A stretch of 64,000 nucleotides of DNA from Rhytidiadelphus loreus (taxonomy: Eukaryota > Streptophyta > Bryopsida > Hypnales > Hylocomiaceae): positions 17,117,001-17,181,000 of the forward strand of contig OX344765.1 in the NCBI GenBank assembly GCA_947034895.1, written 5' to 3'. The notes under the pieces are model-generated. The model was not told where the DNA came from, made no database searches, and worked only from the letters and a program-made list of their open reading frames with translations. Both the position numbers and the translations under genes were made by a program. Of the stretch, positions 1 to 64,000 are shown piece by piece (position 1 is the first letter of the stretch; each line of letters starts with the position of its first letter).

Positions 1-1320
1 CTCCGCGGTATCTATTCTGAAGATTTTAAAAATGTAGAATGCTAAGATCCAGCAACTTAGGCTCCACTCAGCATAGAGCCGAGATTAAAACTGCCAAATA
101 CAAACCCTATACCACCATAAAATCAAAAAATCAAAAAATATTACAAATCCCATGTGCTCATCCCAGATTGCCCATTCCCATTGTTACACTCAAACCCTCC
201 GCCAGTGAACATGCCTGCTCCTCCTGTTCCCCAAATTGTCCAGTTCAACGCCTCCGGTGCATCAAGTCCCAAGACCTGGCGAAGAAACCAAACCCAAGGC
301 GACCATGCCCGAACTCTGCACACCAACAATAATGCCACTCTCCAAACCCTAACACACGCTCTTCCACAACCCAACCAAGGTGCCCACGGCGTGACCGGCG
401 CGACCAGTCCCCTACAGAGCGAGGGCAAAATTCACAGCAAGCATTGATCCGGTTGCTATCCACAAAATCGAGCCCTAAATCGAGCCCTAAATCGAAAAAA
501 CTATCAATTCAAAAACCCTAACTTCAATGATGCGAGAAATTGATCGAGCAAGAGAGAGAAACAGAGAGTGTGGCCCGAATTAAATGAGACCGTTCTGGAA
601 GCTCGCAACGGACTGTGACTCGCAGTTGCGGGATGAGGGTTTCGGTAAGTTAGCAGAGAGAGTGACGAAGCTCCGGTTGCGCAACTTCCGAGGACGCTGA
701 GTCGGCACTCCACGTCGGAATACTTAGGGTTTCGCCAATCAGTGAGTTCCAACAAGGTGCCAGCTCGGCGTATTCGACATGCCAGATGGACATCACGGAT
801 TTGGAGGGTTGGAGAAGCTGAAATACCGTATCTTAATACAAAGCATGTGAAGTAGAACTAGTCCAAGGCTTCATCAGGGATTCAGTCCGGACTTCGGACC
901 AAAAGACTCACAGCCCTGAAGCCTGAGGCCCGTCAGACTGGGCACACGTTTGTTGTGATCATGCTCAGACCGCGGAGCTGCAAAGACAGTGATTAAGTTA
1001 GCAGCAAACTCGATATCAAAAGCGCGAGACCGGGCAGCTGCCTCCCCACCACTGGCAAGGAAAGTAAAGTAAAGCGAAGCCTAGCAACGCTTCAGTTCGA
1101 TTCCAAGGTCATTACGAGCGTGCCTGTCTTCTTCTTAACTTAAGTTAGTTGCCCAGCGAGCCAGGCTAGCTCCTGTGCTGCTGCTATTGCTCTCTCTTCG
1201 CCATGGCGAAAAGACGACGTTTTCCGCCATCTTTTGACCTCCAAAATCGCTACCTTTGCCCTGGAAAGATCCCCAATTCTTCATAGGGTTTGGCGTTTTA
1301 GTTGAGCGACTTGCCTCCGT
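1..1320. other. Upstream region of the transporter gene, no confident gene
   Basis: No open frame here has a recognisable domain. Short frames exist on both strands at about 39-760, but their proline/serine-rich products look like chance translations of GC-richer DNA. The stretch is less A/T-rich than the DNA after 4.6 kb, which fits a promoter or 5' flank for the plus-strand transporter gene. A small direct duplication of a CGAGCCCTAAAT motif lies near 466-495. No clear TATA box was chosen. Confidence 0.4.
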
Positions 1321-2814
1321 CGCCAAATCCTAACGCCCCCTCTGCTCCTCTCTGCTGTTGTCGTGAGAGCGCCTGCCATGCTTGGTACGTGCTCTGCTCT
1401 GTTCTGGCGATTCGGGCCTGTTTAGCTCACACGTTGAATATCTAGTACGATTCTGAATTCGGTGTTTATTAGATTTCATCGCGAAGTTGGATTTTTGAAT
1501 ATTGCTGGGTGATCTATGTCAGCAGATTATCCGGTCGTCTCGTATTTCGGATGTTGAATCTCTAGTTTGATTTGCTCTTTTGGTTGTGGACAATGTTACA
1601 GGGGCAGTAAGCCCTGAATTTAACCATTTTGTTCTTCGCGTTTCCTCCATTTCCGACTATTAGAGTAGAGCTCCAGCATGTTGGTAATCCTCTGGAGTAC
1701 CGAATCTCCAATTGCAACAGTACGAATTTAGAGGGATTTGAACTTACTCTGAAAGTCAAGCTTATAAAAAAACAATTCCCATAAAATGGGTTTCGTCTTC
1801 ACTGTTGGGCGAATCAGGAAGTAAGTCAGTAAGGTCAGCAGCTGCATCCGTGGGGTCTCTTGGGTGAAGAAGAATGTTATCTGGTCCGAAGTTGGCCAAC
1901 ATAGACAGAGCTTGGGGTGTAGCCGATATGTTACTAACAGAATAGAGTATCGACAGAGTCTTTCCTAAACTTGACTCCTGTAGTAATAGAGCCTGCGGAG
2001 AGGAGTTCTGCTTGTAATCGAGCATTCTAGGGTTCAGGATGTAGGATAGTCCTGCAAATTGAAAATTGATTGAAAACCCGATCGACGGTCCTGCTAACAA
2101 CTTGAATTTCTGAGTTGTTAGTACACCCGAGTGTAATGCATGTCTGCCTACCTGGAGTTCACTTGGGATCTCAAACACTCACTTGCTGCTGCCGCTGGGA
2201 TCTTCGGCCGATTTGTCCCCACTAGTGAGTGATCCGAGTGGTCCGAATGAAGGTGGAACTTGCCCGAGTTTGGGAATCAGCCGTGCCTGGAAGTTAATTA
2301 ATGTGAATGTTTTCTCCCATCACTATGAATGTCTATGTGTATGTCGTACCATTAGACTTTTGATCTCCACTCTTCTTGCGGGTTGTCTGCATTCCATACG
2401 CTGCTGATCAATTTGAATGGTTGCGGTTTGTAAGCACTCCATGATGCCTTTGTAGTACTGTGCATGGTGACCTACATGTCTGACTCGTCGTTTGCTCCCT
2501 CTCGTAGGCGTGATCGAGCGTTGTGAACCTCCAAGAATGTTTGCAAATGATTAGCAAGCATCCAGGTCGTCATCCGAGGATGCTCACTCTTGTTTGACAT
2601 GTGAAGAGTCAAAGATTTGCAGCCGGTCTCGTTGAGCAAGTTGCCTGTCCAATTACTCAACAGCGTTCAGTGTTCATGTTCCAAGTATGACATCCATCCA
2701 TCCCTCCCCCAGCATGTTTGTGATTCCATTTTCCTGAGATGCCTTGATTACTGCTTCAAATCCTGACTTTTAGATTTCAATACGTGCGGGCACTAAGAAA
2801 AATTTATGTGGCAG
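1321..2814 (+). other. Possible 5' leader exon and leader intron of the MFS gene
   Basis: A good donor-like site (CTTG/GTACGT) begins at 1385, and an acceptor (GTGGCAG/G) ends at 2814, one base before the chosen start codon. This suggests a noncoding first exon ending at 1384 and an intron of about 1.4 kb. If they are joined, the ATG at 1378 would open a very short upstream frame that stops across the main start codon. This is inferred from splice-site patterns only; transcript evidence would settle it. Confidence 0.35.
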
Positions 2815-2815
2815 G

Positions 2816-4623
2816 ATGAAACTATTTTGGGGCCTGACGCTATCCCTGTTCCTCATCAATCTAGCAGCCGTTCTCGAGAAGGCGGATGAATCCCTCCTCC
2901 CTGCAGTGTACAAAGAAGTTTCGGAAGCCTTTCAGGCGAGTCCTTCTGAATTGGGCACCCTCACCTTCATCCGCACCCTGGTGCAAGCTCTATGCTCTCC
3001 TCTTGCAGGCATCTTGGCCATGCGCTATTACCGCCCTTCGGTGATAGGACTGGGGACTCTCTTTTGGGCCATTTCCACCGCCGCAGTCGCCTTGTCCTTG
3101 ACTTTCACACAATGCGCATTCTCGCGGGCCTTGAATGGAGTGGGGCTCGCCATTGTGGTGCCTGCTCTGCAGTCCTTCATTGCAGATAGTTACACTGAGT
3201 CGGGAAGAGGGGTGGCTTTTGGTTGGCTGAACCTCGTGGGCAGTGTGGGAGGCATCGCCGGCAGCACCACCGCCACGGTCATGGCCGGGTATGGCAGCAT
3301 TTGGGGCATGGCTGGATGGCGCGTTGCATTTCTCCTTGTTGCCGGTGTGAGTTCTGTTATTGGCTGGCTGGTGCACGTTTTTGTTTCGGATCCACGGGAC
3401 AATTCGAACAAACACAGAAGCGTGGACGGGTGAGTGCAGATCATTTCCTTGAAGACATTATTATACAGCATTTTCCTTCTGATTTTGAGCAGCTTTTTCT
3501 TTCTGGGAAAAGTTGAGAATTTAGGTCACAAAGTGTTGCTACCAGGTCTGAAGAGTCTGGATTTACTTTATCATGAGCTCATGTTGCACTGCTGAGGCGA
3601 AACTCAATGTTACGGTTTTAGTACATGGAATGCTGGCAAGCTGGGAGTCTGATTCTAAATTATTTGCAGGCGTGTGATGTCTAGATTCAAGACGGAAGAG
3701 AAAGTAGTCAAGAGCATTCACAGTGCGTGGCTTGATTCTTGGATTGCCATTAAAGCAGTGATGAAAGTGCGAACCTTTCAGATCATCGTAATGCAAGGAC
3801 TCGTGGGCTCATTGCCATGGATGGCTATGGTCTTCTTCACAATGTGGCTGGAGCTTATTGGTGAGACACTCCACCTGTCCGCTTCTCGCAAATAAACACT
3901 CATGCCCTGGGTAAGGTACACATCGACTGATTTATTTTTCATTTACAGCATTGGAAATGTACTGATCTGAGTAGTCCTTGTGGGTGGGCTATCTCAGGGT
4001 TTGGACACAAGGCTGCCGCCAGCCTGATGAGCATTTTCTCCGCCGGCTGTGCCATTGGGGCTGTTTCTGGAGGCTGGTTAGGAGACCGAGCCGAGCAAAA
4101 GTTTCCTGGCAAAGGCCGCATTATGTGTGCCCAGTTCTCCTCTTTCATGGGCATTCCATGCTCCTTGGTTCTGCTCCATGTCCTCCCGCAAGACCCTGAC
4201 AGATGGGGCTTGTTTGCATCCATGTTCGTGTTTATGGGGTTAACGATCAGTTGGTGTCAGGCGTGTGCCAACAATCCCATGTTTGCGGATGTGGTCCCCG
4301 AGCAGCAAAGAACCGTAATTTATTCCTTTGACCGGGCTTTTGAAGGAGGGTTTGGAGCCCTGGCGGCGCCTCTGGTAGGGATTCTGGCGGAGAGTGTGTA
4401 TGGCTACAGAGCCCACATGGTGATTCCCAAGAATGGCTCCCCGGCGGAAGCCCTGGCGCTTTCTCGAGGCCTGTTTGCAGTGATGGCCATCCCCTTTGGC
4501 CTCTGCTGCTTGTGTTACACTCCGCTTTATTTCACTTATACCAAAGATCGAGAGGAAGCACGGGCTCACAACTCGAAACTTGCCTACAACCCCATTTGGG
4601 ATGAAGAGTCGTCGTTCAGGTAG
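2816..4623 (+). CDS. MFS transporter, Spinster/UNE2-like plant group (3 coding exons)
   Basis: This is a multi-pass membrane carrier of the major facilitator superfamily; the substrate cannot be told from sequence. I read exons 2816-3429, 3670-3860 and 3998-4623. Introns of 240 and 137 bp both obey GT-AG, in phases 2 and 1, and the spliced frame gives 476 residues. The N-terminal half starts in the first membrane segment (NLAAVLEKADESLLP), continues through an R-A-L-N-G-V-G-L signature near residue 100, and has about six hydrophobic segments. The second half carries the cytoplasmic loop motif GGWLGDR, typical of MFS motif A, and ends hydrophilic. This layout matches plant proteins such as the Arabidopsis UNE2/At4g36790-type carriers, from memory of the family. 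The ATG at 2816 is chosen because relatives begin just before the same NLA-ERADE-LLP segment. It is the only ordinary host gene seen in the window and looks intact. Confidence 0.85.
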
Positions 4624-5185
4624 ACGTCAATTGAATTCTTTGGAACAGGGCGCTCGGCTCTCTTCATTGTCACCTGTAATTCCATTGCCAGTACAGTTAG
4701 AAAAAACTGCTTCGGGACCGCCCAATCATCGATTGGGAAGTGTACTTTGGGGGATGCCTTGGAGTTTTCCGATTTCAAGGAATCTGGGCTACTGAAAGAG
4801 AATTCTGTAATAAGTAAATGACGAATTACTAAGATCAAGTTGTAGGGATATTTGGATGAATGAAAAAATGGTTGGAAAAATAAAATAAAAGTTCTTGCTA
4901 GAATTTACTGATTTTCACGAGATTGGTGTAAAGTTTACTACATAATGTTTTTATCATGTTGATATTTTATATCTTATTAGCCCTCCGTACTGTTTTAAGT
5001 GTGTATTGAGAGGGAGTCCAAAATTAAGTGTCCGATGTGTTTTGTATAGCCTCATGAGCATTGAACAATGCTTGCATCACAGTTGAGGCAAGTAGGTAAT
5101 TTTGTTGCTCATTCTAGTTCTTTTTCATAATTGTACATTTGGGAGCACTCTCCCTACTTTCTAGAGTTGTGATGACTCTATTTCA

Positions 5186-5391
5186 AGGATATAGAAAATT
5201 CTATATCCTAAACCCTAAATCTTAAAACCCTATTGTCCTAAATGTTGAAAAATAGGATATAGAAAATTCTATATCCTAAACCCTAAATCTTAAAACCCTA
5301 TCATCCTAAATGTTGAAAAATAGGATATAGAAAATTCTATATCCTAAACCCTAAATCTTAAAACCCTATCGTCCTAAATGTTGAAAAATAG
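5186..5391. repeat. 68-bp tandem repeat, 3 units
   Basis: Three nearly identical 68-bp units begin at 5186, 5254 and 5322. Each contains a perfect dyad (GGATATAGAAAA/TTCTATATCC type) followed by AAACCCTAAATC and AAAACCCTA, which resemble the plant telomere motif CCCTAAA. Only single-base differences separate the units, so the array is young or homogenised. Confidence 0.9.
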
Positions 5392-5940
5392 TGTGTCTTT
5401 CTTAATTTCATTACTTTTTTGCAATGTCACACTTTTTTCATCTTTGTTTGGGATGAGGGGAGTATGTTTTTATCTTTCTTGTTTTTTGAAGTCATTTTTG
5501 AAGGATTGCTTTTTGAATTGGAAAAGTTAGCTTTTGAAATGAAACATATGTGTGGTCTTTGAACTTTGTTATACACGTAGATAAATGATTTGAAAATCTT
5601 TTTACTTTAGAAATTTTAAAAAATATCTCAAGAATCTACTGACATGAAGATGACTGAAGAAATACATTTCCATGAGTATAGGGTGCATTCATTTGTTGCT
5701 CAAAGTTTGAACACATAGACTATAATAGAGGAAAACGATGTGAATGACACGGTGTGTGCATTGAGGATGCTCTAAATCTCTTGTATAAATTAGTGTATTA
5801 GTTATCATATGAGAAGACTTCAGGACAATCGATGAGAAGATTTAGTGCAACAATTTAGTCACCTTCAATGAGTTTCCACACTTTCTTGTGTGCATCCCTC
5901 TCGCAACTGCCAGCTTCACTTAAATCCTATCAATACTGGA

Positions 5941-6172
5941 GCTCTTTCCTCAGAAAGAACTCATGTGTTTAGCTCACGAGTGCAAAAAACCCATTGAAAG
6001 TAATGCCATGTTGAAATGACTTGTGCCCAATTGACTCCCAAAACCCTTCCAAACTTGCTCTTTCCTCAGAAAGAACTCATGTGTTTAGCTCACGAGTGCA
6101 AAAAACCCATTGAAAGTAATGCCATGCTGAAATGACTTGTGCCCAATTGACTCCAGAAACCCTTCCAAACTT
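5941..6172. repeat. 116-bp direct duplication
   Basis: Two tandem copies of a 116-bp segment begin at 5941 and 6057 (both start GCTCTTTCCTCAGAAAGAAC). They differ at only a few positions. No coding content is seen. Confidence 0.9.
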
Positions 6173-9100
6173 GCCCTGCCCTGCTCTCGTATAGATCGAT
6201 CGATCGATCCCTACGTGAAATGTGAAGCAGCAGTGTGTCATTTCCATTCTTGCCCTCGCCTGAGTTTTCAGCAACATTTGCGCGCTCTGCAGGTATTAAT
6301 ATGGTCTTATAAACAGAGGTTGGCCAGCTGCTCCTGTGACTTCTAGTGTTTGAATGGTTGGGGCTAACTTAGCATGTGCTGAGTTGCAAGGTCTGTGGAT
6401 TAACTTCAAGGTCTGCCTGGCTTCAAGTTAGCCCCCGCCAGGCAGTCGGTGCAGTGAGCGTGCCTAAGTGTATGATTTCTAAAGACATGCTCATCTCTCG
6501 CCCTAACATTACAATCCTGATTTTCTTTCTTCTAATTGTCCATCAAAAGCAGATGTGGAGCTCAGCATTTTTGACGATGGACTGTGACTCTTGTTAATTG
6601 GCGGATATTGAATTGTACAGTACAGTACAATACTACAGAATAAGAGTTGATTGAAGTCATGCAGTCCTAAGGGCAGTTGTCAGTAGCTTAGTTTTATTCC
6701 ATTGCAGTGGGCACAGTGAGAGAGAGATGGAGAGGAACTCCAACACCCAAAAGGATTGGTGTAAGTTCTTAAATGAAGAGTCTACTCACTTTGTTCACTT
6801 CTTTCATGATTGACTTCGAGGAGTCTGCACAACCAAGAAACACACATTTAAAGTATATGCAAGCACTTTCACATCCAAAATTGGCAACTTCATCCATGAT
6901 TTGAATAGAAATGAAAAATTGACAAAAAAAAATATATACTACTTTTATTTGGAAAATTCCAAATAAAACTAAAATAAAAAATAGAGAGAGAGAAATGGAG
7001 CAGTGTTCATCCTATGGTGCCAAAAAAACAAAATTGGTTCTATTGTTTTTCTTAGATGCAATTATTTTTTTCAAATTCTTGTACTATCGTAGTATTTTTT
7101 GAATCTTAGAATGGTTGACTGCATCTTTTGTGGAGGTTGTAACTAACGTCAATTTTTAGATATAAACCATAGTCTTTAGGGGGGAACAATACATGCCACA
7201 AGCCTTCACAACACTCACTAGTGCAATTTGGGAGGGATGGAGTCTAATGGGTTCAAACTTGTGGATAGTCAATTAGTGCAAAATCTTGCCCCCCTTACAA
7301 AATGTTGGTTTGAAAATAATTACATGAAATGCAACAATGGCAATCAAAGTTTACAAATGTGGAGAATGAACCCTTAAAGATCTTGTAGGGATTTTATATA
7401 TTGTTGTATATCTTACTCTTAGAATACAAATAATGTATTCAAATATGGCAAGACATCCATGTGAGCACTTTATCCCCACCCCCAATATAAATTGAGCACA
7501 ACCAAATACTATTTGAATCAAAGTCAATTCCTATGGATGCCTAGTGTCATTCAGTTGTGCCTCTCAAACAATGGACAACCTTGTTTATTTTCCTATTTTT
7601 TGTAGTACCTAAATGAAAAACCTAGCTACAAAAATCTTAAAATGTTAATAACTTCGCCCAATTTTGGCCAAAAATGACCAAAACTCTAGTCCCTTAGAGA
7701 TAACCTAATCAAAGCCAAAGTTTAACTAAACTAGGTGGTAGAGCATTTGATTTCCTTTCCAAAATGCTAAAATAAGTCTAAAATGGACACTCCTACAAGA
7801 AGTTATCAATGGATGAAGTTTTGACTTTAAACTTTTGTAGGAAACTTCATCCATCAATATCTTCCAAATTATAAATCCAAACTAGCTTTAGTTTTCAAAT
7901 TTGAGTTCTAGGTTAATTCTAGTTTTTAAATCTATAATTTCACTTTAAATGATTGAATAACTAAAAACTTCATCCACATCTAAACAAAACTAAGATTAAA
8001 TTTCATCCTACAATAACTCTCTCAATATTAATCTATTTTTAAATATAAATTAGTTCTGAAATCCCTAAAAGATACCCTAATTTATTCTATCTCTAGAATA
8101 TACCTTAATTGTCTTCAAAAGATTCCAATTGATTACCTACTAATTCCTTGTGACTCTAAATTTCTACTATAGACTTATTATTTTTAGACTTGGAATATTT
8201 TTCAGTTGTTAAGAATGAAATTATCTTTCTAAAAATATAATGTAATTAAAAACACAACTTCTTTAGTGAAAGTTACTTGATGGATGAAGTTTTACCTTTA
8301 ATCAATAATCTAAAATTACATTCACTAGGTTCTACTAAATTAAACCATGAAATTACCTTTTAACTTAATTTTTTTCCTTTGACTTTAACATATATTCTAA
8401 GATTCTTTTTTAGATTCTTTTGGATGAACTAACTATTTTTTCATCCATTTTTACTATCAAACTTCATCTAAGTGTAACTTACTGAATTTGTCTATTTTTA
8501 AAGTGTAAGATACTTTTGAGAAATACCATTAGATGTGTTTCAACTGCACTAGAGGGCCATTTCGGGGCCGGTTCTCAAATCTGTTCCTAATGCAACGAGG
8601 GAGCGTCGAGTGCTATATTACCAAAAGAATTCCGTTCTGGAACATCCCTTTTCAGGGCAGTATTTAATCTCTTTCCAGGCATCTAGTTTCTAGTACCAAT
8701 ATGATTACTTCATGTTCAAGATAGGCTCATCAAAAGTCTAACCATTTCATATTTTTTCCTTTTTCTAGAAAATATCAAGATCAAAGTTACATCCAATATA
8801 TGTCAAAGAGAGACTATGTTCAAAAAAATGAGATCAAGAGTATAAAAAGGCATAAATAAATCCATATAAGTATACAAACAAGTACTTCAAGTTAGAGTTT
8901 GTCAACTCAATGGAAGGTCAATCTTTTGCAAAAAATTCTCCAAGTATTCCAAGAGGTCGTGAGCCTCACCTGCATCCATGGAAACCAACATCACAATATG
9001 AGGTTAGTGACCGTATGCAAGGTGTCTACAGCTCACGTACGTGTGTTATAGCCTTCATTTGAAATAAAAACAACATGCAAAGCAAAAAAACATAAGACAC

Positions 9101-9779
9101 AATCCATTCAAAAGTCCTCATGGGAAAACCTGGTCATTAGTAGAATGCTGTGAAGAGGATGCCATATCTCTCAAAGCCCAATGTCCAATACTCAGAGGCA
9201 AGTAAAAAATGGACAAACAGTAGCTCAAACTTCAGCAGAACCGAAAGCTTTGGTGGGAGCCAAAGAGACTGTGCACCAAGCTAATAATGCTAAAAGACGG
9301 AAAAACCAATTTACCAGAAGTCCCAAACCCGTCAGACGGAACAGCATAAGACGAAACAGTAAAAAGACAGGCCTGGTAGCCAAGCCCAGCCCGTAATATA
9401 ACCAGTAAAGGTCATTAATCAGCTCAAAGTGGCGTCTTTCATCAGAGCCCTTAAATTGATCAGTTTAATCAATGGCTTTGAGCAAGCCAGTAAGTCCAAA
9501 CCCATGCTGTTTCAAATTTGGAGGCTAATGCAGGGAGTTACTAGTAAGACCTGCCATCAATCTTCAGGTAATTAGTGTAATCAGAAGTTTTAATAAATAG
9601 AAATAGTTTGTTGAGCTAAAGACACTGGGGTCTTATGCTCAAAATCCGTCATTGTTAAGACTACAAATAGTACTGAGGGCATTTCCACAAGAAAAAAATC
9701 AGATCATATATGATTTAATCCAAAAATTAAAGGACAACAATTCTACATAAGAATACTTCATAAAAAGAAGCAAGGTACA

Positions 9780-12700
9780 AGCCCAAGAGTTTTTTTCAGA
9801 TTCTGGTACTTAAATATGGAAGCTAGAAAAAAGAAAAAGGGTTTTTCGATACTTCCCTGAAATCAGAGTAGATTCCACCTCCCTTTCGAATTTCCTACTC
9901 CTATTTGACATTAAGGTAGTATGCTCTAAAAGCGACCATTTAAGAGCTGGTCCGCCTTTTTCATAGGGTTACATGGACAGCGTTATTTTTAGATCATTTT
10001 TCAGAGAAAGAAAAATGGATGTGAAAACTAACACAAGTGGTTTTGTATTTTTCCAAGCTTTTTTGAATTACTTATAAATTTTCAAAGATTCAGGGCATAG
10101 GCACCTATTTGTGACCATAGGTCTCCCAAAATCTGTCCACTTGCAATTTGTTAACGGATGTGCAGAAATCAAGAGTAATGATTGGCTCTTGCAATAGAAA
10201 AATAATTTTTTCACTATGCATTCAATTGCTACAGTGGTCCATTTAAGGAGCACCCTGTCTCCATTTCTCACCCCAAAATAGGGGCGGTTTGAAGAAGGGG
10301 ATCGGTTTTACAGCATACTACCTTAAGCATATTTTTTTGTCTTTGAAGCACGAAAAAAATATCTTATTCGCAAGAGGATAAGAATAAAAAGTATCCAAAT
10401 CCCTAATCTTAGCCTCAACAGTACCACCATACTATTCGAGCCAACTATAACCTTGAAGTATATAGCTGGATTTTAAAAATTCAGATTTTACAGATGAGTC
10501 CAGTGACCACTGCATTTGCTCAGAAGTAACCAGCTAGTGCTATATTCAGAACAAGTATACCAATCAGCGTATTTCTCAATACATCATGTGGATCAGCAAC
10601 ATCAATGGATCGAAAAACGAACATAATGGAGATTTTAAACAGGTTTTCCCTTTGTCGATTTACTCAACAGCGCGGAGAAAAACAAACAGAAGAATTTTCC
10701 TCTTGTCCATTTAAATAGAAAAATCAGCAAGAACAATTGATAGTTTTTTATAAAAAAGAACTTCCATCTGTCAATTTCCACCACATAGCATATGGTCACG
10801 TTAATCCAGCCATCTGCAGTAGCTCGATTGTGGACCCAACTATCAAGTATCTCAAGCTCTGAGTAACAGCTTACAGATGCAAAAAAACCACATTTTGACC
10901 TATGAACATCAAGCATAGAAACTCTCATTATTTGTTCGTGAATGCAAAAAATGCCAGCAAAACTCATTTGCAAACAAATATTCTTCACGCGCCCATAGAT
11001 TCATTTGGAGTGATTTTCTTGAAGAAAAAATCCTCAGGAGGTGGTAGCCCTCACCTGTGCCCATACCAACCAGCAAACCGTTAGTGTGCTAATTGACGTA
11101 CACGAGGTGTCTTCAAGCTACCACTACTTGTTATCGTAAAAACGCCAGAGAAAAATAATTCAAACAAAATCAAAATCAAAAAGCCACCGCAAGCTAACCG
11201 AGTTTTCATAACCAGGATGCGGCACTATTATCAGACAAATCACCACCTGTTGGCCGCTGTTCTAGGAGCCCAACACCATAATTCTCCTTAGTTCCTACAC
11301 CAGATCAGAATCACGATAACAAACTAAGCGTTCCACAGCCTGCCTTGTGTTACGATCAGATTGCAAGTAGGTAGAAAGTTTCTCCTCAGTGCTTGATCAA
11401 CCCCAGTGAATGTGAAGGAGCTAGCAACGGCATGGCAAGTTCAATATTCAAGCCGCCACTTACCAAACTCATAAACCAGTTTAAGCTTGGTGCATTTACA
11501 GCACGAGCCTCAAAGCGCCATCAGATTAATGGTCTAATAAACAGGGTTTGCAGAGAGTTCAGGACTAGCCAGAGAAGCTCTAAATGCTGTGTATTGTTCA
11601 AGGTGGGAACTGGATATCAATCCTAGTGTTTAATAATAACACTATTGAGAATAAGAGAGTGCAATAATAATTAGGTAACTAATCATATAAGAGGTTCCAA
11701 AAAATATTTTTTTCTGGATTTGTATCTATTGTCATGATATCTACTCACATGGAAACTTTATGTACAAGAACAGCAATAGACTTGTAGGAAATACTTAGGT
11801 TTTAACACCTAAAATTTTAAGTCTAAAAAAGAAAAAAAGAAAAAAAAAAAGAAAAAAAAGAAAAAAAGAAAAGTTTTTTTTTTATACTTCCCTGTTAGAG
11901 TCAGGGTAGATTCTATCTCCCTTTCGAAAATCTTACTCGTATTAGGGATCAGGAATTGCTATAGTTTTTCAACTAAAAGATCAGCTTCCTATTCCAAAGA
12001 GAGGGATTTGTAAAAGATAATAATAATAGGCATAGTCAAAACGTATCAACAAAACCGAAAAGGATCTTATCCAAACTAGTTCTGTATTCCGAATATTGTC
12101 ATGGTAAAAGTATCAATGTTTTAACTGGATCGTGTTCATGACTGTAGAGGCATTGAGAGTTGTATACTCAAGTCGATGAAAAAATCACAGTAAGTGTATT
12201 TCGAGATCTAGCTATTATGGAGAAAAACGTTTGGGCTGTAGGCCGCAAAAAATCTTAACTACCGTTATTTTTGAGGTGATCAGACGTATCGATGCAAAGT
12301 ATGCTGGGACCCTAAGCATTTTACAGAAAACACAGCAACAATCACACATATAGTGTCACCAAAACTAGCAAGCAAAGATAGTTTTGTAGCATATTTAGAA
12401 GATTTGGAACTCCTGTAAAAATTGCTATAAGAAAACAGGTCCTTCCTTCGTCAATAGTCTACGGTAGTTTGGAGATTTTTTTGAAAAAATCCTCCGGAGG
12501 TGGTCACCCTCACCTGTATCCATGCCAACCAGCCAACCCTTAGTTTGCCAATTTGACGTATACGAGGTGTCTACAAGAAACCACAACTTGTTATCGTTAT
12601 TCACCAGAGAATCTATTCAAGTATGCTAAAAAGCATAAGCAAAGTTGTAAGATAGAAACTATTATTTCCAAATTCAACCACCACCTGTTGGCCGCTGTTT

Positions 12701-14880
12701 TGTGAACCGAGCACCATGATCGATAGTAAAACTTGTGTCTGCTACGTATTCTAGTCTCTCAGCTTAATTTAGACCATTCTCAAAAAAATTCCTTAAGCAG
12801 AGATTTAGTCTCAGCTAAGACCTTGTGAGTGCAAAAAACGGACCGTAAGTGCGTTCCCAGCTGGCCGAAGTCGAACAGTTAGTGCATTCAAAACATCCGG
12901 TTACCAACCAGCCATCCCAGGTTGTAGTTTGGTTCATTAAGGCACTAATTCCGAAATCACTGTCATATCCTTTTTTAAGGAACTGTTGTCAGAATGGGAG
13001 AAGATATCCGAGGGCTTCTGTATTAATCCGCTCTGATCGTATTTGAGGGTCGGGTTATCAATAGCTGTGTCAATTTGTCAGCAGTATTTTTACTGGGTGC
13101 AAGGTATTGTAATAGCTGTAAGGCTAATACATGAACGCTAAATCTTTTAAAAGATTGAGTCAATAAAATAATACTAATATATCTTCTAGAAATACATGAG
13201 GTATTAGATTATCTTTCTGGAAAAACAGCAGTAGATCATTAAAATCTAGGGATGATACCTAGAAGTTAAATCTAAAAAAGAAAAAGCAATTTTTCGAAAC
13301 TTCCCTGTTAAAAACAGAGTAGATTCTTTTTCCCTTTTAGAAAAACATAATTGGAGTCAGATTAGTTTAAGTTTACTCATAAACTTATGTTGATTAGACC
13401 AAAGCAGAGGAATTCATAAAATCATAAATCAATCTAATGAAGCATGGTAGATTAGCATGCTACTGTTTTTAGAAAAGACTATTGAAAGCCTGTCTTAACA
13501 AGTAGCTATATCAACATGTTAAGAGTACTTACAATAAGCTCAGAAATCCACGGTAACTAAGTCTTATTACAACAAAGCTTTGGTTAACGAAAAAAATATA
13601 TTTTTTGGGAAGGAAGATCTGTATTTTGGTTTCAGTAAGTATATCTACAAATATAAAAGTATTGAAAATCCAACATGGTCATAACACTTGTAGCTAGCAT
13701 AGTCCAAAGTTTGAAACATATGAGTAGTAATGTTGAGCAAATATTCAAGCAAATACGTTTGAAATTCTTTAAAAACCACACACACAGCATATAATGACTG
13801 ATTTCCAACTGCTGCTATAGATCGAATACTTTCGACCACAGCCTGTTGGTGATAGGAAAGCGCATCTCACGCCTAAAAGAAACCGTAGTTTGAAATTTTT
13901 TTGCAAAAATCCTCAAGAGGTGGTAACCCTCACCTGTGCCCATGTCCAACAGCAAACAATTAGTATGCCACGAGACGTACACGAGGTGTCTACAGATTAC
14001 CACAACTTGTCATCGTTTAATCACCCAAGAAAAAGAACAATCCAAATCCAAGACAAAAACTATACAATTTGCATTACAAAAAGTTAGTAATCCTGATAAT
14101 GTGGAAAAAACACAAAACCTGTTGGCCGCTATTCTGTGACCCTAGCACCATTTTCGCAAAAAAAGTTATGACCTGTAAACGCTAAACCTTCCAAATGGCC
14201 AGGTATGCTCTTGTACTAAGAATATTAAAAAAAAGGCCCGCCTAAACAAAGCCTGAAGAACGCTGAGAAACGAAGAGCCAAATGCCTGAAATGGACTTGG
14301 TCATCTACAGACCTGTCCAGCACATTCATACATTAGCTAACCAACCATATTAACTTTTTAAACGGTCGTGATTTAACTGGTTTTGGTATTAAACAGGACA
14401 CAAGGCCCCAAAATACTCTGTCAAAATCATATTTGGATATGATTAAGTAAGAAGAGCTTAACGCTATGATACTCCTGGATGTGTATCTGCCTCGTCAGAG
14501 GGCAATATGGCCAGCAGGGTATTAAAAACCATTAAATATCATTGAAAGCTTTAGAAGGATTTTTTTGTAAAACAGGAGCAAACTTCTTAAGAAAGGAAGC
14601 CTAGAAGGGCCATAGTACTGTGCATATGAAGACTGTGTATCAATTTCTATGACCAGAAATTATTTTCCAATCTTGATGCCAAAAAGTGCAAATCGATTAT
14701 AGGTAAGCTGAAAAAAGCTTTTAAGTATACCGATAAATTTGTAAGAATCAGCAGTAGATCTATAAAATACCTAGAAATAAGGCATAAATTATAAAGTCTA
14801 AAAAATAAAAAATAAAAATAAAAAATATATATACTTCTGAAATGAGAAACTGAAAGTAAATTCCCCCCCCAATGACGTGG
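9780..14880. repeat. Degenerate ~1.4-kb tandem array
   Basis: Several landmarks recur in the same order. A block with ACTTCCCTGTTA...GTAGATTC...CCCTTTTCG-like sequence occurs near 9850, 11,885, 13,295 and, weakly, 14,830. A block with GGTGGTAGCCCTCACCTG...CGAGGTGTCT occurs near 11,037, 12,495 and 13,917. A block with CACCTGTTGGCCGCTGTT occurs near 11,247, 12,682 and 14,118. Spacing is about 1.41-1.46 kb. A more diverged copy of the second block lies near 8,958. Units are diverged in between. No protein frame is preserved across copies. Confidence 0.6.
9912..10327. mobile_element. MITE-like element with TTAAGGTAGTATGCT termini
   Basis: The left end reads TTAAGGTAGTATGCTCTAAAA and the right end is its near-perfect inverse complement, giving inverted repeats of about 25 bp around roughly 415 bp of noncoding DNA. 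The interior matches segments inside the giant element E1 at about 40,010-40,425, 33,110-33,505 and 43,085-43,400 (shared blocks such as CATTTTTCAGA-AAAG and CACAAGTGGTTT). It is therefore a dispersed nonautonomous DNA element. The TA or TTAA at the edge may be the target duplication, but the exact boundary is not certain. Confidence 0.65.
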
Positions 14881-17800
14881 CCGTCTCTTGGGCACATCAA
14901 ACTACTGCGCTGGCGTAGAGCAGTGCGTTCCATGCAGTCAAGAACTCACTGCCCTCCGGATGGGCCAAATCCCATCTAATGCTATTTTGATGTAAATTTA
15001 AAGTTTAACTCTAAAGTTTTGACCTAATGATTTGATTCATAATTCTACTTTTAATTCTACTTAAAACTTAAATTCAAAGAATAAAGTTAAAATTTATACT
15101 ATCAAGCCTATAGACACCACAATACCATCTTCACGGATCAAAATCGTAATCACATCGTAATGTCCATCTCCTCCCTCCATTGTATTTTGATTTCTAGTTG
15201 TATTTTTGAGCCTGTGGCTTAACCCCTAAAGTCCCTTTGTCCCCTTAGGAGACATACTGAATTTCGGGCAGGTTCCTATGACCTCAATTTTTGGTGAAAC
15301 TTTTTGAAACTCTCTTATAAGATAGAAAAATTGATTAGCTTTATGGAAATATAATTTTTATTTCTATTGGTGCCTGGGAGCAAAAGTTGTACTACAAAAA
15401 GCCAAAAACTGAACTTGGCGGGCAGCAAGGTTGCTAGCGTGTGAGCCTGTGAGCATGAGCTTGTGAGCTTGTGAGCCTGTGAGTGGGAATTTTTTTTGTA
15501 GTATAAACAAGTTGGGACCTATGACCGTGGGTTTATTACATTATAAATTTTAGGAAATGTGAAGTCATTTTAATGAAATTTGACGCACTTGCAAATGTAT
15601 TTTGAAGATATTTTTTGCCACAAGCAAATGGAGTCATTTTTTATAGACATTATGATGAAAAAAATCCAAATGAAAATAGAAAATGTCCAAAATGTAGCCA
15701 TAAAATACACAAATCCACTCATAATTCTAAAATCCACACATTATAGTTTGACTCAAGAGATATGTCAATCTCAAGAGTTTAAGTCGTAGTGGATTTGGTT
15801 ATAGAACCTTCAATTGTTGATGGCTTTAAAGTCTCTCTACCCTTGGAGGCACTGCCATCTATAAATCCAAAATTTTCAAAGCATAAGGATCTTTATGGCG
15901 TTTTGGTTCAGAGCAGCCAAAGTTCGCAAATGTTGATGCCATCTACTCGATAGACACAAGAAGGTGAAATTTCTTCTCTAGACTGAAGAAAAGACTTTGT
16001 GCCTTTATCATCCTATATTCCTATCTACTGATGTCAATTCCATACAGCTACAAATAGATGTAAAACAATGTTAAACTTACAAGCTTAAAACTTGACATGA
16101 AAAAAAAGGATATGAAAATTTTCTAGCTTACTTGCAAAATTTTGACTTCTAAGCAAACTTGAGAGGTGCCATAGTCATAGTGTCTAGACCTTGGAATATC
16201 ACAATTAATAGTGGCGGTCATGTTATTGCTACAACTGAAGTGCATTTCTTCATGCGTTTGACAATGGCATGAAAAAGGTCCTTGTCCTCTTCCAATGCTA
16301 CAATGTGGTAGCCTATGCCATAACAAACAATAATAGATACACTTGAAATTAATATTATATACATCAGTTCAAAGATTCACTTTGCAAATTAGACTTAGAA
16401 TCCATAGTAATTGAATTCAATAGTCACCTATAGTTGTGATGCAGTCTAAAATTCTAAAGTGTGTGTGAGCCTCTTCTAAGAACTCAAGACCGTAAGCAGA
16501 ATTATCCACCACGACTAACTTGATCATCTTCAAGTACAACTTGGTGGACTTTTGCTTAGCTCCCAATCTCATGGCATTTGCAATAATGAGTTTAGGGTTC
16601 CTTTTGAAATGGGATTGTCCCATTACACTTTCATTTTGTAGCATCCGTTGCAAGTACAATATGTTGTTGTACGATTCAAGTGAGTTTTCAATTAAAAAAT
16701 AATATAAATTAATCAAATTACAAACTACAAAATAATAATTTGAAAAACAACAATCCTACATAATCTAAATCTCACCTGGAACATGAAAGTTAGAAAAATA
16801 TCAATTGGCATCTAGTGTCAAGTTTTTCTAAATGTATGGAAAACATATTTCTTCACATCTAATGTCCTCAACATCTTTATAAACTTGGACAAGGATAGAA
16901 GGTTGTACCTTTACACTCAAAATAATATGTGAACCAATTTGGTCTTTATATGGGAGTCCTCAATGGATTTGGATTTCAATGTGGTGATGAAAAATCTTTT
17001 TATATACCTTGAATAACAAATAAATTGTAGATGAGTAAAATCCAAATGGGTTTGCAAAAGAAGTCACTCACTTGTTTATGCCATGCATAACCTGCATGAT
17101 CAATTTGATCTTGTCTTTGGTATTGAAAACAATACAATTCACTGTAATAGGCCAAGACATCTTTGTTGAATGAAGCCTAGAAATATGATTCATCCACGCC
17201 AATAGACAATGAATTTTGTTCCATATAAAGAACTTCGACTTCTTTAAAGAATAGAATGGAGCATGACTTCAATAGCTTTCTTAGTTGACTTGTTACTAGA
17301 TATCTCGATGCTTGCATTTGTCGAAGTCATTGTTATAATGGACTTGCCACATCGCAACAAGAACTATGTTATGATGCACCTTTGAGGTTGAAGCTTGACC
17401 CACATCTCCTCATTGCACTTGAACAATTGAATCTACACGAGACAACAAGACAATGCTAACAATTGAACTCTAGACAAGAAAAAAAAATTCTTACAAAGTA
17501 CAAAATGAAATGTATAATTTTTAACAAGAAAATTAAAATAATTTATAAAACAAAATCTCTAAGCTATGTTTCTCATCAAATAATCTTGGTTTAATATAGA
17601 ATCACTATAAAGATCATCAATAATATATGTAAAGATGTCACATTAAATGAATTTAAGAAAATCCAAGAATTAATCAATGTCAACAAAAACTATCTTAATA
17701 CCACAAACTTCTCAAATTTGCCTAACACTAGAAAAAATTAATGAATGAAACCATCCTTGGCCCACAAAAGTATCACTAAATAGTAATGGCCCAAAAAAAA

Positions 17801-18199
17801 CTAAATTCAAATTCAAAAGCATGACGCACCACATGTGTGATGTGCCATGCTTATAGCCCCCCCGCCGTGTCTTGCAAATTGACTCCAACATTGAAAATTC
17901 CTAAATTCTTGAAACAAGTATCAATTCTAGGAGATTTAGCAAAGGCTTGTCCAAAGTTAGTCGGAGGTGATTGACCTACGAAGAGACTACAAAGCCCCCC
18001 TAAGAATTGGTAACCGATTGGTTTTTATTTAAATTTCATCCATCCATTACATTTCATTTTCAAAAACATTTTAAACTTTAATCCAAAGTTACGAAGACTC
18101 TTCAATCCAAACCACAATCACTAATTTAAACTAAAATTTAAAACTAGTAATTCAAATTCCACTAGCCTTGAAGCAAAACAAAGAGGCATTTCTTTATTT
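14881..18199. other. Intergenic DNA, no recognisable gene
   Basis: No frame here has a recognisable domain. Minus-strand frames at 16,123-16,326 and 16,417-16,716 may be fragments of a decayed gene, but I recognise nothing in them. A dispersed repeat at about 15,215-15,400 (TAACCCCTAAAG...GGGCAGGTTCCTATGA...) is related to segments inside E1 near 29,775 and, inverted, 46,690-46,870. A short GTGAGCCT/GTGAGCTT tandem lies at 15,439-15,483. Confidence 0.5.
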
Positions 18200-18204
18200 T
18201 TTTG

Positions 18205-18687
18205 ACTGAAAATAGGGTTTCCGGCCAGTAGCTCGAAAACCTCAGTTGGACCCGATAGGGTTCCTTGAGCTAACTGGTGCTACCCCCGTTTTTGGTACTC
18301 GAAAAAAAAAAATTGGAAAACAAAAAAAAAAAAAAAAATTTCTTTCTCACCGAAAATAGGGGGTCCGGCTGGTAGCTTTAAAACCTCAGTTGGACCCGAC
18401 AGGGTTCCTTGAGCTACCTGGTGCTACCCCCGTTTTTGGTACGAAAAAAAAAAAATTAAATTTTTTTATTTTTTTTATTTTTTTTATTTTTATTTTTATT
18501 TTACCGAAAATAGGGGTCTCGGCTGGTAGCTTTAAAACCTCAGTTGGACCCGACGGGGTTCTTCGAGATACCTAGTGCTACCCCCGTTTTTGGTACGAAA
18601 AAAAAAATTAAAAATTAAAAAAAAATTAAAAAAAATTATTATTATTATTATTATTTTTTGACCGAAAATAGGGGTCCCGGCTGGTAG
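18205..18687. repeat. Palindromic satellite, left part (about 3.2 units)
   Basis: Units of about 150 bp begin near 18,208, 18,351, 18,505 and 18,661. Each has a ~95-bp core that folds on itself: the start (ACCGAAAATAGGGG) is complementary to the end (CCCCCGTTTTTGGTAC), and GGTAGCTCGAA pairs with TTCGAGCTACC. Units are separated by A-rich or TTA-rich simple sequence. The fourth unit is cut by the copia element and resumes at 23,724. Confidence 0.85.
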
Positions 18688-18889
18688 TGTTGCAAAAGAA
18701 GCAGAGCATAGACACAGAAAATATATAATGCAATAAGAAGTTCTCAAAGTAATTAATCATTAGGGTTACATGATCATACATATATATAGGAGGTATCACT
18801 AGTAGTGTCACTAGTAGTGAGATCTACTTTTACCTTATCCTAAGTCTTACTTAATCTAAGTTAACTGGGATTGTTATCTTATCTCAACA
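18688..18889 (-). repeat. Copia 3' LTR (left copy)
   Basis: 202 bp with TGTTG...CAACA termini, preceded by the target duplication GGTAG. On the minus strand it lies downstream of the purine tract and so is the 3' LTR. Confidence 0.93.
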
Positions 18890-19009
18890 CTCCTCCTCGA
18901 TCCCGGGTTACCTCATTAAAAAACTTAACTGTGACAAAAACCTTTATAAGGAAAATTCACAGAAAGAAAAAGAGCGTAACCTAATGTGTAACTAGATCTT
19001 GAAGAGATC

Positions 19010-22000
19010 TCATGCAGCTTCTTGAACCAATCGTTTGTGAATGTAAGCAGGAAGTGCCTTTGTAAATATGTCAGCAATGTTGTTGGAGGATTGAACTTTC
19101 TTCACTTCAATTTCTCCTGATTCAATAAGATCTTGGGTAAATCCAAAGATTTGTGGACTGATGTGCTTCGTTCGATCAGCCTTGATGAATCCACCTGTAA
19201 CTTGCGCCACGCATGCTGCATTATCTTCAAAAATTGTTGTCGGTTGTGTACTGTGGCTAAGTTCACATTGATCTGAAATGATCTTGTCAATTGTTTGCAA
19301 CCAAACTACTTCTCTTGTCGCTTCATGGAATGCAATTAACTCCGCATGGTTGGTTGATGTTGTAGTGATTGTCTGCTTCACAGACTTCCATGATATGGGT
19401 GCGTTGTTACATAGGAAGATATAACATGTCTGGGACTTGCCCGTGTTTTCATCCGACTTGAAACCAGCATCTGCATATCTAACTAAATTTGATGGTCCAC
19501 TCTTTGTATAATGAAGTCCTAAGTCTTCTGTTCCGCGAAGATACCTAAACAGATGCTTGACTCCATTCCAATGTCGCATCGTGGGCTTCTGACTATGCCG
19601 AGCTAACACACTTGTTGCAAATGATATATCTGGCCGAGTATATGTAGATAAATATAACAAAGCTCCGACTGCTGTGAGGTACCATTTGCTATCATATGCC
19701 TCCTCCTCCTCGCAAGGTTGGTATGGGTCATCATTTGTCTTGCTTCGACCGATCATGGGAGCAAATAAAGGATTTGCTTGGTCCATCTTGAAATTCTTGA
19801 GCAACCGTTGAGTATACGCAGTTTGGTGAAGAAATATACTTCCATTGGACAGATGTGTAATCTCTAAACCAAGACAAAAAGAAGTGCAGCCAAGTAGTTT
19901 CATTTCAAAATGAGTTGTTAGTAATGTTATCGTTTGGCGGCAAGTTGAGGGCGTACCTATAAGGTTGAGATCATCAACATAAATGGCAATTATCACAAAC
20001 CCGTGAGCATCCTTCAAAGTGAATATACACGGAAGGGTAGGGTCGTGCCGGAACTTGTGGTATAGCAAAAAATCTCTCAAATGTTTATACCACATGCGAC
20101 CTGCTTGTTTTAATCCATAAGAGCTCGTTGTAGCTTGAGGCCAGAATACTTGCCCGAAGAATCAACCGAAGGGGGCGTAGGCAAGAAATCAGGAGGAGGC
20201 CTTATATAAATTATGGCATCTAAATTTCCATAAAGGTAGGCTGTCACAACATCTAGAAGCGTGGTTTCCAAAGAATGTTGTATAGCTAGGCCAAGTAGAT
20301 ATCTAAAGGTAGTGGCATCCATTACAGGGGAATAAGTAAAGGTAAAATCAATGCCAGGACGTTGATTGAATCCTTGAGCCACTAATCGCACCTTGAATCG
20401 GACTATTTGTCCTTGGGTATTACGTTTCCGAGTAAAAATCAACTTGTATCCTATGGGTTTAGTAGGAAGGTTGGTCAACAAAGGACCAAAGACTTCATGT
20501 TTTTTAAGAGAAGAATATTCGGCAGCAAGTGCAACTTACCATTTTAGCTAGTCAGGGCTAGATTTTGCTTCATCTAACGTGAGTGGATTAGGATCATCAC
20601 TAAGTATCCGAGTAATGAAGGCGGTCACGGATGAACCATCTTCAGGGAAAGAAGAAAATTGTGAATTATCATCAGGTGAGAAAAGTGCATCACTATGTAA
20701 GGTGACATGATGAGAGCGAGGTTTCTTAGATATAGAAGTAGTAGGGTCAATCGTACGCTTAGAAGGAATGACACTAATGGGGATAAGTCCTATGCTAGGG
20801 AGAGGATTTTGAGTAATTCGAGGACCATCACTAAAGCCATCTGATAGCTTGTCTGCAAGGGACTGTAAATGAATAAGTTTCTTGACCTCAGACTCAGCTA
20901 AGGCTGTGCGGGGGTCAGGGTTTTGAATGATGGTTTTGGGTGCCCAAAAATCTAAAGCAGGGGACTTGACATTGGGTAGAGAAGGGAAACTATACTCTTC
21001 AAAATGACAATTGGAAAATCTAGCACGTAGTAGAGTGCCTGATCAAGGTGAAACATACCGAATGATGCTAGGGGAATCAAAACCAACATAGATCCCTTCC
21101 TGACGGTGACTACCTATCGTTTTCCTATGAGGTTCAGAAAATGGAATCCATACTCTACAGCCAAATACACGAAAATGGAAAACATTGGGGATGCGTCCGG
21201 ATATTAACTCGAAAGAAGACTGAGTATTGAGCAAGGTAGGACGAAACCTGAGTAATGTAGCTGCATGTAGAACTGCATATCCCCACATTGTAGGAGGTAA
21301 CTTGGCATGGATCAATAAAGGCCGAGTGATGAGTTGAATCTTCTTGATATATGCCTCCGCCAATCTATTTTGTGAATGTTCATATGGTACAGAGTATGTA
21401 AGTGAAATCCCATTAGTAGTACAATAATCCTCAAAGGCATGAGAGCGAAATTCTTGGGCATTGTCCATCCTCAAACTCTTCATAGGATAGTCCGGATGAT
21501 GAGTCCGAAACTTAATAATCATAGCCAAAAGCTTTGAAAACACCATGTTTCGAGTGCTAAGCAGGGACACCTCCAAGTGTTTGCCTGAAGCATCAACAAG
21601 CACAAGAAAATATCGAAATGGTCCAGAAGATGGAGTAATTGGTTCGCATACATCACCTTGTAGACGCTCTAACATAGGAGGGAGTTCCGTTGGTAGCTTC
21701 CAATGTGAAGGGCGCTTAATAAGCTTTCCTTATGAACATGCCACGCAGCTCTCAACCTTGTCAGCATCACTGGTGCACAAATTGTGTCCTTCCAACAAAG
21801 GTAACATCCTCCTCAACATAGTGGTGCCTGGATGGCCCAACCGACTATGCCACAATCCAGTCTTAGCTGTAGAGGGGGATATCAAAGCAGAGTTGCTCTC
21901 ACATACTAGTCCATCGACTCCTGCTTTCGCAGTGGTAAGGGACTGTCGGCCTTGCCTGAGTTCCCGGTACTCTTCATCATCTCCTACTGAAGTAGAGAAG

Positions 22001-23460
22001 TGGAAAGCTGACTCCTTAGGAGGGCTTATCAATAACTCGTATAGGCCAGTAACTCCTGCGTTAGCGGTGGCAAGGAGTTGCTGACCTTGCCTGAGTTCCA
22101 ATACTTCTTAATGGTCATCCAATGTAGTGGAGACATCCATCCTATTAGCCCGTAAATTACGATAGCTGATTAGGCTCCGGGGAGCATCAGAGGCATACAT
22201 TGTTTTTTCACACAGGAGGGGGGTCCCCCCAAGCAATACTATAGTTGCCTGGCCCTCTCGGAATCGAAAGTTTCGACTTCCAGCAATTGTGACAATATCA
22301 CAAGTCTGCCAGGTTCTATTACGGCTAGCAAACGTGAAATATTTTGGATCTCTAAGAATTGTATGCGTCGTGGCACTATCTATAAGAGCTACATCTGTAG
22401 GAGCTAACTCTTTGGAGATATGCACCATGTAATTTTCGATATTTACATTGGAAGAGGAAGGAGCGTCGAGCGAATGAGCCTCCCTCTTTTCATTTCTAAA
22501 TTTCTCTAACTCTTTGTACATACTAACGTAGTACTCAGGAGTGCGGCAATATCAAGCGATATGCCCTTTACGGCCACACTTGTGACAAGTACGATCGTCA
22601 CGTGAAAATGATGACTTCCTATCGAAGGTTCTATCAGAAGATCTATCGTTCAGTTGAGAAGAGCGATAATCACGATTAGAAAAACGATCTAAGTATCGAG
22701 AGACTCTATCAGAGGAAGGTCTATAAGACTTTGACTTATCTCTAGGGTGTTGCCGATTTGGCAACCGTTGTTGTTGTTTGTTTGTTCCTTGTGGCTGCTG
22801 TCTCGAGATCTCAGAAGTGTGAGCCTCTCGAGCGGGTTTTGCTTCTGTGTTTTTAAGTAGAAGCTAGTGCTGTTTTTCAGCAAGCAAGAGATAAGACATT
22901 AATTCGGAATGTGTCGTAAACTTCATATTCCTATACTGCTGAGCTAGGAGGGCAGAAGCAGGAGGAAAAGTGGATAGGGTTTTATCTATAAGCTCCCTAT
23001 CTGTAATCCTATCTCCACAAAGACGAAGTTGAGCAGTAATACGATGCAATTCAGCATTGAAGGAAAGGAAATTAGGGAAATCAAGAACACGAAGAGTAAT
23101 CCAATCATTTCGAGCTTGGGGAAGAAAGATAGTGCGCTCATGATAAAACCGAGCGTGAAGTTGATGCCATAGCTCCGCCGGGTTGTCAACTTGGATGTAT
23201 TGCTATCGAAGAGAGGTGTGAAGGTGGCGGCGAAGAACAAGCAAAGCTTTCCACTTGGATGACATTGAAAAATCCTCCTCTGGTTCATCATCGATCGCAT
23301 CGTCCAACTCCTCCGAATAAAAGTACGCTTTCACATCTATACTCCACTCCATGTAATTGCTACCATCTGCTTCAAGAGCATCAAACAAAAGTGGTTGTAC
23401 CCGGGAGCTACTCTCCCGCGGTGACTTCTTATCCGCCATAGCTATTGTAGCTAAAGACAA
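19010..23460 (-). pseudogene. Copia gag-pol polyprotein, broken by several stops and shifts
   Basis: Read on the minus strand from 23,460. A gag N-terminus (LFDALEADGSNYMEW, 23,203-23,460) is followed by more gag in shifted frames. A CCHC zinc knuckle (CHKCGRKGHIA, near 22,552-22,590) is interrupted by TGA just before its last cysteine. The aspartic protease (ALIDSATTHTIL) lies in 22,108-22,521 and the GAG-pre-integrase HSRLGHPG in 21,730-22,101. The integrase core with SVPYEHSQNRLAE is in 21,043-21,675. Reverse transcriptase spans 20,110-20,481 (LVAQGFNQRPGIDF) and 19,010-20,095 (YVDDLNLIG), followed by RNase H ending near ADIFTKALP. About 600 bp between integrase and RT (20,482-21,042) keep only scattered pieces. 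Multiple stops mean no full polyprotein can be made. Confidence 0.9.
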
Positions 23461-23521
23461 TAGTGGAAAAGAAAAGAGAAAAAGAGAATAGCAAAACGAG
23501 AGACAAATCGTGCTGATAACG

Positions 23522-23723
23522 TGTTGCGAAGGAAGCAGAGCATAGACACAGAAAATATATAATGCAATAAGAAGTTCTCAAAGTAATTAATCATTAGGGT
23601 TACATGATCATACATATATATAGGAGGTATCACTAGTAGTGTCACTAGTAGTGAGATCTACTTTTACCTTATCCTAAGTCTCACTTAATCTAAGTTAACT
23701 GGGATCGTTATCTTATCTCAACA
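23522..23723 (-). repeat. Copia 5' LTR (right copy)
   Basis: 202 bp, TGTTG...CAACA, followed by the target duplication GGTAG and, on the inner side, the primer-binding-like sequence. As the 5' LTR on the minus strand it would hold the promoter. Confidence 0.93.
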
Positions 23724-24040
23724 GGTAGCTCGAAAACCTCAGTCGGACCCGACAGGGTTCTTCGAGCTACCTGGTGCTACCCTCGTTTTTGGTACAAAAA
23801 AAAAAAAAAATTTTTAAAAGAATTTTTTTTTTGATCGAATATAGGAGGTCCGGCTGGTAGCTTGAAGACCTCAGTCGGACCCGACAGGGTTCCTCGAGCT
23901 ACCTGGTGCTACCCCCGTTTATGGTACTCGAAAAAAAAAATTAAAAAAAAATTGGAAAATAATAATAATAATAATAATAATAATAATTTTTTTAACCAAA
24001 AATAGGAGGTCCGGCTGGGAGCTCAAAAACCTCAGTCGGG
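23724..24040. repeat. Palindromic satellite, right part (about 2 units)
   Basis: This continues the array interrupted by the copia insertion. The broken unit resumes at 23,724, the next begins near 23,838, and a last partial copy lies at 23,998-24,040. Spacers are poly-A and (ATA)n runs. The sequence fades into unrelated A/T-rich DNA after 24,040. Confidence 0.85.
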
Positions 24041-24859
24041 TGTAAGGTAGCAATGTTTAAATCAAGTTTGTTTGTCAATGCTAGATGGGTTGTTTGTTTT
24101 GGGTATAATGACAAACTACAACCTTTTTTCATCTCTACAGATTGTGTGTGAACAATAGTGCTATATCTTTTAATCTTCATAATCTCGCTTCTCAAAATTT
24201 GAATATTTCATTTTACTTTGAGCTATTGTATTTCAATGTCTTGATATAAGTCTTCACCTTAAGTTTGATTGCCCTCTCTCAATTTAACTTTAGTACTCAT
24301 TGAGAACCATCCAACTTTCTTTCAAGATATTGTATGTTGCCTCCGACTTTTCGAGCTCATCATAGCCTTTAGAAATTTCAATAGCTTATTTATGAATCAA
24401 CAATGCAATAGTGAGTTGCAGAAAAATATTGTTAACCCATTACAGAATTCAAACAATAGAAAGAATCCAAATTTACACACGTGGAAAACTATAACAAGTA
24501 AATTCGAAAATCTACCTTCATCATTTATTTGAGTATTGCCTTTGCAACTCTCTAGAACTCTAGTTGGAGTTGTACTACCTTATTTGCATTTTCTTTTATT
24601 GTATTTGTATAACAATGAACCATGTTAAATTTTAATTTAAGAAACTTGTTTGTGATTTTTATACTCTACTTCTATGGCTCTATACATTTAACTTTACTTG
24701 TGGCAATCACAAGAATCTCATTTTCAATTTCAGCAACATTCCAAACTAGATGTAAATCACTTTGCAATACCTAGTAATGATAAAGGTTGTTAAAAAAATC
24801 ACAAGACCTAGCGCTACTTGGCATAACCTTTATGACTTTTTTATTACTATTGCTTTCAT
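24041..24859. other. A/T-rich intergenic DNA left of E1
   Basis: No gene or repeat structure could be supported. It ends at the target duplication of the giant element (24,860-24,867). Confidence 0.6.
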
Positions 24860-24867
24860 ATTACAAA
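24860..24867 (+). repeat. E1 target-site duplication, left copy
   Basis: ATTACAAA directly abuts the CAGGG end of E1 and is repeated exactly at the other end. Confidence 0.93.
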
Positions 24868-25051
24868 CAGGGTTGTCTTGTCTAACAGAATTTCGAGTTT
24901 TTGTGTCTAATAGACGTCGCATGTCGCATGTCGAATTGTCGAGTTGTCGAGTAAGGGCGGTTTTTGTTGTCGTGTACGGATTTCGGATTTCAAATTTTTT
25001 TACCCCTTGGTAAAACGGACTGTCCTACGTGGTTGTGACGTGGCGTGCTTC

Positions 25052-25350
25052 CTGAGGGGCGACCGCGGGTAGGGGCGACCACGGGTAGGGGCGACCGCGG
25101 GTAGGGGCGACCACGGGTAGGGGCGACCGCGGGTAGGGGGGCGACCGCGGGTAGGGGGCGACCACGGGTAGGGGCGACCGCGGGTAGGGGGGCGACCACG
25201 GGTAAGGGCGACCGCGGGTAGGGGGGCAACCACGGGTAGGGCGACCTCGGGTCCAAAATCCTGGGCGACTGCGGGTCCGAATCCAGGGCAACCGCGGGTC
25301 CGAAGTCCAGGGCGACTGCGGGTCCGAAATCCAGGGCGACCGCGGGTCCT
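25052..25350 (+). repeat. GC-rich minisatellite M1 (E1 left end)
   Basis: About 15-18 tandem units of roughly 15-17 bp on the pattern GGGGCGACCNCGGGTA. The variable position largely alternates between G and A in successive units (GACCGCGGG / GACCACGGG), then shifts to GACTGCGGG and GACCGCGGG with longer spacers. Frames through it encode only Arg/Pro repeats and are not genes. Confidence 0.92.
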
Positions 25351-25873
25351 ACTTCATGGGCTACATGTCTGGGGCCCCCACAACATTTTTTTTCCAATAT
25401 TTATTCTTCAACCAACACATTCCACGGCAAATCGGCAATATATAAGCATTGAATTATATGCTCGGTACGTACCAAAGCAAATGAACATGCATTATGTAAT
25501 GATATATCATGGGACAATCAATTCATAAGCCTAAAACATAATAATAATAAAAACCTTGGACAATAATCATATTAATTTAAATGGAACTGCGTACATACAT
25601 AGGGATGATCTTCACAATTGAGTACCAAGACCACTCCTGTTTGAAATTGCACACTTATTTGCAAAAAATACGAATACCTTCATTAATCATCATTGTCAAC
25701 ACCAAAGTACCTTTTACAATCTTCCTGACTTTGTGAAGCCAAGTGATGGACTACACAAAATTCAAAATCTACCTATTTCATTACAAGCTTTGGCAACAAA
25801 TCTTCACTACAAGGCATTGATGTTAAATCCTTATAGTACTATTTGAAGGCCTCCACATCTATAATGCAACACA

Positions 25874-28800
25874 TTACATTGTGAAGGTAGAATCGCTTTC
25901 CGCTTCATCTGCATTGGGGTCGGTGTCTTCATGTGGCCCACTACTGTCACTAGCTCCTGAGACCTCGTTTTCATCATCCTCTCTGCTTGTAGGTTGAAGG
26001 ATCACCTCACGTTCCACCTCAGAGTTCAAATTTCGCACTTGCGTTTCTAAACCACCAACAACTTCGGCTAGCACTAATCGCTTTGTCGGCCTCGATGCAT
26101 CAGTGGTTCCATTGATAATAGGGCCTGTCGGTCGCTCAAGCACCTGCTGCCCAACATGTTGACGCTCTGCTCTCGCTGCTGCGCTTGATGGCCAAGGATT
26201 ACGAGTGGAATTTCGTTCTCCAATGACAAATGGATGGATCGCATGGTTTTGACGTTTGGGGTTCCGTGTCAGTCTGTCTTGCGTCTTGTGGGTTCGTTTA
26301 TTTCCTGATTTGGAGTGTTCACGCGATCGCTTGGATGATTCTCCAGGGCCTGACATCAACGAGGCCGGAGTAGGTTGTGGAGCTGAGCCATGCACTCCTT
26401 CATCAACGATTTGTCGTAGATCATTATGTGTCGGCGACCTTGTTAGAGGAGTTGGTACTATCCTCGATGTTGTGGCAATGTCTATACTTGCAGGGCGATT
26501 GGACCCACGGGTACGGGTCTCGTTGAATACCACTTGCAATGGCGCATCTGAATCGTACACCCTAATTTCTGTTGCAGTGTTGTTGGTCGGTGCTAAACTT
26601 GGACGAACTGCAGGTACCTCTTCAGTATGCGACACCTCTTCTTGCCTTTCACCCTGTACATTAACTCGTGCACCACTTCGGAGGTTCATTGGCATACTAG
26701 GCGGCAGACATGTGGCAATTGGAGACCTTACAAGCTCCACTTCATCTGCCACTGGAATATTTGCACCGTCATTGTTGTCATCAGGAGTTCTTTCCCTCGT
26801 TGGGTCTGCATTGATTACCGGAAATGCATCCCAAGCCGACACATGAGGGGCTTCGTCTCTGCGGTGGTGCGACGCCTCTGGAGAGCTCAATCCATCATCA
26901 TCACCCACGAAAGTGTTGTGGTATCGTCCTCGTGGAGGACTACCTACACGGGGCACCATACCAGCCCACCTATTTCCACGGAGGCGTTCTTCTACTACCA
27001 CACGTCTCTGTTCTTCTCTCAAATCTCTAAACCTAACTTCATCTTCGTCCCCCGAAGAATATGGTTCCTCATTCTCTTCATCTGTATCTCCATCTACAAG
27101 GTACTTTTTGTAGAATAGTGCTGGATTGTGTCCTTGTTTTTCACGTTCCAATTTGTTGTTGGTGTAGATATACACCAACATCTCAGCCTTCTTTGTGGCT
27201 AGGCGATTACGCACTTTATCGTGTACAAACGAATACATGCTCCAGTTTCTTTCACAAGATGATGCTAAGCATGTCAGAGACAAAACTCTCCTTGCTATTT
27301 TTGGAAGAGCGTTCCCACCCACACGATTCCACCATTGATGAGGCAACAAGTTACATCGAGTAACATCTGGAGCCTCTTGTAATGGATCAAAGGGACCCGA
27401 CTTCTCTTCAAATTCCGTCAACTCAGCAATTGCTTCATCTTCATCCACATTCAATGGTCCGCTCAATTTTCTGATGACTCGATTCAATGCCCGCTTTGCC
27501 TCTCCATTGTTATGAAGCTCTTCCACATCTGTCAAATACGGGTTCAACAATGCCCCTGCATAATGGAGGTCCGTGCGCATCAACTTCCAACGAGTATCAA
27601 ATTGTTTTAGGAACTTCGTCGCGGTCTGCTCATCAAGAAAGAACGGAGCCTCCTTTAAAGTGCACACGTGCTGACGAAGGCTACTCATTATTATCCAAGC
27701 TTTCGGCATCGCCGGTATTTTGCCATCGAACTGGCACAGAGCAAGAATCACTGGAAGAACCATGTGCTGGAAATTACCGCATTCCACTCAAAACACTTCC
27801 GAAACTATGTCCTCTCGCGCTTTACGGGCCCGCTCTCTTGTAATGAGTCCGTTTGTTCTGCTGACCAAACTATTCTCAAATGGCATATACGACTCGTCCC
27901 CCACCACGAATTGAAGCGCTTGTTTGCACTCTACCAAACGGTCTATCATGAGAAAATGCACTGCGAAGCGTGTGGCCGCGGGAAGTCTCAATGACTTCTT
28001 TGGCGAGTACTTACGGAAAAGACCCAAAGTCAAGTGGTATTTCTTTATAAACTTCACAATTGCCCTGGCCTTATCCACTAGATCTTTGATCCTTTTTTCC
28101 TTTTCCCAGTCTTCCAAAAGTAAGTCCAATATATGTGCGGCACATCCTTGCGTATACATGTGGGGATACCTTGCTTGCAACTCGCGCATTGACCCTGTCA
28201 TTACGGAAGCATTGTCTGTACACAATTGGACAATATTTCTTGGTCCCACCTGCTCTATGTAGGTAGCCATTGTATTCACCGTATACGCCATGTCTTTCCT
28301 CTCTCCTGTGGTGTCAACCGATCCCAGGAAGACATCACCCGCAGGGCAAACGAGCATCATATTCAACAAGGGACGGTGATTCGTATCTGACCATCCATCT
28401 GAACAGATAGTGGCTCCATATTGGGTAATAGAACTCTTTGTTCGACTACTGACCATTTTCGTAACAGCCTCCTTTTTCACATCAAGTAGTTTAGTGCGCA
28501 CCGCATTGTACGATGGCGGGGAATATGGAAATCCACATGTCAAAGTTGCTTTCACAGCATTCACAAAGGCTGGGTGCCGCACCACATTGAATGCAATGTT
28601 AGCCTCATAAAAGAAAGAAGCCCATAGTCTGTCCAAGTTTTGTTTTTCATTGACCCGGAATGATTCATCCATGCTTTGTTGACGAGAAATCGAGGTTGAG
28701 CGCATCCTTCTCACCGTCATAGGAGTAGAATTCGTTGAATCTAGATTACGTGGCGGTGCATTAGGTGCTTCTGTCCTGTCGCTTGGGTCCACAGACCCTT

Positions 28801-29161
28801 CCACTGATGCATCCACAGTATACCCTGCAACGGACTCAGCAACAACATCAACCTCAAGATCTACTCCATGCATCTCCTCCAAACTCATTTCTTTTGGTAC
28901 AATCCCTTCACAGTTTCTGAATAATTCGAGGACTACGGATGGAATACGTTTACAACGTTCCACTGTTGATGTACGGGGGTAACCAAAGTGACCAAATGCC
29001 CGCTTCCGCACGAAAACTTTGTTCCAACCACAAAAAATACAAGTCCTCGTATTTGCGGAACGAGCGGGGTTCGTTTCAATAACCAACCAAGGATCCCACT
29101 CCTTTGTGGCTCTTCGAGTATCATTTATGTTCGTCCTCCTCCCCGCTCCTCGGTTTGCCAT
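25874..29161 (-). pseudogene. E1 hAT transposase (BED-DUF659-hATC) with one in-frame stop
   Basis: The frame starts at the ATG at 29,161 and runs uninterrupted apart from a single TGA at 27,788-27,790; repaired it would be about 1,095 residues. A BED-like zinc finger has C41, C44, H58 and C70. The DUF659/RNase H-like core shows CSDGWSD at 253-259 and CTDNAS at 314-319 (two candidate catalytic aspartates), then GCAAHILDLLLEDW. The hATC dimerisation region (HQWWNRVGGNALPKIA...SSCERNWS) lies about 145-210 residues past the stop. A tail of ~425 acidic and Ser/Pro-rich residues follows, ending in a short amphipathic segment (LETQVRNLNSEVEREV). The sibling in E2 has tryptophan at the stop position (FWVQCDNF), so TGG became TGA. 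As it stands the product would lack hATC. Confidence 0.9.
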
Positions 29162-29229
29162 ATTGTTTATCTGATATGCGTTATTCCAAACCGAAACGTA
29201 TATGTACCCAAGTGCTTCGGAAAAAAAAA

Positions 29230-29345
29230 TTATGACAAAGCCACCGCTTCGAGTAGTTTTCTAACCACTCAAAGCAAGGTTGTTGCCCTCTAAAGAATAT
29301 AACATTGCATGAAGCCTCTTGAGAAGATCCAAGCCATATGTTCAT
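29230..29345 (-). promoter_or_regulatory. Conserved upstream block of the E1 transposase gene
   Basis: The sequence just upstream of the transposase start (GTTGTTGCCCTC..., GCATGAAGCCTCTT..., TCATCAACAGAGC) is also found upstream of the E2 transposase at 61,280-61,400, although the two elements have diverged elsewhere. It lies between the coding start and minisatellite M2 and probably holds the leader or promoter. The role is inferred from position and conservation. Confidence 0.5.
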
Positions 29346-29539
29346 CAACAGAGCAATGGAAATCCAATGTTGTTCCTCTACATTTATAGTGCTTTCGGTC
29401 TTCCCTCCACACGCTCCAAGGATGGTTTTAGGGCGCCGCTACCAAACTCTATTACACCCGAGGTCGCCCTACCCGACCGCTGGTCCACCTCCATGCATAT
29501 GGAGGCGCGCGCCTTTGCAGTAGTCGACTTCGGGTCACA

Positions 29540-29745
29540 TGGTGCGAACGCGGGTTCCGGCAGGCGACTTCTGGTCCGAAATAGGGCGAACGCGGGTCCA
29601 GGGAGGGCGACTTCGGGTCCAGGGGGGTGACTTCGGGTCTAGGGAGGGCGACTTCGGGTCTCAGACGGGCGACTTCGGGTCCCACATGGGCGACTTCGGG
29701 TTTCATGGGAGACTTCGAGTGCCATGGGCGACCTCGGGGGAAAGA
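29540..29745 (+). repeat. GC-rich minisatellite M2 (between transposase and WCHI gene)
   Basis: About ten units of GGGCGACTTCGGGTC with short spacers (CCAGGGA, TCAGAC). The variable dinucleotide is mostly TT here, unlike the CG/CA of M1. Confidence 0.9.
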
Positions 29746-29769
29746 AGGGTGACTTCATGTGCATAAAGA

Positions 29770-30180
29770 TTAACTTAACCCCTAAAGGACCATTGTCCCC
29801 TCAAGGAACAATATGGATTTTGGGCAGGTTCCTATGATCTCAATTTTTAATGAATTTTTTGGAAACTATCTCATAATATACAAGAGCTTATTACCTTTAT
29901 GGGAATATACATTTTGTTGCAATTGGTACCTGGGATTCCGGGAACAAAAGTTATGGCATCTTTAACATAATTTGTAAGGAACGTCTCAGGGCAGAAAAAG
30001 AAATCTACAATAATTTGAAATTAATTTTTTAATTTTTTTCTTCTTAAAGGTCATATTTTTGTCTACATGTGTAGCTTTGATTCATTCCATTTCGATTAGT
30101 AATGTGAAAGTTATGAACAATATTGTTTGGCAAGCAATCAAAATGAAATGATTCAAAGTTTTTCACATAGATATAAATCA
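29770..30180. repeat. Outer end of E1 internal inverted duplication, left arm
   Basis: The sequence from TAACCCCTAAAGG through GGGCAGGTTCC, ATTGGTACC and TTGATTCATTCCAT is matched in inverse orientation at about 46,450-46,880. It marks the outer limit of the inverted duplication I can follow. A third relative lies outside E1 near 15,215-15,400. Confidence 0.65.
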
Positions 30181-30938
30181 TAAGAAATTAAGAACCAATT
30201 TCAATATCAATTTTGTTATTGGAAATGCCTTGTCATTTGTGAAGAATATCATTAATTTTTCGGGGGACCAACTGAATGCTAAGTATCGAAAACTACTTAT
30301 CATACAAAAACATTTGAACCACGTAGTGAGAAGTTCTAAAATTTGGTAGGCTTCGAATTTAATCCTTTAAAAAATGTTGTGCCAAAGGAGATACTACAAA
30401 TTTTATTCATGTTTCCCTTCTAAATATCACTATGATGCCAAAACAAACTATTTCAGTCCTTACGGGTTTAGGATTTAGGAATATCTTCAAATCTGTAGTA
30501 AACTTTATTTATTTTCACATCGTAGGAAGATCTTGCAATTGATGTACATGGCAAACTAGAAATTGTATGAAGTTGTTCAAATATAAATAATTGTTTGGAT
30601 GTTCGGTATGAATTTCTTAAAAAGACAATGGTATTATTACATTGTTGGTATTTTGTGTAAATGAAAGCACAAAAGTCTACGTAGAAAACTGACCTACAAC
30701 ACATGCAATAAATGTATTTGACATGTGTCTAATCATCAAGAATTAGATCTTCAAAACACATAAAGGCTAATTCATATAGGAATATTTATATATCTTTATT
30801 GAAGAAACAAAACATGGACCCCATTGTACAACATGAGGTGGTTCTAAAGGTCAAAGCAACCCTTCCGATACACACAAGTTTAGAAAAACAACTACCTATT
30901 AGTCTATTATTTACTAGAAGACTACCTCTAGCCCAAAA

Positions 30939-32516
30939 TCATGCAACATCCATATTGGCCTCCTCTTCCCTTTTCTTCTTCATGACTTCAAACTCATGGG
31001 CCGCAATTCTATAAGCACTCTTCAAAAGGGGTAGGTCATGGTTCCACATCTTGTTTTTGATCCAAAAATTCTTGAACGTTCTCGCATAACCAATGTGTGC
31101 AGTCCGGAAATCTATGTGCTTCTGAAACTGGTGTTCAAGCTTCTTCAAAGAAACTAACTTCTGCTTCAAGGAAGCTACCTCTGATGTCAACACACAATGC
31201 TCTTCATCTACTACTAATGCATCCAAAGCCATTGGAAGGTCAATGGGGCCTACAACCGTGGTTTCTTTTAGGTCATTCAACCTTGACTGCGCTTCTTCCA
31301 CAGCTTTCCTTTCGGTATTCAATCGGTTTTCTTCTGCCAAACACTCTTCCATTATTTTGGCCATTCATTTATCCAAGAACGGGGTGGAATTTGAGGTAGA
31401 GCCTCCATCTTTGCCTTTATTGAATTTCAAATAAAATTGCTCCAGCTCGTCCATTTCCTTTTGTTGAACTGACAAACGAACTTTCCCGCTTATGATTAGT
31501 GCTTCAAGGGTGTGCTCATCGTTGTCCTCAATGTCACCACCAGTGCGTTCACGCTGCCTTTCACATTCCATTCCTATTTCTACCAGTCTACCAAGAATAG
31601 CCTTCAACTGGGCTTTATAAGCTTCTTTTCCTTGCCTCCTCGTGTCTTCAAGATATAATACTTCCCTTCCTGCTTCTTGAAGAGGTAGTTCTTCACATGA
31701 ATCAAAAATCACCAATGCTTGTTCAGCATCTCGTTGCAACCCGATCTCGCCCTCCTCCTTGTCTTCCTCCATTTCTCGCATGCGTGCATATACATGTTGA
31801 AGAACTTCGTCTTCCTCAGGATGACGGAAGTGCATTGGCTCCAACGATCTAAGAGGCGCGACATGCAATACTACTGCCTCTTCTGAGTCTCCAACAAAAG
31901 GTACCACCGCTGCCATATTTTCTTCAAGTATTGGATCTTCATTTGGGGGCATAGGGTCTGCAATGTCTTCTTCATCCGAGTCGGTGGAGGTGGACGACTG
32001 GCCCCAATCGTAGTCTTCATCCGACACTTCTTCTTTGAAATGTTTTTTGGGCCCTAATCCATCCCTCGGATTATTTGATGGATCCGCCCTTGGAATGTCT
32101 TTGGTAGTGGGAACTATGCTATTGGGGGTTTTCTTAATGGTCCTCCAATCCACAGTTCGTCGCAATTGTAGCTCTGCATAGACCATTTGGCATATACCCA
32201 ATGAAACTTGACTCCCCTTCACTGTTGGTTTTTGATATAATGTCCGGTAAACTTCGATGCACCGTTGCACAAATGCATCATCTCTGCAGTAGTGAAGATT
32301 AGCATTGTTTTGGCTGATATGGACATCGTGCCGGAAGTAAGGGAATAGCTTATCGATATGGCACCACCCTACGTAGGCCTTGCAAGTGTTGAACGTCCAA
32401 TCCGATTGCACGTTTTGCCAATTTGGAAATGCCCTTGCTGTTGGGTCCAAAAGGATGGCTACATTCCGACTATGGCGCTCTCCTTTCTTCTTTGCCTTCT
32501 TAAAGGGGGGGGCCAT
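30939..32516 (-). pseudogene. E1 WCHI-family gene with one in-frame stop
   Basis: The ATG at 32,516 opens a frame of 526 codons, broken only by a TGA at 31,365-31,367. Residues 1-18 are strongly basic. The family domain (about 18-135) contains ILLDP, TCKAYVGWCHIDKLFP (51-59 for the core) and FVQRCIEVYRTLY, followed by MVYAEL...VDW and a TKDIPRADPSNNPRDGLG linker. The middle is acidic and serine-rich, and the C-terminal third is predicted coiled coil. The E2 homologue has arginine at the stop, so CGA became TGA. A conserved upstream block and minisatellite M3 lie 5' of it. I do not recognise the domain. The basic N-terminus and coiled coil would suit a nucleic-acid-binding dimer, but that is inference. 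Confidence 0.8.
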
Positions 32517-32614
32517 GGTGAATATAGGATGTGTTGGTATCCTCCAAGTGCTCAGAAAGTATGGTCTTCCACAATCGACGACAACACAAAAAGTGTCCTA
32601 GACACAAGATTCCA

Positions 32615-32690
32615 GTGCACGAACACGCATCCAGACGCTTGAAAGCATATGGAAGCCGATGCACAGCACTGGAAAAGAAAGTGGCAGCTT
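32615..32690 (-). promoter_or_regulatory. Upstream block of the E1 broken WCHI gene
   Basis: Read toward the gene, this contains GGCTTCCATATGCTTTCAAG and GGATGCGTGTTCGTG. It is a diverged version of the block found upstream of the kinase-like gene, the intact WCHI gene and the E2 WCHI gene. It lies between minisatellite M3 and the start codon. Confidence 0.45.
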
Positions 32691-32699
32691 GCATCCGTG

Positions 32700-32865
32700 G
32701 CGACCGCATTTGTACCCGAAGTCGCCCTGGGCGCGTGCGGGATCAGGGTTTAGGGGGGCGAGTGCGTTAAGTGGGGCGACCGCGGGTACAGGGAATTCTA
32801 GGCAACCGCGGGTCTTGGAAGGGCGTGTGCGGCTTCAGGGCGACCGCGGGTCCAGGGAAAGGTAG
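32700..32865 (+). repeat. GC-rich minisatellite M3
   Basis: Degenerate units of GGGCGACCGCGGGT mixed with GGCGCGTGCGGG-type variants, just upstream of the WCHI gene. Confidence 0.8.
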
Positions 32866-34139
32866 CAGATTTAGGAAATGCAGAGGGAGAATTGACCCCC
32901 TCATTGCCCCCGTCAACTTAGATTTTAAAAAAAAGCCCCCTATATTCTGCCAACTTTTGGGTAATTCTTGCATCTCCTAGAAGTAATTTGGGGCCTCTGA
33001 TTGCAAATATGATTTCAGAATTCCCCAAAAAATTAAGCAGTGCAAATAATAAATTCTAGGGCAAGCCCTGGATGGGCAATGAGGGAGTCAATTCACCCTG
33101 GCCCTCACAAATGGCTCATCTCAAGACTGATCTCCCTTTTTCATGTATTTACTTCAATGAAAATATTTTTAGATCATTTTTCAGACAAAGAAAAATAAAA
33201 GAGGAATCTAACACAAGTGATTTCATTTTTTTTAAGTATTTTTTAATTAATTGTAAATTTCCAAAGGACTTGTGTCATAGGTCCCTACTTATGCCCCTAG
33301 GTCTCCCGTAAAACGTTCACTTGCAACTTCTAAAGAAAAATGGGGAAGTAAAGAGAATGAATTGGCTTTTACAATTGATAATTTTTTTTTCTCGAATCAT
33401 TTAATGATTATGGAGGTCAATTTATGAACTACAGTTTGTCCATTTCAAAGCCACTTATAGAGTCCATTTTTAATGCCCACTCCATTTTAGAGCCTTCTAC
33501 CTTATATTTACTTTCACATCCTCACAAATGGAGAAAGGAAGTACAATTTATGTATCAATGAATAGGTGGTAGTAAAATCGTGGGCCACCGCAATTAAAAA
33601 TATTCCCAACATGTAATGAGTTTAATAGCTTTTTCAAGTGATATTAAGTTTTGGAAGAGAACATTTTAGTGTGCCAATATAATTTGTAGTTCTTCATTTC
33701 AACTCCAATCCCAAATTTATTTTTATAAGCAATACACTCAACCATGAAAAAGTAAATTTGGTAGGTTATCATCTCACAACTCTTATCCAATATTGCACCT
33801 TCATGAAACGTGCATACTAATACACAAGCTAATTAAACATTCCTATGGTTAGGTTCTTGTTTCATAAAACTTGCTTCAATGGAAATAACTATAAGTCCAT
33901 GCTCTTTTCATAAAGGAAAAATACAGTTGGAAAGGCATAGGCACTTAGGGGGTCATTAGTAATGCATTCTAATTGTTAAGCTAAACTTATCTTTTGACTC
34001 TAAATAGATTATGCAAACACCCCTCTTCTAAAATCAAATTTCATTCGCAAGTACATCTTCGTCATTGTCCATAATGACGAACAATTCTAATTAAATAATG
34101 ATTTAGCACAAGTGAATTCTAAAATACTGTATATCATTA

Positions 34140-34530
34140 CAAATTAGTTACTTTAAAGTTTCAAAAATTCCCGTAAAGACCTCGGTCTAGGCCAGGTGTC
34201 GTGCTTCGAAGGTTTGACCAAAGACCTCCTCGACCTCCGCAGTGAGATGTTTTCTATCTCATTGCGGAGGTCGAAGAGGTCCTTGACCGAACCCATAAGC
34301 CCAAACCAGAACCTCGTACATCATGTACACCGGGTTGGGAATCGAACCATAGACCTCCCAGACTCCACTTGAATTCGAAGAAGTCGACCCTTGTCTGAGA
34401 ATCCCTTCCACTACTTCACCTTCTCGTTGGTCACATCGGGAATCACCTTTGATGCACCACTCCTTGTCCATCCCATCTTTATTCATTTTTTTCTTTGATT
34501 CTACGGGGCTTCAAAATACCATCAGCCGCC
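34140..34530 (-). repeat. tRNA-like/hairpin repeat, copy A
   Basis: On the minus strand a Pol III B-box-like sequence (GGTTCGATTCC, 34,338-34,348) lies downstream of an A-box-like GTGAAGTAGTGGAAGG. Next to it is a 26-bp inverted repeat (34,223-34,248 with 34,256-34,281; two mismatches, 7-nt loop). The stem sequence differs from the other copies, but its pairing is kept. This resembles a tRNA-derived SINE head fused to a foldback unit. Confidence 0.65.
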
Positions 34531-34549
34531 CAACAAAAATTAGTCTCCC

Positions 34550-34800
34550 CGTTTTGGACCCGAAGTCGCCCCACCCGAAGTCGCCCCACCCAAAGTCGCC
34601 TTACCCGAGGTCGCCCAAGTCCCAGAAAAGAGGGAAGCAAAAATGCGTGAGTTTTTCCCTCCTCTCTGGACCCGCGGTCGCCCCACCCGAAGTCGCCCTA
34701 CCCGCAGTCGCCCCAGCCGTGGTCGCCCCAGCACCGCTGAAGGAAGTCCGAATTTCCCCCTTCTCTGGACCCGCGGTCGCCCCACCCGCGGTCGCCCCTA
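34550..34800 (-). repeat. GC-rich minisatellite M4
   Basis: About 14 units reading ACCCGAAGTCGCC or ACCCGCGGTCGCC on the plus strand, with two short interruptions. It abuts tRNA-like repeat copy A. Confidence 0.88.
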
Positions 34801-35579
34801 CATCAGTATTTGAAAGAGTCACTTAGAGAACATTGTTGTCATCAATGGTAGGTGAGATCATAGAATATTTTCTACATAGCTTACAATTATAACACATGAT
34901 CATTTTATTAAATGGTCCCTAACAAGGCTTCAATATCCTCAAGTCCTACAGTCATAAACTCCAAACCCTACAAAGCCCTCGCAAACTAGAACCTATACCC
35001 AAACCTAAACCCTTGAATGCCCAACCCATTTTAGGATGTTTTATGAATGTGCTTTAACATCAACAAGAAGCCAACATTTTGAATTATAGAATCAATTTCT
35101 TTGTAATTCTTCATTTTTCCTCCAATCCCTACAAAATTTATTTGTGCAAATTATCAAAATGTTGTGGAGAGGGGTAATACACTTGAAGTAAAAAATGTAC
35201 ATTTCTCTTATTCTCTTGTTATAATCTTACAACAGTTACGCAATTTTGCACTCAAAATTAATGTGCATACTAACAAGCAAGTTCTTTATACATTCATACG
35301 GTTAGATTCAAAAATAAATAGGAAACTTGCTTCAATGGGAATTACTATAAGTCCATGCTTTTTTTTAATAGGACAAATACAAGAGGGAAAGGCTTAGGCA
35401 CGTAGGGTCTAATTAGTAATGCACTCTAATAGTTAAGTTAAATTTATCTTTTGACACTAAATAGATTATGCAAACACCCCTCTTGTAAAATTAAATTTCA
35501 TTTTCAAGTATTTATTCGTCATTGTCCATAATGACGAACAATTCTAATTAAAGAAAGATTTAGCACAATTGAATTCTAA

Positions 35580-35950
35580 AATACTCTATATCATTACAAA
35601 TTAGTTACTTTAAAGTTTCAAAAAATCCCGTGAAGACCTCGGTATAGGCCAGGTGATGTACTTTGTGGATTGGGCGAAGGACCACTTTGAAATGAGAAGT
35701 GAAATGTTTGTCATCTCACTTCTCAATTCAAAGTGACCCTTGACCGAACCCGTAAGATCCAACCAGATCCTCCTTTATCATGCAGACGGGGTTGGGAATC
35801 GAACCGCAGACCTCCTAGACTCCACTTGAGTTTGAAGAAGTCGACCCTTGTGTGGAAATCCCTTCCACTACTTCACCTTCTCGTTGGTCACACCCGGAAT
35901 CACTTTTGATGCACCACTTCTTGTCCATCCCATCTTTATTCTTTTTTTTC
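35580..35950 (-). repeat. tRNA-like/hairpin repeat, copy B
   Basis: Same arrangement as copy A: B-box-like sequence at 35,795-35,805 on the minus strand and a 20-bp stem (35,683-35,702 with 35,716-35,735; one mismatch, 13-nt loop). The outer half of the stem resembles copies C and D, while the inner half differs. Confidence 0.65.
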
Positions 35951-36014
35951 TTTGATTGTACGGGGCTTCAAAACACTTTGAGCTGCCCAACACAAATTAA
36001 TCTCCCAGTTTTGG

Positions 36015-36215
36015 ACCCGAAGTCGCCCCTCCCGAGGTCGCCCCAGCACCGCAGAAAGAAGTCCCCAATTTCCCCCTTCTTTGGACCCGTAGTCGCCCTA
36101 CTCGCGGTCGCCCCACCCGAAGTCGCCCCACCCGAGGTCGCCCCAGCACCGCAGAAAGAAGTCCCCAATCTTCCCCTTCTCTGGACCCGCGGTCGCCCCA
36201 CCCGCGGTCGCCCCT
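36015..36215 (-). repeat. GC-rich minisatellite M5
   Basis: About eight units of ACCCGAAGTCGCCCC and ACCCGAGGTCGCC on the plus strand. The spacer AGCACCGCAGAAAGAAGTCC occurs twice and also appears in M7, showing that M5 and M7 share descent. Confidence 0.88.
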
Positions 36216-37224
36216 ACATCAGTATTTGAAAGAGTCACTTATAGAAGACTGCTGTCATGGTAGGTGAGATCATAGAATATTTTATGAATTTGCTTTAAAT
36301 TGTACAAGAAGTCAACATTATATGTGCCTACTAACAAGCAAGTTGTTTAAACATTCATACGGTTAGATTAAAAAATAAATAGGAAACTTGCTTCAATCCC
36401 AATTACTGTATGTCCATGCTTTTTTTTCATAGGAAAAATACAAGAGGGAAAGGCTTAGGCACATAGGGCTTAATAATTAATGCACTCTTATTGTAATGCA
36501 CTTCAAGATTTTTTCTCAAAGTAGCCAAAGTGACGGTTTTTAGTGGTTCTGAACCTATAATGGCCTTCGAACTTCAGGGGTTAAATTCACATCTAAAGAA
36601 ACTTTTATTAGTTTTCGATTATGGCTCAAACATATAGATCTTGCAAGAATATTTTGACCTTGTATTCAAAAGTAATGAACCTGGAAGAAGCCTTCAAGGT
36701 ACTCTTTGTAAAAATGTTTTGTGAAACATTAAAAGGCAAATTCAAAATTTAATTTTTAATTTGTAGACCAAAATGGTTTTGTTGAGAGAAAACGTAATTT
36801 CTACATATAAAGGTGAAATTAATTTCACCTAAAAATGGTGTATTGCATTTAACCCTTATGTTCCCATTTTTTTTGGCCCATTCAAACCAATTGAGAAATG
36901 TCGTTTTTATTGCCAAAAACCTATTAAGATTACAAGAAAGTCATCCTTTTTTGCCGGATGAACCAATACAAGTGCCGATTGTCAATGCTTTTTAGAAGGA
37001 AAATGGGCTCCATTATTCCAAGGCTATATATCTTACTGTAGGATATCTTACTGGAACATTGAGCCTATTTAATTCATTCATTGCAGCAAAATACAAACAT
37101 TGATATGAGAGATTCAATACAACATACCATGAAGAATAGATCCACAATATTGCCAATTTGGGGAAAATGGCACTTCATATTAAAATTTGATTACATGTAC
37201 TAGAAGTACTACTCCAAAATGATA

Positions 37225-38886
37225 CTATGGTATTCTTCTATCACACAACAACACGGAGTCCCGAAAAACTAATTCTGGAGGCTTCATATTCCAGGGTGGA
37301 AGCATGAGTGAAGCTACCACCTCAGAGCATGTGAGTCTCGTCTGTAAGTCAAGATCCATAAGCGCACGTAACTTCATTGTAAAGAACTTTCCCAACTCAG
37401 GGTTTTTGAATAGTTCCCTGTCATATTCACCCATATAACTAATTTTCATGTTCCAAATCAATTTACCAATAGAAAACGAATCAGACTTAACCGTATACTT
37501 GTGCCTGGCTTGCATCTTGTCAAGGCTCGTTTCTGAACCCTTTGGCCCAAACACATAGAACAACTTTGGAGCCACCCACCATCTGCCTTTCAACATGTCA
37601 TCCCTCTCTTTCGTGGTTTTGTATCCAAAATGTGAGGGAGCTCCCTCTTGTATACGACTGGCAATTCCCCAATCGCAAATCCCAATGTTTATAACATCAT
37701 TCGAGTACGGCGGATAATGGATTAATATGTTGTTGGGAGACAAATCGTTGTGTAGAACAGCTTCATTGTGTACAAGACTTGTCACATAAACAAGGGCCCA
37801 TGCTAACTTCGCCTTGTGCCTTCGAAAGAGGCTAATTTGCTTCACCTGCTCTTGTTGAAGTTCCTTCACCAACTTGATTTCGTGCCAATCGGCATGTGGC
37901 ACGACCTTCTCATTCAAGCGAACAAGTTTGTTCAAATTACCACCATTCCACCACAACGTGTAGGCCTCCATTGTATTGGCGTGGATAGCCACAAATTTAA
38001 CAATGGCTGGGTGATTTAAAGGACACACCAAGGCCTCAATGGATCGTTCATATCTCGCATCACGCGTGTTTGTTTGCTTTGACACCTTCCCCGCAAAATG
38101 TACATGCTTGGGTATTGTAGACATGCCATCAATGTATACCTTACGCACCTTTCCATACCCCCCTTGTTGGTCATATCCACTAAGCGGAACCACTTTTGCA
38201 CTAGAATTGATCCACATGAGAGATGATCCACTGTTTTGAGAAAGAGCAGCCGTCAATGCGTCCAACTGCCACCCCATCGCCCTAGATACAGTCTTCGATA
38301 GTCTAGACGCCGCTTTCTGCCACCATGCCATTTTTGCGTGGAATTCGATGGTCTCCTTATTTTCACACCCAGGGACTATAGGTCGGTGCTCTACAATGAT
38401 TTTTTTGGTATTGAAAATGATTTCCATGAGCACGTTCTCCATCCACTTCTCATAGTTGCCAAAGTACGTTTCATCCACGTCAGCATATTTCGGGGATTCT
38501 TTGCACTTTTTTAGAATAAAAGTGCTCAAATCTCTCTTCAACTTAATGATGCCTGATTCTTTATGCCTCAAGTATGTAGACTCTAGGAATTCCACAGTGC
38601 GTCCCTCGTACCATTCGAAACACACTCGTTGTGCAAATATTGAATAATCACGTGGAGGATAAGTTGGGTCCTTATCATGTGCCGTCTTTGACTTCTTCGA
38701 CTTTGATGATGACTCTCCACCCGTTGACTCGTATGAGTCAATAGTCACTTGGAACTCCGCGGGATTGTCAAGGTCGGTGCCCCTTACATATTTCCTTGTA
38801 GCATTCTCCCATTCCCGGGGGTCATCGTGGTTAATATCCCATAGAGATGGACGCATTGTACTACTCCCTTCTCCTGGATTAGACAT
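37225..38886 (-). CDS. Kinase-like protein, intact cargo gene of E1 (553 aa)
   Basis: A complete frame with an ATG at 38,886. Residues 1-220 form an unrecognised N-terminal region with a Ser/Lys-rich linker near 55-75. From about residue 235 a eukaryotic protein-kinase fold is visible: glycine loop GGYGKV (242-247), a lysine in FAGK (K267), a candidate helix-C glutamate (E284), the catalytic loop HNDLSPNN (389-396; usually HRDLKxxN), DWG in place of DFG (405-407) and KSDSFSIG with D469. All main catalytic residues are present, so activity is plausible, but substrate and pathway are unknown. It sits between the arms of E1's inverted duplication. It has no frameshift or stop, unlike several neighbours, and shares an upstream block with the WCHI genes. 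Confidence 0.85.
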   Translation of the reverse strand: MSNPGEGSSTMRPSLWDINHDDPREWENATRKYVRGTDLDNPAEFQVTIDSYESTGGESSSKSKKSKTAHDKDPTYPPRDYSIFAQRVCFEWYEGRTVEFLESTYLRHKESGIIKLKRDLSTFILKKCKESPKYADVDETYFGNYEKWMENVLMEIIFNTKKIIVEHRPIVPGCENKETIEFHAKMAWWQKAASRLSKTVSRAMGWQLDALTAALSQNSGSSLMWINSSAKVVPLSGYDQQGGYGKVRKVYIDGMSTIPKHVHFAGKVSKQTNTRDARYERSIEALVCPLNHPAIVKFVAIHANTMEAYTLWWNGGNLNKLVRLNEKVVPHADWHEIKLVKELQQEQVKQISLFRRHKAKLAWALVYVTSLVHNEAVLHNDLSPNNILIHYPPYSNDVINIGICDWGIASRIQEGAPSHFGYKTTKERDDMLKGRWWVAPKLFYVFGPKGSETSLDKMQARHKYTVKSDSFSIGKLIWNMKISYMGEYDRELFKNPELGKFFTMKLRALMDLDLQTRLTCSEVVASLMLPPWNMKPPELVFRDSVLLCDRRIP

Positions 38887-38944
38887 AGCTCTTCCTTCAC
38901 AAAGTTACCTACAATCGATGAATAAATAGAGTCGTGGAAAAAAA

Positions 38945-39030
38945 GGGCAACAAGTCCACCCCCCAATCACCGCCTTGGCCCACAAGCTCGCATTCAGCCA
39001 CTACAAGGTGGATGAAAGCCGTAGCACAGG
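38945..39030 (-). promoter_or_regulatory. Conserved upstream block of the kinase-like gene
   Basis: Read toward the gene: GGCTTTCATCCACCTTGTAG, then TGGCTGAATGCGAGC and GGTGATTGGGG. Upstream of the intact WCHI gene (43,678-43,735) the same order appears as GTCATCCACCTTGAAGTGGC, GACTGCATGTGCGTG and GGGATTGGGGAA. It lies between the minisatellite and the start codon in both cases, so it is probably a shared promoter or leader. Confidence 0.6.
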
Positions 39031-39039
39031 ACCAAGACT

Positions 39040-39420
39040 GGCGAATGCGGGTGGGGCGACTGCTTAAGTACCCGCGGTCGCCATAGGGACGCGTGCGGGT
39101 GACAGGGCGCGTGTGGGTAAGGGTGACCGCGGGTACCAAAGCGGTCCTGAAACCTGAACCCGAGGTCGCCCCCTACACCCGAGGTCGCCCTGGAACTTGG
39201 GACTTCCATCTTTTTTGGTGCTGGGGCGACCTCGACTGGGGCGACTTCGGGTAGGCGACTTCGGGTGGGCGACTTCGGGTGGGGCGACCGCGGGTCCAGA
39301 AGTCGTGGAAAATTCACGCATTTGTAATCCTCTTTGGGGGATTGGGCGACTTCGGGTGGGGCTATGGAGCCGTGGGGCGACTGGGAGACTATTTTGTGTT
39401 GGGCGACTTCGGGTATTTTG
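39040..39420. repeat. GC-rich minisatellite M6, mixed orientation
   Basis: Units in both orientations: ACCCGCGGTCGCC and ACCCGAGGTCGCC toward the left, GGCGACTTCGGGT toward the right, with GCGCGTGCGGGT variants between. Mixed orientation suggests recombination at this point, where the right arm of the inverted duplication begins. Confidence 0.85.
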
Positions 39421-39424
39421 AAGC

Positions 39425-39790
39425 CAATAGAATCAAAGAAAAAAAGGAATAAAAATGGGATGGACAAGGAGTGGTGCATCAAAGGTGATTCCCAATGTGA
39501 CCAACAGGAAGGTGAAGTAGTGGAAGGGATTCTCACACAAGGGTCAACTTCTTCGAACTCAAGTGGAGTCTGGGAGGTCTGCGGTTCGATTCCCAACTCC
39601 GTGTGCATGATGTAGGAGGTTATAGTTGGGTCTTACGGGTTTGGTCAAGGGGCACTTTGAATTTCGCACTGAGATGAAAAACATTTCAGTGCGAAATTCG
39701 AAGTGCCCCTTGGCTCAATCCTCGAAGCACGTCACGTGGCCTATACCGAGGTCTTCACGGGATTTTTTGAAACTTTAAAGTATCTCATTC
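39425..39790 (+). repeat. tRNA-like/hairpin repeat, copy C
   Basis: A-box-like GTGAAGTAGTGGAAGGG near 39,512-39,528 and B box GGTTCGATTCC at 39,583-39,593, followed by a 26-bp stem (39,646-39,671 with 39,687-39,712; one mismatch, 15-nt loop). No discriminator/acceptor stem is formed, so it is tRNA-like rather than a tRNA gene. Confidence 0.7.
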
Positions 39791-40008
39791 GTAATGATAT
39801 AGAGTATTTTAGAATTCAATTGTGCTAAATCTTTATTTAATTAGAATTGTTCGTCATTAGGGACAATGACAAATAAATACTTGTGAATGAAATTTGATTT
39901 TACAATACGGGGTGTTTGCTTAATCTATGTAGGGTCAAAAGATAAGTTTAACTTAACAATTAGAGTGCATTACTAATGAACCCCTAAGAGCCTATGCCTT
40001 TCCAAGTG

Positions 40009-40425
40009 TAAGGTAGGAGGCTCAGAAATGGTGCACCTAAGGGCTGGTCTGCCTTTTTCGTGTATTTCTTTGGACGGGAATATTTTTAGCTCATTTTTCA
40101 GACAAAGAGAAATTGATGAGGAATCTAACCCAAGTGGTTTCATATTTTTCCAAAGATTTTTGAATTACTTATGAATTTTCAAACGAGTTGGGTCATAGGT
40201 CCCTATTTGTGACCCTAGATCTTTCATGAATGGTTCACTTGCAATTCTAAATAAAAATGGAGAAAACACAGAGAATGATTGGCTCTTCCAATTAATAATG
40301 TTTTCTTCCTTGGTTCATTCAATGAATGTATTGGTCAATTTCAGAACTTTAGATGCACCATTCCACAACCATTTATAGGAGCCATTCTTAATGCCCGCAC
40401 TCTTTCACAACCTCCTACCTTAGTT
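40009..40425. mobile_element. MITE-like copy inside E1
   Basis: Starts TAAGGTAGGAGGCTCAGAAA and ends with the inverse of TAAGGTAGGAGGTTGTGAAA. The interior is homologous to the element at 9,912-10,327 outside E1. Both ends are present. Confidence 0.6.
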
Positions 40426-41639
40426 TTTCTGTTATGAAAAGAGCATGGACTTGTAGTTATTCCCATTGAAGCAAGTTTCCTATTTATTTTTTAATCTAAA
40501 CGTATGAATGTTTAAACAACTTGCTTGTTAGTATGCACATTCATTTTGAGTGCAAAATTGCGGAAGAGTTTTAAGATTATAACAAGAGAAATGTACATTC
40601 TTCACTTCGAGTGTATTACCCCTCTCCACAACAATTTTAAAGTTTGCAAAAAAAAAGTTTCTTGGGATTGGAGGAAAAATGAAGAAGTATACAAAAATTG
40701 ATTCTATAATTCAAGATGTTGGCTTCTTGTTCAAGTTAACCCCTAAGTGACCCCGAGGACAGGATGGGTCCTCAACCAGTTTCCTAAGTTAAACAAAACC
40801 TTACCAAATTACTATATGTAGTAATTCATATTTTTGGAAAATTCTTTTTGAAGTTTAGTTTTAGCTTCAAAAATCTGATTTTGAAAATGATTGATTATGA
40901 TTTTTCTATTTAAGATTTTGTGCATGGGTGTACACTTGCAATCTTGACTTTTTGTAGTGTTGAGGGCTCTTAGGAATGAGCCTCAAACACACTAAATCTT
41001 TGAGAAAATATCACATTACAAATGAAATTAAAAAAAATGATAAAGTAGATTTTGAGAAGTTATAAATTGATTGGGTTTATGCACCTTAGGCCCTTTAAGC
41101 TCATATTTTTTAGGTGACGAACTTTTTAGATTTCACATTTGAAAAGAGGATTGAAATACTTCAAATCACTTTCACAGATTTAACACCCTCATGATAAAAC
41201 ATTATAATCTTTCAATAAATTAGAGGTATTGTTGTGTTTTCTTTTCTAATGTGATCTCTAATACGTCTAGTTTGAATTTACACGGTTACAATTCAAAAAG
41301 AATGGATAGAACGTATCAAAATGTTGGATTTTTGTTCAATTTAGAGCAAATTCTAGAAGCTTAGCAAATTCCAGGGTCATTTTGGGGTTCAAGCAAATTC
41401 ATAAACCATCCTAAAATGCGTTGGGCATTTGAGGGTTTAGGTTTGCGTTTATGGTTCTAGTTTGCGAGGGCTTTGTAGGATTTTTGGTTCATCATTGTAG
41501 GGCTTGAGGATATTGAAGCCCACTTAGGGACCATTTAATAAAATGATCATGTGATATAATTGTAAGCTATCTAGAGATTATTCTATGATCTCACCTACCA
41601 TGACTGCAATCTTCTGTAAGTCACTCTTTCAAATACCAA

Positions 41640-41925
41640 TGTAGGGGCGACCGTGGGTGAGGCGACCGCGGGTCCAGAAAAGGGGGAAACTAGGGACTTC
41701 TTTCTGCGGTGCTGGGGCGACCTCGGGTGGGGCGACTGCGGGTAGGGCGACTTCGGGTAGGGCGACTTCGGGTAGGGCGACTTCGGGTAGGGCGACCGCG
41801 GGTCCAGAGAGGAGGGAAGAACTCATGCATTTTTGCTTCCCTCTTTTCTGGGACTTGGGCGACCGCGGGTAGGGCGACTTCGGGTGGGGCGACTTCGGGT
41901 CCAAACGGGGAGACTATTTTGTGTT
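41640..41925 (+). repeat. GC-rich minisatellite M7
   Basis: About twelve units, mainly GGGCGACTTCGGGTA in a tight run near 41,737-41,800 and GACCGCGGG at the edges. It contains the same spacer as M5 (inverse). Confidence 0.88.
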
Positions 41926-41934
41926 GGGCAGCTG

Positions 41935-42310
41935 ATGGTATTTTGAAGCCCAATAGAATCAAAGAAAAAAAAGAATAAAGATGGGATGGACAAGGAGTGG
42001 TGCATCAAAGGTGATTCCCGATGTGACCAACGGGAAGGTGAAGTACTGGAAGGGATTCTCACACAAGGGTCAACTTCTTCGAACTCAAGTGGAGTCTGGG
42101 AGGTCTACGGTTCGATTCCCAACTCTATGTGCATGATATAGGAGGTTATGGTTGGGTCTTACAGGTTCGGTCAAGTGGCACTTTGAATTGCGCACTGAGA
42201 TGAAAAACATTTCGGTGCGGAATTCAAAGTGGTCCTTGGCCTAATCCTCGAAGCACGTCGCGTGGCCTATACCGAGGTCTTTACGGGATTTTTTGAAACT
42301 TTAAAGTAAC
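41935..42310 (+). repeat. tRNA-like/hairpin repeat, copy D
   Basis: B box GGTTCGATTCC at 42,109-42,119 and a 26-bp stem (42,172-42,197 with 42,213-42,238; few mismatches, 15-nt loop). It is very similar to copy C, including the ~90 bp before the B box. Confidence 0.7.
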
Positions 42311-43407
42311 TAATTTGTAATGATATAGAGTATTTTAGAATTCAATTGTGGTAAATCATTATTTAATTAGATTTGTTCGTCATTATGGAGAATGACGAAT
42401 AAATACTTGTGAATGAAATTTGATTTTACAAGATGGGTGTTTGCTTAATCTATGTAGGGTCAAAAGATAAGTTTAACTTAACAATTAGAGTGCATTACTA
42501 ATAAAGTCCTAAGTGCCTTAAGCCTTTCCCTCTTGTATTTTTCCTATGAAAATTGAGCATGGACTTATAGTAATTGCCATTGAAGCAAGTTTTATAACCC
42601 GAAAATCTAACTGTATGAATGTTTAATTAGCTTGTGTAGTTGTGTATTAGTATGCACGTTTCCTTTGAGTGCAAAATTGGATAAGAGTTGTGAGATGATA
42701 ACCAAGAAAATTTTCATTTTCTTTATTGATTGTATTGCTTATAAAAGAAAATTGGGATTGAAGGTGAAATGAAGAACTACAAATTATATTGGCACTCTAA
42801 AATGTTCTCTTCCAAAACTTAATATCACTTGAATAGCTATTAAACTCATTACAAGTTGGGAATATTTTTAATTCTGGTGGCCCACGATTTCACTACCACC
42901 TATTCATTGATACATAAATTTTTTTGCTCAGGCAAGGGTGTGCATTGAAGCATTTGACACTCAAGGAAACACTATCGTAAATATTTTTTTAGTTGGGGAG
43001 TTTCTCCAAATCCGACGTCCATTGGATTTTAAAGAGGCTTCCTTTCTCCATTTGTGTGGATGTGAAAGTAAAGATAAGGTAGAAGACTTTGAAATGGAGC
43101 GGGCATTAATAATGGATTCTATAAGTGGCTTTGAAATGGACAATATGTAGTTCATAAATTGACCTCCATAATCATTAAATGATTCGAGAAAAAAAAATTA
43201 TGAATTGTAAGAGCCAATCCATTATCTTTACTTTCCCATTTATGTTTAGAAGTTGCAAGTGAACATTTTGCAGAAGACCTAGGGGCATAAATAGGGACCT
43301 ATGACAGAAGTCCTTTGGAAATTTATAAGTAATTATAAAATACTTCCAAAAATATGAAACCACTTGTGTTAGATTCCTCTTTTATTTGTCTTTGTCTGAA
43401 AAATCAC

Positions 43408-43625
43408 CCGAAGTCGCCCAGGGACCCGCACCCGAAGTCGCCTAGGGACCCGTACCCGAAGTCGCCCAAGGACCCGCACCCGAGGTCGCCCAGGGACCCG
43501 CACCCGCGGTCGCCTTGTGGACCCGTAGTCGCCTGGGTACCTGCAGTCGCCCTTGTTCGGTCGGGGGACCCGCACTCGCCCTACTTGGAGGACTCGCACT
43601 CGCCCTCTCGCGACCGCTAGTCCCA
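43408..43625 (-). repeat. GC-rich minisatellite M8
   Basis: About ten units of CACCCGAAGTCGCCCAGGGA on the plus strand, degenerating into ACTCGCCCT variants, directly upstream of the intact WCHI gene's upstream block. Confidence 0.88.
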
Positions 43626-43677
43626 ATACAAATGGGGTGGGGTGGACTTGCGGTCGTCAGTCCCCCTGCTTCTGTGC

Positions 43678-43740
43678 AAAGGCTGTCATCCACCTTGAAG
43701 TGGCTGACTGCATGTGCGTGAGGCAGGGATTGGGGAATGA
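43678..43740 (+). promoter_or_regulatory. Conserved upstream block of the intact WCHI gene
   Basis: GGCTGTCATCCACCTTGAAG, TGGCTGACTGCATGTGCG and GGATTGGGGAATG occur in the same order as upstream of the kinase-like gene. A TATA-like TATATAGTATATAT lies further down at about 43,920-43,933, only about 30 bp before the start codon at 43,962. It could mark the promoter of a very short leader or be chance A/T sequence. Confidence 0.55.
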
Positions 43741-43961
43741 AGGAATTTCATTCTTCTCATTCCATGCATGTCTAAACCGTGGTGTTTCGTATACTTGACC
43801 CTATCCGCTACGATCTTTGAACCTTGAACATCTACTTCTGCTTCGATATTTGTAAATGTATCACATGTATGATTACTAGTTTCACTTAGTTAGAGTAAGT
43901 ATTTTGGCATTGAGACTTTTATATAGTATATATTGCTTAGTTATACATACGTTGTTAAAAC

Positions 43962-45455
43962 ATGGAGCGTACGACCTCGCCATCTCCTCCTATCATACCT
44001 ACTCCATTGACTCCGCAAGAGAAAAGGGCGATGAAGGACAAGGGTCGAAAACGGTCAGGCAAGAAGCACAAGAAGCGCGTGGCCATATTACTTCATCCGA
44101 AGATTAAGGCTTTTAAGGGTTGGAGGGATGAACCAGAGCCTTGGAGTTACCGGACTGTTGCGAAGTATGTGGATTGGTGCCACATCAGCAAGTTATTTCC
44201 GTTGTGTCGTCACCCTTTGCACGTTCAAAACCAAAAGGTTAACCTTGCATATGCTACGGACACAAGGTTCATGCGTAGATGCTGCGAAGTATGGACCCTT
44301 CTATATTTGGAGACTAAGGTGTACAGAAACGATAATTTCAGTTTCTTTCTTGTACGAATGGTGTATGCCGAAGTTGTTTTGAAGAAGGTAGTCGATTGGA
44401 CAACACTCCCAGAAATGCCTATTGCGGTCCGTCCGGACCAAAAAGAGTGGGAGGAAGCCTCCAACTTGTGGGCAAAGTATCCTCTTGATATAAGTAAGAT
44501 GATGACACCGATTAAGCGTGGAGCATCATTTGTTGCTGATGAAGAAGTAGTTTGGTCTTCCACTTCTTCCTCGGACGAGCACACCCATGAGTACAACGGA
44601 TATTCCTTCTCTAGCGATGATGAAGATGTTTTTGTCACCGAGTCCAAGAAGTCTTTGGATGTGGGCCTTCAGAAGAAGAAAGATCGTGGAAAAGAGCCCA
44701 TTACCTCAACCAGCCATGAAGAAGTCTTGGAAAAAGTTGACCCCATGGAAGTGGAGCCCTTTTCCACAGAGGAGTGTGCGATGCTAGAAGGTGATAGTGA
44801 TTCATCAGACAATGAAGAGACCTTGATTGCCAAAATCGAGAGTGCACGTTTATCATTGAGTACAAAGAGTGAGGAACTGAAGAATTTGAAGGAACGCGAA
44901 GTGTCTTCTCCCATTGAAGCTTATTTGAAGCAACAATTGAGGTCTCTCAACCAAATACTCAAAGAGAGAGATGACGATTTTGTTGCTTTTAAGAAGAATG
45001 GAGACCAGTATTTAACTAAGCAGAGCACCGGGAAATTGTCGCAAGCTGACCATTGTTTATTGTGGGAATCAAAATTAGAAACCCTGCAACGCAGACGTAG
45101 GAAAGCACAGAATGAGTGGCGAGCACTGCGTGTTCAAATTACCGAAGAAGAAAAGAAATATTACGAAGCGGCCAAAAAACATGTCAAGGAGGTGGACGTT
45201 TTGGCAACGGCCTCGACATACGGTAATCTACCAGAGGAGTTAGAAATGCTTCGGAATTTGGTGAAGTTCCATGAGACTAGAGTACAAGTGTTGGAAGACG
45301 AGTTTGTGGATTTGAGAGCCGAAAGCGAGTATTATACGCAGTGGATGAAGTGGATGAAGGATACAACGGGAAAGAGAGGTGAAGAATACGAGAAAGTGGG
45401 TCCTCCTCCTAATATGAGTGACTTCCTAAACCAAAAAGAGGTTTTTAGAAAGTAG
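43962..45455 (+). CDS. WCHI-family protein, intact cargo gene of E1 (497 aa)
   Basis: Complete frame from ATG to TAG with no interruption. Residues 20-39 are highly basic (KRAMKDKGRKRSGKKHKKR). The family domain spans about 39-150: AILLHPKIKAFKGW, then AKYVDWCHISKLFP (core at 72-80), FMRRCCEVWTLLY and MVYAEVVLKKVVDW. An acidic/serine region (about 190-280) with patches such as SSTSSSDE follows, then a long heptad-rich coiled coil from about 285 to 470. Three relatives are present in this window, at 30,939-32,516, 47,425-49,905 and 62,210-63,817, all inside giant hAT elements. I do not recognise the family. DNA binding and dimerisation are guesses from composition. It lies on the arm of the inverted duplication opposite the broken copy. 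Confidence 0.8.
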   Translation: MERTTSPSPPIIPTPLTPQEKRAMKDKGRKRSGKKHKKRVAILLHPKIKAFKGWRDEPEPWSYRTVAKYVDWCHISKLFPLCRHPLHVQNQKVNLAYATDTRFMRRCCEVWTLLYLETKVYRNDNFSFFLVRMVYAEVVLKKVVDWTTLPEMPIAVRPDQKEWEEASNLWAKYPLDISKMMTPIKRGASFVADEEVVWSSTSSSDEHTHEYNGYSFSSDDEDVFVTESKKSLDVGLQKKKDRGKEPITSTSHEEVLEKVDPMEVEPFSTEECAMLEGDSDSSDNEETLIAKIESARLSLSTKSEELKNLKEREVSSPIEAYLKQQLRSLNQILKERDDDFVAFKKNGDQYLTKQSTGKLSQADHCLLWESKLETLQRRRRKAQNEWRALRVQITEEEKKYYEAAKKHVKEVDVLATASTYGNLPEELEMLRNLVKFHETRVQVLEDEFVDLRAESEYYTQWMKWMKDTTGKRGEEYEKVGPPPNMSDFLNQKEVFRK

Positions 45456-47424
45456 TGTACCGCATTTTGGTGAACAATATTGTAAATTTGTAAGTAAGAT
45501 CCAATTTTGGATATTGCGGCTCTCTCGTGATTTAGTAAAGACTAAAGAATATGCTACAATTTTTTTGGCATTCAAAGTTCACGTGGTTTTTTAATAATTA
45601 TTGTACACTTTGTAATGTGTATTGCAGATTTCTGAACTTAGTGTATTCGCGAAATATTTAGTCACAGCTTTTGAAACCAATGTAGTACAAGAACAGAAGA
45701 CCTAGTGTTGCTCAAATCAGTTTTGTTATGTCATTTTATTCTGGATTTGTACTAGAAATGTTTATCTTGATATTTATTGGGTGAAAACATAGCCCTAAAG
45801 ACCTAACCCTCTACAGTTAAAATAACCAATTGCTTCATTTTCTAGCTAATTTCCATCGCTACTTACATGGCTTGGTGAATTTTCAAATGATTCCAATAGG
45901 TTTTTTCCATTTTCAGTGTTTTTCTAAACCCATAAAGTCCGAAGGCCATTTTTAGGTGAAGAAAAAATCAAAACTGTCATTTCTATAATTCTATTGTGTT
46001 TGTCCAAAGAAAAAAATAAACTTTTGTGGAACTGAAGCTGAGGATCTTGAACTTCACTTGTTTAAGATTTTGTGGTTAAAATTGTACGATGTTTGACTGT
46101 ACAGATTTAGAGATATGAGCATTCAAAGTTGAAGAACAATTTTTTTGCAACACTGGACTACACTTTCAGACGACTTTGATTGCTATTTCTTCCAAAAATG
46201 TGCACTATGGAATTTGAATTTAAAATTTATTGTGTTGAAGAATTGAGTTGGGAGTGTAGGAAAAAAAAATTCAAAAAATAATAACTTCCTTTTCATACTT
46301 CAAAAAATTGTCAAGTAGAAGTAGATCCAAGGTTAAAAGAAAAACTAAATTGATAATAGCTCTTACATGGGATTGGAACACAATAATCCGTTAGTCCCAA
46401 CGGTGAGATTGTTGTAGGAAGCAAACTTCTCCTTTAAAATAAACTAATTAGAGAAAATTTGAAAATTGCATTTTCAAATGAATTCTATAAGTTATTTTTT
46501 GAAATATTTGTTTACATTGCCTTAAAAAGAACAGGGTTCTTAACTTGCACATCACTAATGAAAATGGAATGAATCAAATCTTTTTATGTAGACAAAAACA
46601 TAATGTTAGCAAAAACATGAACAAAATTAAATCTATTTTGGATTTTTGCAATGTTTTTTGTACTGCCTGCCGAGTTTAGTTCTAGGTATTTTGTGGCGTA
46701 ACTTTTGCTTCCGGACACCAATTGAAATAAAAATTATATTCCCTCAAAGCTTATCAGATTTTATCTTTTCACAAAAAATTTCAAAAAATTAGGGTACAAT
46801 TTCAAGCCATAGAAACTTGCCCAAATTCCAAATTGTCTCTAGAGGGGACAATGGGACTTAAGGGGTTCATCATGTTCACTTTTTCTGTTTATGGAACTAA
46901 AATGATAACAATTACAATCTTCCATGAAATGAATTGAGATAATGAGATTGCTTACAATGATATACAATTTTGAATTCTAAGTAATAAAATTTAAAGTTTA
47001 CAGTTGAATTAATTTTAGAAGCTTAAATGTCAATGCAAATGACAATGTCAAAGTGTACTTCAACTTTAACCGCTCTTTGATAATAAGCTTCATACAATCA
47101 GTTGTACCACATATTTGATTTTGTTCGAACATAGTGAAGTCTTTGGAGTAGAAAATAATGTAGAATATGTTTCAAAAATGAAGGCACTGTAATATTCTCG
47201 GTAATATTGCAATACAAATGTGTAGCATACAATCATAGAAGGCTCGAAGTTGGCCTATATGGAACAAAACAAAAAGACTGAGAGCTACACGCTTCTACCA
47301 TATATAATACGCTTCTATATACTAGGGGTTTGACATTATATATCCTTGGACGTAAACCAAGTAACCAAAGGAGAAATGAAGTCCATCATTAAATTCTCAG
47401 ACGTCAAATCCATTTGGATTGTTT
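45456..47424. other. Noncoding A/T-rich part of E1
   Basis: No gene seen. The segment at about 46,450-46,880 is the inverse counterpart of 29,770-30,180 and closes the inverted duplication. The rest is unique A/T-rich DNA. Confidence 0.6.
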
Positions 47425-49905
47425 TTACTTCTTAGAAGAACTTGCTTCACCATGTGAAGGTTGAAGTGCCTCTTGAAGGACTATCTTCTTCTTTGCACGA
47501 GTTCGTGAAGCTGGCCCTTCCGCATTCAAAATGAATTCCAGGACGTTGGAATCTTGAAGAGCTTGTAGGGTCCTTGTGGTTTGTGGAGAATGTGCTTCCA
47601 AAAGATAGTCCAATGCTTGACTTTGGTAATAAGGTCCATACGTAGAGTCCATGCAAGCCATGTTAGTCATGTCTTCAAGAGAGGCAAATTGATTGCGATC
47701 GGGTCCTCTTTTACCTTCATTATTCCAACGGTGTCCTTCCGGATGAGGACCCCATTTGAATTCTCCCGAGCTCTTCTCGAAGTATCCACCAAGGCATTGG
47801 TAGAAGAATGCCCTTCTCCCTTCATTGTGTGGACCTTTTCCCATCAACTTCGGTGCCACTTTGACAATCTCCGCCGGGTCAGTTTCCCAGTTCAATTGAG
47901 AGCTACTAGGTGCCTTTTCATCATCATGTAGCCCTTGATGCCAGCTCCAAACGAGGTCACGACCCCACAGTGTCGTATTAGTCGTTGTTTCAACGCTATG
48001 TTCCCAAGAAGGTAGCATGTACGTCATCAAGTTGAACATGGCATACAAGCGATCATGGAATGGTACTGAACAAAGTACACAACGTCGTCTAATGAGGCAT
48101 CCCATAAGGAGGCATTGAGGATGGTACACATGTGCACATGACCCAAGAGCCCAACCACCTTCAGGGCCAAATTGCTCTTGACAAATGGGGCATTTTGTAT
48201 GGTCGAGTACGAAAGCTGCAGGTTGTGGCCACAGTAGCTTTTGGTCCTTCACCTCCATGTGACTAGACATTTGCTTTGCATGGTCCCAGCCCTGTTGTGC
48301 CCAATCTATAATATTTGTGTCTGCCAACATCGGCATGTTTTCAGGAAACATGTCATCTAAGAGTGCCCAGGATGTGAGTCCATTCTCACGTTTAGGTAAA
48401 GCTGCAACAAAATTCTTTGAAACCTTATCTAATTCTTTGGCTATTTGCTGCGATCTGTCCACGGAGAGAATGCACGCCACCTTTCAATGGTAGTACGTGG
48501 CAACCAATTGATCCAACCGTTGTTGAAGCTTTTCGTTCTGCTTTTCAAGGTCTCTTTCTTTGTCACTCTGCCTTGATTGTTGAACTGTTGGAAATGAGAG
48601 TGAATCTTGGGTCCCATGAATATCATTCGTGTCAATAGTCGTGTCTCCGCCAATCGTAGTGAGGAACGCACTTCGATTATTTTGCAAAACCTTAGCACGC
48701 TTGGAAGGTGGTGGATGGCAAGGAACATCATCGGTAAGGTCCTCCACAACTTTGTCTAGATGATGTGGATCATGGTCAACAAAAGCCTCATCCATATCTG
48801 ACAAAGTGAAAGCGCCAGCCTGATTTTCTCGCAGGGCTTGAAGCTCGGTAGATTGTCGTACAATGAGAGCATCTTTCAGTTGGCACTGTCCTTGCAATTT
48901 CTTCAAGTCACTTTCCAATGAAGCAATCTTGTTGTCTTTGATCTGTATGATGTTTTGAGCCTTTGCTAGGGTCAGAGTGTTGTGACCTACATCCACTCGG
49001 GATTGAAGAGTTGATGCACCAACAATTGTTTCACTGGGCCCTTCATCGTTGCAACTGAATTCGAAGACATCACTTGGATTCTGTGCAGACAATGGTGGAT
49101 TTGAAGCTGATGGAGAAGCCCCTTGTGGTCCAATTTGTGTAGTGGAACGTCGCACTCTTGACGATTGTCCCGATTTACGTCCCCGTGATGTTCTGACGCC
49201 GTGGATAATTTCATTCTAATTTGGGGGGAGGCCGATAGGTAGTTCCGTGGCTCGTTCTACCCGAAGCACCCGCGTACCATCTGAATTGTCATCCTCTTCT
49301 GATGACTCTGTGTCAATTTCAACCTGGGCCTAATTCCTAGGAACACTTCGAAAAGGCCCCAATCCACCCTCTGGAAAAATGAGAATTCCTTTTGGTATGC
49401 ACCCGTCCTCTGGACGTTTTACGTGAGGACTAGATTTGATCGTGCTCCAATCGACTTCTTTCTTCAATGCCACTTCAGCATAGGCTCCTTTGGCAAGGAA
49501 AAGAGGGGCCTCATTCCTTTCTACAGAGGCCGTATTGTAGAGAGCTTGCCACAATTCAATGCACCTGTTCACGAATATTTCATTCTCACAGAACTTCAAG
49601 TTCGCCTTGTTGGTGTGTCGATGATGATGATGACGCCATGCTGGAAAGAACTTGTTGATGTGGCACCACTCAATGTAATCTTCGCAAGTTTGTATTGACC
49701 ATGGCTCAGGCTCCTCGTTCCACCCCTTGAAAGCAATGTGGTCAGCACTATTCAACACATGCAATCGCTTTCGGTGACAAGTACCCCTACGCTTCCGTTC
49801 CTTGTCTTTTTGAATCTTTCGCAATCCCAAACCACGACGTGGACGTGGAGCCGGTGGAGGTGCTTCAGCAAGAAATTCTCCAGTGGTATTGTCTCCACTA
49901 GCCAT
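47425..49905 (-). pseudogene. WCHI-coiled-coil-RING fusion gene of E1, three in-frame stops
   Basis: From the ATG at 49,905 one frame runs 827 codons to 47,425. It is broken by TAG at 49,330-49,332, TAG at 49,216-49,218 and TGA at 48,484-48,486; all three stops lie in the same frame with no shift. The N-terminal part has the family domain with YIEWCHINKFFP and FVNRCIELWQALY. The middle has a heptad-rich segment (IIQIKDNKIASLESDLKKLQ) and an acidic region. The C-terminal part carries a RING-H2 pattern, CPIC...CAHVYHPQC...CVLC (C-x2-C-x14-C-x-H-x2-H-x2-C-x10-C-x2-C), at about 48,060-48,190, suggesting an ancestral ubiquitin ligase. Short introns removing the stops cannot be excluded but are not evident. 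A TATA-like GCCTATATATGAAG lies about 190 bp upstream (near 50,095-50,108). Confidence 0.75.
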
Positions 49906-50109
49906 GGTGGATTGTTGAAATGAAGGTCCTAAAAAATGTAGAGGGATTAATGAAATCAAACCACTAGAAAAAGAACCTTGGATGAAAGTAGTCAAATAGT
50001 AAATTTTCAACACCAAATGCTTATGCATGTAGCCAGAAAGGGATACAAGCCAAGAAGCCTTAGTGATGAACATGGGAGAATGAAGATTCGGTGACTTCAT
50101 ATATAGGCA

Positions 50110-50525
50110 AACCCGGGTGTGGATGCAAAATGGGCGCGTGCGGGTCACGTAGGCGACCAGCGGTCCTGGAGGGGCGACCAGCGGTCCTGGGGGCGACCAG
50201 TGGTCCTGGGGGGGCGACTGCGGGTCCTGGGGGGGGCGACTGCGGGTCCTGGGGGGGGCGCGTGCAAGTGACGAAGGGTGAGTGCGGGTCTTGGATGAGG
50301 GCAAGTGCGCCGACGGGTGCGGGTATCGGCGACCGTGACCTAGTACCCGTGTTCGCCTAAGACCTGTAGTCGCCCCATACCCGCAGTCGCCCCTACCCGA
50401 AGTCGCCCCGGACCCACGATCGCCTCACATCCGAAGTCGCCCCCACCCAAAGTCGCTCTCACCCAAGGTCGTCCCACCCAAAGTCGCCCCCTACCCGAAG
50501 TCGCCCTCACCCGAGGTCGCCCAAC
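50110..50525. repeat. GC-rich minisatellite M9 (E1 right end), two orientations
   Basis: The left half reads GGCGACCAGCGGTCCTGG and GGCGACTGCGGGTCC, the right half ACCCGAAGTCGCC. The reversal occurs near 50,340-50,355. Together with M1 it forms the GC-rich subterminal zones of E1. Confidence 0.88.
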
Positions 50526-50695
50526 ATTTGCCACGCAGCTGCCACATGGCAGCCAGGTAAGCCTAGGTAAATGGGGGGTAAATTCCAGAAAAGTCAAAGG
50601 GTAAAGTTGACTCTATTAGACGGATGGGCCCCTCTACTAGACGTCTTCGACGTCGAGTTTGTCGAGTTGTCGAGTTGTCCGGGTAGACAACCCTG

Positions 50696-50703
50696 ATTAC
50701 AAA
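50696..50703 (+). repeat. E1 target-site duplication, right copy
   Basis: ATTACAAA directly follows the CCCTG end of E1 and matches the left copy at all eight positions. Confidence 0.93.
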
Positions 50704-51459
50704 AGTTAATTCCGCATCGTTGGAATGTTAGGTAATTTAGCCTATGATAGGCCAACTTTGGACCAACGTAATGTAGGTGAAAAAAAATTTGTGAAGTAAA
50801 TTTTAGAAGATACATGTATAGCTAAAGAATTTTTGGACTTGCAATAATGTGATCAAAAATTGGCTTGTCAGAGGTTGAGTTATCTTACAACGACTATGGT
50901 TGCCACCCAAAGTTGTTATATCCCCATTAGTAGATTTGAATGCCGAAATATGAGCTGTTGCACTTGATAAGTTTTTTCTAAAGTAGTTGTCCAAGCTCTC
51001 AATGTCTAATTAACTTTCTTCTTCTTTTCACATTTGTAATGTAGCCCTTCACCAACCAAACAACAAATTCATCATTGGTAACCTACTTAGATCCATAAAT
51101 TTTAGAGTATAACAGTACAAGAGTACAACTATATGAAAACAAAATTTGCATTTGGATTCAACAATGTATAGGTTGTGCTTGGTTTGGAGCACTTTCCAAA
51201 CACATCCTCAATATTTGCGTCAGTGATGAAAGCAATATTTTCAGCAAACGTAGGATTAAGTTCATTACTACTCAATGGTGCTAGTATGTGAGCTTACAAG
51301 CCTTGAGTCTAGACACATAGGTACTCTACAACTATTGGAGATGTCTATAACATACATATTTATAATATAAACATCCTTAAACTATAGAAAGTGTGTATAA
51401 CATAGACACCTATAATATAATTAGGCATCTATAATGTAAATATCCTATAACCATAAAAG
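50704..51459. other. A/T-rich DNA between E1 and E3
   Basis: About 750 bp without gene or recognised repeat, apart from short degenerate ACCTATAATATAA-type repeats near 51,350-51,440. Confidence 0.6.
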
Positions 51460-51689
51460 CAGGGTTGACAAGGCGTCCGGACGTCCAGAGTCCACGGACG
51501 CTGACCCCAGGACGTCTTTTGACATACCTGGCGGTGACTACCGTCCGACCGTTGGACGGGCGGACGGCCAAAACTTCCGACGGCATCGAGCGGACGGGTA
51601 GATCGCAGACGGGCCGACCGAAGCTTCCGACGGATAGCGGAGAGCAGACGGGCCGACCGGGATTTCCGTCGGACTAACCCTCATGTGGT

Positions 51690-51910
51690 CGGCTGGGCGG
51701 AGCGGCGGACGGCCATGAAGTCGACAAGGCGGACGGCCAAACGGACGGCCATGAAGTCGATAGGACGGACGGCCATGAAGTCGACAGGGCGGACGGCCAA
51801 GCGGACGGCCATGTAGTCGACAAGGCAGACAGCCATGAAATCGACAAGGCGGACGGCCACGAGGTCAGCCTTGCAGTCGGTGCAGATGGACGAGCGGACG
51901 GCAAAACATA
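51690..51910. repeat. 24-bp tandem repeat of E3 (GGCGGACGGCCATGAAGTCG)
   Basis: About seven degenerate copies of a 24-bp unit containing CGGACGGCCATGAAGTCGAC. Further CGGACGG/CCGTCCG motifs occur throughout both arms. This is E3's counterpart of the GC-rich subterminal repeats of E1 and E2. Confidence 0.8.
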
Positions 51911-51986
51911 TGAATTGATACCGTTCGCTCATCTAGTCGGACGCCTGACCATCAGACGTTCTGTCCACATTCATGTGCACCATAAT

Positions 51987-52027
51987 ATACCATTGGAAAG
52001 ATATCATTCATAGCTTTCCAATGGTAT
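51987..52027. repeat. Perfect 14-bp-stem hairpin in E3
   Basis: ATACCATTGGAAAG (51,987-52,000) is perfectly complementary to CTTTCCAATGGTAT (52,014-52,027), with a 13-nt loop. It lies just before the tandem units of the left arm. Confidence 0.8.
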
Positions 52028-52099
52028 ATAAACCATTCAATTTGGACAAAAACTCCAACTATGGGACATCTCCAAAGATTGCAGTCTTCCTAGTCCTCC

Positions 52100-54198
52100 G
52101 TCCGGTCACAGTAAAAAGACATAAAACATGAATTTCAGATCACTTTTACGCATAGTAAAATGTCTTTTTTCACAAAACTTTGAACTACAAAAATGTTGGA
52201 AATGAAGCCAAGTTTAACCTCCAGAAATTCATTTCAAGTTTTAAGCTTCCAAAAAAAATTTATAAACAATTTTCTAAGGCTGTTTTTGAAAATGACCAAA
52301 AAATTGCCGTCCGCTCCTGCGCCCCGCCGTCCGCCCTTCCGACGGCCCGTCTGACCCTCTGCCGACCGCAGTAAAATGTCTTAAAACATGATTTTTAGAC
52401 CTCTTTTACACATAGTAAAATGTCTTTTTTCAAAAAAACTTTGAACTACAAAAACGTTGTAAATGAAGCCAAGTTCCACCTCCAAGAATCCGTTTTAAGT
52501 TTCAACCTTCCAGAAAAAAGTTATAGCCCATTTTCTAAGGCTGTTTTTGAAAATGGCCAAAAGAACACCGTCCTCTCCTCCGACTCCCATCCACCCATCT
52601 CACCACCCAATGGACCCTTCGAGTCTCCAATCCTCCATCCGCCCTTCCCACCCGCCGTCCGCTCCTCCGACCCGCCCACTGCTCCTGCGACCCACCGTCC
52701 GCCCATCCGACAGCCCGTCCGACCCTCTGCCGACCGCAGTAAAATGTCTTAAAACATGATTTTTAGACCTCTTTTACGCATAGTAAAATGTCTTTTTTCA
52801 AAAAAGTTTGAACTACAAAAACGTTGTAAATAAAGCCAAGTTCCACCTCCAAGAATCCGTTTTAAGTTTCAACCTTCCAGAAAAAAGTTATAGACCATTT
52901 TCTAAGGCTGTTTTTGATAATGGCCAAAAAAACGTTGTCTTCTACTCCTCTCTTCCGACCCCCCGTTCACCATCTAACTACTTGTCCGCCTATTGTACCT
53001 TCCATCCAGCTGTATTGTAGTGATGGATTTTAAAAAGTACAGATTCGCTTTTCAAGGCTTCCATTTAATACTAGAAAGTACAAAAGGACCCTTCGAGTCT
53101 CCAATCCGCCATTCGCCCTTCCCACCCGCCATCCACTCTTCCGACCCGCCGACCGCTCCTCCGACCTGCCGTCCGCCCTTCCAACGGCCCGTCCGACCCT
53201 CTGCCGACCGCAGTAAAATGTCTTAAAACATGATTTTTAGACCTCTTTTACGCATAGTAAAATGTCTTTTTTCAAAAAACTTTGAACTACAAAAACGTTG
53301 GAAATGAAGCCAAGTTCCACCTCCAAGAATCCGTTTTAAGTTTCAACCTTCCAACAGAAAGTTATAGACCATTTTCTAAGGCTGTTTTTGATAATGGCCA
53401 AAAAAACATTGTTTTCTACTCCTCTACTCCGACCCCCCGTTCGCCATCTAACCACTCGTCCGCCTATTGTACCCCCCATCCAACTGTATTGTATTGATGA
53501 ATTTTAAAAAGTACAGATTCGCTTTTCAAGACTTCTATTTAATACTACAAAGTACAAACATCGTATATAGCATTTATGTATACAAAGGAAGGATAATCCA
53601 AGTTAAACTTTCACACATTGAAATATGCACTATAATTGTTATACCCTAAACCCTAAATCTTAAACCCTAAATCCTAGACCCTAGACCCTAAACCTTGAAT
53701 TTTACATTAGTGAACAAACACATTGCTTTAATGTGCAAAATATGTTTGACTTCTAATTCCCTTAAAATGTGATTATCATGATGTACTACATATGGATTTT
53801 TGCATAGTTCATAAGCTTATTCATATATGTTGTCAACATGTTCTTGGTATTTTCTACATCAATTATGATGTGCCAATTTACAAATGTCAAACATACAATT
53901 ATAATTTGAAGTTTTTTTTTCTTTAAGTTTTGTTGTAAAACGCATTAATAGTTTGAAACATCAAAGTATACATAGTACAAGCAATTGTATTATTTTATAA
54001 TTGTATTACAAGATGCTACAAAAAATGCTTTGAGTATTTTAATGTAATTTAATGTTGTTCAAGATTAAATATTGCATTTATACAACAAAAATATTATTGA
54101 AGTTGTTTTCCTACACCCTTATACCTATAAATTGTAAATCGTCAACTATATATCTCATATGAAAAATATTGGTGCTTGAATAGTTTAAAACATAATCA
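52100..54198. repeat. E3 left arm: tandem ~300-480-bp units plus unique stem
   Basis: Four units begin with AGTAAAATGTCTTAAAACATG-like sequence near 52,110, 52,370, 52,735 and 53,213. Each contains CTTTGAACTACAAAAACGTTG, CTAAGGCTGTTTTTGA and a CCGTCCG-rich stretch. The arm continues through a CCCTAAACCCTAAATC cluster (53,643-53,700) and A/T-rich DNA to about 54,198. Confidence 0.8.
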
Positions 54199-55202
54199 AC
54201 CTTCAAATGTGATGATTTTTTGTATATGACTATGATGACCCTCATTAATATATATTTGTAATGTATTTGTACATCAATAATGATGTTTTCAATTCATCTT
54301 GTTGTAAATGTGCCATGTGCAATTGTGATTTAATAATTTATATTATTAATTTAGTTTTATATCTCATCTTGAAAAAATTTGGAATCATTTTAATATATGT
54401 TTTGTTCTTTATCACACTAGATTCTATTATTTTTTAAATTGCTAAGAATAAACACTAAAAAATAAAGTTCAAAGGGCTATTTGTTTATATAAAGTAAAGA
54501 TTAGAAATGTCATGGAAAATGTTTCTTTTCATCTCTATTATTTCTTTCATTTGAAAAACATTATGTTTGCCGACATTTTTTATTAAACTACATTTGATAA
54601 ATAAGTTTTTTAAATATTTTTGACATTCAAATTTTGACAATCAGATAAAGTAACAAATATATAAACTCCTAATCCTACAAAATCCTAGTTTACAAACTAT
54701 TTAGTTTTATTTCACCATACCAAGAATTTGCCATTAAAAATTTAGAAAAGTATCTCAGTATCTTTACAAATATTAGACATCATTTGAAAAAATAGTCTTT
54801 TAACTTTTGCCAAAAAATTCAATACTACTATCAATATAAATTAACAAAACCGAAGACATAAGTACAAATAGAAATATAAATGTATACCACAAACTTATAA
54901 CCAAAGAATTGAAGAAACACTATAAAATAATGCATTTACAAATGATTTTATAGAAAATTCCGTAATTTAAAACCTTGAAGAATACAATATCGATTGGATT
55001 AAAAGACAAAAAACTATATAGTTTGACTTTTAGTAATATATATAATTAACCAAGCATGCTAGATCTTCCACAATATAATTGCAATAAAATCTCTTGTCTA
55101 ATTAAATAATGATCAATTCAATCTTCTTAAGTAAAAATAAGGAACCCAAAAGTGTTGAAGGGATCATATGAGGGGCCATCATGTATTCATGTTTCACAAA
55201 GG
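54199..55202. other. E3 central A/T-rich spacer
   Basis: About 1 kb between the inverted arms, with no coding frame or repeat that I can support. Confidence 0.7.
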
Positions 55203-56869
55203 TCGGTTATGTTTTAAACTATTCAAGCACCAATATTTTTCATATGAGATATATAGTTGACGATTTACAATTTATAGGTATAAGGGTGTAGGAAAACAAC
55301 TTCAATAATATTTTTGTTGTATAAATGCAATATTTAATCTTGAACAACATTAAATTACATTAAAATACTCAAAGCATTTTTTGTAGCATCTTGTAATACA
55401 ATTATAAAATAATACAATTGCTTGTACTATGTATACTTTGATGTTTCAAACTATTAATGCGTTTTACAACAAAACTTAAAGAAAAAAAAACTTCAAATTA
55501 TAATTGTATGTTTGACATTTGTAAATTGGCACATCATAATTGATGTAGAAAATACCAAGAACATGTTGACAACATATATGAATAAGCTTATGAACTATGC
55601 AAAAATCCATATGTAGTACATCATGATAATCACATTTTAAGGGAATTAGAAGTCAAACATATTTTGCACATTAAAGCAATGTGTTTGTTCACTAATGTAA
55701 AATTCAAGGTTTAGGGTCTAGGGTCTAGGATTTAGGGTTTAAGATTTAGGGTTTAGGGTATAACAATTATAGTGCATATTTCAATGTGTGAAAGTTTAAC
55801 TTGGATTATCCTTCCTTTGTATACATAAATGCTATATACGATGTTTGTACTTTGTAGTATTAAATAGAAGTCTTGAAAAGCGAATCTGTACTTTTTAAAA
55901 TTCATCAATACAATACAGTTGGATGGGGGGTACAATAGGCGGACGAGTGGTTAGATGGCGAACGGGGGTCGGAGGAGAGGAGTAGAAGACAACGTTTTTT
56001 TGGCCATTATCAAAAACAGCCTTAGAAAATGGTCTATAACTTTCTGTTGGAAGGTTGAAACTTAAAACGGATTCTTGGAGGTGGAACTTGGCTTCATTTC
56101 CAACGTTTTTGTAGTTCAAAGTTTTTTGAAAAAAGACATTTTACTATGCGTAAAAGAGGTCTAAAAATCATGTTTTAAGACATTTTACTGCGGTCGGCAG
56201 AGGGTCGGACGGGCCGTCGGAAGGGCGGACGGCGGGTCGCAAGAGTGGTCGGCGGGTCGGAGGAGCGGACGGCGGGTGGGAAGGGCGGATGGAGGATTGG
56301 AGACTCGAAGGGTCCATTGGGTGGTGAGATGGGTGGATGGGAGTCGGAGGAGAGGACGTGTTTTTTTGGCCATTATCAAAAACAGCCTTAGAAAATGGTC
56401 TATAACTTTTTGCTGGAGGGTTGAAACTTAAAACGGATTCTTGGAGGTGGAACTTGGCTTTATTTCCAACATTTTTGTAGTTCAAAGTTTTTTGAAAAAA
56501 GACATTTTACTATGTGTAAAAGAGGTCTAAAAATCATGTTTTAAGACATTTTACTGCGGTCGGCAGAGGGTCGGACGGGCCGTCGGAAGGGCGGACGGCG
56601 GGGCGCAGGAGCAGTCGGCGGGTCGGAGGAGCGGACGGCAATTTTTTGGTCATTTTCAAAAACAGCCTTAGAAAATGGTCTATAACTTTTTGCTTGAAGG
56701 TTGAAACTTAAAACGGATTCTTGGTGGTGGAACTTGGCTTCATTTCCAACGTTTTTGTAGTTCAATTTTTTTTGAGAAAAGACATTTTACTATGCGTAAA
56801 AGAGGTCTAAAAATCATGTTTTAAGACATTTTACTGCGGTCGGCAGAGAGTCGGACGGGCCGTCGGAAG
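55203..56869. repeat. E3 right arm, cut by E2
   Basis: Near-perfect inverse complement of the left arm, from the spacer outward through the TAGGGTTTAGGG cluster (55,704-55,760) and the tandem units (starting near 56,190 and 56,560). It stops abruptly at the E2 end. Confidence 0.85.
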
Positions 56870-57057
56870 CAGGGTTGTCTTGTCTGACATATTTTTGGGT
56901 TTAGGCGTCGTGTATGACGTCTGACGTTGCGTGTCGCGTGTCACGAAGTGTCGAGTTTACTTGACATCGCGTCGCGGAGGGGTAAAAAATTTTACCCCAT
57001 GGTAAATAGATTTTGCCTACGTGGCAGGGCTTCGGAATTGACGTGGACAGCCAGCAT

Positions 57058-57425
57058 GGGCGACTGCGGGTGTGGGCGCGTGCAGGTCTGCCTTCGGCGA
57101 CCTCGGGTGGAAAAATTGAGGCGACTGCGGGTTTAGGGTGGAAGGCGACTATCGGTGAAGGGGCGACTGCGGGTCTGGGGCGCTAGGGCGACTTCGGGTG
57201 GAAAAAATAGAGGCGACTGCGGGTTTAGGCTTGAAGGCGACTACGGGTGAGTGGGCAACTGCGGGTCAGGGGCTTTAGGGCGACTTCGGGTGAAGGGGCG
57301 ACCGCGGCTTTGGGTACTGAGGGCGACCACGGGTCCGACAGGTAGGGGCGACTGCGGGTTACAAGGCGACTGCGGGTCGGAGCAGCAGACAGCGGCCGCG
57401 TGTTCCAGGGCGACCGTAGGTTCAG
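57058..57425 (+). repeat. GC-rich minisatellite M10 (E2 left end)
   Basis: About 18 units, mostly GGCGACTGCGGGT and GGCGACTTCGGGTG, with a longer duplicated block (GGCGACTGCGGGTTTAGG...GAAGGCGACTA) near 57,118 and 57,213. Confidence 0.88.
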
Positions 57426-57936
57426 TTTAGGATTTCAGTTTGGCATATTCAGTCTTTGAAGTAACACGTCACATAGGTGTTTTATAAGCGCAGAATTAGG
57501 TGCTACGTTATATTGGGGTTTACAATTTAGAAGTGCAAATAATAGAGCCCATGAAATGTAAATTGGACAAACTTCTCTAATCCCAAAAATTCACCCAATA
57601 TAAGGCCACAATAATAATGTCAACAACGATTATATTAATAAGTCATCGATATTGCTTTGAGGCGGGCTTCAAATGTAGCCATACTTGCATTGCACTTTTA
57701 TAACCTCGTTGCAGTCATCACCTAACTGCCTACCAATTAGAACTCAACATATATTTTAAAACCGGTAATCTGTCCCTCACTCTAATATGCTCATATGCTT
57801 GATGAAGCATTACAAAATCCTTACACATCAGGATGAAGGCTCAAAGCTTGAACTACAAAGATTTGTTACCTAACATATAAGCTAAAACCTTATAACTATA
57901 ATTATAACTATAATTATTGTCTACTTTTCTAGTACT
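57426..57936. other. Noncoding 3' flank of the E2 transposase
   Basis: About 500 bp of A/T-rich sequence without an open frame. It lies downstream of the transposase stop on the minus strand and probably contains its 3' untranslated region. Confidence 0.5.
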
Positions 57937-60900
57937 CTAGTCACCAAGCGTGAATGTGGAATCGCTCGGCACCTCATCAGCATTAGGGTCTGTATCTTTG
58001 TAAGACTCTTCGTTGCTCCTATTGTCGCCTGAGCTTTCGATTTCATCATCTTCCTTTGTTACTACTTCGATTTGTACCTCACGCTCTACCTTTGAGTTCA
58101 GATTTCGAACTTCTGTATCTACACCACTGAACCCTTCAGTTTGCACAAGTCGTTTCGTGAGCCTCAACGCATCCGTAGTTCCATCCATGTTGGATGCAGG
58201 GTGTCGCCCTCCTCTACTTGATTGTCCAACATTCTGGGTGGAACATCCCGCTCCAATGGTACACCGTTGGACAATTTGAGTGGGTCGTTTAGGGTTTCGA
58301 GGTCCTCTCTCGTCAACCCTCCTAATACGCCTTTTCTGGCCTCTACTGTTGCGCCCCTGGATTCCTAATGATGATTCGCCAGGGCCAGACACGGATGAAG
58401 GTTGAGTGGGTTGTGGAGCTGAGCCGTGAACCTCTTCATCAATCGTCCGTAGAGCACCTCCACGCACCGGTGGCCTTGTTGGAAGGGTTGGGATAGACCT
58501 CCTCACTGTTGCCACATTTGTAGTCGTCTCTGGATTCAACGGCACATTCCGACTTCGATTCATAACATATGCCAATGGCACATCATCATCATCTTCTGTA
58601 GTAACAGTTGTTCCGAGGGTAGATGCGTTCAATACAACGGGATTTGGTATTCCCTCGTGTACAACTTCATTGACTTCGATGGCCTCTTCTTCATGTTCGC
58701 TTCTCATTGGAACTTGTGCACTGCTTCTTAAATTGCGGGCCATATTTGGAGGCGAACTAGTTGATATTGGAGATCTAGCTTCTTCCTCTACGGGTGCCAT
58801 GGGAATAGGTACGCCTTTGTCGTTGTTGTCGGGGGTGCTTTCCCTCCTCAGTGATGCATGTGCCGGCGAAATTGCATCCATATTGTGCACGACGTTCTGC
58901 GGTGGACTGCGTACAGGTGAATTTCCCGGAGAAACATACCCATCGTCACTAAAATCAAATGTATTCCCGTATATTGGTCGTGGAGGACTATGTGGCGGCC
59001 TAACCATTGCATTCCAAGGATTGTTGCGCAACCGATCCTCTTCATCCCTGCGGTTCTCGCGTTCTCTCATAAAATCTGGAACAACGTCGTCTTCTTCCCC
59101 TGAAGACAAAGGCCCATCACGCTCGTCCTCATCGTCTCCATCTGCAAGCATCTGGTCGTAAAAAATGGCTGGGTTGTGTCCACGTTTTTGACGTTCAAGT
59201 TTGCTGTTCGCGTAGATATACACCAATGTCTCTGCCTTTGTCGTGGCCAAGCGGTTTCGCACTTTATTGTGCACAAAGGAATACATGCTCCAATTCCTTT
59301 CACACGAAGATGCAGAGCACGTCAAACCGAGAATTCGCTTTGCAATTTTTGGAAGAGCATTGCCCCCCACACGATTCCACCATTGATGAGGCAATAATTG
59401 ACATTCAATGATATCGGGAACCTCATGTAAAGGATCGAATGCACCTGTCTTCTCTTCAAATTGAGTTAGCTCCTGCATTGCTTCCACCACTGACACGTTC
59501 AATGGTACGCTCAGTTTTCGTATGACTCGATTCAAAGCTCCCTTCGCGTAGCCATTGTTATGAATAGCCTCCACGTCACTCAAGTATGGATTTAGTAGTG
59601 CTCCCGCATAGTGTAGGTCAGTAATCATCAACTTCCAGCGAGCATCAAATTGTTTCTCATATCGTGTTGCCACCACTAGATCAAGGAAAAATGGAGCAAT
59701 TCTTGAGAGAATAAATGTGCTCCTTCAAGGCTGTCATCATTACTAAAGCTTTCGGCATTGCCGGGACTTTTCCATCAAAATGACGAAGACAAAGCAGCAC
59801 GGGCTCTACTATATGGAGGAAATTGTCGCACTGAACCCAGAACTCTTCTGAACGGATATCTTGCCTTGCAAGTTTGGCCTTGCCCATAATGAAATGTCCA
59901 TTTCTGCGGTTTTGCAAACTCAACTCGAACGTCATGCATGTCTCATCCAGTGTCACGTTGTGCACTGCTTGCTTGTAGTCTACCAAACGATCAATCATCA
60001 AGAAATTTGTGGCAAAACGTGTTTTGCTTGGAAGTCTCAACACTTTGTTTGGTGAAAATCTCCGAAACAACGCCAAAGTATGTTGATATTTCTTGATGAA
60101 CTTCACAATTGATGAAGCCTTTTTTACCAACTCCTTTACTCTCTGATCCTTTCCCTAGTCTTCTAAGAGTAAATCCAAAATGTGTGCCGCACAACCCTGC
60201 CTATAAATGTGAGGGTACCTTTCTTCCAACCTTGCCATCGCCCCCGTCATGACTGCAGCATTGTCTGTACACAATTGCACAACGTTGGTAGGCCCAACTT
60301 CCTCAATGTATCTTGCCATCGTCTCAGTCGTGTAAGATATATCCTTCTTCTCCCCAGTACTATCCACTGATCCCAAAAAGACATCCCCGGCGGGACACAC
60401 CAACATCATATTTAGTAACGGCCGCGAATTAGTATCGGACCAACCATCTGAACAAATTGTCGCTCCATACTGACTTATTGAAACCCTCATCCGCTCCGAG
60501 ACCATGGCTTCAACCGATGCCTTCTTAACATCTATCATTTTCGTGCGAATCGCATTATACGGTGGCGGTTGGTACACGAATCCAGCTGTTGCAGTTTGTT
60601 TAACAGCATTCACGAAGGCCGGGTGGCGCACAACATTAAATGAAATGTTCGCCTCGTAAAAGAAAGAAGCCCACAACCTATCCAACTCTTGTCTGCGGCC
60701 CGTCTGTAATGATTCATCCATGCTTCTTTGCCGAGAAACAGATGGCATGTTCCTCCTTCTCTCAAGCGTTGTTCCAGTAGAATCTACTGAATCAGGCGTA
60801 GGATTTGGTCTTGCATTTGATTCAAAGGGATTGAGAGACCCTTCTTCTTCGACATCCAACACAGGTGCGACAATAGACTCTGCAACATTAACTGGTGCAT

Positions 60901-61162
60901 CATACATCTCTTCGTAACTCATGGACCTTGGAACTTGTCCCTCGCCAGTCCGAAACTTTTCTCGTACAATTCTAGGGATCTCCTTACAACGCTCCGATGT
61001 AGTCGAGCCGCCATAGCCAAAGTGAATCAATGCTCTCTTTCGTACAAATGCTTTGCTCCACCCACAAAACACGCATTTTCGAGCATGGGGGGAATTATCA
61101 ATTGGGGTACACGGTACTAGCCAAGGGTCCCAATCCTTTGTGGACCTCTGCGTATCATTCAT
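57937..61162 (-). pseudogene. E2 hAT transposase (BED-DUF659-hATC), one stop and one frameshift
   Basis: The ATG at 61,162 opens a frame parallel to E1's transposase: a BED-like finger (KCVFCGWSKAF), CSDGWSD, CTDNAAV and GCAAHILDLLLED. TAG at 60,155-60,157 then replaces the tryptophan present in E1 (LLLEDWEKE). The frame continues to about 59,700, where one extra base after SLKN shifts it. The remainder, from APFFLD through hATC (HQWWNRVGGNALPKIA, SSCERNWS) to the long acidic tail ending SDSTFTLGD, is open to 57,937. The disabling changes are at different positions from E1's, so the two copies decayed separately. The tail ends in the same conserved helix (VDTEVRNLNSKVEREV). Confidence 0.9.
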
Positions 61163-61279
61163 GGTCCCCCCCTCCCAACACCTTGTCCAGCCATGTAGTA
61201 GATCAACACTGGGTCTTCAAAGAAAATGACTACAATAATCACACTAATACTATGGAAGATGTAATGACAAAGCAACCCG

Positions 61280-61400
61280 CTTAGAGTGGTCTTGTAAACC
61301 CTTCTAAACACAGTTGTTGCCCTCCGAAGAAGTTAAACGTCCGCATGAAGCCTCTTTCGAAGGTCCAAGACAAGAGTTTTATCAACGGAGCCAAGGTGAT
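61280..61400 (-). promoter_or_regulatory. Conserved upstream block of the E2 transposase
   Basis: Homologous to 29,230-29,345 in E1 (GTTGTTGCCCTCCGAAGAAG, GCATGAAGCCTCTTTCGAAG, TTATCAACGGAGCC). It lies between the start codon and minisatellite M11. A leader or promoter role is inferred. Confidence 0.5.
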
Positions 61401-61439
61401 AAAACAAGGGGTACCCCTAGAACTTTATACAAGAAAACT

Positions 61440-61735
61440 CCTTGGACCCGTGGTCGCCCCATGAGAGAATGTGGGTCCAAAAACCTGAAATCAGTCAGGT
61501 GATGGGCAACTGCGGGTCCAAGATTGGGCGACAGCGGGTCCAGAAGTGGGCGACTGCGGGTCCAGGAGTGAGCGACTGCGGGTCCAGAAGTGGGCGCCAC
61601 GGGTCCAGTAATGGGCGACTGCGGATCCAAAAACAGGCGACTGCGGGTCAGGAACGGGCGACTGCGGGTCCAGTAATGGGCGACTGCGGGTCCAGAAACA
61701 GGCGACTGCGGGTCCAGGAACGGGCGACTGCCATT
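61440..61735 (+). repeat. GC-rich minisatellite M11
   Basis: About twelve regular units of roughly 20-21 bp: GGGCGACTGCGGGTCCAGNA. The variable dinucleotide is nearly always TG, unlike the arrays of E1. One inverted unit (ACCCGTGGTCGCC) sits at its left edge. Confidence 0.9.
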
Positions 61736-62209
61736 TGTTTGGATAATTCTTGCATCCCTTGGGGTAATTTGGGGCCTATAATTGAAACTATGAATTCAGA
61801 ATTTCCACTAAAAAAATAAGCCTTGAAAATAAAAAATTCTAGTGTTTGCCCTGGAGTGGCAATGAATAGGTCAATTCACCCTAGCCGTGACAATTGCTCT
61901 GAACTTCAATAACAAGTTCTTTTCCAATCCGGCAAGTTTTTAATTTTCCTTTTTTTTTTAATTCTCTTTTAATTCCGAAAGTCCGAACTCCCAAGGTCAT
62001 TTTCCTGCCAAAATTCCTAGAATATTCAAGTATTCACAACATTGCAAACATAAATAACCAAAAATTCATATCTATATTTATGTACTCTTGTCAAGGAACT
62101 ACATAGAATTCAATGTGCTTGCATTAAAATGTTCAAAATGGATAATATCCTTTTATATATACATAAGATGGAATATACATAGTCCTCAAAAATGTGCTAA
62201 AAATGAAAA
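61736..62209. other. Noncoding spacer in E2
   Basis: The segment 61,740-61,890 (TAATTCTTGCATCCC..., CAATTCACCCTAGCC) matches 32,956-33,110 in E1. No gene is seen. It precedes the 3' end of the minus-strand WCHI gene. Confidence 0.55.
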
Positions 62210-63817
62210 TCATTCAACATCCATTTTGGCCTTTTCTTTGCGGTCATGAGCCTCACGTTCCATCTCATACAAGACTTTCCTACCTTCCAACTGCAAATTC
62301 CTAAGGTATCGGTCATCCTTCCCCAACTTCTTTTCCAACCAAAATTGCTTGTATGATTTTTGGAACTTCAAAAGCGCCTTCAGTGCATCCCGATGTTCTT
62401 CCAATTTTGGATCCAATGACAAAGAAACCCCAAGCTTCTTTTTCAAGTCAACTACTTCCGTAAGAGACAATGCTTGTTTAGTAGCCACGTCTTTCCAACC
62501 ACACATTTCTGCAACACGGTCAAGGGGGGCTTTGTCCTTTAATGCTTTCAAGGAATTTAATCTTGATCGTGCTTCTTCCACCCCTCGCTTCTCCAAGTCT
62601 ATTTGATCTTCCTCCAGCTTGCATGCTTCCATAATTTTGGCAAGCCGTTCTTTCGCAAACTCATTGCTAGAAGAACTAGATCCTCTAGCATGCCGAGAAG
62701 AGAATCTAAGGTAAAATGCTTCCAAGTTTAAAATCTTTGTTATTTGCGTTGACAAAAGAACTTGCCGACTTTCAAGTTCAGCACGTAAGCTATTTACAAT
62801 ATCTCCACTCAAAGTTTGCGTTTCTTGATTGCGAAGCTTCTCACATTCTAGATGCTTTTCATCCAACTCATTTAGAAGTTTCTTGAGTTGAGCTTTGTAA
62901 ACAACTTTGGTGTCCAGCATTACTGTGTCAGGGACAGTTCCATCTTCAACAAATTCCTCACTTCGGTACATGTCATCAACACAATCCAATTGGAACAAAG
63001 AAGGCTTCACATCTTCTTCTGTTTCCATCTCTGTCCAAAAAACATCATCTTCTGCTTCTTGCATGCATGCAAGCACATACTACAAAACTTCGTCTTCTTG
63101 AGTGCGAGGGACTGTAATCGGATTCACCATAGCAAGAGGCAAAATATCAAGATTTTGTGGTTGCCTAGCTGGTTCACCCTCTTCTTCCATTCTCGGGGGA
63201 GGTAAATTTTGTGAAGTAGAAGCCACCATCGCCATGTTTTGGGGCTCCATTGGAGGGTCTTCACCAAGGTTGTCTTCCTCTCCCGAAGATGAATCAGATG
63301 ATGTCCAATGAAACTGCTCATCGGGCACTCCCTCCTTCAAGTTTTTCTTCTGGCCTAGCCCTTCACGTGGATTGGCAGATAGAGCCGCCCTTGGGATGTC
63401 TTTTGTCGGTGGAAGGCGAGCATGCTTCACTCCCTTGATTGAACTCCAATCCACGCTTCGAAACAAAATGAGTTCCGCATACACCATTGCACATATGTAA
63501 TACGGGACTTCGCTCCTGGACACTGAATATGTGCCATACAAGTATCGATAAATTTTGATACAACGTTGCACAAATGCATCATTACGGCATGGATGCAAAT
63601 TGGCCGTATTGTTGCGTCGATTCGTGTAGTGCCGATGATAGGGGAATAACTTGTCGATGTGGCACCACCCCACGAAGGACTTACAAGTCTTGGCGGTCCA
63701 ATGGCCCGTAATTCGATCCCAACCTCGGTAGGCCACACACGCTGGGTCCAAAAGGATGCGTCGTTGCCTAGGGTGCATGGCTCCTTTTGCCTTGGTCTTC
63801 TTCTTGTGGTCCGCCAT
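62210..63817 (-). pseudogene. E2 WCHI-family gene with one in-frame stop
   Basis: The ATG at 63,817 opens a frame of 536 codons, broken only by TAG at 63,080-63,082 after EDEVL. E1 has glutamine at that place (EDEVLQHVYARM), so CAG became TAG. The N-terminus is basic (KKKTKAKG). The domain has RILLDP, TCKSFVGWCHIDKLFP and FVQRCIKIYRYLY, then the TKDIPRAALSANPREGLG linker shared with E1. The C-terminal half is coiled coil (LKKLLNELDEKHLECEKL, then AKIMEACKLEEDQIDLEK) and ends KAKMDVE. The close match to E1's broken copy along the full length shows these two are orthologous cargo; the intact E1 copy is more distant. Confidence 0.82.
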
Positions 63818-63949
63818 TGGAGATGCTCTTGAGATTTGGGGCAAGGAATCTAAACTTAACCCTAAACCGCAAAGTATTATCTAGCGATTAGTGAGTGATG
63901 GAGTAAAATCAAGAACATGAGCCACATGTAAGTGAAACTCAAAACCCAA

Positions 63950-64000
63950 GCTCTCGGGCACGCAATCAGCCACTGTAAAGTAGGTGAAAGGCAGTACGCA
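63950..64000 (-). promoter_or_regulatory. Upstream block of the E2 WCHI gene (cut by window edge)
   Basis: Read toward the gene: TGCCTTTCACCTACTTTACA, GTGGCTGATTGCGTGC. It matches the block before the kinase-like and intact WCHI genes of E1. A minisatellite would be expected just beyond the window. Confidence 0.5.

Follow-up and report, generated by a model that had tools for sequence, protein, structure and literature searches.

A giant hAT element of Rhytidiadelphus loreus with probable accessory genes and a 13-bp motif at its ends and upstream of its genes

Element 1 of Rhytidiadelphus loreus is a hAT transposon of 25,828 bp (24868-50695) whose ends are inverted repeats of 11 bp, flanked on both sides by an exact 8-bp duplication. 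Besides its transposase, it holds four further genes and dense arrays of a 13-bp motif, GGCGACNNCGGGT, at its ends and upstream of its genes (Table 1). By comparison, hAT elements usually measure a few kb and carry a single transposase. The reading we favour, and hold to be somewhat probable, is that element 1 is a partly decayed copy of a giant hAT family with its own accessory genes and a trans-acting regulatory system that works on shared arrays. The window, by which we mean the whole stretch of DNA analysed, comprises 64,000 nt of the forward strand (assembly GCA_947034895.1, contig OX344765.1, 17,117,001-17,181,000), and the family comparison rests on the two elements within it, the second of them incomplete.

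Table 1. Features of element 1 and of the left part of element 2, in window coordinates.
Feature	Position	Strand	Remarks
8-bp target site duplication ATTACAAA, left	24860..24867	.	
Left terminal inverted repeat CAGGGTTGTCT	24868..24878	+	
Left-end motif array	25058..25347	+	16 sites, all inward
hAT transposase gene (DUF659 + hATC)	25874..29161	-	one in-frame stop at 27788-27790
Motif array upstream of transposase	29456..29739	+	10 sites (9 +)
Gene X1: X domain + coiled-coil-like tail	30939..32516	-	one in-frame stop, 31365-31367; counterpart in element 2
Motif array upstream of X1	32714..32851	+	4 sites (3 +)
Left repeat modules	33104..36494	.	inverted relative to 39192-43404
Motif array in left repeat modules	34558-34796	-	10 sites, all -
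Motif array in left repeat modules	36015-36212	-	8 sites, all -
Protein kinase gene	37225..38886	-	intact open reading frame; HND catalytic loop, CDWG
Motif array upstream of kinase	39040..39414	+	11 sites (8 +)
Right repeat modules	39192..43404	.	
Motif array within right repeat modules	41646-41900	+	11 sites, all +
Motif array upstream of X2	43406..43580	-	8 sites, all -
Gene X2: X domain + coiled-coil-like tail	43962..45455	+	open reading frame intact
Gene X3: X domain + RING-like region	47425..49905	-	three in-frame stops
Motif sites upstream of X3	50213..50247	+	two + sites (50213, 50235)
Right-end motif array	50345..50521	-	8 - sites, inward
Right terminal inverted repeat AGACAACCCTG	50685..50695	-	
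8-bp target site duplication ATTACAAA, right	50696..50703	.	
Element 2, related giant hAT, end CAGGGTTGTCTTGTCTGA	56870..64000	+	left part only
Element 2 motif array	57059-57377		
Element 2 transposase	57937-61216	-	broken
Element 2 motif array	61446-61713		
Element 2 X1 counterpart	62210-63817	-	one in-frame stop

The boundaries of element 1 carry two hallmarks of the hAT superfamily. The terminal inverted repeats are short, of the CAGGG type and exact over 11 bp, with the same end found again at 56870, and the 8-bp target site duplication is exact on both flanks, as the initial annotation had reported. A scan of the window for exact 8-bp duplications (at least three different bases) combined with an inverted repeat of at least 6 bp returned 39 pairs. 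The inverted repeat reached at least 11 bp in 10 of the 39, and among those 10 only element 1 has a non-palindromic duplication. Within these ends, the transposase matches DUF659 (PF04937, E 1.8e-36) and Dimer_Tnp_hAT (PF05699, E 1.8e-6), both above the Pfam gathering score, in agreement with the DUF659/hATC transposase first noted inside the unit. The motifs CSDGWSD, CTDNA and CERNW, which may represent the DDE catalytic triad, are present in that order, and CAAH is present as well; an N-terminal CxxC...H region could bind DNA. This copy of the transposase is broken, and the in-frame stops of element 1 number one in the transposase, one in X1 and three in the X-RING gene, X3.

A second, related giant hAT (element 2) starts at 56870 with the end sequence of element 1 and runs past the edge of the window. 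It holds a transposase and then an X1 counterpart, in the same order as in element 1, the transposases sharing 52-64% amino-acid identity by piece. For transposase and X1, dN/dS between the two elements is 0.10-0.35, below 1, with synonymous sites near saturation. Together, ends, duplication, transposase and second element give good support to the complete giant hAT unit originally proposed, in a description that had mentioned neither the in-frame stops, nor the element at 56870, nor the motif arrays. The right-end duplication of element 2 is expected to be GTCGGAAG, beyond 64000. Adjoining element 2 is a candidate element at 51460-56869, which is without GGCGACNNCGGGT and carries different, CGGACGG-rich repeats of its own.

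The four additional genes that had been counted in element 1 are two X genes (X1, X2), one kinase gene and one X-RING gene (X3). X1, X2 and X3 are diverged copies of one paralogous family, here termed X, in which a basic N-terminal tail and a compact domain are combined with a coiled-coil-like tail (X1, X2) or a RING-like region (X3). The X domain is conserved and rich in Trp, Cys and His, and its Pfam matches are weak and scattered, with no match beyond weak E-values for 14 X members searched at E up to 1. A fold search with the X family gave no match, including none indicating DNA binding, and an informative name was borne by none of 10 hits in a single-sequence search and none of 13 in a profile search. 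X3 consists of open pieces in one frame, united as a single gene by homology to P0011, and its RING matches fall below the Pfam gathering score. The gene initially called kinase-like is indeed an HND-type protein kinase with an intact open reading frame, and has 59 relatives in the database.

Allowing one mismatch at most, GGCGACNNCGGGT occurs 112 times in the window, and all 112 sites lie within the two elements (89 in element 1, 23 in element 2), with none in the 31,041 bp outside both elements; each of five Markov shuffles of element 1 contained 0-1 sites. Arrays are present at all three visible ends, where sites point inward throughout, and 154-382 bp upstream of 6 of 6 testable genes, where sites mostly point away from the start codon; between the convergent genes there are none. 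For X3, the full sites of its own number only two. Of ten multi-site clusters in element 1, seven fall into zones defined as the 600 bp next to an end or upstream of a start codon, and none of the seven zones of this kind is empty; the chance under random placement, to be read with caution, is 0.003 for the former and 0.0002 for the latter. These zones make up 25% of the non-coding DNA of element 1 and hold 59 of its 89 sites. The other 30 comprise 29 sites in three repeat-module clusters and the one site (1/89) in coding sequence, and no gene was found beside the two arrays of the left modules. The observed/expected CpG ratio is 0.96 in the arrays versus 0.54 in other non-coding element DNA, 0.73 in the coding DNA of element 1 and 1.04 in the motif-free candidate at 51460-56869; the excess in the arrays counts in favour of the proposed control system but may instead stem from a GC-rich make-up or from recent tandem amplification.

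Whether these features belong to one transposon can be weighed against three other accounts. That ends and duplication coincide by chance, in a region that is an accidental mosaic, is scarcely credible. Exact 11+8 bp pairs, with the duplication unfiltered, numbered 13 in the real window versus 1 in total over 60 Markov-shuffled windows, and while shuffling does yield an occasional pair of this kind (1 in 60 windows), the same end sequence, next to a related transposase, opens a second element, and three ends share the subterminal motifs GACGTC and TTTACCCC at comparable depths. The duplication had also been read as a sign that the whole block moved as one; it does show a joint landing of both ends, but not the presence at that time of every internal kb, because later nested insertions leave a duplication unchanged. 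A smaller hAT (transposase, X1, X3) might thus have grown by a nested, kinase-bearing mobile unit between the inverted modules at 33.1-43.4 kb, in which case the 25.8 kb would not have moved as a single block. Repeat modules make up part of that interval and flank the kinase, one of their components also occurs outside element 1 at 9912-10267, and they contain a tRNA-promoter-like GGTTCGATTCC stretch, as in SINEs. We nevertheless consider such growth unlikely: the modules and the region upstream of the kinase bear the element's motif, which is absent outside the two elements in the window, there is no second CAGGGTTG or CAACCCTG end inside element 1, and a scan of 29.3-47.4 kb for non-palindromic duplications (5-11 bp, exact) accompanied by inverted repeats of at least 10 bp gave two pairs only, both of them formed by the motif units (shorter duplications, of 2-4 bp, gave many pairs that are little informative). 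It is more improbable still that the extra genes are passengers, picked up accidentally from the host and of no use to the transposon, even though protein kinases form large host families. In plants, DNA transposons are known to capture genes (PMC13317346), and capture of gene sequences has been called rare in hAT elements (PMC3260210). Against chance capture, X1 is kept in element 2, three X paralogues share element 1, the motif precedes every gene, and the X domain has only weak Pfam matches and uninformatively named search hits (10 + 13). On the first three of these grounds, the four extra genes look to be probably the element's own accessory genes, and the earlier label "cargo-carrying" is probably wrong.

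The motifs at ends and promoters suggest that the element runs its own gene-control system. By analogy with the superfamily, the transposase would recognise the terminal repeats and move the unit by cut-and-paste, giving rise to the 8-bp duplications. The 13-bp motif, which occurs at each end and ahead of each gene, would constitute one shared set of target sites, bound by a protein that the element itself encodes. The likeliest binder is an X protein, whose coiled-coil-like tail we propose to serve pairing. Such binding could, in a VANC-like manner, counter host silencing so that promoters and ends stay open, or switch them together in another way, and the RING-like and kinase genes may also have roles in the system. 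The putative binder is either an X protein or the transposase, and X need not be the one, because the hAT transposase itself binds subterminal repeats. A somewhat unlikely version, then, is that the arrays are subterminal transposase-binding repeats that spread to promoters and gave the transposase control of every gene, the X proteins doing something else. Arrays at three visible ends, the CxxC...H region, which could bind DNA, and the Ac transposase, whose binding sites are hexamer repeats of AAACGG within the terminal 200 bp (PMC3260210), all speak for it. However, 174-190 bp separate the tips from the start of the end arrays, and further arrays are found over 10 kb away from either end (at the kinase promoter, 375 bp with up to 11 sites), beyond the needs of end recognition, and three diverged X genes are retained in a single element. 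Returning to an X protein as the binder, we tentatively extend the reading: a hAT lineage may have independently evolved VANC/VANDAL-like control, in which X would be a new DNA-binding family, with RING-like and coiled-coil-like variants, that reads the 13-bp code of ends and promoters, thereby making a 25-kb unit accessible and mobile in the face of silencing, the candidate at 51460 being a sister with a diverged code. If true, this would yield a new candidate family of DNA-binding domains with a specific 13-bp target, and an element-wide motif code beyond MULEs would make convergent transposon-encoded anti-silencing directly testable. In itself, a hAT family of 25.8 kb whose accessory genes are conserved extends the known carrying range of the superfamily.

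Among known elements, maize Ac/Ds shares the 8-bp duplication, and Ac has one transposase gene. Ac/Ds also resembles element 1 in its 11-bp terminal inverted repeats, subterminal short repeats and hAT transposase, and Ac differs in its 4.6-kb length and in having AAACGG as the short repeat of its terminal 200 bp (PMC3260210). ToxhAT of fungal wheat pathogens is likewise an oversized hAT-type element with several genes, including non-transposase genes, between terminal inverted repeats; in contrast to element 1, it is fungal, measures 14.3 kb, about half the size, and has 74-bp terminal repeats, while the available text names an MFS transporter, patatin-TPR and ToxA, none of them X or kinase, among its genes and mentions no motif arrays at ends and promoters (PMC6737239). 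The giant KDZ, EnSpm and Sola-1 DNA transposons of algae also measure 10-30 kb and hold accessory genes, most of which have no known function, but they belong to other superfamilies, with neither X-like genes nor end-and-promoter arrays mentioned in the accessible part of their description (PMC12477816). Starships of fungi are giant, cargo-carrying eukaryotic elements, a class defined by a tyrosine recombinase where element 1 has a hAT transposase; membership was rejected, as a Pfam scan matched that recombinase in none of 10 reading frames of element 1. At the level of titles and abstracts, no giant hAT with accessory genes in plants was recognised in the literature, which is weak evidence of absence.

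The closest likeness in working is to the VANDAL/VANC system of Arabidopsis. There, short motifs form dense, same-orientation, non-coding arrays that are rare elsewhere and arose via tandem repetition (PMC5735166), and accessory protein genes are carried by the element (PMC5735166, PMC10398659); in element 1 and element 2, the arrays are dense, non-coding and element-specific within the window (112 of 112 sites in the two elements). VANDALs, however, are MULEs (PMC13317346), whereas element 1 has a hAT transposase, and VANC proteins contain DUF1985 and DUF287, neither of which is matched by X (of the 19 Pfam families that 14 X members matched at E up to 1, none is DUF1985). For VANC, motif binding and hypomethylation have been demonstrated (PMC5735166, PMC10398659), whereas for element 1 they are hypothetical. 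Element 1 is thus not a member of the VANDAL/VANC system, being no MULE and with no DUF1985 match in the X family, but by analogy it may work in a similar way.

The initial annotation described a 25.8-kb giant hAT transposon (element 1) with inverted ends and a flanking duplication, and both are found: CAGGGTTGTCT opens the element, AGACAACCCTG closes it, and ATTACAAA lies on either side. A whole-window scan returned 39 pairs of an exact 8-bp duplication with an inverted repeat of at least 6 bp, the repeat reaching at least 11 bp in 10 of them; element 1 is the only one of these 10 with a non-palindromic duplication, the palindromic duplications in such pairs occurring within long inverted repeats. 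With the duplication left unfiltered, the real window holds 13 pairs of the 11 + 8 bp type, as against one in total across 60 shuffled windows. The proposal that the whole block moved as one stands in part, as the matching duplication is present but does not prove joint movement of all 25.8 kb. Element 1 contains two sets of repeat modules, one component of which recurs to the left of the element. We lean to regarding these modules as part of element 1, because they carry the element's own motif (see below) and no exact, non-palindromic duplication (5-11 bp) paired with a genuine inverted repeat brackets them. A tRNA-promoter-like GGTTCGATTCC stretch, or a close variant of it, marks a module present four times in element 1, perhaps as a SINE-like repeat; Rfam and ARAGORN searches came back empty.

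Features of the region, in window coordinates
Feature	Position	Description
Major facilitator transporter gene	2774-4620	two pieces; the only host-like one of 10 reading frames Pfam-scanned outside element 1
Copia retrotransposon	18687-23723	203-bp repeats (98% identical) enclosing reverse transcriptase and integrase domains; ~1.1 kb left of element 1
Element 1	24868-50695	giant hAT transposon
Repeat modules	33.1-36.5 and 39.2-43.4 kb	one component recurs at 9912-10267
GGTTCGATTCC modules	~34353, 35819, 39550, 42080	within element 1
MITE-like unit	40009-40430	ends AAGGTAGGAGG / CCTCCTACCTT; related sequence at 9912-10267, 33104-33541, 43038-43404
Possible third related element	51460-56869	begins CAGGGTTGAC
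Telomere-like repeats	53643-53694 and 55708-55759	plant-type (CCCTAAA/TTTAGGG), in both arms of a 1.1-kb inverted repeat
Element 2	56870 to window edge	left part of a related hAT

Pfam places DUF659 and the hAT dimerisation region, as annotated, in one transposase gene of ~1,095 codons inside element 1. The opening 16 bases of the element, CAGGGTTGTCTTGTCT, are found again at the start of element 2, whose transposase shares 52-64% amino-acid identity (by piece) with the first and is likewise followed by X1, on the identical strand. All three available ends carry GACGTC ~42-51 bases and TTTACCCC ~114-132 bases inward from the tip. Estimated dN/dS between the two elements is 0.10 and 0.27 for the two parts of the transposase, and 0.24 and 0.35 for those of X1; synonymous sites are close to saturated. 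Such values would be expected from genes that were long functional and have lately begun to decay. In element 1, the transposase and X1 each have one in-frame stop and X3 has three; the kinase and X2 frames are uninterrupted. Between the elements lies the possible third element, with a 1.1-kb inverted repeat (98.5% identical) and 26 occurrences of CGGACGG on both strands, against one in the remainder of the window; element 2 seems to have inserted into it, GTCGGAAG being the expected duplication.

The annotated novel gene family is borne out, in that X1, X2 and X3 have an N-terminal domain in common; an alignment of 14 sequences shows nine invariant columns in it, and a basic stretch precedes it. 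After this domain, a coiled coil is suggested by weak hits to coiled-coil families and structures. X3 consists of open pieces sharing one frame and is read as a single gene, since the database protein P0011 has the X domain together with the middle and the RING-side segment on a single chain; the RING matches of the X3 piece fall under Pfam gathering scores, and P0011 shows none. A single-sequence search found 10 X relatives and a profile search 13 proteins (5 already among the 10, 8 new), none with an informative name, and Pfam families gave weak, scattered matches only (best E 0.0031, in at most 2 of 14 members). The AlphaFold2 model of the domain is confident (mean pLDDT 84.8) and has no fold match among PDB or viral folds. 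The fourth extra gene, noted as kinase-like, is indeed a kinase: the lysine, HND loop and DWG motif vary little or not at all across 35 aligned relatives, taken from 59 proteins matched in a database search and aligned with the element 1 kinase, and its structure model is kinase-like. A lichen MAG record gives one of the 59 a name; labels are otherwise generic.

A 13-bp motif, GGCGACNNCGGGT, occurs at 112 sites in the window at up to one mismatch, 89 in element 1 and 23 in element 2; none falls in the 24,867 bp left of element 1 or in the 6,174 bp separating the two. When element 1 was Markov-shuffled five times, each shuffle held 0-1 sites. At two mismatches there are 133 sites, 5 of them outside both elements. 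At both element 1 ends and at the left end of element 2, the motif forms clusters in which every site points inward. Further clusters lie upstream of both transposases, X1, the kinase, X2 and X3, at distances of 154-382 bp from the start codon, with most sites facing away from it. X3 has just two upstream sites of its own, adjoining the right-end array; for the X1 copy of element 2, the seventh gene, most of the upstream region falls beyond the window. No motif site occurs in the 2 kb separating the convergent X2 and X3. Counter to this pattern, three element 1 clusters, together 29 sites, sit inside the repeat modules around the kinase and have no neighbouring gene, and one site falls within coding sequence. 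For a placement test we split cluster 50213-50521 into promoter and end parts and dropped the lone coding site, giving ten clusters. When ten clusters are placed at random in non-coding DNA, at least 7 land in end or promoter zones with probability 0.003, and all 7 zones are filled with probability 0.0002. These values are indicative, because both the zones and the split were picked with the data in view and the zones of X3 and the right end overlap.

Judging from its family, the hAT transposase would move element 1, and the shared motif suggests that a single factor acts on both ends and promoters. CpG observed/expected in element 1 is 0.96 in the arrays, 0.54 in other non-coding DNA and 0.73 in coding DNA, beside 0.60 in the left flank and 1.04 in the possible third element, which is without the motif. 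The weaker depletion in the arrays fits low methylation, or else composition or recent amplification. One speculation is that the RING-like and kinase products modify host silencing factors or promote their turnover.

Other superfamilies are already known to include giant DNA transposons with accessory genes, as an excerpt of PMC12477816 records, and in fungi a hAT-like element of 14.3 kb carries cargo (excerpt of PMC6737239); among the open papers searched, we found no 25.8-kb hAT combining a recurrent new gene family with an end-plus-promoter motif code. The X proteins are first candidates for the motif binder because the array anatomy resembles that of VANDAL21, a MULE transposon, with its anti-silencing protein VANC21, and the transposase is the second because maize Ac transposase binds subterminal hexamers (excerpt of PMC3260210). 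According to an excerpt of PMC5735166, the YAGTATTAY motifs to which VANC21 binds lie densely and in one orientation, mainly in the non-coding parts of VANDAL21, and VANC proteins bring about a loss of methylation across the element.
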